Shown here in pieces: positions 1-64,000 of a stretch of DNA of 64,000 nt; position 1 is the first letter of the stretch, and each line of letters begins with the position of its first letter. Position numbers and translations under genes: made by a program. The DNA comes from Paracyclopina nana (Eukaryota; Arthropoda; Copepoda; Cyclopoida; Cyclopettidae): the NCBI GenBank assembly GCA_019096065.1, contig JAGUCH010000009.1, forward strand, positions 4,412,001 through 4,476,000. Direction: 5' to 3'. Below the pieces are notes generated by a model. The model made no database searches. It saw only the letters and a list, made by a program, of their open reading frames with translations, and was not told the origin of the DNA.

Positions 1-3000
1 ATAAAGGCTAACGAGGTTTCGGAGCTGCATGCAGAAAATTGATTTTTTCGCTTAATACTCTATAATTTCCAGAAAGTTGAAGGGCCATAATAGGCCTTTG
101 GTTTCGTGGGTAGTTGGTAGCTAGTTCCTGAGAATTCCTCGTCATGTAATGGCCAATTTGGGGCAAAACCAAATGAGCTGTGTCAGCTGCTTTATGATTT
201 CCAGAGATGATTTGCTTTGGGCAATTATCAAGCTATTGGTAAAATGCAATACACATTCGACAGATGCTTGACCGCATCAAATGCTTTCATATAGACACTG
301 CCATTTTTATGTGGGCAGCAATATGGTGTAAAATGAGGTCTTTCGATTTCATGAGTCGACGACACGATGTGAGTGTGAGATAAATGCACGCAAAACAACC
401 ATTGGGTATCAGGAGCACGAATTCGATTTTACGACTGCCATAAGTGAAACTTTCCTACACAAAATCCATTTTAAGGCTAATGAAGAGTCATCACAGGAGT
501 CCATAAAAGGGAAACTTTTATCACTCCACTTTCTTATGTCATGTGACAAAAGCCAAAAAAGGGACAAATTGATGCCATGATTAACCCAAAATCTAATTAA
601 TTTTTTTCCCAAGATTATGCTCATCTAGTTAAGCTAATTATGCTCAAATCAGTGAAGCCTCAGAAAACAATCTCCTTTTTTGCTTGCATAGTAATTGGAA
701 AACTTTCACCTGAAAAAATTGTCTTTGGACAGAGATTTTGCCAGTGCAATTGATGGGACACTCCATAAAAAGAGATATACCTACAGGGTGGTCAACATGC
801 ATCAGGAGCCTCAGTGGTTTGATGACAACCTGTGATTTGATTACATCAGCAGCAGTGTGAATGTCAGCGGAAAAAAACTCAAACTACTACAAATCACGAA
901 ATTCCCATTGAATTTTCATGAATGCTCAAATTCTCAGTTGAATGCAACACAGAAACCAAAAGATAAATTATGAAAGGGAGAACAGAAGTCAATTATCACT
1001 TTAGTCACGCAGCTCAATAACTAACGAGTATAGTAGGTCATTTACGAGTCTTCTTCATTAGGGCGAAATAATCAGATCTTCGTTTCACTCCTATTGTGAT
1101 ATTTCAAAAGTAAGTCGGCAAAAAATGCCCTCCTAACTAACCTAGGCCAGGCCAAATAATCAAGTTTTGACTCACGCATCTGACCATATAAATAGTATAT
1201 ACCAGATGTCATTAGACATCTCCTGACTTTTTATTTTCGTGAGGCTCCCAAATCTCGTGGTTTTTTTTTGTCGTGGTATAAAGCCATCAAAGTCAGTAAA
1301 AAGGTTCCCCCATACCCCCTGAAATTCCGTTGGAATCTTCAAATCTCCAGAAAATTAAAGCTACAAATCACCGGTTCTGACTTCCAAATTCTGGTAAGAA
1401 TTTACTGAATATCTGGTAAGCGCAGGGAGGGGGCAAAATCAGCAAGAAAAATAGAGCTTTACATGATTGGAGGCTCTGGAGTTCCCACAGTGCCAAAATT
1501 GATCTTCTAACTTCATTATGAAAACAAATGGGTTGTATATATCCAGACCACCATACTTGCACTCCTTGGATCACAATGGGAAACCAGCTTTGAAAGTATG
1601 AAAAAAATACTCTTTACAATCAAGCTGAAATCGAGCCTTTTCTCTAATGAACTTTTCTTCCCTTTGCAGCCAACAATTGATGAGGTTTGATCCAATTTGC
1701 AATTGGAAACTAAATAGAACTTTTTTCCAAAGGGGAAAAACTCAATTTCCTCATTCCTGCTCCTACTGTTGAAGAAGGATTGGAATTGGATGATGCACTT
1801 TTGTGGAAGAATTCAATTGTGAGGAAATCTGCATGAGAGCCAAGAGTGGATCAAGGTTGATGGCGGTGAGAGGGGAAAATTGTGCAAAAATTGGTCCTCG
1901 AGTGTGTATATAAGAAAGTTTTTGCTCAGCAAAGAAGATCCTCTTTAGAGCTCACGAAATATTGGACTTATTCATTTGAAAAGGCTCAGTACTCGCCTCT
2001 TAAAGTTTTAGGTCTGGCTCTAAATGGCCTTTTTGATCTTCTTCCCTTGCTTTCACCATTGTTGTAGGGAAAGTTTTGAAAGTTGCCTTTGTTTGTCTAG
2101 AACCAAACTCATTTTCAGACTTTTCTGTTGACCTGACAATAATATTTCAAGTGGAAAATGACTTGGTACTCCACAAATGAAAGTGTTGAGCAAAAAGACT
2201 CAAAACTCTCACAAGAGCTCTTCATCCAGGAGAAAAAGCAACAATGCTCTTTTTTATTAAGGTCATAAAAAGGTTATACTGCTAAAAGGCCAAAGTTGCT
2301 ATTGGTAGGGGGGCAGGCTTTTCTAAAATGGAAATTTTGTTCTTCCTTCCTGAACAGTGAAATATGGCCTCCAATTTCGGCCTCTATCACGTAGAAGTAG
2401 CTACAGCAGGAGGAAAGTTGCCTAGCCCCAAGAAAAGTGGCTCTAACTAAAAAAGGTGACAGAGAAGGAGCCTCAGAAAAATCTATTTGCTGCATGGCTG
2501 GCCTTTTTTGCCAAAAAGGCCCTTAAGCAACACTCAGAGTATTCCCAACTGGAGAGCCAAAATGAATTGGCAGCTAAGGCCAATTTAGTGAAATATTGCT
2601 TGCCCATTACGCTACAAATAGAAGTTGCTTCCGTGGCTAAATGAATGATTCGTGGCCATTTGTCCTGGATAAATCTGGATGGGGAAAATTCCCTCCTGTT
2701 TACGTACTTCACAATATTCAGAAGCAAAATAATGATGGACTTGCAGGAACTTTTTTGCCAGGAAAAAAAGTTGTGCGCGTGCTTTTCCTCCAGAATGAAA
2801 AGGCCTCATTTGAGTGACTTTGCTACTACAAGAAAGCAAAAATTGGAGCTAATGTTGGCCTTCGAGTGATCTTTCCTTTTTGAGAGAAAGGACAGCTACT
2901 TTTGCCAAATAAATGTGAAGTAAAAAGCCCATTCATCTCCTTTTTTTGGCACTCCTTTCAGGAAACAATAAGAGTCGTTAGAAGAACTGCTTTTTTGTGC

Positions 3001-5449
3001 TCTTCCAAAATCTTCCAATTCTTAGCTAGAACTGCATATAGGCCTATATGGCAGATTTATAAGCCGCATGTAGTGGGCCCATCGCACCCACAACATTATA
3101 TAGCTGTGACCGGAAATGAAAGCGGCCACAGAGTTACATATGGAAAATTCCACGAAAAAAGGAAATTGGAATCATCCTCGTTAGGCTGAGTGACCCCACA
3201 GTAAAGGAAATTGGATAGAGGGGAGCTTAAAAAGTTACTCTGTTGGTATACACTCACTGCAAGGCCCGCCAAACAACTCGTAAAAAGCAAACAATTCCCA
3301 AACACTTACACACTGGCTGGTAATGCATTGAATTGAGCTTTAAAATCAATGTGCTTGCTTTTAAGTTGCCTTTTCCTCACAGTGGCTGATGTTGGTGCTT
3401 GCTAAATAAATGAAGGCTCGCAAAGTCACGTAGTCACTAGCAAAGGAGAATTTGCTTCCACACTGGGAAAGTCATGCGTGAAAATGACGTCAATGTCCGA
3501 TGGCACTAGAAAAGGAATTTTTAAATTCCGGCAGAATTTGCAGCTAAATATGCAGTATGCTACGTAAACGGAAATTCTATCAAGCTACTCAAAATAATGG
3601 GGCTTGAGAAGCAGAAAGCAGCAAGTTTGCGAATTTGTGAAAATGTTGGTGAAGAACTGCTTAAAATTCCCTATTACAAAATGTCCCCATGGAGGCCATT
3701 ATCATTACAGGATGAAAACTTGACTTTGACCTTAGGGGTCCTAATCATCATCTCCATCATTTGAAGCAAAGCATGGCACACTTTTCAAGTTTCAGCTGGC
3801 TTCTCAGATCCTTTGTGGGCTGCTGAGATGGCATCAGCAAACTTTTTAATAGGCTCATTATTCTCACTCTGCAGGGGCATGATTTCATGAGCCCAAGAAG
3901 CCAGCAAAGTTAAACAAGACTGCACACAAAAGGACTCAATTTGCTTGCTAGGAATGGTGAAAAAAGGCCAAAGAAGCGAAATAAGAAGTGTGACCATTGG
4001 CAAACTTTTCGACTTTTTCACTCTCTTCCGAATTTTGAGTTGGGGCAAAAATCCTAGTTCATACATCGCTTAGGCAAGGGCGTTTTTCACGAGAGGTAAA
4101 ATATGCCCAGTTTTAGGCTCATTATGCATATCAAACACGAGGAATAATTGTAAGGCTAGAAATCTACAAAAAACCTCGCGTTTCCTCAGGAAATTCCGCC
4201 CTTTCTGGTCCCATAAAGGTCGGACATCTTTTAAACAAAGATACACAAACAAAAGGCCATAAAGGCATCAATGACAGCTGACATCAAGACAAAAAGGGTG
4301 GCTTTTTTCGCGTCCAGTGGACCACCACTAATAACGTCTATATTGGCTTGATGAGTGTGAAGACGTCAAAGGGAAAAAATGCCCATTGTATTGGGACACA
4401 CTCACATGTCAAATATGGCCAGAGTGGTAAAAATGGTTTCACCCACTAAAATCCACGTTCACATTTTCGACCTCTGAGCGTATTATATGGAAATTTCTTG
4501 TGCCTGCAATCAACTACGGATATTTTAGAATAAAGTAGCCATTCATTTTTTCCCCATCTTGATTTTGAGTGTGTCATCATTTTGTGCGAAATCATCCTGA
4601 TCAAAAGATCTCTTGGCAGCCAAACAAAACAATTGAAAATTGATGTCCATGGGTCACATAAGGTATGTGCACAAAGTGGGAAATGCCACATGAGTCGCAG
4701 CTCGGTGTGGGGCTTTTGGGGCATAATTACCCCACAGTGCAGTGGTGAGGCAAAATCGCATCCAAAAATCTGAAGTACAGACAGAGAGCCCTAACAGGAT
4801 GACAGGAGAGATTGGCATGTGTGATAAAAGACCCACTTCCCCTTTTAGGAGGCCAAAAAGCATCGCTAATTAAAGAAGCTATGCCAATCTGAGAAATTGC
4901 AACTCAGCCCCAAAAGAGTGACACATGGCATAGATTCTACCTTGATCTATTATATTGCTGATGCCCAAACACCCACATGTTCCTGCTGTCATTTTCTAAG
5001 AGGCAAGAAAGACGTAAAAGTATTCAGGAGGAGCTAATTACTTCCGCATACTTTCCACTTGTCACCTAAATTATGCTAAGGCAAAAATAATTGATGTAGC
5101 AAGCAAAGATTGACAGCTCGCAGGGGGTTCAACTCCACAATAGACCACAGTGGGGGAAAAACAAGAGGGCATAAAAAACACAATTTTGGACAAGAATCAC
5201 TTTTTAGGCAGAGCAAGCCATAATATACTGGAGCAATGCTGTTAAAAGCACAGTGTAAATTGCTGACTTTTGTAGCACTGTTAAGCTCAACTGCTGTGTA
5301 GAGACAAAGGGGATAAACAAGAAAGTGGAATAATGGATAGTTCAGACTCGAGGTATTGACATTCTACCTAAAGATTTGCTCCTCATCTTCAACAGCATTT
5401 TAGGACCACCCAGCTGCTTCATATACTTCAAGAGATAACAAGGCATATA
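1..5449. other. Intronic-looking DNA without a supported gene
   Basis: Only short open frames with no recognisable domain, no paired splice sites and no tRNA or rRNA. The stretch is AT-rich and CpG-poor. If the minus-strand gene proposed for this window is real, this is intron downstream of the ratchet point at 7186. The only candidate signal is a weak fused splice site near 710, listed separately. Confidence 0.5.
700..735 (-). other. Weak candidate recursive splice site
   Basis: On the minus strand a short run of T precedes CAG, and the junction (710|709) is followed by GTGAAAGTT. The acceptor half is acceptable. The donor half is weaker than in the five main sites because it is GTGAAA and not GTRAG or GTATG. 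Its distance of about 6.5 kb from the ratchet point at 7186 fits the general spacing. It may be chance. Confidence 0.2.
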
Positions 5450-6967
5450 CAGTCTGTCCCGTAGATTTCTGTACACTTTGAAATCAAAAGTTTGTGTTAA
5501 AGCTTCTGGAAATACTCGACACAATGGATACTGTTGGAAAGCTTGAAACTTAAGCCATCTTTTTTAGTTTTGAGATTTTTAAAAAGTATTAATTCAAATT
5601 TTGATTTAGACCACAAAATTGATAGTTACTCCAAATTCACTCCCATTTTCACTGATTTTTTTTTTTATGAAAAGTCACTTTCACAAAAAAACTATTTATT
5701 CAATTTCTCATAAAATTGGTTAAACATTTGATCTTCATAAACAAAATATCCCAAAGATGTGATGTTTAAAACACTAATTTTGAAACTTTTTTAGTAGGCA
5801 GTGGCCTTATTGTCTTTTTTACTGAAAAATATCCTTTCCAATCATCCACCTTTCTGATGAGCCAGCACAGTGCTGCAAGATTTTTTTCATGAAAAAATGT
5901 CAAAAAAATAGCCAGGATTAGCTTAGCTGAAAATTTGGTCAATAATAGCTTGTTCTCATAAAACTCAGTAAGGCAGGCGGTAAGCAAAGCAAGGCACTTT
6001 GGAAGCTCATAACTCAGTAAGTATTGAGCCGATTGGAACCAAATTTGGAGGGATTCATAAGAGCGTATTGAAGAATCTTCATGCCAATTTTCATCCGGAT
6101 CAGAGGTCTCTAAGGAGGTGGCTGATTTTTCTCCTTTGCTTAACTGATTTGCCTCACTTTCAGTAAGGCAGCCTTAGCGTCCTCCAATCCGGATGAAAAT
6201 TGGCATGAAGATTCTTCAATACGTCCTCATGAATTCCTCCAAATTTGGTTCCAGTCGGACGAGTAGATGCTGAGATATAAGCGCGCAAAGTGCCTTGCTT
6301 ACCTTATAGAAATGTTTATGAGAACAAGCTAATAGCCAATTTTGGCAAATTTCCTTTTTTGGGAGAAAAATTAAGGGTACCTCAGGAAAATTAAGTTTTC
6401 TCATTTTTTTTACTTTTAATTTCTTTTATCCATTGAAGCAAAAAAAGATGGCAAAAGATTCAAGCTTTCCAATGATATCCATTGTGTCTAATGCCCTGTT
6501 CATGTATAAAGAATGCCTTAAGGTATGGAAAAAATTGTCATAAGGAAAAGTGAATCTGCTGCTGACTGCCACTCCACGAGTTCAGCTTGGGGCCGAGCGG
6601 CGTTTTTCATGGCAATTTTTGCTATTTTGTCGCATGGTTTTCAGCATATTTCAAAACAAACTATCTTTCATTAAGATTCTTTAATGAAAGATGACATTTA
6701 ACTTTTGATTTTGCTCAAAATGATTAAAATGTAGAGTACTTAGAAGCCAAAATTAGATTTGTTTACTTTCAAGTTGGCTTAAAGTCGATCTGATTTTTCT
6801 AGTGGCAGCTGGCGCTTGTCATAAGACAATTTTTCTCCTTTCCTTGAGGTGTTTTTCATGCCTTTTCCTAAGGAGTTTGGAGCGTACATGAACAGGACAT
6901 AATATTTCCCGAATTTGTAACACAAACTTTTGATTTCAAAGTGTACAGAAATCTACGGGACAGACTG
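5450..6967. mobile_element. 1.5-kb foldback DNA transposon with TA target site
   Basis: The two ends are inverted copies of about 50 bp beginning CAGTCTGTCCCGTAG, flanked by TA (TATA on both sides). The similarity continues inward. Positions 5517-5565 pair with 6444-6491, 5930-5965 with 6315-6350, and 5990-6110 with 6185-6300, so the element is a large imperfect palindrome with its axis near 6115-6180. The left arm carries about 280 bp without a partner. A younger element at 6492-6899 interrupts the right arm. No transposase frame is visible, so it is non-autonomous. TA duplication and the end sequence fit a Tc1/mariner-type element; the superfamily is an inference. Confidence 0.85.
6492..6899. 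mobile_element. 408-bp MITE nested in the foldback element
   Basis: The ends are inverted copies (TGCCCTGTTCATGTA at the left, TACATGAACAGGACA at the right) flanked by TAA on both sides (6489-6491 and 6900-6902). Removing it rejoins the right arm of the host foldback, so that it matches the left arm around 5505-5530. This confirms insertion into an older element. A 3-bp TWA target duplication is typical of PIF/Harbinger. A related copy in the opposite orientation lies at 28985-29395. No coding frame for a transposase is present. Confidence 0.88.
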
Positions 6968-7175
6968 TATAGTACTATGTAAAACTGACAATAGGAAGAC
7001 CTCACATGGCCCTTAAGTAAGCACACGATCTCACAACTGAAAACTTTTGAAAATCAGTATCTGAAAAATGGGGCTTTTTCAACTCATGTTTTCCTACTGT
7101 GTTTCAATGGGTTGAAGTGTGCGAGGCAAAAAACGAGTTCATTTTTCGTAGAGAGCTCGATAAAAAGAGCGAGCT

Positions 7176-7220
7176 GAAGACATACCTGAAATTGAGGAAG
7201 AGGAGATTGTTGACATACTA
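7176..7220 (-). other. Recursive splice site (ratchet point) at 7186|7185
   Basis: Read on the minus strand, a pyrimidine-rich tract of about 20 bases (RC of 7189-7210) ends in TTTCAG and is followed at once by GTATGTCTTC. This joins a good 3' splice site to a good 5' splice site with no exon between them. It is the last clear ratchet point in the direction of transcription, 9.5 kb after the one at 16693. It could instead be an ordinary acceptor of an unrecognised exon, but the perfectly placed GTATGT makes that less likely. Confidence 0.6.
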
Positions 7221-10200
7221 GAACTTCATCATCTCAAGAACGGCATAGTGAATATAAAGGTTTTCTCAAGGGCTTTGCAATATAGAATTCTAACTAAACT
7301 ATAGAGATTGTTTCATTCATGACCTCAGATGGAGAAACCGTTCAATTTTCGCGCATTTTTTGTTCGTCTAATTCAAAAGCTGGAATTGTGGAAAAGCCAT
7401 AAAAAATTCGACTTTTGGCACGCAACGAAAGGAGGCAGCAGAATCAATTTTAGTTATGGCAAATCCGATGCCAAAAGGCCTTTGGCATTGCTCGTTGAAG
7501 CAAGCAAAAACGTGTACTCCCAAGATATGCAGCCATATAGCTTTTTGCCAGCTTCTTGCATTCTGCTCAAAAATACTCCCAGGTTCAAATTGCTAATGCA
7601 AAAAGGGCCTCTAGAGCATAAACGGGAGCATTGCACTGTGTGGAGAATGGGCCCCAAAAGGCCCATTTGGCCCACAGTGAGTGGAAGCCCTGGATCAGCA
7701 GAAAAAATATTTTCTTTGCTTTGTTGACCATATGATATTTGATTCACTGCTAACGATGTCCACATATATATCCCAAGAGCAACATGAGTTGGTAAAGTGA
7801 TATTATTTTTCGTGGGCCCAATTTGAGTGCGCAGTGGACTGATATCACATTTCCAATTAAAAGTGGCTTTTCAATCGACCTGATGAGCTTGGAATTTATT
7901 AGATAATGCTTTTTTAGCCGGTTAGCTATATTGAGCTCAAGTCACATTTTCATCAAAAAGTTTACTTAGCCAGCTCTGCTGGTGGAACTTTTCAGATAAC
8001 TTCTTGCAGACATGACATTTTTTCAAGCTAGGTAAACATTTATGGATGCGGAAGCAATTTGCAATAAACTAAGTTTAAAATAGCCAAAGTTGACAGGAGC
8101 AAAAGTTGATCTCTTGTTTATTATTATGAAATCATCGATATAATGCAACAACAGGCTCCAAATAATTCCTATATGAAACTTTAGCATATTATGCTCAAGT
8201 TAGGGCCTGCTTATAGTAAACTTGGCCAATGCATATTCAAAAGTTGATGTAGCAGGATTTCCATATTGTGTGCTCATGTTCTCCTTTTGAATGGCCAATC
8301 CAATAATAATGCAGCATGGCCGGTACACATCTTTATTATAATGCTTTGAATTTAGTTTGCCCCAGTTTTTCCGCCAAACAGAAAGCAGCTTGAAATTTCC
8401 ATGCCTGAGACTGACGCTTTTTCCGGGACCTTTTGTTATAAATTCCCAACTCCCTTTTGTGCTCTTCCAAGCCTCGTGACAGAGACACTGATGCATGGCA
8501 ACAAATGGGCCTTATTTTGCCTCATGCAATTCCATAGCACAATTTTGCTTGGCTCTAACTGCTGCCATATGGATACTACTGAGTGCGAGGAAAGAAGACC
8601 CGTAAATACATGATTTATGCTTTACTACCATGAGAGAAATAAGGGCTTTTTGCCATTTCTTCGGCCTGCTCCTCCAACTCTTCCTCTCTCAGTTGTGTGA
8701 CCCATATAGAGATGATTGTCTGTGCTCTGAAAACTCTCAAAGTTGGACTATTACTAGTGTTTGCATTTTTTTTAGCTTGCTACGCTCATTTAGCATTCTT
8801 GTAAAAGTTGTAATTTTTTCACTTACTGTACAACTTGATAATTTTTTTTGTTTTTTTTTATTAGACCAGCCAACTCTTTTTTTGATGGTTGCACAGGTCT
8901 TCACGATGTTCCAGGGTCATGCATCCATCTGTGCACTGATTGACAAAAACTAGATATACGCACGTATGCAGTAAACAAAGTAGTATTTACAGCCAATTTT
9001 CTCCTTGGCAAGCCCATGTGCTATATGCAGCTTACGTCCTTTGAGACCCAAACCACTTTTATTAATAGTAATACACCTAATATGCAAGGCCAAATAACAA
9101 GCCAAAGCCTTGCCTCTATAGCCTTTCTTACTGCATTTGACGAGTGCTAAAAATAGAGAGCTTCAATTGCAGAATTGAGACATTTCTCCGTGAAAGTAGA
9201 CAGCTGGCAAAATACGTCACACTCGCTTAGGTAAGCCCAAAAAGGCAGCGTTTAATCTTTGCCAAAATATGACAGCAGGAGCTTTCTAAAAAAAAGCACA
9301 GTGTAAGATACGTACGGTCAGGCAGATATTCATGAGTGATTTTTCATGCACTCAAAGTTTTAGCATACATAGAAGTAGTGAGCTTATATATCTAGATAGA
9401 AAGGCACATAATAGCATTGTGGAGGAAATGTCTATACTCTACAGTGAGATGATGGGTGTTCATGTGTGAAAGGGTGAAGTAATCTGCATGTCTTGCATCC
9501 GTGCGAATCAGGACACATGGAGACTACTTTCGAGCTGCTACCAGGGATTTGGTGTCAAAATTGATGCTGCTGCTCCCTTAGAAGAGGCATCATCCATTTT
9601 TCCCTCGTGTCAAATCTAACAATGGAGAGCATGTCTAGACAGGTGTGAAACGAGTGTCATCCACCACGGCTAAAATTGGATTTTTCGACTCACTCTCAAG
9701 ATTTTTATTCGCACTGCAATTCCTCCTTTACTGCCATGTTTTCGAATCAAAGGCTCGTTTCAATTACAGATATGTATAATAGGGTGTTCATCTATGCCTC
9801 GTTTCCTTAAAATCTTACGACAGCCTTAAACGAAATGCTTAAGTTTTTGTACTTCTGATTAATCAAAACACTTCTTGCTCACATGACCAAAAGAGGTCGG
9901 AAAAGTGGTCTAATTGAAGCTATGAAAAGTCAGTAAAAATGGTCAGTTCTGAAATAGGAGGCTTAAGTAAAACGCAATTTAACGGAAGGAAAAAATTTCC
10001 TTGGTAGGTGAACACAGCATAAATCTTCAAATTGAAGCAAGCACAAATATTCTTTTTATAGCAATTTAGCGAGCCCTTTTGTGGCTGCTCACATAGCTGA
10101 AAATGCCACTTTTTACGAGCTGAATGGAATGCCTAGCATATCAAGAGAAATCATTTGATAGTTGACGACAAAGGCACGGATTTTCAGCAAGAATAGTGCT

Positions 10201-11135
10201 TATTTCATGCACGGAAAAAGAAGGAGGAAATTATTTTATTCAGTAAGCCAACACTCGTACTTTAATATTAAGCTGTAATATGGCAAAAAGTAGCACTTGG
10301 AACATTATTAAACTGCTGATATCTCATTTTTATGCCATTTGGCCATGTAGAGCTCCTTTATGCTTACTTGGCTCTCTAAGCAAGAAGTTGGGAGTGGAAA
10401 AGTTTTCATGAAACCATTCTCTTATCATGCAGCTTAACTCCTTTTTTCGTGCACTCTGAGATCTATCTTAACGACCCACAAAAAGTCCTGCATTACACAG
10501 TTATGAATAACGTAGTTTTAACTCAAAACTCTACGCTTATTTTTATTATTCACTCTTCTCCGATGATTCAAATCTCTAATAAATAGCAAACACGCCTTTC
10601 CCATTCTACGCCTATTCGGATTTGATCGCATCAGTTCAATCAAAAATGTACCACGATTTGCATAAGCTTTGGACGACCGTCTTCGTTGCTTTTGCTACTT
10701 TGGCACAGTGAGAAAATTCCTCAAGTAAAACTTCCCTTTTGTTGAGCTGAGAAGCATGCAAAATAAAAAGCTTTCTTTTCTCCCAGGGTGATGGCAAGTT
10801 GGTACATTTAGATTGCCAATTTCAGTAACTTCAAAGAATCAAGTCTACCCTAGCCCTTACCCCCCTTTTTAAAGGCTTTTGCATAGTCGACTTGGTACTT
10901 GGACTTACTTCCCCCAGGCCAACATATTCAGCATATAGTGAAGCAAGGAGGAAGGAAGTTTCAATAGAAAAATTGACCCCTTTCATCCCAGCCAAACAAC
11001 TTCCGAGCTGGGTTCTGTCCAAAAAAGCCAGATTATTTCGAAATCATGCATGCACCACCCACTTCCTCTTGTTTTAGTGCCCACGTGCTAAAACAAGCGT
11101 GTTTACCATCTTGCGGCGGAAATGTAAACAATCCA

Positions 11136-11152
11136 TCAGCTGACGCGCGCGC
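11136..11152 (+). repeat. CAGCTG-CGCG repeated motif, copy 1
   Basis: TCAGCTGACGCGCGCGC, a CpG-rich 17-mer in CpG-poor surroundings. Very similar strings occur at 23712, 25469 and, less exactly, 26376. Confidence 0.6.
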
Positions 11153-13275
11153 AAACACTCAGCCAATAAAAAAGTGTTTGCCAAAGAGAAACACTTTGAA
11201 AAAACGCTGATTTGTTTTGCACTGGGCCACAAAAGGTGGTAGTTTCACAATAGGCCCAAATTAAGCGTTGAATGGGATATGGAGCATATTTAGCATGTGA
11301 AAAATTAGAGCTCTTTGATACCTTGATTGTGCAGCATGGGTGGCCATGATTTGAAGAGTTCTTCCTAATGAAGCTGAGCCATAAAGGCCTTTGAGTCTTT
11401 TGAGGCACTCTAGGAATCCCAAGGAATCGATTAACCTCACAGCTTCATCACAGATGGACCATGAATACTGTGGACGACCCAACCCTTTCCTCTCTCTCTT
11501 ATGAGGAGCTCTGGCTGCTTATTTCGTCTTGATGAGGAGCCAAGCAAATCTTGCAGAATTCACCTCGCCCATTTTCAAGCAATTACCAGGCAATCAACCG
11601 TGGTTGGCTCTAAACTCTCTTTGTTGCTACCTTTTACCTACATGTATTGATTCAGATCAACCGACATCAAGATGAGATGTCAAATTAGGGCTGCGTCATT
11701 TTTCCAAAATTATATAGCATACAAAAAAACAGAGCTCAATCAAGAGTGATGAGAATCGAGATGGCTTTATCATTTTTGTTTCAGTTAAAACTGAGCAAAG
11801 AGCAAAACTTGCTCGTCATCGATTTTCCAAATATAACCATCATATTGAGCTTTGCAGGTGGTGTGGTGGTGACTTTTTTCAGACCAATTTTAAAAGAGAT
11901 TTTCGTAGCAGCACAAGTAGATAAAAGCAGGGAAATCAGTATAAACTGAGTAAGTTGGCTTAAAGATATCGTATTCCAATAATGTGTCAGCAAAGTGAAT
12001 TTTGGCACCAGATGTGAACCAGGGGCTTTATCGATTTTAAGTTCTGGCCATCATTGCCCATCAGGGGGATTTCACGTGATGTGTCATCGTCGTGGACGAC
12101 GACTGTTGGTAATAATAACAGAACACCAGAGGTTTCGAATTGCCACTGCCGTTGTAGTATATAGGAGTACTGCAGCAAAAACTCACCAAATCATATGAAG
12201 ATGCACCAGAGCCAATTTTGGCGCAGAACACTAAAAACAATGGCCAAATATCAAAGGATGTATTCAGTACACATAGAATTGTCACATTTTTTTGTTTGCC
12301 TACCCTCATTTTTTAAGGGAATTTTTGTTTACATGCTTGACTGTGTTCGAACCTGCTTTGAATTCAAATGCAGCTTTAAAATTCTTCATTCTCAAGCAGA
12401 CGTCTGCGTCTGGAAACTTTTTTTCCAAATGCTACCAAACATAAATGTGCTTTTAAATTAGCCCCATGTCATTTTTCTGAAGCAAAGTTGGACTAAATTT
12501 AGGGCTATAACTTTGAAGAATTTTGATATGTTTTGTTTTTAATTCTTGTTTACGTATCGATAGTGTCTCGCATATGGTACGAGTAATTTGATATCTTAAT
12601 GCTTTAAAAGCAAAAAAGCCTCATCATAATACGATTATAAAAGGCTTCTTGCACAGTGGATAAGCTCAGGCGCAAAATGGCCCCCTATACATGCTTAATA
12701 AATGCCCTCTATCTTGATATCAGAAGTTTTTATGGGCTAAATTCGTGCTGGAAATTATGACTCGTGCACGCATATCAGGCATAATGCAAAATGAAAGGTT
12801 TCTCCTCATTTGGCGAGTTTCATGCTTCAATTCCGCGATATTTATGCTAATTTGCAAGACAACCGAGTGCTAACCAGATTTAGTCGCGGCCTTCAACTTT
12901 ATTAGTCATTTCGGAGATACCATATGAGTGATAAGAGGCATAAATGGATTCTTACATGTGGATTTGCATTTGTACGTATCATCAAAAGAAGGGAAAATTG
13001 CTTCTTTTTGTGTAGAAATAGTTTGCTAATGGCCTTCCATTGCACCGTACATATTATTATAGCCTAGTTTTGAGGATTTTGACGACAGGAGGAGTTTGAA
13101 TGTTCTGCAAAGTTCCACTCTATTTCCAACTTTTGCTGGCTGCAATTTCCATTCACAGCTAGCTATATATGCAATGGTACAATGAATGAGTTTTTTGGCG
13201 TTGAAACCTTAGTACGTTTTTCCTCCCTTTTGGCCTGCGTACAGCTATAATCTTGCACCCTCTTCTGGTCTATTT

Positions 13276-13299
13276 TGCTGCTGCTGCTGCTGCTGCTGC
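13276..13299 (+). repeat. (TGC)8 microsatellite
   Basis: Eight uninterrupted TGC triplets. The frames through it give poly-Ala, Leu or Cys in a short ORF with no other coding evidence, so I treat it as a simple repeat. Confidence 0.9.
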
Positions 13300-14708
13300 C
13301 GTTTTTACACCATTTTTAAGTGTTTTTTGCAAAAAGAAGGGCGTGTGTAATCTCTCGCATGCAAAGTTGTCAAAAGCGATTTTTGCTGACAGCTTTGGAG
13401 AATTCCGCCAAAACGTATCAAGGAATTCTCAACAATAACACAGCGCCGCGCTTATATACTCAACTACTGAAGATTGACATGTGTTTAAAGGGCGTGCTGG
13501 CAAAATCCACCTCACGCCCCTTTTCCCAATGAAAACACTTCAAAAATTGCCTGAAATTTCTCAACACCTCCAAGTGGTGTGTATGTACTCACATACTTGG
13601 GAAATGTCAAAAAGACGGCCAATTTAACTTCCGAGGTCAAAAGTGTTTAATTTGGGCTAAGCTGTGGCCACTAAGAAAGGGCCATAATTTAATCTAGGGG
13701 CTAATTTGAGAGTGTATACACATAAAATGACCTGAGAAAAAAGATTGACATCAGCAAGCGTAGGTAAATGACTCATAAAAAATTCGGCCAAGACAAATTG
13801 CCATCTTCCGCCGAAATGACACTGACAGCAGCGTTTTATGGCCAAATTGCAATCAGATAGCAATGCAGCAGAAAAATGCTGGCGCGGTTTGTTTTGACAA
13901 CATTTTTCGGGCGAAAATTGAGCAAAAATTCACCAGATCACCTCAAGTGATAAAAGAGCCATGAGCAGCAGTTAAAGTGGTATTTGTTCACCTCGAGGCA
14001 AAAAGGATGTAAAAAGAGACAAAGAAGCTACTTTCTCTGCTCTGCGAGAGTGTAAAAAATCAGATTGCTCTAATAGCCCACATTACCATCAATTCGTGTG
14101 TCAATTACTGTAGAGATCGGGTTTTTGTCGATGCATCACCACACACTTGTACCTATATAGTGCATAGGATGAAAATGGCTCTTTGGCACGACTGAATGCC
14201 TAGGAAAGTGGTTTTTATATCGATCTGATCAATCGTAAGAAATGGTTATCATTCAATTCAGCAGAGCATGAAAAATCTATTTAGGTAATCTGGGAAAATC
14301 CGAGATCACAGAAGCACTCATTGTAAAAAGTTATGATCCAATATCAGGGATAATTAATGGGAAAAAATAAAGAATCAGTTACTTGCATTGGAAGTGAAGG
14401 CAAGGGCCAAATGGAAGTTAAATGCATCAATGTGTCCAATAACTTTTGCTCGAGAAAAGTTTCCAAGAGGCCTGGGTCATCGATCAGAAGCCTAACTAAC
14501 TTGGAAAATCATTTCTCAGGGCCAGGAGGAACAATAATCATAATCGGTAGTAGTCGTAATAACCAGCCATGCTCAAATTGAAACCTTCCAACTTTCTGAT
14601 CACTCCTGGGATGAGCAAAAAAGATCAACTCAGAGGTGAAAAAAGGTCTAAGGTTTCCCTTAATCAATCAAGGCTCAAAATTGATGCCCTCTGAGAAATG
14701 GAATTTTT

Positions 14709-14967
14709 GGCTGTGTTCACCTGCATTTTAAAAGGTCGATATTTTGGCCCTGTTCACCTGCATTACTATCAGCAAAATAACGCGCGATATTATGATGAAG
14801 TTTGCAAATATGTGGTATTTGTAAAATCATTTTTCAGATTTTGACGTCGGAATCGGTCTATTGGTACCAAAAGCCATCCTACACCATTATAAAAATTCTC
14901 AGTTTCTCAGTATTTCTCTCCAATATTTAGCCAAAATAACGGCCATAAAAAGCAGGTGAACAGGCCC
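14709..14967. mobile_element. MITE-like element with a duplicated left end
   Basis: GGCCCTGTTCACCTGC at 14746 is the inverted partner of GCAGGTGAACAGGCC ending at 14966, giving terminal repeats of about 16 bp on a 220-bp body. A second copy of the left terminus (GGCTGTGTTCACCTGC) lies 37 bp upstream at 14709. A clean target duplication is not evident. The CCTGTTCA core resembles the ends of the MITEs at 6492 and 28985, but the interior is different. Confidence 0.6.
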
Positions 14968-16682
14968 TTTGTTAAAAATCCACACATCTGGATTTCCTTT
15001 TGATATAGGCCTTAACATGCTATGCAAAATGGAGCATTCTAAAGTGCACCTATTAGACGTTAATTGAAAGCCCCAAATCCGAGCTTGTTATGTCTTTGCT
15101 CAACTACTAATAGGTGTGATTTGGCAATGTGGATCTCACGATGAAGTAATGGTAGGGCTTCATCTCACCTCCAGCCAACTCTGGTTATCTAGACGGGTTT
15201 TTTGCTCAGCCAAATCGCAGTATGAGGGTCAAAACGACGAGAGGAATTTCTCTGCTGAGAATCAGTCATGCGATTCAAAATTAGAAATATCATCTTGAAA
15301 TCTCCTTTTGCAAGCCGCTCGTTTTTGCCAACTTTCAGTAATTTCAGCTCATGCAATTGACCAAAACCAGCAAATTCAGCCCACTTCCATAGGATTGGAT
15401 TTTTCACATTTTGGCCAAATTCTGAGGCTATCCCATTTTTTATAAATGAACATTTTTCTCTAGAAATGCTCCAATTAATTCAGCAGAAGTAGATATCTAA
15501 AAAGAAGCCTCAACATACTTTAAAAAACATACGGTAAAAGTTGAACATTCCAAGCCAATTGCAATCCATCATAAATCCTCGATTTTTTCTGGTCATCAAC
15601 AAACAACCATCAGGAGGTGACTTCCTACATGGCTGGCCATAATCATGCTGCACTAGTTATCATTACGGTTCAAGCACCAGGATGGAAACCATTACGAAGT
15701 GAGCCCTCATGACTTATGCAATGACCAAAGCTTATCAGTCTCGTACAGGTACGAACATGAATTATGGACGGAATTTCACGTTTCCCACGAAATAATAGAC
15801 CATGCTGATGCTCTACGTTAGTAATTGCAAGGAATTTCAGGCCAGCTCAAAAACGATCAATTTTACCCCCACATTTGCCTGAATTTGCAGAAAATATCAT
15901 TTTATACACTAGGCGAAGCAAGAGATGAAACACTTTATTCCAGTAGATTTGTTTCCGTCTACCTACTTTTTTTATAGCATGACGCACTATGAGGATATTG
16001 GCATTGAAAGCACCCCTTTATTTGAGGGTTTTTTACGCCTCCCTCATCACAGTGAAGCTCTGATATGGTGAGTGCATGCCAAAAACCTCTGGCATGCAAT
16101 ATTCGAGCAAAAACTCCATTTTCTTACTGATTATTTATTTTCCTAGGGTTTTTCATTTCGGCTCAAAAAAGTGATGGCATAAACATTGAAAATTGTTTTA
16201 CTTATGCATCGATTTTTTGCTCCGCTTCAAACCTTTCAAGATTTCTCTTACTTGTCTGATTTGCCATACCCAAGCACAGCGGGGAATTGAGCGGTCAAAA
16301 CACTGAGCAGGCCGAATTTACTTTTAGCTCATGTTGCCACTGTGCTTTAGCAATCAATTGGGCTTGGTTTCTTAACTGATTCTTGCCATTCACGATTTTT
16401 TCAACCCGTCAGCATTGGTCATAAAACGCCATGCTCACGTGCTACAGTGATTTCAGTCTAAATTCGACAAAAGCACGACGCTAGCATAACTCACGTCAAT
16501 GATCATATCCTCCTTCATTGCAACTGTCATTGGACATCTAAAAATTTTGCTCTTCGCCCCCTTCAAAATTATTTCTCATAATTTTTTTACTCACAAAAAG
16601 ATCCGAAAAACATGCCATGTCTAGATGTAGTTCACCGTAGGTCACACACGACGTTTACAGAGATGCCAAATGGTGATAAAAT

Positions 16683-16722
16683 TAAGGCTTACCTGCAAAT
16701 ATCACAAAGAGAGGTAAAACAT
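16683..16722 (-). other. Recursive splice site (ratchet point) at 16693|16692
   Basis: On the minus strand the tract CCTCTCTTTGTGATATTTG leads into CAG and is followed directly by GTAAGCCTTAAT. Acceptor and donor are both near consensus and share the junction, as expected of a zero-length exon. It lies 7.9 kb after the site at 24610 and 9.5 kb before the one at 7186, counted along the minus-strand transcript. Confidence 0.62.
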
Positions 16723-19700
16723 GAAACTCTGATCGCATTTTCAAGCCTAAAAAAAATTGTAATGGCTCTTGCTGATGACTTGTAGTAGGTGTATTGCAGT
16801 AATTTATGGCTTTAATAGATCCATAAAAATGTTGTGAAATCACCCTGTTGTTGTTGGAGCTGTGGAATTACCTTGAGGGGCCCCCAAAAATTGGAATGAT
16901 GTGTCACGTCACACACACCCCACTGTAAAGGGGGAAATTGAAGAAAAAATCTGAATTAGACACACCTACCTGCACAGCCCTACAAGACGGTCATCCTAAC
17001 ATGTTTTTGCTCATCTCCTCAAGAGATCTCTCAAGTCAAGGTGATTTTCAACCTCATAGCAACGCACTTTGAAACGAAAGAAAAATTCCTCTCTCCACCC
17101 AATTTCAAATCTGCGCAAATTCTCGATTAACCGCGTAGAGCCTTCTTTTTTCAAGGCGGAGAAATCTCTTTTTTCCGTCCCTCAGACACAATTGTGACAG
17201 AAGAATTTAAAGAATATTATCTTTTTGACAGGCATTGAATTTTTTTTCAGTCATCTGCGCACGGGCGCGGGATTTTCAAAAGGGGGCCCCTCAAGTCAAA
17301 AGCCGTGGAGAATTTTGGTGAGTTGTGATTAAAAGGGGATCTTGCGTAACGAAAAACATGTCCATCTTTTATTTTTTGAAAAGGGGTGCAGCAGCAGCAG
17401 CAAACCTATTTATCACCGAATTTCCAACGTTCAACCCATTGTGCACTGACGTTCAGCTCTCAAAACATGAGTGTGAACAGAAACTTTTAATGGCCTCTTG
17501 ATGCCGCGCGCTAAACTCGCACACTGATGATATATTCACAATGGACCCACAGAAGTATTTTTGGCCAGAAAAAAAAGAATCTCACTGCGCCAACATATGT
17601 TTAGCTCATCGTAAGTGGATTAAAGAATCATTTGACATGCGTATTTAGGGGCTGAAATTGTACGCCAGGAATATCAATCATTTTGTTTTGACTGAAATTG
17701 TTTACCCCAGTTTATCACATTGGGTTCTCATGCTCGATTATCAATTTCTCCCTTGAGAGCTCACTTATTGCAATATTTCACTGGAAAAACGAGGGTTGTG
17801 TATGATCATTGAAAGAGGAGAAGGAGGGGTGAAAAATTTTCAATTCTGAGCTGCTCGAAAAGAAAACATCAACTCATAACTCTTACCTCACGACATCGCA
17901 GCATCTAGCTAAAAATGCATCATCCTTGATGCACAGGGTGTTTCTTCACAGGCAAACATACAAAAATGGGAGTTCTTTTGCAAAACCTGTGTTTCTAGGG
18001 AATAAAGGCTTATTCCTTTGCTTTTGTTGCTGACAATATTGAGGCACTCTGTAAAAAGCATTTTTAATGCCTCAGCATAATGGCTTGTCAAGAGAGCCGC
18101 CATCTTTTGTGTACTCAATGAATCGCCCTGTTTTTTTGTGGCAATGTGTATATAACTCACAATTTCTTCCTTCTTTGTGTCGCTTTTTTGAGAGCTTTCG
18201 TTGGACATTTTGTGAATCTTATCACCTTGAAGCAGCTTTTGAAACACCCTACTGCTATGCATGATAAAAACTGCCAATTTCATCAGCCTAGCTCGGCCAT
18301 CTTATTACTGCTAAAAGTGCACCAAGTGCGCCAAGCAGAGTTCATTTCTGAGCCACCCTGTGTTTTGAAAGTAACATTGACTGAGATAATCCGCCCGGAA
18401 ACTGGAATGCAATTTGCTCACCGCCGCACGTACACATGGGCAACAACGAGCGAAGAAAGAACTCTGGGGAGCAAAATACTTAATTAAATATCGCCTTTTA
18501 ATATAAAAAAGTATTCCAAGACAGAAGATCACTCTATAATTGATTCAATTTAGTTTTCATATTTATTTATTGGATGGGAAAAGTGAGTTTTAATTTGAAG
18601 CAGTTTTTGTAGGGTGGAAAAAAGCAGGTCGCCCTGAGGTGGTCAAAAAGACTGAGTGCGTATATATATCGTGCACAAAGATAGAGAAGCACATCTTTCA
18701 AGATTATCCCGACCAGACAGACAAAAGAAGCCAAATGTCAGAGTAAATCACGAAGCTCAAAAGGGAGTTTATTATTGTGACTGTGCACAGTCAAAAGGGG
18801 TAAATCCTACTAATAAAATCATAGCTAATTTATGAACAGGACTCGAGCTCTCACATATGCTCAGATTACATGGGATTTGATGGTGAGCAAGTGCAAAAAT
18901 AAACTGTTGAGCCTTAAAAATGTCTATCCCATCCAGCAGAATCTAACTCATAAAAAGGAGAGCTTTCCTACTACTAGGATTATAATTGAGAATCAGGCTA
19001 ACATGACAACAGCTGTTAGGTATTAGAGCCAAAAAAACCTGACACATCAAAGTGGTGAAAATAAACGTTCAGAGTGCGAGGAAAAAATTATCTCACCTCA
19101 AATTGCTCGCACAAATCACTGACAAAAGGTGCTACAATCGTGATGATCAAAAGAATAGCATAAATACATTCCAGTGCAGAATTCAGGTCAAAGATCAAAG
19201 AAATGATGTTTTTTGCAATAGCAGAGCTACCAGAGTCGCATTTTTTTGTGGCCATTCCAAAGTTGGGGGCCATATTTGTATAGTTGAGTAGGGGAGCATA
19301 AAAGAACTGTAATAAGAATATCATTACACATTTCATGACATGGCTTTTAAGAATTTGAAATATGAAGTCATGTCATTTAAGGTCCCAATTACACCCCAGA
19401 GAGACACTTAACGTTTATATGGCACCCTTAAAATGGCCGCCATTTGTTGCTCTCTGGCATCTAATCCTAGCAAGCATTAAAACCCGTGCATGTTTTTCCA
19501 CTGCAAATACACACTGAAAAATATGAAGCTGTAAGAGACTTTCACTCCAGTGGGCATATCGCCAGCCTGTGTATTACAAGTTGCATCAAAAGCAATTTTT
19601 GGCAGAAAGAAGGGAGAAACTGCATCAGACAGAATTTGTTATCCTTCCACAGCCAGATGACAAAAATCAAGCAGGAATGGTGAATTTTTCAAAAGTCATC

Positions 19701-19821
19701 ATCCAAGTTGCTCCTTCCCATGGGACTTTCATTAGTCCAAGTTTGGAAAGTCTCAGCTTTCATTGTTTTCGCGGAGTAATTTCAGTCCTCATTTACATTA
19801 ATTGCCTGATTATGCAAATTG

Positions 19822-19845
19822 AGCAGCAGCAGCAACAACAACAGT
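19822..19845 (+). repeat. CAG/CAA triplet run
   Basis: Four CAG-type triplets followed by CAA triplets. This gives a run of Gln in a short plus-strand frame that lacks other coding evidence. Confidence 0.7.
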
Positions 19846-20305
19846 TGATCAGGAACTGCTAAGGTGGTAAATCCTTTTGGAAGTCAGCAAGGCAACTGCT
19901 TTCTTTGTTTTCTTTAGTGCTTTCTAGAACCCCCATAGGACCACGAGCGAGTTTTGAGCACAATTTTTCGTTGTCACTTCTGCTGTTCACTCTATATGCT
20001 TCTACACTGCTGCCATTTCCTAGCTTGCTGTTGTTGCTCTGTGCAAAACTTTTTGAAGCCCATTTTTCAGCCATAATCTATCACACACGAATATACGAGG
20101 ATGGCTTGAATAGCAGCTCGATCCTCCTCCATCAATACTTTGGCTTTTCAGAATTTGCATGCTGCACGAAAATGTTTTCACAGCCTTTTTTGACTTATAT
20201 CCCCCCATAAAAGTACTTGACAAGAGAGTATCAATTTCTATATAAGCTAAGCCTAAGCTTTCTCCTCGCAAAACTTTCAGTGCATTTTTTCATCCTCTCT
20301 CTCTC

Positions 20306-20339
20306 TTTTCTCTACCGGTAACCGAAAATCCCTGGTTAG
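20306..20339 (+). repeat. Left inverted repeat enclosing the minisatellite
   Basis: A 34-bp segment with core GGTAACCGAAAATCCC matches the reverse complement of 21464-21497 at 31 of 34 positions. The pair encloses the whole minisatellite, which suggests that the array lies inside a transposable element about 1.2 kb long. Confidence 0.75.
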
Positions 20340-20438
20340 GTTTCAATTTCCAAATAGTTCTCAGTTTATTTCTCTACCAATACTAGCATATAATAAGGAA
20401 AAACGAAATGTAAACAAACGCATTGGGAAAAAAATAAA

Positions 20439-20490
20439 CCAGGGGAATTTTTTTCCCGGGAAAAAAAATCACCAGGCGAATTTTTTTCCC
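20439..20490 (+). repeat. Direct repeat next to a CCCGGG palindrome
   Basis: Two copies of a 19-bp string (CCAGGGGAATTTTTTTCCC and CCAGGCGAATTTTTTTCCC, one mismatch) lie at 20439 and 20472, separated by GGG and a run of A. The T-run, CCCGGG and A-run form a perfect palindrome between them. Confidence 0.7.
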
Positions 20491-20520
20491 ACACAATTCG
20501 TAGTATTTAGCAGCCACAAT

Positions 20521-21306
20521 GTGCGGGAGTCGCTGCCGGGTGCGGGAGACTTGGTTGGGTGTGGGAGACTTGGTTGGGTGCGGGAGACGCTGCCGGGTGC
20601 GGGAGACACTGCCGGGTGCGGGAGACGCTGCCGGGTGCGGGAGACACTGCCGGGTGCGAGAGACGCTGCCGGGTGCGGTAGACGCTGCCGGGTGCAAGAG
20701 ACGCTGCCGGGTGCGGGAGACGCTGCCGGGTGCAAGAGACGCTGCCGGGTGCAAGAGACGCTGCCGGGTGCGGGAGACGCTGCCGGGTGCGGGAGACGCT
20801 GCTGGGTGCGGGAGACGCTGACGGGTGAGGGAGACGCTGCCGGGTGAAGGAGACACAGCCAGGTGCTTGAGACGCTGCCAGGTTCGGGAGACACTGCCGG
20901 GTGCGTGAGACGCTGTCGAGTGCGGGAGATGCTGCCGGGTGCGGGAGATGCTGCCGGGTGAAGGAGACACAGCCAGGTGCTTGAGACGCTTCCAGGTGCT
21001 TGAGACGCTGCCAGGTTCGGGAGACACTGCCGGGTGCGTGAGACGCTGCCGAGTGCGGGAGATGCTGCCGGGTGCGGGAGATGCTGCTGGGTGAAGGAGA
21101 CACAGCCAGGTGCTTGAGACGCTTCCAGGTGCTTGAGAAGCTGCCAGGTTCGGGAGACACTGCCGAGTGTGGGAGACGCTGCCGGGTGCAAAAAATGCTG
21201 CCGGGTGCAAAAGACGCTGCCGGTGAAGGAGACACAGCCAGGTGCTTGAGACGCTGCCAGGTTCGGGAGACGCTTGCGGGAGGTGAGACGCTGCCGGGTG
21301 CTTGAG
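20521..21306. repeat. 19-bp GC-rich minisatellite, about 41 copies
   Basis: The consensus unit is GGGAGACGCTGCCGGGTGC. Because 19 is not a multiple of 3 and the minus strand of the unit lacks stop codons, all three minus-strand frames are open (242-308 codons). Each spells a 19-residue Pro/Ser/Arg-rich repeat. I take this as a by-product of the repeat and not as a gene. The right half has a higher-order pattern: the variant GTGAAGGAGACACAGCC recurs at 20844, 20958, 21091 and 21223, i.e. every 6 or 7 units (114, 133 and 132 bp). The plus strand is G-rich, with two GGG runs per unit. Confidence 0.95.
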
Positions 21307-21463
21307 CACATATTGAAAATGCGCAATGGCGTCAATCAGCTATCAGCTTCAGCTTGGTAAGATACTCAGCTGAGACTTGAGAGTTGAGAGTGCTTGCGCG
21401 AGTCAACTTTGGTCACTTTATGATGGATCAAAAAAGTAGGTCGAGCTTTTCTTGGAATTTCAA

Positions 21464-21497
21464 CTAACCTGGGATTTTCGGTTACTGTTAGAGAAAA
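21464..21497 (-). repeat. Right inverted repeat enclosing the minisatellite
   Basis: Inverted partner of 20306-20339 with three mismatches. It lies 158 bp beyond the last repeat unit and 7 bp before the next foldback. Confidence 0.75.
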
Positions 21498-21503
21498 ATG
21501 AAT

Positions 21504-21689
21504 CCCTACCACCCTCAGCAAAAGTTAGACCCCGCGAAAAATCCCTGATCGGCCGGGAAAAATTTGAGAACCTTGCACATTTTTCATTTCCTCGCTTCGC
21601 TCGGATGAAAAATAGTTGCTCGGTTCTCAAATTTTTCCCGACCTCTCAGGGATTTTTCTTGGGGTCTAACTTTTGCTGAGGCGGTAGGG
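21504..21689. mobile_element. 186-bp foldback element
   Basis: The arms 21504-21572 and 21623-21689 are inverted copies over about 65 bp, starting CCCTACC and ending GGTAGGG and including CAGCAAAAGTTAGACCCC. The loop contains a smaller inverted repeat around CGCTTCGCTCG. It has no coding capacity and no clear target duplication. It could be a MITE or the stem of a larger element that includes the adjacent minisatellite. Confidence 0.8.
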
Positions 21690-24389
21690 AACTATTATTC
21701 CTATGCAGATGATCAGAAACTTCCCCAAGAGAGAAAAAGTTGGGACAAGTATGCAAATCAAGCATACTACACACACTCTTTGTGCCCCTACATACATGGC
21801 ACACGAATTTAGAAAGCCTCAGGTAAAGTAATGGACCCTACTGAAGCAATGCTTAAAATACTGAGAGTTTTGGGATAGAAATGGGCCACTTTTTCCCCGC
21901 TGTGAATCTAACGCAGAGAGGAAATCAATTCTGGACGAGGGAGGATCGCGAGGTTTCTTCAGAGCTTTATGGACCAGCCTCGGTTTTCACTTTTTATGAG
22001 ACCTTTTTGTGCCTGCTGAGACGAAAGCGGATAGCAATACATAGGCCCAGCTCATGTGCTCCCAAATGGCTTCCATGCAATTCCAAATACGCAACAATCT
22101 CGTACTAACCACTATGAGTGGCAAAAGTTGCAATTACCCGCAGATGAGCAGGGCATTTTCAAAATCTAGGAGGAAAACACGAGATCGGCCTCAAAGGACG
22201 ATAGGGGTCCATTCACCCTACAAATAAAGAGGATGATGGCACTGCAACTACACTATACACAGATGCTACCTTTTTTGCATTGCGCTTTGAGGACCGCCAG
22301 CTTTTTTTGTCCTCTAGTGAATATGCAATGGAATTCTGCTGCTTTTGTGAAAAATAGAAGAAGAAGAAGCCCATTTAGGTCCAAAATGCACTCTTCTCAC
22401 AGGCATGGCAGTTAGAAAGTTGTGGAAGTTTTGCAGAAAGCTCTTCGAAAGCTACTCACATTATCCTATAGATATATATAAAGAAAAAGCACTTTTTGCC
22501 CTGTGATCAAGGAGCAATCTCTTGTTTCGTACATTGTGAGCGTATATATATGGCACCAATTTAATTTGTTGCCTCTAAGTGAGATAAGTTGAGCTTACAC
22601 GCGAGGAGGTCAGAGGGAAAAAAAAGTTGGTCCTACTGCTATCAGTCTTGATTGCTGACCTCATTTGGAACCATATGGCCGGGATGGTCCAAAGAAATAA
22701 AGGGATCAAAGGGGGTGCCAACCTCGCTGTTGGAGAGACCGGAAGTGCCGAGCAGGAAGTTGCAAGGGAAAAAGGGGAAAGCCCTTTTTCTTGATGATCT
22801 CTGGCTAAAACCTGCTTGCTGAATTATCGAAGCAAATCGGCTAATGGCCATTTTTCCTACTATACTACATACAGCCAACTCAGCACTGCTCAGATCAATT
22901 GTTGTAAATCGGCCTTTTTGGATAATTGGCAGCAGCCTTGTACTATGGAAATCCCAGTCATGTTTCCACATTAGACCCACTTCTTCTATGGCACAGGGGG
23001 ATTATTTTGTGTGGCAAAATCAGCAAAATAAAAATACTTCTTGGTCACTCAGCAATATTTTAATTGTTGAGTAACACTTGAGAGGTTTTTGCATTAGTTT
23101 GTGCCTCAGAGTGCATCTTTTATTTCATGGCAAGCTATCACGTTTTTTCCAGGATAGAAGCTCTGTAACTACTTCCAATTTTCGTGAGGCATTGAAAAAA
23201 GAGTCATTTCTTCTTCTATGGTAGTATACTGGTGTGAGACACCCTGTAGAATTCTGGAGAATCCTGCCTTGAATGCAATGACTCATCAACATCATAACTT
23301 GCTCAACTACAAGGTATGGCCTCTTGGCCTCAATTTTGAGGATTGTTTTCCACCCACCAAGTGGTGCTTTGGGGGCTATAAGTCAGTTTTTCCATTCATA
23401 TTCATGTTCTGAACTCCTCGTGCATTTTCACTCTGGGGCATGGCAAAGAGTCTGCTTTTTCTCTGTGCATGCACGACCACACGCATGAGCTTTGGTTTTT
23501 TAACTCGAGTTTACCCCAGTGTGCCTGGCACAATAGGGTTGTAATACGAGGTGGTTTGCATGAGGGCTCGTAAAAAATTTCAGTCTCTATTCATTCGACT
23601 ATCAAATAGGGTAACATTTTGCAATGATCTTTATATTCATGCTCTGTTTTTACTACATTGAGATGCTCCCAGAGGAAGCATGAACTATATCAACGAATTT
23701 TGCTTGCGTTCTCAGCTGTCGCGCGCGCGAGTAGGGCGAAACGCGCGCCCGCGCCCTCATGTAAACAGATGCTACTCTCTTCATATCCAAAGTGCTTCCA
23801 TGCAATAATATGCTGCATAGAGGTCATGACAGGCCTGCTTTTGGAAGATGATAGGTCTAGTTGTGCACAGAGCTGTCAAGTCTAATAGAGAAAGTCTACA
23901 GCAACTCTCGCACGCGCAGCCTTGAATGGTCACTAAATATTGATTGGATTACTCTCATCCAATTTTTCGCACTCAAAGTGAAGGCTAAGCCTTTGAAGCG
24001 CTGCCCTTGGTGGCCTTGTGTGCACAAATTGACATAAATCAAGTTGATCATCATCATCAAACAACTTCCATTGCTGCTACAGTGCAACTGATCTAATTAA
24101 AGCTCAGTTTTGGTGGATGGTTAATCCGATTTCATTGCATTTCCCTCCAACTCGAGAGAGCCAGCGTAGCTTTCCCTAAAATGCTTTTGCTACTATTTAG
24201 TATTCCGAATGTGATGTGAATTTTCCAGGAGGTGCACAAATGCTCCTCCACACAGCATGTGACATACCCTGTATAGCACAACATTTGCTGCCATCTCAAT
24301 ATCGTTTGATTTGTTTTCCTATTAGAGATACACAATTGTGCTAAGAAGCAGATATTTGCATGCAATGCTCACTGCTTTCTAAGCTCTTA
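21690..24389. other. Intronic-looking DNA without a supported gene
   Basis: Short unrelated open frames only. A CpG-dense string lies at 23712-23755 and is listed as a motif copy. Confidence 0.5.
23712..23731 (+). repeat. CAGCTG-CGCG repeated motif, copy 2
   Basis: TCAGCTGTCGCGCGCGCGAG, followed within 20 bp by a second CG-rich run (ACGCGCGCCCGCGCCC). It matches 25469-25488 except for two bases. Confidence 0.6.
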
Positions 24390-24562
24390 TGCTCTGTTCA
24401 TCTACAAACTCCTTAAGGAATCGGAACGCGAAATTCCTTTGCGCAAAGGAGTTCTCAGTACATAAACTAGCTGCTTCAGTACTTAAACTAGCTGCGTAGA
24501 GTTGTCATTATGCATGGTTTCGTCATAATGCATTCCTTAAGGAACTGTAGATGAACAGAATA
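24390..24562. mobile_element. 173-bp MITE with TTA target duplication
   Basis: Inverted ends: TGCTCTGTTCATCTAC at the left, GTAGATGAACAGAATA at the right. They continue into CTCCTTAAGGAAT and its partner, and are flanked by TTA (24387-24389 and 24563-24565). The interior carries a short direct duplication (AGTACATAAACTAGCTGC and AGTACTTAAACTAGCTGC). The termini are clearly related to the elements at 6492 and 28985, but the body is much shorter. Confidence 0.85.
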
Positions 24563-24601
24563 TTACACCTCCCCAAGTTTTGGAGCCAAAGGGCAAATTG
24601 T

Positions 24602-24636
24602 TAGCTTACCTGGAAAGAGGAAAATAAAACATTAGT
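24602..24636 (-). other. Recursive splice site (ratchet point) at 24610|24609
   Basis: On the minus strand TTTTATTTTCCTCTTTC leads into CAG and then directly GTAAGCTAAC. This is among the cleanest of the five sites, with an uninterrupted pyrimidine tract and a consensus donor. It lies 11.0 kb after the site at 35601 and 7.9 kb before 16693. A CpG-dense patch begins about 80 bp away on its 5' side in the transcript. Confidence 0.68.
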
Positions 24637-24689
24637 TGAGCATTTGAGTCTCACACAACATTCTTTTTGGAATTTTTGCTGTATCTGAG

Positions 24690-25520
24690 ACAGTGTAAGA
24701 CCGCATTTTATTTGCGGAATTTGTATGGGCGCGTGTGCAGCTCCTCGTGCTGTTGACAACAACATTGTCGGCATTGCACTTTCGGGCTTGAAACTTAAAA
24801 ATGGGGGAAATGTACTTGTACAACGTACGACGTCATATCCTCAAAGCTCAACGTTTTGTATGTATATAGATAATATTTATGTTTGTGGTCTATGTGTAAC
24901 ATATCTGTTTATCTGGATACACTCGTTTCTGCTTGCTTACATGTCCATTTTTTGTGTACGCAAACCATATTAGCCACTATTATCATCCCAGTCGATGCAT
25001 TCACATAATCGTAACATTTCTATTATTAGTTGATCTTTTTCTCACGACCCCTAAGAGCGGAGGTAGACATTATTTTGTGCTACAACACGACATTCAATTT
25101 CCAGGCGTTGCGCAGAGCATTTTTTAATTTTACGCTCCAGAGGCTGAGGAATCAGGGATAAAAAATAAAATTAATTAATTACAGTGTCTCCCAGTCAGTC
25201 AGAAGCGAGAGCGTGTACCCAAGCAATATACAGCAAATGTGCGATCGAAAAATGCAATTACCTCGAAATTAGGTCTACTCGTATACGGGTTGACGCTACT
25301 GTGTAAGTCGGTAGGTGTGTATCGAGATTGCCTCTTCAGTTCTCCTAATTGGTTTTTCATTCCCATTAATCATGCATCTGTATGTGCATGCTATTTTCTA
25401 TGGCACGCATGGAAAAGCTGGCTCACCAAAACGCTCGAAATCAATTTCACCATGCAAAATAAGTAAAGTCAGCTGACGCGCGTGCGAGACCACGTGTCCT
25501 CGCGACAGCTGACTTTTGTT
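24690..25520. promoter_or_regulatory. CpG-dense patch, candidate regulatory region
   Basis: By hand count there are about 41 CpG dinucleotides in about 840 bp, against about 3 in a 660-bp control stretch (51001-51660). It contains ACGTACGACGTCAT near 24829 and a CG-rich inverted repeat at 25469-25514. No convincing exon was found, although short frames occur on both strands. It may be an enhancer, an alternative promoter of the large minus-strand gene, or an unmethylated patch in a genome that loses CpG by methylation. The function is inferred. Confidence 0.35.
25469..25514. repeat. Inverted repeat with CAGCTG-CGCG motif, copy 3
   Basis: TCAGCTGACGCGCGTGCGAG is followed by a short spacer containing CACGTG and then by an inverted version ending CGCGACAGCTGACT. 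The arms pair over about 15 bases with small bulges. It shares its left arm with the motif copies at 11136 and 23712. Confidence 0.65.
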
Positions 25521-26314
25521 GATATGAGGCCCAAAATGACTGGATGAACCAGCTGGGGCTTTCTAGGGCCAATCAACCCTTTGTGCGAAAATATGAGGGA
25601 ATTACCAAAAGTCACAACACAATGTATATGTAATAAGCTGGAGTCTGTTGTCATTTTCGTTGTTGTTCCCCCTTTTGAGCTTATGTCGTCCCCTCGCACT
25701 GTTGTCCATTTGTTACAGCAATCGCAAGCATGTGATTTGATATTAGAAACGCAGATTCCCTTCCCATCTGCTTTTACTCGTAAATTAGTCCTTTTTTCAA
25801 GTGTATCCTTAGAGAGGCCGCTAAATAGTACCCAAGCAAGTTGGAAGTGCCTTAAGTTCGATGCATCGTTTTCCCTATTGTAGCACAGCTTCTGGCTTGC
25901 GCACAATTAGTGCATGAAAAAGTTTCCCTGGTGGGGAAAACACCAAAAGTGCATAAAGTGTTACGTGGAGGTGTGAGAAATATCCAATATCGGAAACACT
26001 TTTGCAGAAAAAGGTCAAAAAACGCCGCGCTCGGAAAATTGAGGCAAAATGTGGTTGTATTGATTTGGCGGAAAAAATAACCACAACACACAGAAATTCT
26101 TCTCTGCTGGTGCGAATTGTCTAGCCATGTTTTTTATGGCTTTTCTTGGGAAATTCTTCTGCCACTGCTTTTGGCTCTTCCATATAATGGGAGAATTTAT
26201 CTCACATTTCAGTCTATATAGAGCAACTTATTTCGTATGTTGGTCATGGATGTAAGAGCCACTTTGAGGAAGTTAGCTTATGATGATAAGAAAGGCACAG
26301 TAGGCACACACACA

Positions 26315-26469
26315 AGCCCGGTTCCAACAACAAAATAAGTATAGTATAAGTACGATTAACCAGTATAGTATGGTACAGCTGAGCGCGCGAGCTAGCAGGC
26401 ACCATACCATACTTATAAGTATAAGTAAGGTGTCCATACTATACTGATTTTCATTGTTGGAACCGGGCT
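26315..26469. mobile_element. 155-bp MITE inserted in a CA tract
   Basis: The ends are inverted copies: AGCCCGGTTCCAACAA and TTGTTGGAACCGGGCT. Inner arms rich in AGTATAGTAT also pair. The element interrupts a run of CA dinucleotides, so ACA lies on both sides and the exact duplication cannot be defined. The centre contains CAGCTGAGCGCGCGAGC, a variant of the CAGCTG-CGCG motif. No coding capacity. Confidence 0.82.
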
Positions 26470-28544
26470 ACACACACACAAAGTCGAGATGGAAGCTGGA
26501 GATGTCTCCAATATTATGAGAAAAGCACACTTTCAAACATGGAGGAATTTTCGAATTCTCATCTAGAATTTCGTAATAATGCCCCAAGGTGCAAGGCCAC
26601 GTTGCTCGCAACAACATCTGTAGTCCTTGGTCAACAAGGCCTTACGAGTAGTGTAACGCATTTATCATGTTTCTGAAAAGGCCAAATTAAGAGTTTTGTA
26701 GCAGCAAAAAGTGGCCTTCACAACATGGACATGCCATTTTAAAGTTGACTATAATTGTGCATGCACGAAAGTGCGAAATTTGAGTGTGTCCATAAAACGT
26801 AAAATGGATCATATTGGATGACATAAATGAGACAATTTTATAGAGCTACTATACGCGTCGTTCTGTTCATAAAACGGACAAAGGGGTCGTTAATGTGCTT
26901 TTTTTCACACCATTGCCTTCTACTGTAGGAGGGAAAAAACATGACTTTTCCAATATCATGTGTCTCTACTATTACGACTTTCACATCAATTCTCGTTCCT
27001 CCTTTTCCGGATCGTTTGCTTTTCATTGCCGCACGCTTTGACCAATTCCACAGCTAAACTACACATAGAATACACCGAGCAAAAAAGCAGCATCCTGGCA
27101 ATTTGTTTACTCACTATAGTGATTCCATAGTAAAAAGAAAGGGAGCTCATGTGTAAATTATGGCATTAGCCCACTTTTTTCTAGACTGACCACAGAACAA
27201 GCAAGCAGAGCAGTTAGTGCAAAAAGGGGATTTTTGGGTATTATTTCCCTGCTGCTCCTACTGCAACTGTCATTGTAAGTGTAGAGCACGCACACACTTT
27301 TTGAGTGGCTCTCCACTCCTTTTTCCCAGATCTAAGTGTGAGGAAGGTCCATTCTTTGCAGGTCCAGCAACTCACATCCAATTTCATTGTGACAAAAAAA
27401 AACGTGACTAAGTCTCAGTCTCGTTGCGTTGGTGAGTGGTGGTGAAGAAGAAAGTCGAGTCTTTGGCACTGAAGGAAGACTCCTATCGTCATCAGTTGCT
27501 CCCTTCCCCAATCTCCAACTTCCACTACTTTTGTGGCGATTGATTGAAAGAGCCAACCAGTCGCTTGGAACATCATTTGAGCGTAGTTAGTCAGCCTTTT
27601 CTAGCCTCACTACTTGACCCTCGCTGCTGTGCTCCCAATTGATTCATGGAGGACGACCAAAAAATTAGTAGGTTAGACGAGAAAAAAAGACCCCTACAAA
27701 ATCAACTTCCCATTTTGGCTTTCTAAGCGAGATCCAGCGAGGGGCTAACATGTATTAGACCGTAAAATGGGAAAAGCGTTGATTAGAAAAAAACTAACCT
27801 AGCTCCTTCTTTTTCTATGTAAGAGGAGCAATCTCAGCTGAAACACAGTAATTTTAAACTAATACTTTAAAAGGAGTATGTTTTCCTTATATGAGAAAAT
27901 GGCAGAGGAGAAGAGCTAATTATGAAAGCATTTGGATGCACTCATATAATAATGGCACACTCGTGTACGTATATGTGCATTTCTCGGTTTCGGTGTCGTT
28001 TGCATAATTTCTGCTGAAACTGCTTTCATGCTTAATCTGCTCGAGTGCAAAAAATGTTGAGGAAGCCATTTTTGTTCTTCTGATCAAATCTTGTATCTCA
28101 ACTTGGCTTCTTCTCAATAATTGCAACGTAATGGGGTTAATATGTACACTACTATAGTGCAGAAATGGCCATTTTCGACGATGCTCCTAATTTATGCAAA
28201 GATTGATGGGAAAGCAATTTTGTAGATATACACGCGCAAATGGCAGAAAGTTGCCAGCTGCTCCAGCTTGAATCTGCCATCTTGCTCAGCCAAAGCTGAG
28301 ACACAAGCTCGCAAATTGCCATCCTAATAGCGCCATGTCAACCATTAATGCATTACCTGATTGCTCTTGTTGTACTACAGCCGAATGTTGCCAAAAACAG
28401 CCTAATTCAATATTGGCATGTATCCATTCGTATTCGAGCCAAAGCTAGACGAAAAGTGCCCTCATTTCTTTTTTGTCTCATCTTACGCTTGCTTTTTAAA
28501 GCAAACTTCCCAAATACGTATCAGATCTCTTAAAAATGCTTTAT
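26470..28544. other. Intronic-looking DNA without a supported gene
   Basis: No element, exon or RNA gene that I can support. Only short open frames. Confidence 0.5.
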
Positions 28545-28982
28545 TATCCCGTTCATCTGCCCCCAAATTCCTTACGATAATGCACGCCAAACGCCTTACG
28601 GAAAGGAGAAAAATTGTCTTATGACAAACACAAAAGTAAACTTCTGCTGATGCTAACACTTTGGAAAAAAACGGGTCAATTTTAAGACTATTGAAAAGTA
28701 AACACTCAAAATTAAATTTAAATTTCATTGCCAAACTGGTTACTTCTGAATCCATATTCATCACACAAATTCATATGAACCAACTCAAAAATTGCAGAGT
28801 TATTACGTATAAGATACAGCAGAAAAAATCAAAGTTTTTTCTGAATTTTGCCCTAAATTTGTTAACTCGATTCCTGGTTCAACTAGTTGAGAAGCCCTTC
28901 TTAAGTGGTTTGATAGCAAAACTCCTTTACCTTATGACAATTTTTTACTTTCCGAAAAGCAACTTTGCACATGAACGGGATA
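28545..28982. mobile_element. Divergent MITE, first of a tandem pair
   Basis: It begins TATCCCGTTCATCTGC and ends with ATGAACGGGATA. Along its length it shares landmarks with 28985-29395 in the same order, including GAGAAAAATTGTCTTATGAC near the left and CTTATGACAATTTTTT near the right. It is therefore an older member of the same family. A 134-codon frame crossing into the next copy is a chance frame within the element. Confidence 0.78.
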
Positions 28983-28984
28983 TA

Positions 28985-29395
28985 TGTCCTGTTCATGTAC
29001 GCCCCAAACTCCTCAAGAAAATGCACAAAAAACACCTCAAGGAAAGGAGAAAAATTGTCTTATGACAAGCGCCAGCTGATACTAAAAAAATCATATCGAC
29101 TTTAAGCCAACTTGAAAGTAAACAAATCTAATTTTGGCTATTAAGTGCTCCACATCTTATTCCCTTTGAGCAAAATCAATAGTTAAATTTCATAATTTAT
29201 TAAAGAAACGTGATAAAAGATAATTTGTTTTGAAATATGCTGAAAATCATGAGACAAAATTACCGCAAAAATTGCCATTAAAAACGCTGCTCGGCCCCAA
29301 GCTGAACTCGTAGAGTGGCAGTCAGCAACAGAATCACTTTTCCTTATGACAATTTTTTCCATACCTTAAGGCATTCTTAATACATGAACAGGGCA
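28985..29395. mobile_element. 411-bp MITE, second of a tandem pair
   Basis: The ends are TGTCCTGTTCATGTACG and TACATGAACAGGGCA. It is the same family as 6492-6899 in the opposite orientation, sharing the CAAGCGCCAGCTG region and the GCTCGGCCCCAAGCTGAAC region. TTA follows it at 29396-29398, and TTA also precedes the first copy at 28544-28546, so the pair may have moved as a unit or one copy may have landed at the edge of the other. Non-autonomous; PIF/Harbinger is inferred from the target site and ends. Confidence 0.83.
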
Positions 29396-32300
29396 TTAAA
29401 CCTCTTTTCTTTTTCTAGAAATAAAAGAATGATAAAGCAGCTGCGTAATTTCACTAAGAGATACGCACTACAATATATAGCTCATCTTATCATCAAGTCA
29501 GGTCAGAAAAAGGTTAATTTCATTTCATGCTCGATATCTTATCCAGCATCATAGAATAAGTCCGGCTCGGCACCCCACCAAGCGTTTTTCTGCTCATTTA
29601 CTGCATGCCAACTTTACATCTGGTCGGGCTGGCGAATTGGCGGCATATCAAATTCAGAGCAGCCAAATGCATTAGCCAATTTTAAAAGCTTTTCTCTGAG
29701 CTCTTTTACAAGTCTGGAATCCATTTCACGAGATTCGAACACGTGTTCGTCAGACCATCTTGAGCTCGTAAATAGTTGGAAAACATGTACTGCTGTAATA
29801 GTATTTATTGATGGGCCAACCCCATAGAATAAGACTTGAAGAATCTAAAGTTCATCGACTCGTTAAGTCCACCACGACCAAGGCAAGGGGGGTGCTACTA
29901 ATCCTCTTTACCCTTAATTTAAGATCAAAGGCAGCTATAGTAATAATATGCAAGTTGTGCTCTAATGTTGCACTAATCCCCTAAAATTAGTGGGCTAAAA
30001 TTACTACGCTAAATTCCACCCCTTTTAGCAAGACCCGAAAGTGTCTTTTATTAAAAGCTTTGCCACCCACCGAGTTGAAATCGAGCATCCCCCTTTACAT
30101 ATAAATATTCCTTGGCTCAAATCACCTAGAGGAATTATTAGTACATTTCTGGGCTATGCATTAAGGGAATTAATGTTCTAGGCATATCTCCCTGAAGAAT
30201 ATGATTAAACATAGCAGGTCTACTATATACGTTGAAAAACATGCTTTTCACATGAGCAGGGGCCTTCTTAATCTCGTAGATGGACATGCTGAGTCTCTGA
30301 TTTTTTCCGCTTCTCTAATGGCCCTTGAATTATGGCCAGCCATATTACACACAAGTCCAAATGAAGATACATAGGGCAACTTCAGGTTTTCTTCTCATGA
30401 TTTATGCTCAATACGAATTGCAAGTAAAAGTGCATAAATCAATCATGCCACATACTTTTGGCACGCATTGATTTATACATCAGACCTACATGCATAAATT
30501 ATTGGGTGAAACATAGTAGGTGATTAGGGCTGCATAATTTCCTTACTTTTCTAACATCTGATTGTAATTGAATCAAAATGGTTAATGTGACATTTAGTAT
30601 TGATTTTCAGGCTGAAATTATGCTAATGGTCACATACATAAACCCATTTGGCAGCATCTGATTATGGTTAAATTCCCTTTTCAATTTCTGCTTTTGCTGC
30701 TGGCCCCCTTTTAAAAAATAATCTCTTATCTGAAATCTATCCCATCTCTTTTCTAGCCTTGTAATGTATTCTGAATCTAATTGAAACTGGAAGCCCAATA
30801 GGCCATGTTTTTTCCCAGTGTGTAATGGATGTGAGCAAAAAATCCATTTTTGGCATTCTATGCGTAAGGATAGATAATAATGATGATGTGCATTGTTGTA
30901 TTATAGACAATAGCGCAGGTTTTTTGCCCCAAAAAAGTGAATGGACTTCTTGTGTACCACTAACCAGGAGCTGTCAACAAGACATGAAGATTTTAGGCAT
31001 GAAAAACTACTTCAGTGCTACATTACAACATGGGCAGATCATGAAATGTAGGCAGCAAAAAAAAGAGAGAAAAGCATGGTTTTTTTGTAGCCCTCCAAAC
31101 CTCAGATTGATCTATGTTCTAATAAGTCAGTATAAGTAAAAAAAAAGATAATTCCTAGCTTCATTAAAAATTAATGCCAGTCTACTACTTTCTTCAAGAC
31201 TATGCATACTAGGCATGAACTGAATTTTTTATGCCATGCTCTGCTTCATTCGCAACCAAAGCTATTGTCTTTGGAAGCATTTTTTTGGATGATCAGGCTA
31301 TGTCAGCTGCAGCATAAAGTGCTCGAGTTTTTTGGGTCATAACAAAAGTGGCCTCTTTTTGCAATATATCCCAAAGGATGGATGTCAACGTCAACTCTCT
31401 CTATATTATGGATCGACATTTTTTCTGACCATACAAAAGAGGATATTTGAGGGTAAGTTAAGGGGATTTCCCGACATTTTGGGGGATTTTTTCATCATAT
31501 CTCAAAAATTAGACCCTTTTTACAGTAGAGCCAAAATCAAGACACCTGTTTGATATGCAACTACGTTCATAGTTTTTTTTTTTTTTTTTGCCTTATTCGG
31601 TTTTAGGCACGATTTTCCCCCAGAGTGACGTATGATGGAGCAATGGAGTGAAAGAAATGGCGAAAATCCTTAGTCGACTCAATCAATGTGGGGTGAGTCA
31701 GAAAATGAATTGTATGGAGTCCCTCGGAAATCCACGGCTCTTCAGGATTGACACAAGGAAAGAAGATGAAGCTTCCGCTTATCCAGAATGTACCGAAAGC
31801 CACTATTCTATATACCTTGGCAAAAAGGTAGAATGAAAAATCGACCCGTGTCATCTATCTACAAGTCAACTTTTTTCTCCTCCATTTCGTAGCTTATGAT
31901 TGATGGGAATTTGCCAAGGGAAAGAGTGAGCCTTTTGTCTAATTTTGCTCCGCTCCAAAACGTGACAAAGCAAATATAAGCCTAAGGCCAAAAATGGAAA
32001 AGTGCTAAAAGCGAATTCAACTTTGCTGCTGCTGTAGCGGCAAACATTATAATTAACCGCAATATTCTGCAGATGAAGAGGCCTTGGCCAATTCCCATTT
32101 TTCCATGCAGTCAACTCTGCCAATGACAGTTCCTTAATGAAATTACTACAACTATACTTGATGATGAGTTTTCTCACTGTAGCTGTAGATGACAAGGGCC
32201 ACCAAAAATGCAAGGAGGGAAATCCATGCCAATGATTTTGAATGTGACCTACCTCACATAGTATGACAAGTTGCATCAGGAATTTTTCCACACTGACATC

Positions 32301-33420
32301 CCAATTATCCCATCATTGATTGCTCAAGGGGCTTTTGAAGAAGTTTCAGTATTACGCAGTAAATCTAATTCCACATGCTGATGAATACCAATCAGCCCTG
32401 CCTGTGTATCATCAGCATGAAAATTAGCTGCTTCTCAAAGCATTTTAGGTTTATTCTATTCTGCGAAAAATCCTCCGCCTTCCATTCAATTTCAATTTGC
32501 CGCTCTCTTTTATGATGAGTGCCACTTGACAAAATATCACATTTCTCTCGTCCCGTTCACTGGAAACGCCCCACTGTGGGACTATTGGCCAGAAAAAACC
32601 TTGTCCCACTTCCGTAGAAATACCAAGGATGAATGTAGGCTGTTTTTAGCCCAGATGGTCCCAGGGTGTCAAGCAAAGAAATGCTTTTATCTCGAGCCAG
32701 AATAGCAACCAGAATTTGAGGTTACATTTTGGGGTGGGTGGGGAAAATGTCTCTCCCCCTTTTTCTCATATGGAAATTCGAGCAATTTTCGTCTCATTTC
32801 ATATTTATTGAGAATTGCTACTGCATGCCTCAGTTGATGAGTAATTGTGGGTCATTACTGTAATTCCTGCTTTATTTAGCTTGAATTTACGAGGGAAAAC
32901 CTGGGTAAAATGGAGAATCCACGAGGTTGCAGTTAGCAAGGTCGTGAAGAATTTGACACCGTATACACTGCTTTTATGGGCAATTCTCATGTCATGCCTG
33001 TTCCAAGATTCTTCAAAGATAACAAAAGAAGGGCCATTTTTAATTAATTCTTCCATGCCAGGGTTAAAGCATGACAAAATAAGGTGGTGGAGTGAAAGTG
33101 ACGCCCATTATTGCTATTATTGGGCCCTTAAAAGCGATTTTTCAAAATTCTTCGCCATCGTATTGAAATTCCTTCTATAAATGAGGCTGACGCAGTTCAT
33201 CAAAGGCTGACAGCTTTAGCAGACACTTCGGATTTTCTCAAAAGGAGCAGACATAAAAAGCTTGATCTTTTGGAAGCTTAACTAGCTTGGCTGTCATCAA
33301 AATTGGCCTTTTCATCCGAGCACGGTGTGAAAAGTTTCCGAAAAGTATCATATGAATATCGAACAAAAAACGTGTTCATGTCACATGATCCGGCTGAAAA
33401 AAGTTGCTGACGTGCCTCCT
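29396..33420. other. Intronic-looking DNA without a supported gene
   Basis: A 17-base T run lies at 31573-31589. Short frames such as 31866-32291 (minus) and 32845-33180 (plus) have no recognisable domain and no paired splice signals. Confidence 0.5.
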
Positions 33421-33886
33421 TTCTTTAGTCTCCCAAAAATAAACACAAGCTATCCAGACTGAACGGCGCCATCCAAAAAACCGTTAAAACGTCAGCAGAC
33501 ATCGCGGCGCCGTCGCTGCATAACGCGCATATTAATTAAAAACAATTACTTACTTAGCGTTGGGACCGGTGTGTACCTCCAATCCGTTTCAATTTCCGCC
33601 TTGGAAGATGTCATTTTTCAGAAAGACATGGGACAAACTGAACTTTTGTGGGCGCCGAGTTGAAAAAGCACAAATAATGATAATATCACTCTGAGCCTTC
33701 AGAGGTCTCATGCAATACTGCGAAGGCAGCAGCAGTAGCCTTTTTTGGCCTTTCTCTCTCCTCTCGCATCTTCATGCTCTGCTCACGTTCGGTCGGGATT
33801 TTGACTTTCTGAAAGCCGGTGCGGAGAATTTGGAAAGGCCGCTGCAGCTGCTTCACCAGATGCTTTAATTCGCCCAGTAAACGCAA
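33421..33886. promoter_or_regulatory. CpG-dense patch upstream of a candidate nested gene
   Basis: About 37 CpG lie in 33421-34100 by hand count, roughly ten times the density of the 51001-51660 control. It contains an inverted pair ACGGCGCC (33463-33470) and GGCGCCGT (33506-33513). Position and composition fit a promoter for the plus-strand candidate at 33887. A minus-strand frame (33686-33886) also lies here and could be a divergent exon. No TATA box or initiator can be assigned with confidence. Confidence 0.4.
33686..33886 (-). CDS. Uncertain minus-strand frame in the CpG-dense patch
   Basis: The frame is open for 66 codons and rich in Lys, Arg and Glu, with a central KIPTEREQSMKMREERERPK stretch that could form a charged helix. 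It lacks an ATG at the 5' end of the open part, so it would need an upstream exon or an internal Met start (about residue 37). The bordering splice signals are weak. It may be a divergent exon from the same CpG-dense promoter, an exon of the large minus-strand gene, or the shadow of conserved noncoding DNA. I do not recognise it. Confidence 0.2.
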   Translation of the reverse strand: MRLLGELKHLVKQLQRPFQILRTGFQKVKIPTEREQSMKMREERERPKKATAAAFAVLHETSEGSE

Positions 33887-34407
33887 ATGGCGTCACGCAC
33901 TTCACTTGCGAAAAAATCAGGCAATTCACCCACTCAGCGCAAAAAGCGAACGAAAACTGAAAAGTCTGTAATTGGATTGCTGAGAATTGAGATAGCAGAA
34001 ATTCAACAGAGTTTGCTGCTGATTGGCCTCAGCTTTTTCTGTAGTGCTTTACGACAGACGAGTCGAATCCTAGGCAAGTCGAAAGGGATGCCTAAAAAGA
34101 TAGCCTTATTCAAAGGAGTGACACAATTTCAACTCCATTGAAAAGTGAGAAGGGACAAGAAAAAGACCCAGGCTCGAAAAAGAGGCAATTTATTCAGCAA
34201 AAAAAGGCTTGAACCGTTTGATCACTTTTTCAACTTTCGTGCTGAGTCTTGATGAAGTGCGCGACTGCTGCAATGGCAATCGACTCGAATCCAGCCATCT
34301 AACAGTGACGAAATTCGTTGAATCTAAACAAACAAACGCTCGCCTTTTTTGCTTATTTTGATTCGATCTCTTTTTCAGACCTGAAGAACATACGGGGGAA
34401 AAAATGA
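33887..34407 (+). CDS. Candidate small nested gene with a GC-AG intron, basic protein
   Basis: The ATG at 33887 has an in-frame TAA two codons upstream, so it is the first possible start. Exon 1 (33887-34073) ends at CTAG|GCAAGT, the strong form used by GC-AG introns. The likely acceptor is the pyrimidine tract CTCTTTTTCAG ending at 34378. Joined, this gives about 71 codons stopping at 34405-34407. Without splicing the frame runs 84 codons to 34141. The product starts MASRTSLAKKSGNSPTQRKK, a basic tail, followed by a hydrophobic helix-forming segment (about residues 28-57) and a basic end. The tail and the LR...LLI...F...R pattern loosely recall histone H3 variants, and the second part recalls CENP-W, but this is a by-eye resemblance only. 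It lies within an intron of, and opposite to, the large minus-strand gene. CpG density supports a real exon. Confidence 0.35.
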
Positions 34408-34778
34408 CAGCAGCTCATCTTGCCCGACTTCCTTTACATTACGTTGGTGCTAAAGATGGTGTCAGTAAAATATTCAAAATTAATGCTCATGTGTTGACAT
34501 CAAAGCCCGGCCATTTTTAAGCTTGTTGGCAGTTTTCTGTCAAGGCAGCGCTAAGCTCAGCTGGAAATGCTCTTTTTCCGAACTCAGATGAAAGACCATG
34601 GGATGGAAGGCTTTCTAAGTTTGCCCAAAAGGTGGCATTCAAGGCAAGAAAGCTTGGTAGAAAGCTTCCAATTGTGGCCCTGAGCGCCAATGGTTGGATG
34701 CGGCAAGATTTGGAACTAACCACTTCATGGCTTACTTGCTGCTTTATGATCCAAGATATTAGAAAGGGTTCACAATGA
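34379..34778 (+). other. Open frames downstream of the nested-gene acceptor
   Basis: After the acceptor at 34378, a second frame is open to 34518 (contains EKMTAAHLARLPLHYVG). Another runs from 34519 to 34778 and is rich in basic residues (FAQKVAFKARKLGRKL). They could be alternative or further exons of the candidate at 33887, or chance. No donor with a good consensus joins them. Confidence 0.2.
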
Positions 34779-37700
34779 GCTAAGTCAGCAAAAACTCAGG
34801 CATTTCTGGGAAGTTGAGCTTAAAGCTGTCAGCTAAGTAGAACAGCTGCTATTTTTATGGATTGAATTTCATCCAAACCGAGGCTAAATGTCAACTCAAG
34901 TGGCTCGTTAGTGATACTGAAAATGACAGGAGGCTAAAATTTTCAGCTTTTTCTGTTGTAGTTGTCTTTTGTGGGAAATTGCTGGCTTGGGCATCTCCTT
35001 TGTCCCTGCTCGACAATAGATTACTCTGTCACAATGGTCTTGATCAGCTATAATGCAATTTATTTTTAGAAACCTACAACCCCCGAATTCAGGTCGAAAA
35101 AGTCAACCACGTAGTATTTCATTTCAGAAAAGAGGAAAAAGACTGAATTCTAAAAAGCTCACAAAGAAAATTCCTGATTGATGAAACCAACCACTTTTTG
35201 CTCGATCCAAAGCTACTTTCATCTCCCACAATTTTATTGATGATACTTTTTTGCATGATTAGAATGTGCTTTTAAAAGCAAGACAGCCTCACACAATTTG
35301 TTTTGTCTTTCTGAATCAGACATTCTCCGGGGAATAGTGCAAGAAGCTGGGTTTAAAATTCAAGCAGCAAACAAGGTTAAAAAGGTTATTTTTCAGGATT
35401 GGATTAAAACTCAATTTTGCAAATTGCATCAGCCATCTTAAAATGGTTCGTTACGCCGAAATTTCTGCCTTGGATTGAGATGGAAATAACAACAGCAAAG
35501 CTGTGTATGCAATTTGGGTAATTGCACTTGAAAAACTGTACGCTAGCTGCTGAGCTCATCTTACATTTGCATAGGAAATTGTTGCCCAACAATAACTCAC
35601 CTGCAAAAAAGAGAGAAAAGAAAAGAACAATTATTTGCTTGAAAATGCAGCAGCTGAATGTTTATGTTTCCTATGCACATTCATGCAGGTAATGATGCCA
35701 AGTTTGCCTTGTAATTTTAAGAGCACCAAATGAGGCCTCACAACACGAGGAGGAGAATCTCGAAAGTTCAGATTATAGACCGAGCTCAAGGTCTAGAGGT
35801 GATGACCCATGACAATTTTTATGAGCACATTATTTGCTCATGGCAAAGGTTCTGCGCCATGAAGAAAGGGGCATCAAAAACACTGCCAATTATCCTCGTT
35901 GAAGAAACTTTTTTATCATCGACATGTCATCGCCCGAGTCTAGCGTGTAATTGGCAGGAGAAACGTGATAATTAACTGATCGGCACGACTTTAGGCCTGA
36001 AAAATAGCTGGTCGACAGGGCATTTGCCAAACTTCAATTTTGTCACTTATAAAAGGTGAATATGCAGTAACTGCCCAACACCTTTTGAGACTGAGACACG
36101 TTCGCGTATCCAAACAAAATTAGCATTGGCACTCAGCTTTGATGTTTTTCGCTATTGTAGCCCTAAAATTGAGAAGCATCATCTAACCTTGAAAATTGTT
36201 CATTTTCAGTCAATTGAGCACTCTTTTTAAGGCGCGAAATGAGACCTCAGGGTGCAAAACCACACTGTTGTAGTAATGACATTACTCAGCTGTAGACTTG
36301 CCGAAACAACAACAAAGTCAAAGTCAAACTTGTCTGGAAAGTTGCAAAGATCAAAAGTGATCAAGTCATCGTGTGCTAATATTAATGCAGATTAGCTAAA
36401 AGTTATCACTCACTTTGTATGCATGAGGTTATGCAGCTGACATGGCTTGATTAGGATCTAAACGAGTTTAATCTTACAATGGAGATAAGTCCATTTTTCC
36501 GCGTTAAAGCCTTCACAAGATGTGCGCGTCATAGAATGTGCTTCACAAAAAAGATCACCAAGAGTCTGATCCATGAAAAATGAATAGTGTAACTTTAGGT
36601 TGAATCAAGCTTAAGAAAAATTCAGCTTTTCTAAGTAGCCAAACTGGGGCACCATCATTGTCCCCTTTTTGCAAATTAGACTCTACTTCTACGTACGTTC
36701 GTGGTGCTAACTTTGAATTACTGCCAGTTGAAAAGTTGGCACCATTAAAAAAGTTTGCCTATACACACACACATACAGCTAGCATCTCTCAAAATAGGCG
36801 AGGGTTTGGCCGAAAGTTTTCTGTTGTAAAAGGCCATGATTGGCCATAAAGGCCACATTGAAGGCCAAAAACACGCCCCTCTCCTTCCATTGAGTCAAGA
36901 GTCACGCGATTTCCGCTTAAACGAGGGACTTGATTAGAATCTCAATTAAAGTAGTAGCAGCAAAAAGGCTTGTGTACTAATTTAGTCAGCAAAGGCCGAA
37001 TCAGAGAGAACTTTTGTGCAATTCCAGAGTTTCTACTAATGGCTGCGGCCGAATTTCCGGACAGATTACTCCGCTTCGTGGGGCGTTTGACTTTGATCAA
37101 TTACAGTAACTGAGGGAAAAGAGCTTTCTTATAGAGTAAGGCCATTTATTTTTGCAGGGAATTCCCTGTAAGTAGATTATGGCACACAAAATGTTCTGCT
37201 TCTGCTGGTGAGCCACTAATAAAAGTTATTTCACATCAGAGCCAACTTCAAAATCTCATTAGTGAGTTCCAGTTTATTTTGGAGGAACACAGTGCGAAAG
37301 GTATACCAAGCTGAGAGTGGCTTCTGTATTTGGCACCAAGTTGGCAACCTTTTTGTCTTCTTCCAACCAACAAAAAGTTGGGTGTGATCTAATTGAAGAA
37401 CAAGGATTTGGGACAAACAAGATCGAAAGTCGTTTTTTACAAACTACACAGCAAATGTGTCTGATGTCTAACTGAGAATATATATTTTTTCAGCCTTAAA
37501 GTGATAATCATTATTTAGTGCCTAATTCTGCCATAAACCACCACATATTCCATTTAGAGGTAATTCAGGCAAGACATCTTCAACTGAATAAGGCAGGGGG
37601 TGAAATCAGAATTTTATGGTATAATGGTATAGACCCTACAATTTAAGGCAAATGTGCTCCAGAAAAAGGGGTGAGGGTACATAGGCTGGTGCTACTGCTA

Positions 37701-40700
37701 AAAGCTATAATTTTAAGGTGTGTCCCTCCACTTTTTGCATTTCATAAGGTGTCCAATTGACATGGAGACTTGTTATTACAAGCATCTTTTTGGACTCCAT
37801 ACTGGGCATGAAAATGGGGTGGATGCTCCTCCCTGTGGTGGTGGGAGATTTTGTGTCCCAATAACAATGACCTTAGACATGTAGGGAAAATGGCCCAAAT
37901 GGGCTAAGGAGGAGGTCATCTGTTAGTTATAACATCTTCCATTAATCCTTAGGTAGTTTGGAACTGCTACAGAAGCCATGTCTTTTAATACTGAAAAAGC
38001 AGCAGATGAAAAGGGCCCCTCAAGCCAATTGTCAAGTGATTTATGCAAGCTGAGTTAGCACAGTCAATTTTGGAGCTGTCTGAGATTTTTGGAGCTGATT
38101 ATAATGATGATCAAATCAGGACAGACCTCACCATTTTTGGCTGAAACCGAAGCTAAAGTGAAAATAGCCTGAGCTCCTCAAAATTAGTAGAGAAGTCATA
38201 AAAGAGAAGGGTTCGAATTTAGTCCCAGGGCATTGAAGATAAGAATCTGCCGCAGAACTGTTCCGGGCAGTGCTGCTCTCTCATTAAACTGCTTCATACT
38301 GAATGAAATTATCAGACCATTTTCTTCTAGGGTCATCAACCACGCCCTAAAAAGCTGAGCTCGGGTCACGCCTTTTTTCTGCACTACCTCAGCTGGTGCA
38401 GAGGGCCAAAATCAGCCATTAAGCCTGAGGGAAATGCAGAAAATAACTCTAGCTACTAGTTGTGCTTCTAAAAAAATTATCTTTCTAGGCCTCGCCCCAA
38501 ATTGTGTCTTTGGGTGGCAAATGAGGTCAAAATGACTGGAGGAAAAATTGATCCAGCAGCAGCGGCAGCAAGCGATAATAACAATAATAAACGGCCGGTT
38601 TGATAGGAATCTCTGACAAGTCATTTGAACTTGGGCTGAGCAAAGTTAGCATGGGGTCCTTGTAAGCCCAAAAGTTGACCACCCAGCTAATCAGTGTTCG
38701 TCCAGAGTTTTTAGATGCAAAGTATTGGAAATTGGAACAAATAGGGCCCAATTTTCACCATATGAGAAAATTGAGGAAGTTTGCCAGGATCCCTTGAAGC
38801 TATTTTGTTTTGTAGAAGTAAGCGCTTAGGAAACTTTTCTTGGTGGCATTTTGCTCCTGAGAAATTTTCCCCAGAAATAATCTCACATCATTGACTGCCT
38901 TGACAAGCCTACTGATGATCTGACATCAATCTTGCGCAAAATCTCATTTCACTGGCAATTTCACTCTCAAAACCTAATCCTACACATCTCACTTTTCTGG
39001 CTGCTACTGCAGTGCAGTGGTGGCCACAATCAGAGAGCTCCATATGAGAAAGGCTGGAAAAATGGACCTAGGAAACGCAAGATAGAGTTTTTCTTTTTCT
39101 CAACTAAGATGTCAAATTCAGAGCTTGACATTTAATTCCGAATGGCAAACTTGTCATGAGCAGCTTAATTAGCCAAAATAAAATGGCACGCCAAACGTCT
39201 CATTTTAATTTTTTGGGAGTAAAAAGAAAGCTGCCGTGAGAGCTGAAGTTGATGGCCAAGCAAGGCTGAAGCTGGCCTTTTCAACACACTAAAGCAGGGG
39301 AGCAAAAGATGATGAGATGAGCTAAGAATGGGATCAGTTGAGGATTTCACCAGGGCCCTACCAGTGCTGCCATCTGAATTCCACAATGAATGAAGAAAAA
39401 AATGTGAAGAATTAAGCTAGCCTTCACAATTCATATTGTTATTATTTTTACCATATAACATTTGAAATTCCAAAGCAGCACCAATGTGCTAAAGGAGTTT
39501 TTAGTATAGAGGTTAGCCCCCAAGCTTAGAACACATTAGGACAGCGATTTTGGCTTCAAATTGAATATTTTGTGCCAATTTATGCTAATTGGCAGAAGAA
39601 GACCTGCTTCTCTCAAGATAATTGGACTGCTTTGTGGTTGAAATATCTCACCAACCAATATGTCTTCCAACTGAGAAGCCAGTTGTTCCTCAGATAAAAA
39701 ATGATAGTCTACGTCTGACATTTCTGAGGCAATCAACAAACAACATTTTTCTTTTCTAATTAGTAGAGCCAGGATTTTTCTCTTGAAATCAAAGAAGTTT
39801 TGAAATAGTTCTGGCAAAACTTTGAGCGCCTGATTTTGTGAATCAGGAATGAACAAAAACATCACAGGCTCTGGTGGAAACTTTTTCCACCAAAACAGCT
39901 CAGAATTTATAGGAAAAAAGGGGAGAGCCAAAGACCCTCTATTTATGCAGCACACTGGGCAATCTGGCACCTAAAAGGCATCATTAGAAGAAGGCTGCAT
40001 GTGCAACCTAAAGTGTTTTTGAGCATGGCTATTTGTCATGTCAAATTATTCTAAGAACTAAAAGTGTTTGCAGTGTGAAATTGTTCCCATCTGTAGCAAA
40101 AGAGTAGCTAGGGTTGTGGAGGGAGTCCACATTTATTTGACTTTGCTCTTTTTTGGAGAATCCACTTAACTGACTGGCTGACTCATCAACTTGGAGAAAC
40201 TGAGAAGTGTGGAGAGAAATAAAATAAAAAAGTAATCTCTTAAAATGAGCAAAAAAGGAACACTTTAGTACTTTTGTTTTGACAAGGAGGAGCTACCTCA
40301 TTACATCATGGCTGACATATTCAATTTCAGAATTTTTTCCTCTCCTTTTATATTGTTGATTTGACATCAGAGCAAGCTCAGCCTTGGAATTTAAAACTAG
40401 GTCTGCAGCCAAGACACCTTTGAACCCTGTAATTTCAATCTGTTCTGAGCTTGTTCTTCATTTCCTACATTTCTAGCTGTATGCCCAGCACTGTGGGAAA
40501 TTAATGCCATGAAAAAAAGTCTACTCTCATTTGAAAAGTGGCATCCTTCTTTCAAACTGCTTAATCTTTTTCTTTGAACTTTTTTGTTGTTTCTGTCTGG
40601 TCTGACTGCCTCCTCAGAGCATTCAAGCCACAAAACACAGGGATCAAATGTTATCACCTCAAAGTTTCTGATCATCACAATTTAAGCTGCATGCTCAAAC

Positions 40701-43700
40701 TGCACAATGTTGGAATGTTTGATCATTATCTTCCGTTTGTTTGACAGCTGCTGGTAAAATTGTAAATTCACAGCGAAGCAAAGCAAAAAATTGGTAGCTC
40801 TGGCTTTTTTGTTGTCTTTCGCAGAAATTCTCAAAAATCATCTGCAAAACATCCAGTTTGCTCCAAGTTCAAGGGAAAAATGCACAAATAAAATAGTTTG
40901 AAAACTTTGTAGCAGAGACAGTCTGCATGTTTGTTTAGTTTCATAAGCTTTTTCTGTTAAAACAGACACAGAAATTTTGTTAACATTATTTTGAAGGAAT
41001 CAATTCCCTCTTAAGATGTCTGCCTGTAAAGCTATGTGGAGAAGATGTGAGGTTGACCCTTTGAAGTTTGAACAACAAGAATTTTGAAAGTTGTCTAATT
41101 AGGTTTGAGTTGGTTTTGCCAGAAGCGAAGCAAGGTTGGCACCTTGAAACCTTCTCTCAATATTAGTTGGCACATAATCCAAGCAGTGGCTCACATCGAG
41201 AGCATGAAAATGCATATTTGGTTCTACAAACCAATGCTCGTGTGCTACTCAGTAGCCGTGCAAAATGTAAGGTTCCAAGACAGCTTACTTTGTTATGCCA
41301 AATAATGAATTCAAGGAATTGAGGGGTGAAATTGACAGGAGCTCAGAAGAGTTTGACAACCTCCTAATTTCCTCCTTTTGTCATGTAGAATTTCCGCGAA
41401 AATGCGTCAGTAGCCTATTATCATGAGGAAAAGAGTGCTCACGTACCACAATATGAAGGCAAACAGTACACAATTAGGTGGGGAGCCTTGAAAAAAGTAC
41501 CATACAACTGCTATACCCATCAAATCACGATTAGGCTAATTCGGGGTAATTTTTGGTTTAACAGAGCTCATGTCAAACAGTACGAGGTTTTGTGATTCTT
41601 TCAGCAAATGTAAAGAATGTGCAGAGTTGTATTAGTAGGGAAAAAATCACGTGGCCTTCGTGTGGTAGAATAAAAGGCCTTTTCTCCTGCAAGAAGTGTT
41701 GACCTGGCCTTTTGTGAGGCGTAGGCGCCGCTATTAGCAATAATAATAATAATGCCAAGGAAAAAAGCTTTTGCACCATAATTGTTCGGTGACCATAAAA
41801 ACAGTACAAGTGCACGTACTACACACATTCACACACATGTTGATGAGATTTTTCCCCGATTCAAGTCACGCGCAGTGCAGTATCGAATTAAAACAGGTAC
41901 CAAGAAATTGGTTTCTGCAAAATGCTCCTGCTACAGATTTGTATGTATGGAAAACAGACTTGTTCCACAAATTAATTGAAAATCTCAATAATCTACCACT
42001 TTCACGCTTTGTTGTCAAGGCAAAAAATCAAATCAAAGGAGTTAAAATTGTTTACAGAAACAGCATAATTTTAATAGTCTGCTGCAGTAAGCCTCATACA
42101 TACCAAAATAATAGTAATAATAATGATGGAATTTTTATGGCCTACTTCCAGCAGCAGCTGGGCTTCGTTGTCACGTAGCACACAAGGAATTTGCTTTATT
42201 TACCGCGATCACGTCCAAAAAATGAGCATCTTTGCTAGCTCATCGAATTGGCGAAATCCGCTTTAGATGGGCGGCTGTCAGCTGCTTTCCATCCACACTC
42301 AGCAGGGTGTTTATTATTACTCAGTTTCTCCAAGCATAAAAGCAGTGCTATGAATTCGTTTGCATAAATTACATCGAGAGCTAGGTATTTTTGTTGTCAA
42401 CAATTTGTTCAGCTTTTTTATCGAGAAATGGGTTTGCAATCTGACCATTTCAAATTAGGCTTATCTGGATTTGTAGAGCCATTGCAAATATTGCTATCTT
42501 ATGTTTTGTCTGGCAAATATTTGGTCGGGTTACCAAACAGCCATAAAAATGCATCCCTTTTATGCTGGCACAACACAGTACACGAAACGGAAAGAGATAG
42601 CTGCTAATTGTGTAACGCAAAATTCATGTATTTGCTTTTGTTTGAAGAGCCACCATTAGCTAATTATCTTGAGCATCATCCTCTGCTTTTCAAATAATAC
42701 AGTGTAATATCCTTAATAGTCGAGGTCCTGACCTTCTTTGAGTTGTATGCATATTTACTGCACAAGTGAGGGCGTGAGGGTCACGTGATCCATATGTCTC
42801 GTTTAGTTGACTGATTACTCGTCTTGTGTAATAATGTGCGCAAAATAAATACATAACAAGACGAAAATATTACCTCATTTCCCTCCTCTTACAGAGTGAC
42901 TTGCAAGAAAAACTATTTCTAATTTTGACGTATAAGAATTAAGAAGTCGCAGAAGAAAATGCACAGTGTGACAAATATCATATTTCATGAATTTTATTTT
43001 ATTTCCTTTCATTAAACTTTTAAAAGGTGCAATCAGGGGAAGCCTTTCAAAAGAGCAGGGGTTGCCAAGTAATTACTTGAAATATGGCCAACAACAAATC
43101 TTGGCTGTAATAAAAGCCCAAATAATGTGACTTTGACGTGTGCAGATTTTAAAGGATCTGGGCTTTAAAGAGGAATTTTGTTTATGGAGCAAATAACTTT
43201 AGTTGACCACTAAAAGTGCACCAAAAAAGTGGAGCTCAAAACTTTTCCCTCCTTTTTGTGCTGCACAGGGAGGAACTTTCGGCATGGAGAAAAAGAGTGG
43301 TTTATGGCTTATTTTTTCCCGAGATATTTTTACACCGTGCAAAATTGCCGGCAGAAAAAGAACGCGTGCATTTTTGCCCAGTCTAGCCCATTAATGATCA
43401 CGCAATATCAAGGCTTTAAAATACGCCGTAGCACACTATCAAAATCATGTAAAAAGTTTCCCCACAAATCTTTGTGGCCCAGTGTGCATATCCCCTCTAA
43501 TTAGTGGCTATATATGAAACAAGCGAAATCGTGCCTTTCAAGTTTCACCTCACGATTTCATGCCCTTTTAAAATGATGCAGCGTAGTACACTTCATCACT
43601 GATTTTGTTTTTTCCACTCCAAGATTAATTGGCCTATCATCAAAAATGACTTCCTGCCACCTTGTCAACTCATTAATTACAAAAAGTAGGTGAAATAACA

Positions 43701-44638
43701 ATTAATTCACTGAGAGCTGAACTGAGCCCTCAACGAGATTTCGTTTTTCTTGGTCGTAAAAACACCAATAGACAAAAGTGTTATTTTGTGCAAATGTGTA
43801 TAGCATAGCAGATAATATTGAAAAAGTCAAGTTCATCTCTGCCCTATAAATACAGTCAATAACCCTGATTTTTGTCATGATTTGGACGTTGACTTTTTTT
43901 GCTTTAGATGACGCGGGCTCAAATTACGAAAGCCCCCTTTTATTCCTGATGGTCGTGTGTGCGACTCTCTCTGCTGGTCTTTATGGGCTCAGGAATAATG
44001 GCCATTTTACCCACCACACCACACCTTCTTGCGTGGGACCTTTTTCGGATTTTATCTTGAGCCCCCGTAAAATAGCTTCATTCCAGAAAAATTGGCTCTG
44101 CAGCCTCGCCAAATCTGTGACACTTTGAATATTAATCTTTGTTGTCTGCCCCTAAATAATTAGTGGAATAATAACACTACTGCATTCGCAACATGTTGTC
44201 CAAATGACACACACACACCATTTACGTGCTTCGGGGGTGAGAAACTCGACGCTAGACATCTGCAATTTGTTTCGTGCATAATTGAAAACTCTGTATTCGT
44301 TGAGACTGGGAAGAAAAAATCCTGGCGGCAGGGAAAAGTGAATTAACTCGACTGCGTAGAACCTCCCTTAAAAATTGCTTATTTTCGTAGCGTGATCAGC
44401 TATCTAAATTCTGCTGTCAGTTGAATGGGAAAAGCTGCACTCATGATGTCGTAGGCTTTATTTGCAGCTGGAGCTGAACGAAATCTGAACTGACAGCTTC
44501 ATGGCTATTTTGCATCATATATGCATACAATTGTGAGACTCTTTTGCAGAAATGCACTGAAAACTAAGATCCTTGAGCAACTCGAGATGATAAGTAATCA
44601 AGGCCCGAAAAAACCCTTTGAACTCATGATTTTCCTAC
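34779..44638. other. Intron of the large minus-strand gene; no other gene supported
   Basis: This begins immediately after the donor of the exon at 44639 and contains the ratchet point at 35601. Open frames such as 39536-39970 (minus, 144 codons), 40397-40678 (minus) and 41771-42178 (plus) lack domains and paired splice sites. Stretches around 37500-41000 are very CpG-poor. Confidence 0.55.
35561..35630 (-). other. Recursive splice site (ratchet point) at 35601|35600
   Basis: On the minus strand a pyrimidine tract of about 25 bases (RC of 35604-35628, with only two purines) ends in TTTTTTGCAG and is followed directly by GTGAGTTATT. This is the strongest of the set. A second possible donor, AAAT|GTAAGA, lies 36 bases further on (GT at 35564-35563). 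The site could therefore be defined first as a 36-base recursive exon and then removed by use of the internal donor, as known for exon-defined recursive splicing. It is 9.0 kb after the donor of the coding exon. Confidence 0.7.
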
Positions 44639-45125
44639 CTTTGCGAACGAGCTGCAAGGTCGCAGGTTCAACCGCACTTTTGTCATTGTCTTGATCTGAG
44701 GCTGATGAAGAATTGGTATTTTCCTTGGCATTGCTCTTGGAGGAGTCCACAACAACACTATTGAGAGCAGTGGCACCTCTGTGCATCAAGTTGTTTTGGT
44801 AGGGCTCTTGGTACACTGGTTGAAGCAGATCATCGTCGTCCTCAAGAGCCACCACCACTCCGTGCCTATTGACACCAGTGTGTCGAGGTCGTAACTGGTG
44901 CATGGGTGACCTCTGGCTCAGCAAGGGCGAGGTCGGATGCGAGCCGTTGTTGTACAGAGTCGAGCTGTCAGCTGAGCTCAAAGATCCGTGGTGATTATTC
45001 AGCAATCGATGATTTGGAGGGGTTAAGGTCATGTCCACTTGTTGGTATCGACCTCGACCACTGGAAGTGCCCATGGCCTCAGGGCCTGTCCTGCTGCCTC
45101 GAGGCTTACCCATGCTGCATCCACA
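44639..45125 (-). CDS. Internal coding exon of a large gene, Ser/Asn/His-rich protein
   Basis: The minus-strand exon is bounded by an acceptor with tract ACTTTCCTCTTCATATTCCAG's pyrimidines (AG at 45127-45126) and a donor CGCAAAG|GTAGGA (exon ends at 44639). It is 487 bases, entering in phase 0 and leaving in phase 1. Coding starts CGCSMGKPRGSRTG; an internal ATG at 45113 has A at -3 and G at +4, so it could also be a start. From that Met there are 158 codons. The region is low-complexity and likely disordered: SSADSSTLYNN near residues 46-56, acidic EDDDDLL at 91-97, and PVYQEPYQNN at 99-108. The acidic patch with LL fits a [DE]xxxL[LI] endosomal sorting signal, so a cytoplasmic tail of a membrane protein is possible. 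I do not recognise the family. CpG is enriched relative to the flanks. Confidence 0.82.
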
Positions 45126-48100
45126 CTGGAATATGAAGAGGAAAGTGCTATTTAATATAAGCTAAAGAGGCCACCGAAAAGAGGACGGAAGCCATGCGGT
45201 CGATTACAATTTCCTCTTGGGCATTTAATATTGCCCCTTTTTATTGACATTTAGTAGTAGTATTTTAACCTTTTCCCTGCCCATTAGGACAATCAACTGA
45301 GCAGCTCAGCCTTTTTTGCTGTTGCGTTGGGCCCAAAGATACTTATAAAAGTTGTATCGCAATGTTTAGTTTGGCATTGCCCCCCGTTGTTTTTCAAAGG
45401 ATTTTCGCAGTTGTGTTTTTGTCCAACTGTTAAAAGCTATCTAATGCATTTGCTCCTTTCAGGGAACGTAGTAGATTTTCATTCAAGGCACAAAACGAGC
45501 TCAATTCCAACATGCAGCTGCATGGCCCTATTTTGGATGCTTAAGATTCAGTGCTCATGAATTGATACGTGGAAATGCATTGCCTTGGTAGTCAAGTCAA
45601 GTTGGAGTCGAGCCTCGTTTGCCTGAAAGCAAGAGTGTGATCACCCATTGTTTTCTTCTCGTTTTTCCCATTTTCAGGCCATTGCATCCTTGCAGTTTTC
45701 TACCCTTTGTTGACTAAAGTGCCAATAGGTAAAAGCTCTTTAGGAGAGCTCCAAGGGGAGTAGCAGCAGCAGTATAGCAACAAGCAGAAAAGTAGGTGAA
45801 ATAATGGGAGACACATTTAAAGCTGCTAAACTGGGCTACGACCTTTGAGCCCCCTTTCTTCACTTTGCGTCTCGAAAAAATGAAAAAGTTTGCCTTACTG
45901 ACTTGGTCTCTCTTGTTTGTCTTTCTTCAAGAATGAGCAAACCCTCATAGGACAACTTCGGCCTTTAATAATGCCTCAAAACTGAGCACTTATGAAGTTT
46001 ACATGCATAGTTAATCAAATGGTCGTGGGCTTTGCCAATTCGCCACTAGGAAAGCCAATTTGGCTGCCAAAATATTATATTGCTTGTGTAAGCAATTTTA
46101 TTGCTGCCTCACTTGCTATCGAGAGCAAATCAGAGGAAAAAAGAAACCTCTCGAAGCTGCTACTGCTGCTACAACAATTTGCCAAAATTGGGGACCGAAA
46201 AAAGGGAGCTGGAAAATTGGACGAAGGGAAAATTGTACAGCAATCTCAAAATGTATTGCAAATAAGACATCTCCTACTGGTACTTTCCGTGGAAAACTTT
46301 CCCGAAATGGTCTCTGAGCCCTCCACCCTCAAAGTTAATATATGGAATCCTTTTTATGTCTTTTTTCCTGAATAAATTGATTTCAGCCTGTTTTGTTTAC
46401 ATCAATCCTCGATGCTCTGGTAACTCGGACGTCTCAGCTGAGTATCAAAACAAACAACAAGCGTGCAGTGCATTTAGCTGGCGTCTTTTCTCAAAATCAT
46501 TCGAAGGTAAGATCTTTTAACTTTTTTTAGAAAAATTATTCGTACGGCAGAAATGACTCAATGTTTGCCCCTTACATCGATCAAGTAACCTAAGATCGCT
46601 AAACAAACAGTCCAGTACCCGAAACCTTATATGAAATGAAAAATATTGGGATTTTGCTCTCTCTCTAAAAAAGGAGATAATTCCTATGGTCAACATTGTC
46701 TTGAAACTGTATAGTATATGGTGACAAGGTTGCTCTTTTCTCAGGAGTTGGTCAGAAAAAAGTCTCTCTTTTTTCTGTCTTCTCATCTAAAAAGAAAGCC
46801 AATTCAGTTGGAGGGTAAGGGATTTCTCCCAAGGGAGGTGGAAGCACTTTACATGCCCGCCACTTTTGTTCTATTGCAAGTCTGCTAGCAGCACTGACAG
46901 CCACATTACCACTAAAACCCCAGCTCTTTTTAATTAAAGTTCTCCTCCTTTAACTCTTAAAAATTTGGGGTGGTGAGGAGCAGATTGAGCACATTTGGTG
47001 TAATTTGAACACTCATTCATATTTCTGAATATGTGTGGTGGTGGCTTTTCCCTCCATAAAAGAGAGAGTTTTTTCCCACTGTTTTGACTTGTCTAATGAA
47101 ATGGAGCAAATCTGACAAGGCCAAAAAAATCTGTGTTCCTTTTAAATGGAAAATTCTGCCTGTTTTTCTTGCTTTCACTTTGGCTTCTTTGGACAAAGAA
47201 AAATTGATCCAAATCCATCTTCACTTGTAGGGAAGAAGAAAAAGAGCTTGTGATGTGTTTCTGTTTTCCTGGCAGGAGCAAATAGATGCACAGTGGGCAA
47301 TATTTGGCATGAAAACTGTGCCACATAGAACTGCCATTTTTTGCACATTAAGCTAAGTGGCTTTTTTTGCCTTGCACAACAATACACTAGTTGGAAAAGA
47401 TTTCTTATTTTTCATGCAGATTTCCAGTCTGTCACACAGATTCGCTGTTTAAAAGCAATGTGGCAGTTTAGCACCACCCCACTGTAAAATGGCCCATCAA
47501 GAGCATTTTAAAATGATTTATGCCAAGCCTTTTTCCCTCTGCAAAAGTCTCAATTCTGCGGCATATTTGACTGGAATGCTATTTTCAAGCCGAGGCTTAA
47601 AATTAAGTGAGATTAACCAAAAATTGGTAGAAAGTTGGCTCGTACTTAAAAGTGCTTTCATTATCATAAAAAGGCCCTCGTAGTTGGGCAACAGAAAATG
47701 GGAAAATTCCTATGAAAGTAGCTGAGATGGGGCCCTAAAAGTAGCGGTCTCCTTGATACGATTTTTGGTGTGTGCAAAACTTTTTCTAGTCTCATGAAAG
47801 TCTCTAATACTACAAGAAACTTTTTCCCATTCTTATGGGTGCTCGTACTACCATAGATGTTATGTAAAGAAGAATGAAAGGAGGAGGGAAAAACTTGGAC
47901 AATATCTTTCTTCAACACCCTTGTATGGCTATCTAGTGGAGCAGCTCTTGATTAGAGCTTCTTGATTGCTCTGTAAGTTAGCCTCTTTTCTTTTTTTAAT
48001 ATCCAGAAAAAATCTGCTAATTGCCAGCTTACCAAAAATGCAACTGGAATTTGGCTGCTCTAGACTTTCTAATTATATTTTTGCTACTAATTCCAGCATC

Positions 48101-50472
48101 CTTGGCTGTTTTGCCAAGATTGGAATATCTTGGCTAGACCAAGATGCTTGTTTAGCCATTATTATTAAATTCCCGTTATGAAATATGCTAACAAGACAGT
48201 GATTGATCTAGGTGGAACTTTGCAGAGTCCCAGTAGAGCTTTCCCCTTGGCTCATGTCTGAGCTGGGCTGATATCGGCTAATTTAAGGCTTCCAAAGGAA
48301 ATATGATACTTGCTTTAGCTAGAACCACTTAAATTGTATAATTACTTCTCCAAGAGGAAAAAGCTCTTTTGCCACCTTTAAGTTTGCATTTCTCCCAAAA
48401 AAATACCCCCTACCCAGATAAGGCTCAAATGAGACAAAAGACTGAATGTGTCCCATGATGATCCCAAGAGAGCAAGTGAAGAAATGGGAAAGCTAGGGCG
48501 TGCCCCAAAACATGAAAGTAGCAATGTCTGTGTAAAGTCATGGAGTTGATCTCTTAGGTTATATTCAAATTATTTTTGCATGAATTAAAGTTAATTATTG
48601 ACTCATTAACAATTGATTATTTTGTTTCCATTACCTTACAAATTCTGAAACATAAAACTATGGTGTATTTTTCATGGTTTGAAATCAATTTAGGATCAGT
48701 TTTGTCCTAGGGGAGCAGCTTTTCTCATAAAATGGGTTATAATGCTCAAAATTGGAGCCCTCCTTTTTTGGCAGAGAGGAGCACTTTGACGTTTCGGTGC
48801 TCAACAAAAGTGGTTCAAGTGGAAACTGCGTGGTAGCAGCAGCAGCAGCCTTCGCAGCCGCCATGTTTGTTCAAATAACACTTGTATTGCCATTTATTGG
48901 CATCTGGCATCAAGACTTGTCACACAAATTCACACTTCACTGAATTTGCCCTCAATTCGTATAAATCACATTTCCCTCAAGGTTTGCCCAACCAAAACTC
49001 CATTTTTTTCACATTGCTAACACACAAACTTACATATATCGTGCGAGACTTTTTCCCCCCTTGACAAGTGTCCCAGTGTGCTTGCTGGATGTGGCTTTAG
49101 GTCAACACAAGTCAAATGCTTTAGTTCCGCATAATTTCATTATGGCCATAAATTATTTTCTCCGTTTTTTCTTCAGCTTTACAATTATCCTCCTTTTATC
49201 TACTTTTTTGCCCATGCTCAGATAAGAAATGGGAATCTGGGAAGTGATCTTTTATGTTGGAAAAAATGCATTTTTTCTGACGATGGAAAATGCTCTTTTT
49301 CTCAAGCTGCCATTAGCCTGGTAAATGTACTCTGGTTAAGCGAGGAAATTGAGCCTTGGTGGTGCATTTTGCGTGCCTGTGTCGGTGTGAAATTGTGGGC
49401 ACTTTGAGGTCAAAAGATGTGTCAATAGGTCGAATTTTGTCAAAAGTGTTCTCAGCATTTTTCTGGCATGAAACGAGGCCTCGAGATGAGGGAAATGCAT
49501 TGAAAATTGGAACTTTCTATTGAAAATAGATATGCCATTAAAAACCCACAAATAGTTGTTTTTTCAAAGATTTGTTAAACTGATTGCTTGGACATGACAT
49601 ATGTGAGTTCATTAATTTTTCCTCCTAGCTCTTCTATTCTTTTGTTACTTTTGTTCAAAGCAGAAAAGATAAATCGCAAGACTCTCTAAAGTTATTCATA
49701 TGCTAATATCATAATAGTACTTTATTCTATGAATATTGTATAGTACTACTATTCTCCAACTTCGAGTAATGGCCAAATAAAATAAACTTCATGAGATGGA
49801 GTCATTATGATAATGCCAGAAAATAAACTTTTATCATATTTGGCACTCGTGGACCAAAACGCCTGAATTACATTCTTAAGATTAGCATTTGTCATGGACA
49901 ATTTTTCCATGGCCTAGAAAAGCCAAAATTGAAGCAATTTTGTGATATGAGTTGGGTTTTCACTCAAGCCTCAGTGCAGTTGCAGTAATAATTTTGATGC
50001 TTTCGCCAGACATTTATAGCTTTTATGATGCAAGTTATAGTACGGCGAAATGGCCTAATTTTTTAGGCCAAGCAAGATCTCAATTAACCCGGAATTGCCA
50101 AGGAAGGGAAGAAGCAACCATAACAGTAAATCATCCCTCAAAAAGTTGCTCACCAAGGTAGTACAACGCATAAACTCCTTCAGTGAAAGCTGGGTCACAA
50201 CAATGAGGCACATAATTCATTAAAAAACTTGTTGACAATAGAAATCGTTGTTTGTTGTAGCTGCAGCTGACGAATTGCTTTTCCAACCCAACTTTCAGAG
50301 TGCAAATGAGACATTGTATTAATGGTTGTTGTACTGGAGTGATATTTCTTCATGATGATGGATTATGCTCGTTCTAACACGAGAAGAGCTGTTGGGGCTT
50401 TCTATCTGTCGTAGTAGCCCTAAATGTTTGGTTTTTCAGGATGAAAGGGGAAATGGGGCTTATGCACATAAT
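45126..50472. other. Intron upstream of the coding exon; no other gene supported
   Basis: The stretch begins just outside the acceptor of the exon at 44639-45125. Open frames such as 45992-46375 (plus) have no domain and no paired splice signals. Confidence 0.5.
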
Positions 50473-50683
50473 AGGCCGTTCTCATATTGCCGGAAAAAGC
50501 TAAGCTAAGGTGAAAATAGCTAAGCTAAGGTAAAAATAGCTAAGCAAACGCTCAACATTTCAAGCAAAGTAGCTGCTTTTTGTGAATGTTGAGCGAAATA
50601 ACCGGTTTTCGTTGCATAATTTTTACCTTAGCTTAGCTAATTTTACCTTAGCTTAGCTTTTTCCGGCAATATGAGAACGGCCT
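50473..50683 (+). mobile_element. 211-bp MITE, copy 1
   Basis: Inverted ends of about 38 bp begin AGGCCGTTCTCATATTGCC and continue into AAAAAGCTAAGCTAAGGT. The left arm carries a second AGCTAAGCTAAGGT unit, also present on the right arm. The centre contains another inverted pair, CGCTCAACATTC-like sequences around a short loop. It is about 97% identical to 57011-57221 (six differences by eye) in the same orientation. Flanks do not give a clear target duplication for this copy. Non-coding. Confidence 0.93.
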
Positions 50684-53600
50684 AAAGAGAGAGCAAGCAC
50701 CAGGATCTTCTTAAGAGATTAAAGACTGAGGATTCACACCGGTACATTGCACAGTTGGCAAAATGCCTCCAAAGTTTCTCACATTAACCATAATGAACCT
50801 AACATAAAAATGCCTACAGTTGCTGTGCTGTATATGTATTTCATTGGCAATACTGTGAATATCCAAAAATACTTTTTGGCCACTTTTGAACTATGCTTGG
50901 TCACTTTACATAGAAGAAAATGGCGTCTTAACGAGAGCAGAGAACCGAAGTAGGAGCTCCTAAGGGACAGAGATTCACCTCTTGGGTCATCAAGTGTTGT
51001 ACCCAGGGATTCCCTATGTCACTGTAGCAGAGGGATTGGCACAAGAGAGCATCATCATCACAATAATTCTCGAAAAAAATGGCTTAATGCCTGCTGCTGA
51101 CCTACTTGGGTTTTTGCCAGTGGACAAAAGCTCTTTTGAGACCTGCAAAAGCATTGTTTGCATTAATTGGTGTCCCTGGCAGAAAAGGCCCTTGCCTAAA
51201 ATGCATTAATTAGATCGAGCTAAAATACTGAGAAGATCAAGGCTGCATGGATTAGAGCAACAAAAAATGCAAGAGGAAGCAGTGGTATTTTCAGTTGGTG
51301 TATCCTAGTCTGGTCCCCTAGAAATCTAGTTCACTAAGGGTTGGTTCCTAAACAAGGTAAAAGCTGCTATATTTTTCAAAACGATGGCCATAAAAGCCAG
51401 CTAGAGCTATACAAAAGTAGGGCAATGTATGGTCATGAGCCTTGACTGATTGTATTGTGGCTAATGTTTCACCTCTCTTTTATGGATGATACCAGTAGCA
51501 ATCCTTTACCCATCATTGATAATGATAAGTTATTCCAGCTCAAAAGGGTAAAAACTGGTGCATATTTTTGCTGCAATACTGGGAGATGCAGCAGTTGTCT
51601 TCCAGTATGTTTGCTGAGAAAGCACACAGGGAGCCAAAAGCCCTTAAAAATGTAAACACATTCAGCAGCCTTTTTTCATTTCAGCCTCAAGAAAATTAAT
51701 TGAGGTTGCAAATGAGACACTAGTTTTTCCCCCATTGAAGCTCAGTGTGAAAGTACTATGAATGCCTTTTTGGTTTTACTGCAGAGCAACCAATAATGAT
51801 AATGTGGCAATGATGCAAGAAACCCATATGATATCTTAGCAGCTATTAAAAAGAAACAGACAGCGTTTTTTGCCAACAGTAGTATAGTGGTGCCACTTCT
51901 AGAAAAAAGACTGCTTTTATTATATTGGCCTTTCCTTTATTGGCCTTTGAGCTTGCTTTGACATGGTGACCAGATGGGTGAGCAAAAAGGTCAACAGCTA
52001 GAAAGCAAGAAAAAAGAGTGAAAATAAGCCTCCAATTTCCAGCAACTTCTGTTGAGATAAAGGCTTTTTTGGAGCTCAAGCAGACCACTGTGGATGAGGA
52101 TGAGTGGGTATACAAAAAAGTAGCTATCTCCCTTTCAATTGGAGCAGAATAGACAACCCATCCCATAAAGAGAGAGAGAAAAAAGAGATTTCCACAGCAT
52201 GGAGGTATAGCCATCAAAGTGATCCCCATATAGCTTGGATTAGATTTGGCAACAAAAATACTACAGAAAAAATCATTTAGGCTATAGGATTCCTTCTACC
52301 ACATATGAGTTGTGAAAATTGATTAATTGCATTGAAAGCCTTCAACAGCAAAGTATATGGGAAAAAATCCTTTTATGTGACCACTTGGCTCTTTTCAGGA
52401 TGAAAATACATTCATTAATCAAGCATTTCTGCTCTTGACTCTGCTTTGCCAGTAAAAAATGATTGTCCCATTGTATAGGGGAAAAGGCAAATGGCTCTCA
52501 CTCACTATTACTTCTATGGTACAAGCTTCAGGATTTGCATCTCAGTGAGCATATCAGTATGCCAAAGGAGGTGGCATATTTCCTGGCCACCATTATTGAA
52601 CATGTCAACCACTTGATGTCTTCTCAAGAGGTGCTGTTACCTCTAAAAGAGCATCATCACATGGGGTTAATTAGTCCCCAAAACATCCCAGCCTTTAAAA
52701 TGAAGCTTGGAACCCAATTCTAGCTTGTATTGTGCCACCTTCAAAACCATGAATTTGCTTACTTTACTTTTTGCCTGGAATGCAATGTTTGCTCTTCTTG
52801 GTCAGAATCTGGCCACTTTTGGACCAACTCCCCCTTCTTCTTACAGTATAGACATGATGATCATTATTCTGCACCTTGAGATTAGAGCTTAAAGGGGACA
52901 CATTCAAGTGTGCAAAAGGGGGGGAAATGGCCAGTATTATCGAGTTGAGTGACTGATTGGTGGGGGAATGATGCAGCTACAGAAGACAATCATTCATTGA
53001 AAGATGTGCTTCACTATGGACAACACCTCGTTATTCACATTACAAGATAAGGAGAAAGCTCTGCTGGCCTGTCATCTTCAATTTGCTCAACTTGGACATT
53101 TTATAGCTGGGCTTTTCCTTCTCTCTCTAACTAGCTCAAAAGGCTCGAAATCTGCTGGTTATTCAAAAATTACTCTTAGCATTTTTATGCAGTTGTAAAC
53201 ATTTCCTTGTGGCCCCCAATGTAATGCTGCTGCTAATCCCAAATTGGAAATGGGATTTTTGCTGTTTTCATGAGTTCGCATCGAGTGATTTATCTCTGGA
53301 CCCTCCTGTGAAAAATCCCATTAGGACATGATGAAGGCGAGGCAGAAAATACAATCTCATTTTTCTGTTCTTGTCCTGAAGGCCAAGATATGTCCCATCA
53401 TCGTTCAGATCAAAACTCATTGGCATGATCCCCAAGAGGTTGGACATTGGAACGCGTGCTCTGAATTGAAAGACAAGATCTACCATGATAGATGTGATCA
53501 ATGTATTTGGAAGCTTTCCTATTACTTCCACCATGCCATGGGGAGAAGATGACATAACAGAAATCTTTCCACAAGCCTACAAAACAGTTTCGAAAATGAG

Positions 53601-56600
53601 ATATAGCAGTTAAGTTGTGCTGTCAATAAAATCCTCTCGTATACTTTATCTACATGGCTTGGAGTAATACTCGATCCCTGACTTCAGTCATGCATGAAAT
53701 CCAAGCTTACAGAAATGGGTATATTCAAGCCACCACAGTATAGTAGTATATGCACTGGATGTCGCAAATATGGAGTTTGTGTGGATCGCATTCAAAGGGC
53801 CACAAAAAGATAGCAAAACATTTCCATTTCTCTCTCTTTTTATGAGTAGACTTGCTGATGCAAAATGCCTCAGTTCAAAAGCTCATGCTTTTTGTTTATT
53901 ACCAGGTTAACAGAAACGTCATCACTTCAGCAATGAAAGGTGTTGCTTTCACTCTTGACCTTGGGCATAATTTCCCCTGAAAGTTTCTATACACATAACC
54001 AAAATAAATAGGTCCTGATTGTTGGTCGTTAGCAGAGGCTTTTTTCTTGTTACAAATAGAAAAGGCTTAGCCATGCTAGCCTTCTTTCAATGTAACACAG
54101 TGGGGTGTAAAAAGTATGCTCTGTAAAAATCACATTTTCCGTGAGTTCATCAATTTTTCTGCAGCGCTGATTTTTTTCATAAATTCAGTCAAAATTTTCC
54201 TACTGAGCTTTTTGACTTGATGTGGTGCTGAAATGACTGGTTGAGCCCAGATGTAAATGAAGCTGGTGTAATTATATCCATTAGTCTTGGCATTCTCTCA
54301 AGTCAACCCTTGCTCCTCTCTTCTTCTTCTGTTCTACTGAGTATAATATAGCTCTTGTGTACTGAAGCTGTGCATCACCATTGATCTCAGGATTGCACTT
54401 TGGGGGGAAAAAGGAAATAAACAAAACCCCTCAAAAAAGGCTCACAACCTTTAAGCTTTCCCCAAATAACCTTCTTCAAGCAAGGTCAAGCTTTGCCTAT
54501 AGGCAATTTCTAGTAGCTTTTTCTTCTGTCTACTTGTCTCACTGTGCTTCTTAGCAGCAGCAAAAGTTTACAAATGATCATGTTGTTCTCCATGTGCTGA
54601 GTTTTTGACATCATTACAGCAAGAGTAATTGATCTATCAAGAGAAAGCCCAAAATTTGCTAAGGACAGCTGGGAATTCCAGCATTTACCTAATCCAACTT
54701 TCTGCATGTAAATTCTTGCATTTTTGGATGTCAGACACATTTGTGTTGCAGCAGCAGTAATTATGGAATCTGAGACCAAGTTGGATCTTCCCCATTACAG
54801 CCATTATTTCTTAAGTCTAGTTGCTGCAGTATTAGCTATAGTTGGGGGTGGATTTGCTCCCAAAGCTGATATTGAGAGAAAATGATGACAGTAACATGTT
54901 GCAAGACATAAGGGCTAAAGCTAGGGAGAAAAGCCAATCATTTCTAGCTTCTTTTGGGTGTCTGGTTTCAATTAACCACATATTAGAGCAATTCCAGAAT
55001 ATGTGGATGTGTGGGAAAAGGCTAACTTCATCTCATAAAAGTTGGCTGCTTTTGAGATTGATGCCAATTAATGAGGTAGTGGTATTGATCCAAAGATGAT
55101 CATCTTGTTTGGCTGCCATTCTATAGTATAACTTAACCCTTTTAGAAAGCTGTCAATATGGCGGCACAAGAGACGTGACCCTTTATCCCAATGAGATGGT
55201 CGACAGCCTCCTCACAAACAATGTCATTTCGTTGTAACCAAATGGATCACCTGCTGTGCCTTGACGTCAATCAAAAAGCTTTCACCAGAGGCACTGATGC
55301 GGTTTGATGTAGTTACTCAACTCCCAAGGGAAATCACCCTTTTTAGGCCTGTGTCAAAAAACCGCTACTGGGTATGTAGTAAAATCAATTATTTTATTGT
55401 CCTTAAGGGAAAAATGAGAGGATTCTTTTGAGGGTGGAGCTTTCACCAAATATGCAATTTTCAAACCAGGATATTGAGGCTAATGCCCTTCAAAGATTAT
55501 GTAAATAAAGATCCAGATTGACGAAAAAAGGGAATGCTTAGCATATCGGCACGTTGGGTAAAATCATCACACAAAATAAGCCCTCAGTTAGAAACTGTAC
55601 TTTAAGTACATTTTCCTCTATTTTGGAGACTGCAAATTCTTTTAGCTAGTATAATTGGTGAAAGCTGAAAGAACCACAGTGCTTTGGCACAAAAGGGATC
55701 GAGCTTCTTCTTCCCACCAAACAAACTAATGATGTTCCTGTCGAGATAGTAAAAAATCGATGGTGCACGATAATATACTACATCAGCCATACACAAAGCA
55801 GCACAGTGGAATTCTGCTACTTATTATTCTCTGGGGTCCAATTTTATATCTTCTAGGGTCGCGGGGTCCATGACCCTGTGATTCTTCTAATGATACTCAA
55901 TATAAGAAAGCCAATGATCCCAATACACTTCCACTATGCTAGGAATGGCAGATGTCAGCATTAATCCTCACTGACATGTCTGATTTAAGATGCACAACTT
56001 CACTTTATTACTTTTTTCCTAAACTCGTATAGAGGCCTTCAAAGTTTCCCCATCTTCAGCGAAAAAAGGCTCGCGCATGATTTTGACCTAATTTTTGCCT
56101 AAAATGGTTTTGTTGCAGTATCATGGCAGCCAACTTTTCTACATTATGTCCTTCATAACTGACGACAGAATCCTGCCAAAAGACGGATGGCAGCTGGATA
56201 GATGGATAGAGAAGCACAAAAGTTTGCCGCAGAATTTTAGCATAGCGGGCTGTCGTCATATTCAAAAAAGTCGTCAAAACCAAAAGGCTAACATGATAAT
56301 TAGAAAACGACCTCGAAATCTGCGCTCGACCTGATCGTGACAACTGGTAACATACCTGCAAAAGACAGAAGAAAGCAAAATTGTATTATTGAACTTCCCA
56401 AGGGACTTCCATGCCACGCGTAGCTTCCCTTATACATGTAGTAGAATACTGCTATATAAGGGAACCTCCCTATCCTAGTATAGTATGTGATATACGCATA
56501 TATTCCTCTGTGACACATTACGAATTAGCTTTTTTTACTACAACATTCAATTTTCTGGCCGAGGTCTTAGAAGGAGGGAAAATGTGCATAACTTTCTCCA

Positions 56601-57010
56601 AATTGTCCTTTTCCTGCGACTCTCGACAAAAAAGGCCAAGATGCCATTGTCAGTGCACTTTATGGCCTTTAGATGGTGTGAGTTGTGCATAAAGCCAAAA
56701 AAACGTCCCGCACGTTTAAAATATGCTTTTTAGGAAGAAAAAAAAAGAAAGCCAACCGCAAAAGGAGATCCATCTTCTTCGCGTTTCCCGATATTACATT
56801 ATAACTATATACACCGAAAAAGGACAATCTCCAACGCAAATTCCCCCGACGACGCTCGTCGTTGGCCTTTTTGGCCTTCGTGATATAATGCATTCAGCCT
56901 CTTTTGCGAACTCGGGACGCTTGGAACCATGTGAACTTTTATAGAAGTAAAACTGAGCAAAACTTGGAATTTAATTAGAGGATAAAGTGCAGCAAAGTGT
57001 GCAAGTCAGC
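50684..57010. other. Intronic DNA without a supported gene
   Basis: It contains the ratchet point at 56356. Several frames (52463-52723 plus, 53268-53555 minus, 54842-55099 plus) look somewhat protein-like in composition, but they lack recognisable domains and splice signals. The stretch is CpG-poor from about 51000 to 55100. Confidence 0.5.
56346..56385 (-). other. Recursive splice site (ratchet point) at 56356|56355
   Basis: On the minus strand the tract GCTTTCTTCTGTCTTTTG leads into CAG and is followed directly by GTATGTTACC. It is the only ratchet point upstream of the coding exon within the window, 11.2 kb before its acceptor. The 130 bases after the junction are CpG-richer than average and open in one frame for about 100 codons. 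A real exon starting here cannot be excluded, but no good donor ends it. Confidence 0.65.
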
Positions 57011-57221
57011 AGGCCGTTCTCATATTGCCGGAAAAAGCTAAGCTAAGGTAAAATTAGCTAAGCTAAGGTGAAAATAGCTAAGCAAACGCTCAACATTTCA
57101 AGCAAAGTAGCTGCTTTTTGTGAATGTTGAGCGGAATAACCAGTTTTCGTTGCATAATTTCTACCTTAGCTTAGCTAATTTTACCTTAGCTTAGCTTTTT
57201 CCGGCAATATGAGAACGGCCT
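57011..57221 (+). mobile_element. 211-bp MITE, copy 2
   Basis: Same length, ends and orientation as 50473-50683. AGC precedes it and AGC follows it, a possible 3-bp target duplication. The near identity of the two copies points to recent movement. Confidence 0.93.
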
Positions 57222-60200
57222 AGCATTAAATTTTGGTCATATCCTAAAAAGCAAGTCCAAAGAAAAATTCATATTTTGTGAAAGTTGTCAAAGCAATATG
57301 TGACCCGACTCCAGGCTTTTTTTTATAAAAAGTCCTCTAATAGATGTGGCTTTTCCATTAAATGAGCCTTTTATCACTTAGCACACGGAAGAGTCATCAA
57401 GAAATGAGGAGAAATGGCCTTTGTGAATTGATCTTTTCAATATTTGAGTTTCCCTATTAAGATTGAACAAAACATAGTAGGATGTAATTGCATAACAAGC
57501 AGTATATTGAATATTTGAGGGCGACATTTTTATTTCGGGAAATATGTCCCTTGCTTTGTAAGCTAGACAGATCGACGCTTGCTCTGAGCAGTCCTGAAGA
57601 AGTTCGTAGGTGTAAGGAAAGACCAATATGTAAAGTGCCCCAAGGATCTGCAGCTTTTGCTCTTATCACCACGACAAAAAGCACCGAGGGAAAGTTTGAG
57701 CTAAAAAGAGTCTCGAGTAATTCTTTTAGCACCACTTTTATTAATGCCTTGAGCCTCTTTATGGGTAACTTTTCAAAGTTTTCCTCCACTTGTGTTTTGC
57801 TGCTGCCAGCAAATACGTAAAAAAAAACTCCTCTTGAAAATTCGCAGGAATGGGAAAACGAACTACGTGTGAAGTGGAAAAGGGGAGAGTAGTAATAAAT
57901 CTGGCCGAGCAGAAAATTGTCGTGAACCAACCTGCTTTTGTCAAAAAGGCTTATTTTGGCCTTTGAGTCACCCTTCCTAACTGGTTTTCACATAAATCAG
58001 CCCGAAAAGGAAGGTAGTTGTTCGTATTCTCTCGATCACGAGGGATACGAGCAAAAAAGCAAAAATATGGTAATCCATTCTATAAAAAGCTAAAAAATTT
58101 CGAACCTTCTCTAGGGTTTAGCCAAGAATATGAGGCTTCGGTGCGCATCTTTTTACTTATAGAGAGCTTTCACCTTTCCCCTTTTTCCTAGGTCGTCGTT
58201 TCTAACCCCTTTTCGCCTCAATCAAAATTGAGAATGAGAACCTGTTTTTACCCCTATAAGATCTTTTTTTACTGCTATTGCTGAGCAGTCAGGTGATCCA
58301 ATTGTCTTGCCTTAGCAATAAAAGGCTGGCAAAATTCTAGGAATGACTTGACTCTAAGTGAAGAGAAAGGGGGAGAAATGAATTATAGCCAAGACATATT
58401 GCTGACTTGACGAAAATTCTTCGACAAAATTAAAGGCTTAATTTTGCAACACTTTTACCTATTTTTATGCACATGTTATTTTTAGAATTTTGCATCTTGG
58501 CATCAATTATGCTCTAGCTCTCATGACATTTCCCATCTTTTTTGCAGTACAGAAAATTATGATTATGTAACAATTGTACATAGGAAACCGATTCGTGCAC
58601 CTTTTTCAGGGTCACCCTGTATATATGTACTTTATCTTCTGGTAGAGCAGTTTTTTCTCAATAAAATTGTTACCAAATATCTGATTTAGGAGGGACAAAA
58701 AGGCGTGGTTTCACAAACTTTAAAGGTCCCAAGGGAGTTTATAAGGCATAAACTTCATCACTGCCAAGTTCCGATGTAGACTTCAAGCAGCTGAAAAACG
58801 TGATGCAGATCTTGATTTGGGATTTGTTTGATATTTGTCTAGACGATTTTCTGCAAATCTCAGCTTCAGGGGGGAAAGGTATCAACTCACAGCTGCTGCT
58901 GCTGCTGCTGCTGCTAAGAAAAAAAGGAAAGAAGTGAAAGCCAGGTCAGACAGTAGACAGTGGTCGTCAATAAAATTGGTTGTCATCTCAATCAGCTCTA
59001 TTTTAGAAGGGTCTTGGCACTCCTTTCATTCGAGTGCGAAAGATTTGATTTATATGGATGGGTCCAGTCATCTGTTACTCCTTCCATTATTATTACGACC
59101 CTTCCAATATAAAGTCTCTCGCTCCCTTGGGAGATCCAATTTGATTTACAATATAGCAGTTCCTTTTTCAGGTGGACATCCCCTAAATTCTCCTTATTAG
59201 CACAAATGATAAATGAGTTAGGTGCACGCTATGTGTAGCAGTATTTGTCACTGATGATGACGAAAAAAATTAATACAAGTCGATTTTCTCCCCCCTTTTA
59301 GTGTATATACTACACCTACAACGTTGGAAAAAGCCATTGTTTGTTTATGAACTGAGTGAAAATGGGTTGAACCTCATGATGTGTCAAAAGAGCGCCACGT
59401 GGTGCCATGAAAAATGTGGCTACGCCATTTGTTACACGGATATTTCATCATATCAAAACTACAGTGGAAAATATCTCCTCCAGCCCGCCCCCTCAAAAAA
59501 GCTTTCATCAAATCAAAGTCAGGAAGTCATATTATGAGCCAGCAACCAGCTCAAATTCCCTAGTTGCAGAAAGGGGTCAAAAACCAATATTTTCTGGAAA
59601 AATGAAGGTGCTTTCGAAAATCAGAAAGCTAATAGCTCAAACTGGAGAGAGACGACGAAAGAAGATGCATAAATCTTTGCTTGAAGAGGGTATTAATGGT
59701 TGCAGTACTTCCATGACGTAAGTATCACAAAAGTGAAAGCCATCACCATATTTTATTTTGGCATTTTGAAAAGAGAGGAGCAAATAAAAAGCGGATGCGA
59801 CGACGACTCCACTTTTGAAAGGAGGACCACCATGATGGCAAAATTGGTACTTTGGGATCGCGAAGGTGGCATTTTTGTGAGATGCTTTCAATGCACAATC
59901 AGCGATGGAAATGATTATCTTCCGTCGTTGCTCCCTCATGACTATAGAAGCTCTGCATGCTGAAAGATGTGCACACTTCCCTGTAGTAAAATACACATAG
60001 CTTTAAAACCTGTAAAAGGAAGCATTTATTTCCAGTGTATTTGAAAATGTAATAGGAGCTTTCTAATAAAAATAAGTTTGGCTAGGTTGACTGTTCTTTC
60101 AATATATAATAGAAAACTATGGTCCCATTCAGTACACAACGCGAAGAAGAAGCTGTTGATGGCCATTTAGAAAGCCCCGATATTTACTTCCAGGGATTCT

Positions 60201-63060
60201 CCCCATTGTACCATTGATCAATCAGCTGACAGAATGAAAGCTGCAAAAAAGCTCGAGAAAAGATGAGTCGACTAAAACTACTTCCTTCGGACTCGAAGAT
60301 TGATTTTTGAAAAATGACTTTCCCCCATATACAAACACACCTTTATGGATGGTGTTATCATCGTTTTGGGCAGAAAACCACCTGATTTATCGTCTCTCCA
60401 TTTTAGTCTTGCATAAAAGCTACTACACTCTCTTACAACAAAAGTTGGTGAGATCAAAATGACGTGCATAAATTATCTTTGGCGAGCAAGGATGATTTTC
60501 GTGCAGCAACGTAAAATTTTGGTTTAATACTTTTACGAAGGAGAGATGACAAATATTGACGTTCAAGTAATGAATTTCTCCTCCAAAATGTCGAAAAATG
60601 TCATGGAAAAAAGTTGTTTTGATGGAAAAGGAAAGCAGCAGGGGCATTTTTGGAATTCTGCACAAATTGTACACACAGGCTCTCCTGTCCGGAGTATTAT
60701 AGTTGTACTCAATCAAAAAAGTGCATTTTTTTCAAAAGCATTGCATTCTGCATTTATGAAAATACGTGACTGTAGTATTTTTTCAGAAAACACGTTCTTC
60801 ATTTGTTGCAATATGCAGGATTACTACAATAAAAGTGTTTTTGTGTTTAATGGCTTTCTAATCTTGATTGCACATTATGCTATACGTTAGAGTGTATATA
60901 TATACACTCCTCCGGCTGCAATTAAGGTGTCAAAACGTCACAAAAAAGGCACGAGCAATGCATGCCACCACCGCAAAAGTGGCTTTCTTTTTCCGAATGA
61001 TTGCGGATACTACTACATTTTTTCACGTGAAAAAAACCTACTCTTGTTGTTCTAATTCCATATTCAAGTCAGAAAAGAGCTCAAATTCTTTCCTGGCTTT
61101 TGTTGCTGTTGTTGACCCAGCAATTGTACGATATGATGGAAAAGTTTTGCTACTTTTTTATATATGCTATATTGCACCCCATTTTTTGCCCAGGTCGTTC
61201 CACTTCTTGAACTTTGTAGCACACTACACAAAAAGCTCTGGCTGTATAATTATTGCTTTCTTATACGGAAAATTCGTCAAAAAAGAACAACATACTACTG
61301 CAGATAGCATTTGTATGTACGTGTTTGGAAAGATACTGCTATTGAAAATTGTGAGCATTGCTGAAAGATTTATGTGTGTTTGTCTTTAGAAAGTTGTGAG
61401 GATGATCCATCACAGCCCCCTTAATTGAAGCTCTTTTCTTCATAACTTTAGCAGCTTTGTCAATGCTGTGTGTGTTGTGTCCAATGTCTGTTAACGCATC
61501 CATTTCTTTCCCTACCAAATGAGGGGGCAGGCAAAACTATGTCAGGAATGTCAAAGGCCAACAACTGAGGAAGAAACTCAAATTGTTGTTGTTTTGTGGC
61601 AATGACTGCTATATATGTAGCATATAGTAGTTCTGTAACACTTGAGCTTAACCCCAAAAAACGCAGCACTCTACTGTCAAATTGCTTTCACACTGAGCTA
61701 GTAGTACACTGAATTGTAGCAGCACATCAAATACAGCCCAAAACGGAAAAATGCTTTCGGATACAGCTAAAAATTGGCTTTTCACCCAGCAATAGTACTT
61801 TATAGCGTTCTCTCTTTCAGGTGGAATATAGTCGGAAGTTGAGGAATTCCGGAAGCGTTCTTGATGCATTTTTGGCCTCGTTTTTTGCATTTCTGCTCTC
61901 AGTTCTTCTTTACCATACACATTTATGGATTGACTGGCGTATTCATCCGAGCAAGATCCTCTCATACATTTTCTGAGTAATACATCTTTTGATACTCCAC
62001 TTTTTCATCATGACCACATTTTTGCATTCATGCAACGCAGCAGCTACACTTGTAATGTCTCATATTCCTCGAGATGCGAGTGCAGTATTATAATTATTGT
62101 TTTTAACACCAAATAAAGTGATCTCATTTTTCATGTTCAACTCGATTGGTTGCACTGAAGAATTGGCTTTCTGAAATGATATTGGATCTCAGGTGTATAT
62201 AGCCATGTCTTTGGTTGACAGAAAAGAGAGCTAGGGTCAATATAATGCCATGTTTCTCTACTAAGCTTGAAGTTGGCTGTAGGAAAGGTGATCAAAGTCA
62301 AAGTTGTTGTGCAATAAATCCTTTCGATTTGAAAACTTGCCTCAAGGTCAAGTGCAGCTGCTCAAGGCTTGATAATAAAGGGGAAATGCAAAGATTCTCT
62401 GCAAAAGCAATATATACTCTATATATGTAACGTTATTGTTTTGTGCTATTTTTCAGGGTACTTGCTGCACACACACGTGAGCATAAAAGTATGTGTGTGG
62501 CCAAATAAAAAGAAATAGGCATGCCACTTTGCTGTAGCATTTTTTTTCTGGCTTTTTTACCCTATTTTCTCAAAGCTCGATAAGTTGACAAAGCAGCAGG
62601 TGCTGAAGGTGCTAACAAGAAAAAGCTCTCCCTTTTCCAGAGCGACATAGCAGTCAAATGGAGCTGCTTTTGTTGACCACAACTTCAAAAGTGGAATGTA
62701 GACATTGAAGCTGCTGCATTATGCTCACTGCTGCAGCTGAACTTAAAAGGGCTTTTCTGTGGCTTTTAAAATTGCTTCTATGCTGGAAATTGAACTCACG
62801 ACTGCTTTCCCTGCATATCACTCTCAGCCTTTCTTTGCAGGCATTTTCTCTCTCAAGTTTCCTATTAGACGCTGAGGATTCCAAGGTTCAATTAGTCTTG
62901 ACCTACATTTATTGAAATCTAACACACGTTTACCACTTTTCCACGAGCCTTTTAGCAATGGAAGAATAATGGAAGTTTATTTTATCTGTGCATGTTTCGA
63001 TCCATGGTCAAGACCAAGAAATTATAGTCTCACCTTTAGAAAGGACTGTAATCAAGTTTA
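57222..63060. other. Intronic-looking DNA without a supported gene
   Basis: The longest frames (57457-57930 minus, 157 codons; 60868-61389 plus, 173 codons) have composition typical of chance frames in AT-rich DNA and no domain. Acceptor-like tracts ending in TTTCAG at about 59170 and 61820 (plus) are followed by GTGGA, a poor donor, and by no convincing exon. Confidence 0.5.
58892..58915 (+). repeat. (GCT)8 microsatellite
   Basis: Eight uninterrupted GCT triplets, giving a poly-Ala run in a 121-codon plus-strand frame (58835-59200) that has no other coding support. Confidence 0.9.
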
Positions 63061-63585
63061 TGGCGATTGCTAGTATGTCCCCCACAAAACAAAAAATCAG
63101 TAGTAAATCAGTAGTAAACCCCGTTGCAAATTAAATACATATAAATTATAAAAATTTTGTGATAAATTACAAATATGGTGTGCGTAGATGTGTACAATGT
63201 CAAATATTTACGTCAAATATTTTTATTTCCAAAGTTTTGAATTTTAAAAATTTGACATTTTGTCCTTTTTTGGTTATGTTTTATGTTCCAAAATACTTAA
63301 ATTTTTTTATAACTTTTTGCCATTTTATGACTAATCAAGCATCCCAGTCTTCATTTTATGTGTTCATTATTTGATATTTGTCAAATTATGAATCACATTT
63401 TATTTAGTTTTTTATCAGTAGTAAACAGATAAAATACTGATTTCAACTTCCTTTTTTTTAATCAGTATGTCAAAATATTTTTATTAATAAAATTGCATCA
63501 ATAAAATCAGTATTTTTTGTATTTCAAATACTTAAAAAACTGTATACTATATCTGTTTAAAAAATTAGTTTGTTTTTGATTAATT
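63061..63585. other. Very AT-rich transition zone
   Basis: Composition changes sharply from about 63060 onward. The word ATCAGTAGTAAA recurs at 63099, 63112 and 63415, and TCAGTAT-type words recur. It may contain a diverged first unit of the 171-bp repeat that follows, or the end of a transposable element. Confidence 0.4.
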
Positions 63586-64000
63586 GTATACTATATCAGG
63601 TTGTTATGTAGATTTCTCTGATTTACTAGGTCAGTATTTCATGTACATTCTGGCACATAAGTCCCTTCAAATTCTGGCAGTTGTTAATCAGCTCTAATTA
63701 CTATTCCTACTCACTACTTATTGTCTTTCATTGACTTTTTCAAATGCATCTTTAAGGTATACTATATCAGGTTTTCATCTAGATTCATCTGATTTACTAG
63801 GTCAGTATTTAATGTATATTGTTGTCCTGGGGTCATTGCAAAAAATCAATGTTCTTAATCACTTCTAAATACAGTTACTACTCTGCACTAATTGCCATCA
63901 ACACATTATTGGCACTACTGTCAATATGTGTATTAAATCAGGTGTAAATGTAGATTCTACTGATTTAATTAGTCACTACTAAAATATAACTTAGTAAAAT
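63586..64000 (+). repeat. 171-bp tandem repeat running off the window
   Basis: GTATACTATATCAGG at 63586 recurs at 63757 and, as GTGTATTAAATCAGG, at 63928. Both steps are exactly 171 bp. The first 55 bp of each unit are well conserved (including CTGATTTACTAGGTCAGTATT-like words); the remainder aligns more loosely but without large gaps between the first two units. The constant period with diverged units is typical of an old satellite array. It continues beyond the window. Confidence 0.75.

Follow-up and report, generated by a model that had tools for sequence, protein, structure and literature searches.

The introns at the 5' end of the teneurin-m (Ten-m) gene of the copepod Paracyclopina nana carry seven sites at which a strong splice acceptor is fused directly to a donor, and these are most probably intronic ratchet points, i.e. 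zero-nucleotide recursive splice sites. We analyzed a window of 64,000 nucleotides (the whole stretch of DNA presented here) and its continuation on both sides, where we observed directly the sites with their strength, strand, clustering and spacing, as well as the structure of the gene and its exons.

Gene identity and intron architecture

By sequence similarity the gene is teneurin-m, and its closest relatives are from copepods. It was identified from its flanks; searches of Pfam, PDB and Rfam using exon A (the coding exon of the window) or the window itself gave no match. In seven downstream exon pieces we found, in order, the Galactose-binding-like region, the EGF repeats, TTR, FN-plug, NHL, the YD-shell and the C-terminal GHH. 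The best solved structure is fly Teneurin-m at 417 bits, with vertebrate teneurins at 182 bits or less, and the top of the 66 matches to the long query is teneurin-m of the salmon louse. Similarity to fly Ten-m amounts to 0.76 bits per residue versus 0.53 for a piece of a paralogue (C9:3718035-3719240), an approximate comparison given that different segments are involved.

Exon A codes for the N-terminal cytoplasmic region and has an acceptor of 8.2 bits at 45126. A 158-aa query made from it retrieved 32 homologues, and homology stops exactly at its end in 17 of the 35 alignments of a 36-protein set, while homology in a salmon-louse Ten-m begins where exon B begins (Table 1). The intron between the two holds six fused sites, two of them outside the window, and a seventh, at 56356, lies in the upstream intron. 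A preliminary description of this DNA had predicted two introns of at least 37 kb and at least 19 kb; these sizes hold as lower bounds, the downstream intron being in fact 67.1 kb long.

We also identified an alternative first exon, A', absent from that description, which sits within the 67.1-kb intron between ratchet candidates 1 (35601) and 2 (24610). Joined to exon B, it would give VPTLSSVLDSGNSYTSGRHASL, to be compared with VPTLSSVLDTGNSYTSGRHASL in salmon louse Ten-m X2. A codon scan of the intron did not flag this 61-nt exon, so it could also have passed over further short coding exons there.

Table 1. Features of the Ten-m locus. Positions are those of the window, or of the contig where preceded by C9; a slash marks a splice junction.
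Feature	Position	Strand	Details
Exon A of the Ten-m orthologue	44639..45125	-	acceptor TTCATATTCCAG/, ATG at 45113, donor AAAG/GTAGGA, phase 1
Exon B, next coding exon found	C9:4389300-4389539	-	continuation of exon A in phase 1, 22 kb outside the window
67,099-bp intron, exon A to exon B	C9:4389540-4456638 (window -22460 to 44638)	-	flanking phases 1 and 1; window part 1..44638
Alternative first exon A', coding part	33554..33614	-	MTSSKAEIETDWRYTPVPTL + 1 nt; donor CTAA/GTAAGT, phase 1
Upstream intron, window part	45126..64000	-	acceptor at 45126
Closest long coding-like frame rightward	75007-76116 (C9:4487007-4488116)		
Ratchet-point candidate 1 of the 67-kb intron	35595..35620	-	CTTTTCTCTCTTTTTTGCAG/GTGAGT; 15.9 bits, top of 345 AG/GT sites in the window
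Ratchet-point candidate 2	24604..24629	-	TTTTATTTTCCTCTTTCCAG/GTAAGC; 13.6 bits; among 14 strict-motif matches in 92 Mb
Ratchet-point candidate 3	16687..16712	-	TCTCTTTGTGATATTTGCAG/GTAAGC; 8.6 bits; weakest pyrimidine tract
Ratchet-point candidate 4	7180..7205	-	CTCCTCTTCCTCAATTTCAG/GTATGT; 10.2 bits
Ratchet-point candidate, upstream (5'UTR) intron	56350..56375	-	CTTTCTTCTGTCTTTTGCAG/GTATGT; 12.0 bits
Ratchet candidate beyond the window	C9:4404644 (window -7356)	-	TTTTTTCCAG/GTAAGT
Ratchet candidate beyond the window	C9:4399811 (window -12189)	-	CTCTTTCAG/GTGAGT

Strength, strand and spacing of the fused sites

The five minus-strand AG/GT junctions reported in the preliminary description are all present, with the G of the acceptor AG at 56356, 35601, 24610, 16693 and 7186; in each case the donor G follows at the next lower position. 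We ranked the 345 AG/GT sites of the window (189 plus, 156 minus) by a joint score from acceptor and donor weight matrices that are a fly-like approximation, and the same five sites occupy ranks 1 to 5 (scores in Table 1). The sixth-ranked site reaches 3.8 bits and the best on the plus strand 2.9 bits, so that the earlier impression, gained by eye, of a plus strand devoid of good sites also holds under splice-site scoring with these approximate matrices. This strand bias is not independent evidence, because all sites lie in one gene.

Two further strong sites turned up in ~200 kb analyzed after the window, both inside the continuing intron, and on the other side 56356 is the sole minus-strand fused site of at least 2 bits from window position 45000 to 92228. 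Across all the sequence scored, the top seven places go to the teneurin sites (15.9-8.6 bits), the best sites outside the gene having 8.2, 8.0 and 7.7 bits. The seven have median acceptor and donor scores of 9.7 and 3.7 bits, versus 3.8 and -0.6 bits for the gene model (12 acceptors, 13 donors), a comparison biased by the selection of the sites on score and by some unverified gene-model boundaries. The weak spots of the ladder are a poor pyrimidine tract at 16693 and two donors that read GTATGT.

Strong acceptors and good donors also coincide within the 67-kb intron, where a good donor follows 6 of 97 strong sense AGs, versus none of 81 antisense and 9 of 3,986 weak sense AGs (Fisher p=6e-7, with thresholds chosen after the sites were known). 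The corresponding figures in the 28.9-kb upstream stretch are 1 of 28 versus 4 of 1,819 AGs (p=0.07).

From exon A to exon B, the six sites define steps of 9.0, 11.0, 7.9, 9.5, 14.5, 4.8 and 10.3 kb, with a mean of 9.6 kb and a CV of 0.31. The even spacing noted in the preliminary description is borne out with respect to random placement (p=0.002), but the full ladder is less even than its part in the window. The 14.5- and 4.8-kb steps break strict evenness. Going by fly values, ratchet points would be expected to divide an intron into even pieces of roughly 9-15 kb, with which the mean agrees.

Exons, repeats and chance as alternative readings

Alternatively, each site might be the acceptor of a cassette or poison exon that is unannotated and starts with GT by chance, the donor half being unused. 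The strength of the acceptors would fit, as would weak-to-moderate donors downstream of three sites, 36 nt past 35600 (2.6 bits), 180 nt past 7185 (3.9 bits) and 198 nt past 16692 (3.0 bits). However, a plain exon start needs no donor half, and all seven sites have one of 2.3-5.0 bits. Moreover, the 90 nt that follow a site have a negative codon score in all frames (7/7 sites), whereas those that follow an ordinary exon start of the gene have a positive one in the best frame (8/8), although this measure would miss exons that are non-coding or very short. An exon-shape test (open frame to a donor of at least 3 bits within 250 nt) was silent at the seven sites, which means little alone since it recognised only three of eight ordinary exons. 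Overall, we regard such exons as improbable.

Even less probable is that transposable elements brought in splice signals that are tolerated and unused. Dispersed-repeat segments do occur in three of the seven 1-kb flanks, and at C9:4399811 a ~490-bp repeat that has an inverted repeat close to its end terminates 14 nt short of the junction and may touch the pyrimidine tract. Yet all seven junctions lie outside the repeat matches, the 1-kb flanks have no mutual similarity, and the 300 bp around 35600 match only themselves in the genome in a search skipping very common words.

Concerning chance, Markov models of the minus strand, each order simulated 40 times, gave on average 0.1, 0.125 and 0.2 sites of at least 8 bits per 64 kb at orders 1, 3 and 5, versus five in the real window, and the highest simulated site had 12.0 bits (order 5). 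A matrix-free rule, [CT]AG/GT[AG][AT]G[CT] preceded by at least 11 pyrimidines out of 16 and defined after the sites were known, finds seven minus-strand and no plus-strand matches in the 97-kb teneurin intron region, and three in the other 206.5 kb; a pyrimidine cut-off of 10 leaves five outside teneurin, and one of 13 leaves six inside and none outside. Even granting that the matrices are approximate and that several tests were devised once the sites were known, it is barely credible, given these counts and the two sites that appeared in later-analyzed sequence, that the sites are chance matches within a long pyrimidine-rich intron.

We also searched 91.95 Mb of the genome for fused motifs. 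The strict motif (GTRAGY) has 14 matches, four of them in the 67-kb teneurin intron (binomial p=3e-10), and the looser GTRAGY motif has 33, with the same four in the intron and no other pair within 200 kb. The second teneurin, at C9:3.72 Mb, has no nearby match in the strict GTRAGY, GTATGY or looser GTRAGY lists. Compared with backward-pattern controls, counts were 14 versus 3 for strict GTRAGY, 12 versus 2 for GTATGY, 33 versus 13 for looser GTRAGY, 18 versus 9 for looser GCRAGY, and 1 versus 8 for CACGT. CAGCT, a near-control of the strict motif, gave 11 matches against its 14, with 5 in its own backward-pattern control, and a one-mismatch search (191 versus 101), with just some of its matches listed, was left out of the clustering.

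Outside teneurin there is no clear genome-wide excess of fused sites (29 GT versus 18 in the GC exon-start control; base composition alone, ~27), and genome-wide ratchet points were dropped as a claim. Among these 29 looser matches, the 90-nt codon score is positive in four (L041, L045, L051, L053) and negative in 25, and the exon-shape test, with its recognition of 3/8 ordinary exons, marks L041 and, weakly, L057. Four of the ten strict matches outside teneurin (L026, L028, L030 and L032, the last via a simple repeat) have a coding segment within 1.5 kb. The other six (L027, L029, L031, L033, L034, L035) have none above ordinary intron level within that distance on either strand, and could be single ratchet points.

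Proposed stepwise intron removal and comparison with known systems

Recursive splicing, the reading already put forward in the preliminary description, is favored by the score, strand, clustering and spacing of the sites and by their Ten-m context; that splicing actually uses them we infer from sequence alone. The spliceosome would join exon A (or A') to the first ratchet acceptor, and a donor would be rebuilt at the junction because the following intron bases begin with GTRAGY or GTATGT. The rebuilt donor would then be joined to the next site, and this would be repeated down to exon B. The 67-kb intron (56 kb in the A' isoform) would be removed as lariats of 5-15 kb, about seven (or six) in number, the ratchet steps leaving nothing extra in the mRNA, and the upstream 5'UTR intron would have one ratchet step.

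In the fly, five recursive sites were found with nascent RNA in intron 1 of Ten-m (Pai et al., 2018; PMC6110457), of which RP1 and RP2 are also shown in PMC8906543. In both animals Ten-m has several AG/GT ratchet motifs within a single giant 5' intron, five in the fly and six (long isoform) or five (A' isoform) in the copepod, and recursive segments average 9.1 kb in flies generally (PMC6110457) and 9.6 kb in copepod Ten-m. The fly sites are backed by nascent RNA, RT-PCR and sequencing (PMC6110457), whereas those of the copepod are known from the DNA only. Downstream of fly ratchet points there is, moreover, a short RS-exon that has a donor itself (Joseph et al., 2021; PMC8605326). The copepod sites share with them the juxtaposition of a strong acceptor and a donor in long introns, but donors 15-200 nt downstream are not enriched at the seven sites (mean 0.68 versus 0.46 bits, p=0.40).

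In mammals, recursive splicing has been described in human (PMC6110456) and in mouse, where the title of the paper calls it rare in brain (PMC8797253), and a preprint reports its extensive use in humans (PMC13105047); the likeness to what we propose for the copepod is that long introns are removed stepwise. A 2026 review recounts that the process was first found in Drosophila genes and later documented in mice and humans (PMC13149111). Our literature search returned no precedent in copepods or crustaceans, nor did the 15 papers listed out of 9,469 in a wider arthropod search, a weak negative, and nothing was returned on recursive splicing with teneurin, the Ten-m passages found concerning the fly.

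The copepod ladder suggests that the giant Ten-m intron of copepod-like animals may also be removed stepwise, as in the fly. We tentatively propose, as a possibility somewhat short of an even chance, that recursive splicing of this 5' intron is ancestral to Pancrustacea and was kept in flies and copepods with segments of ~9-10 kb, the copepod ladder serving two alternative first exons and lacking RS-exons. Such retention would span some 500 million years and, if real, would make stepwise intron removal a deeply conserved requirement of Ten-m. With a strong ladder in the copepod orthologue of a fly gene known for recursive splicing, a one-gene comparison across arthropods can test how old this process is and what purpose it serves.

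Gene identity and first coding exons

The 200 kb to the left of the window, which spans C9:4412001-4476000, contain minus-strand exons encoding a teneurin with galactose-binding-like, EGF, TTR, FN-plug, NHL, YD-shell and GHH domains, and a transmembrane exon lies between these domain exons and the window. The YD-shell exon scores 417 bits against fly Teneurin-m and at most 182 against vertebrate teneurins, and among 66 matches to a long query the best is the isoform X2 teneurin-m of the salmon louse, itself a copepod. Exon A, the N-terminus of Ten-m, has 32 relatives; most are short records, and one carries the label Oithona nana. For the gene as a whole, Tigriopus and the salmon louse supply the next named relatives, which makes the host probably a copepod. 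The same genome carries at least one second teneurin gene, which is per residue less similar to fly Ten-m; the teneurin-like YD-shell matches that reveal it lie at C9:3718035-3719716 (-) and C9:997031-997870 (-), on the contig of the window, and at C6:2986244-2987701 (+), on another contig. Left of the teneurin, very long open frames of 673 to 2,185 aa (C9:4344364-4358520 and 4366809-4376706) may be transposon genes.

A set of 36 homologous proteins gave 35 alignments to the protein of exons A-D. Seventeen stop precisely at the exon A donor (residue 159), 11 stop before it, four extend 5 to 11 residues beyond it, and three, whose starts at residues 154-207 coincide with the exon A end or lie past it, extend to the transmembrane exon (residue 346). 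Exon B, the next coding exon found, continues in phase, and the alignment of the salmon louse protein starts at its first whole codon; these boundaries therefore define the intron, for which the preliminary description had predicted at least 37 kb and whose actual length is given in the table.

Exon A' joined to exon B encodes VPTLSSVLDSGNSYTSGRHASL, almost letter-identical to the salmon louse start VPTLSSVLDTGNSYTSGRHASL, a likeness suggesting that this Ten-m starts from either of two alternative first coding exons. The shorter isoform would have a 56,014-bp intron holding five of the six ratchet candidates downstream of exon A. A TCAGT at 33960-33956 (-), about 346 bp upstream of the exon A' ATG, resembles an arthropod initiator, so there may be a second promoter between the first two ratchet sites (35600 and 24609). 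Apart from a minisatellite and a weak 9.1-unit stretch beside exon A', a minus-strand scan of the 67-kb intron yielded no coding exon whose codon signal was strong; since exon A' itself was overlooked, the intron may hold other short exons. The minisatellite at 20521-21301 (41 copies of the 19-bp GC-rich unit GTGCGGGAGACGCTGCCGG) has long spurious frames on both strands.

Exons and candidate ratchet points of Ten-m (window positions unless prefixed C9; negative values lie left of the window)
Feature	Position	Strand	Remark
Candidate in upstream intron	56355	-	
Exon A	44639-45125	-	
Intron A-B	C9:4389540-4456638	-	67,099 bp
Ladder downstream of exon A, in order	35600, 24609, 16692, 7185, -7356 (C9:4404644), -12189 (C9:4399811), then exon B	-	
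Exon A', coding part	33614-33554	-	MTSSKAEIETDWRYTPVPTL plus one base, then donor CTAA|GTAAGT
Exon B	C9:4389300-4389539	-	phase same as exon A

Fused junctions and their excess over chance

Each AG|GT site in the window received a joint score from two fly-like approximations, an 18-base acceptor matrix and a donor matrix covering the intron side. The five fused junctions first described are present on the minus strand and rank as the top five of 345 sites, at 15.9 to 8.6 bits; the sixth-best reaches 3.8. The plus strand, thought by eye to lack any comparable site, indeed yields at most 2.9 bits over the whole window. Markov sequences (40 per order) held on average 0.1 (order 1), 0.125 (order 3) or 0.2 (order 5) sites of at least 8 bits, the highest a single one at 12.0 bits.

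Two further candidates came from sequence fetched once the first five were known. The seven outrank every site outside the gene in 304 kb (best outsiders 8.2, 8.0 and 7.7 bits), and a matrix-free rule, fixed only after the sites were known, finds seven minus-strand sites and none on the plus strand in the teneurin intron region (97 kb), against three in the other 206.5 kb. With thresholds likewise chosen afterwards, a strong AG is followed by a good donor in 6/97 sense versus 0/81 antisense cases in the 67-kb intron, and in 1/28 versus 0/34 in the upstream stretch. Two candidates have a GTATGT donor in place of GTRAGY, and the pyrimidine tract is weak at one candidate; the comparison made with the gene's ordinary splice sites is biased, because scores decided which candidates were picked and because not all boundaries of the gene model are verified.

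Across the genome (91.95 Mb, 10 contigs), the strict motif, a pyrimidine tract and acceptor fused to GTRAGY, has 14 matches, four of them inside the 67-kb intron (chance of at least four, 3e-10), and a looser version has 33, none outside teneurin paired within 200 kb. A GTATGY version has 12 matches, none in the teneurin gene, because its two GTATGT sites carry a purine in the tract. Fused sites outside teneurin show no clear excess (29 versus 18 for the exon-start control, where base composition by itself would predict about 27), nor does the strict motif stand far from its genome-wide CAGCT control (14 versus 11). Six single strict sites (L027, L029, L031, L033, L034, L035), around which no segment within 1.5 kb looks more coding than intron does, are possible lone ratchet points of other long introns.

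Ladder steps are 9.0, 11.0, 7.9, 9.5, 14.5, 4.8 and 10.3 kb (mean 9.6, CV 0.31). The even spacing originally proposed holds in that equal or greater evenness arose in just 0.23% of 200,000 random placements, and needs qualifying for the fifth and sixth steps of the full ladder.

Exons and repeats as alternatives

Dispersed-repeat segments occur in three of the seven 1-kb flanks, one ending 14 nt before the junction at C9:4399811; none covers a junction, and the flanks are mutually dissimilar in all seven, which argues against one repeat family behind the sites. A genome search that skips very common words returned, for the 300 bp around 35600, nothing but that stretch itself. Ordinary coding exons are improbable: the first-90-nt codon score is negative in all frames at 7/7 candidates, whereas the best frame scores above zero at 8/8 ordinary exon starts of the gene, though a separate exon-shape test recognised only 3/8 true exons. 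Donors of RS-exons, short cryptic exons after a ratchet point, were not enriched after the seven candidates; like the lack of a clear genome-wide excess, the two GTATGT donors and the weak tract, this weighs against recursive splicing.

Paired 20-bp tandem units (CTTAGCTTAGCTA-like) in inverted orientation at 50493-50658 and 57032-57196 are perhaps the ends of a small mobile element. A pyrimidine-rich stretch, TCATAAGACAATTTTTCTCC..., nearly identical beside AG|GT at 29035 (-), 6848 (+) and C9:4235407 (+), is a dispersed repeat carrying acceptor-like sequence with a poor donor.

Comparison with fly Ten-m

Recursive splicing of Ten-m is the best reading for this copepod, and very probably the right one. 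PMC6110457 gives five recursive sites in fly Ten-m intron 1, recursive segments averaging 9.1 kb, and a typical length of 9-15 kb for the pieces into which the sites divide introns; of fly introns above 40 kb, 63% have one or more high-confidence sites. A separate nascent-RNA study (PMC8906543) shows RP1 and RP2 in Ten-m intron 1. Some insect Ten-m proteins, such as that of Periplaneta, carry SLLDS after a sequence like the end of exon A; a multiple alignment puts those residues elsewhere, so that the resemblance is no more than a hint of a shared junction position. An ancestral trait common to copepod and flies would be a tentative reading, rather doubtful at present. The copepod ladder, known here from sequence, resembles that of fly Ten-m in gene, in its place in the 5' part of the gene, in motif and in step size.
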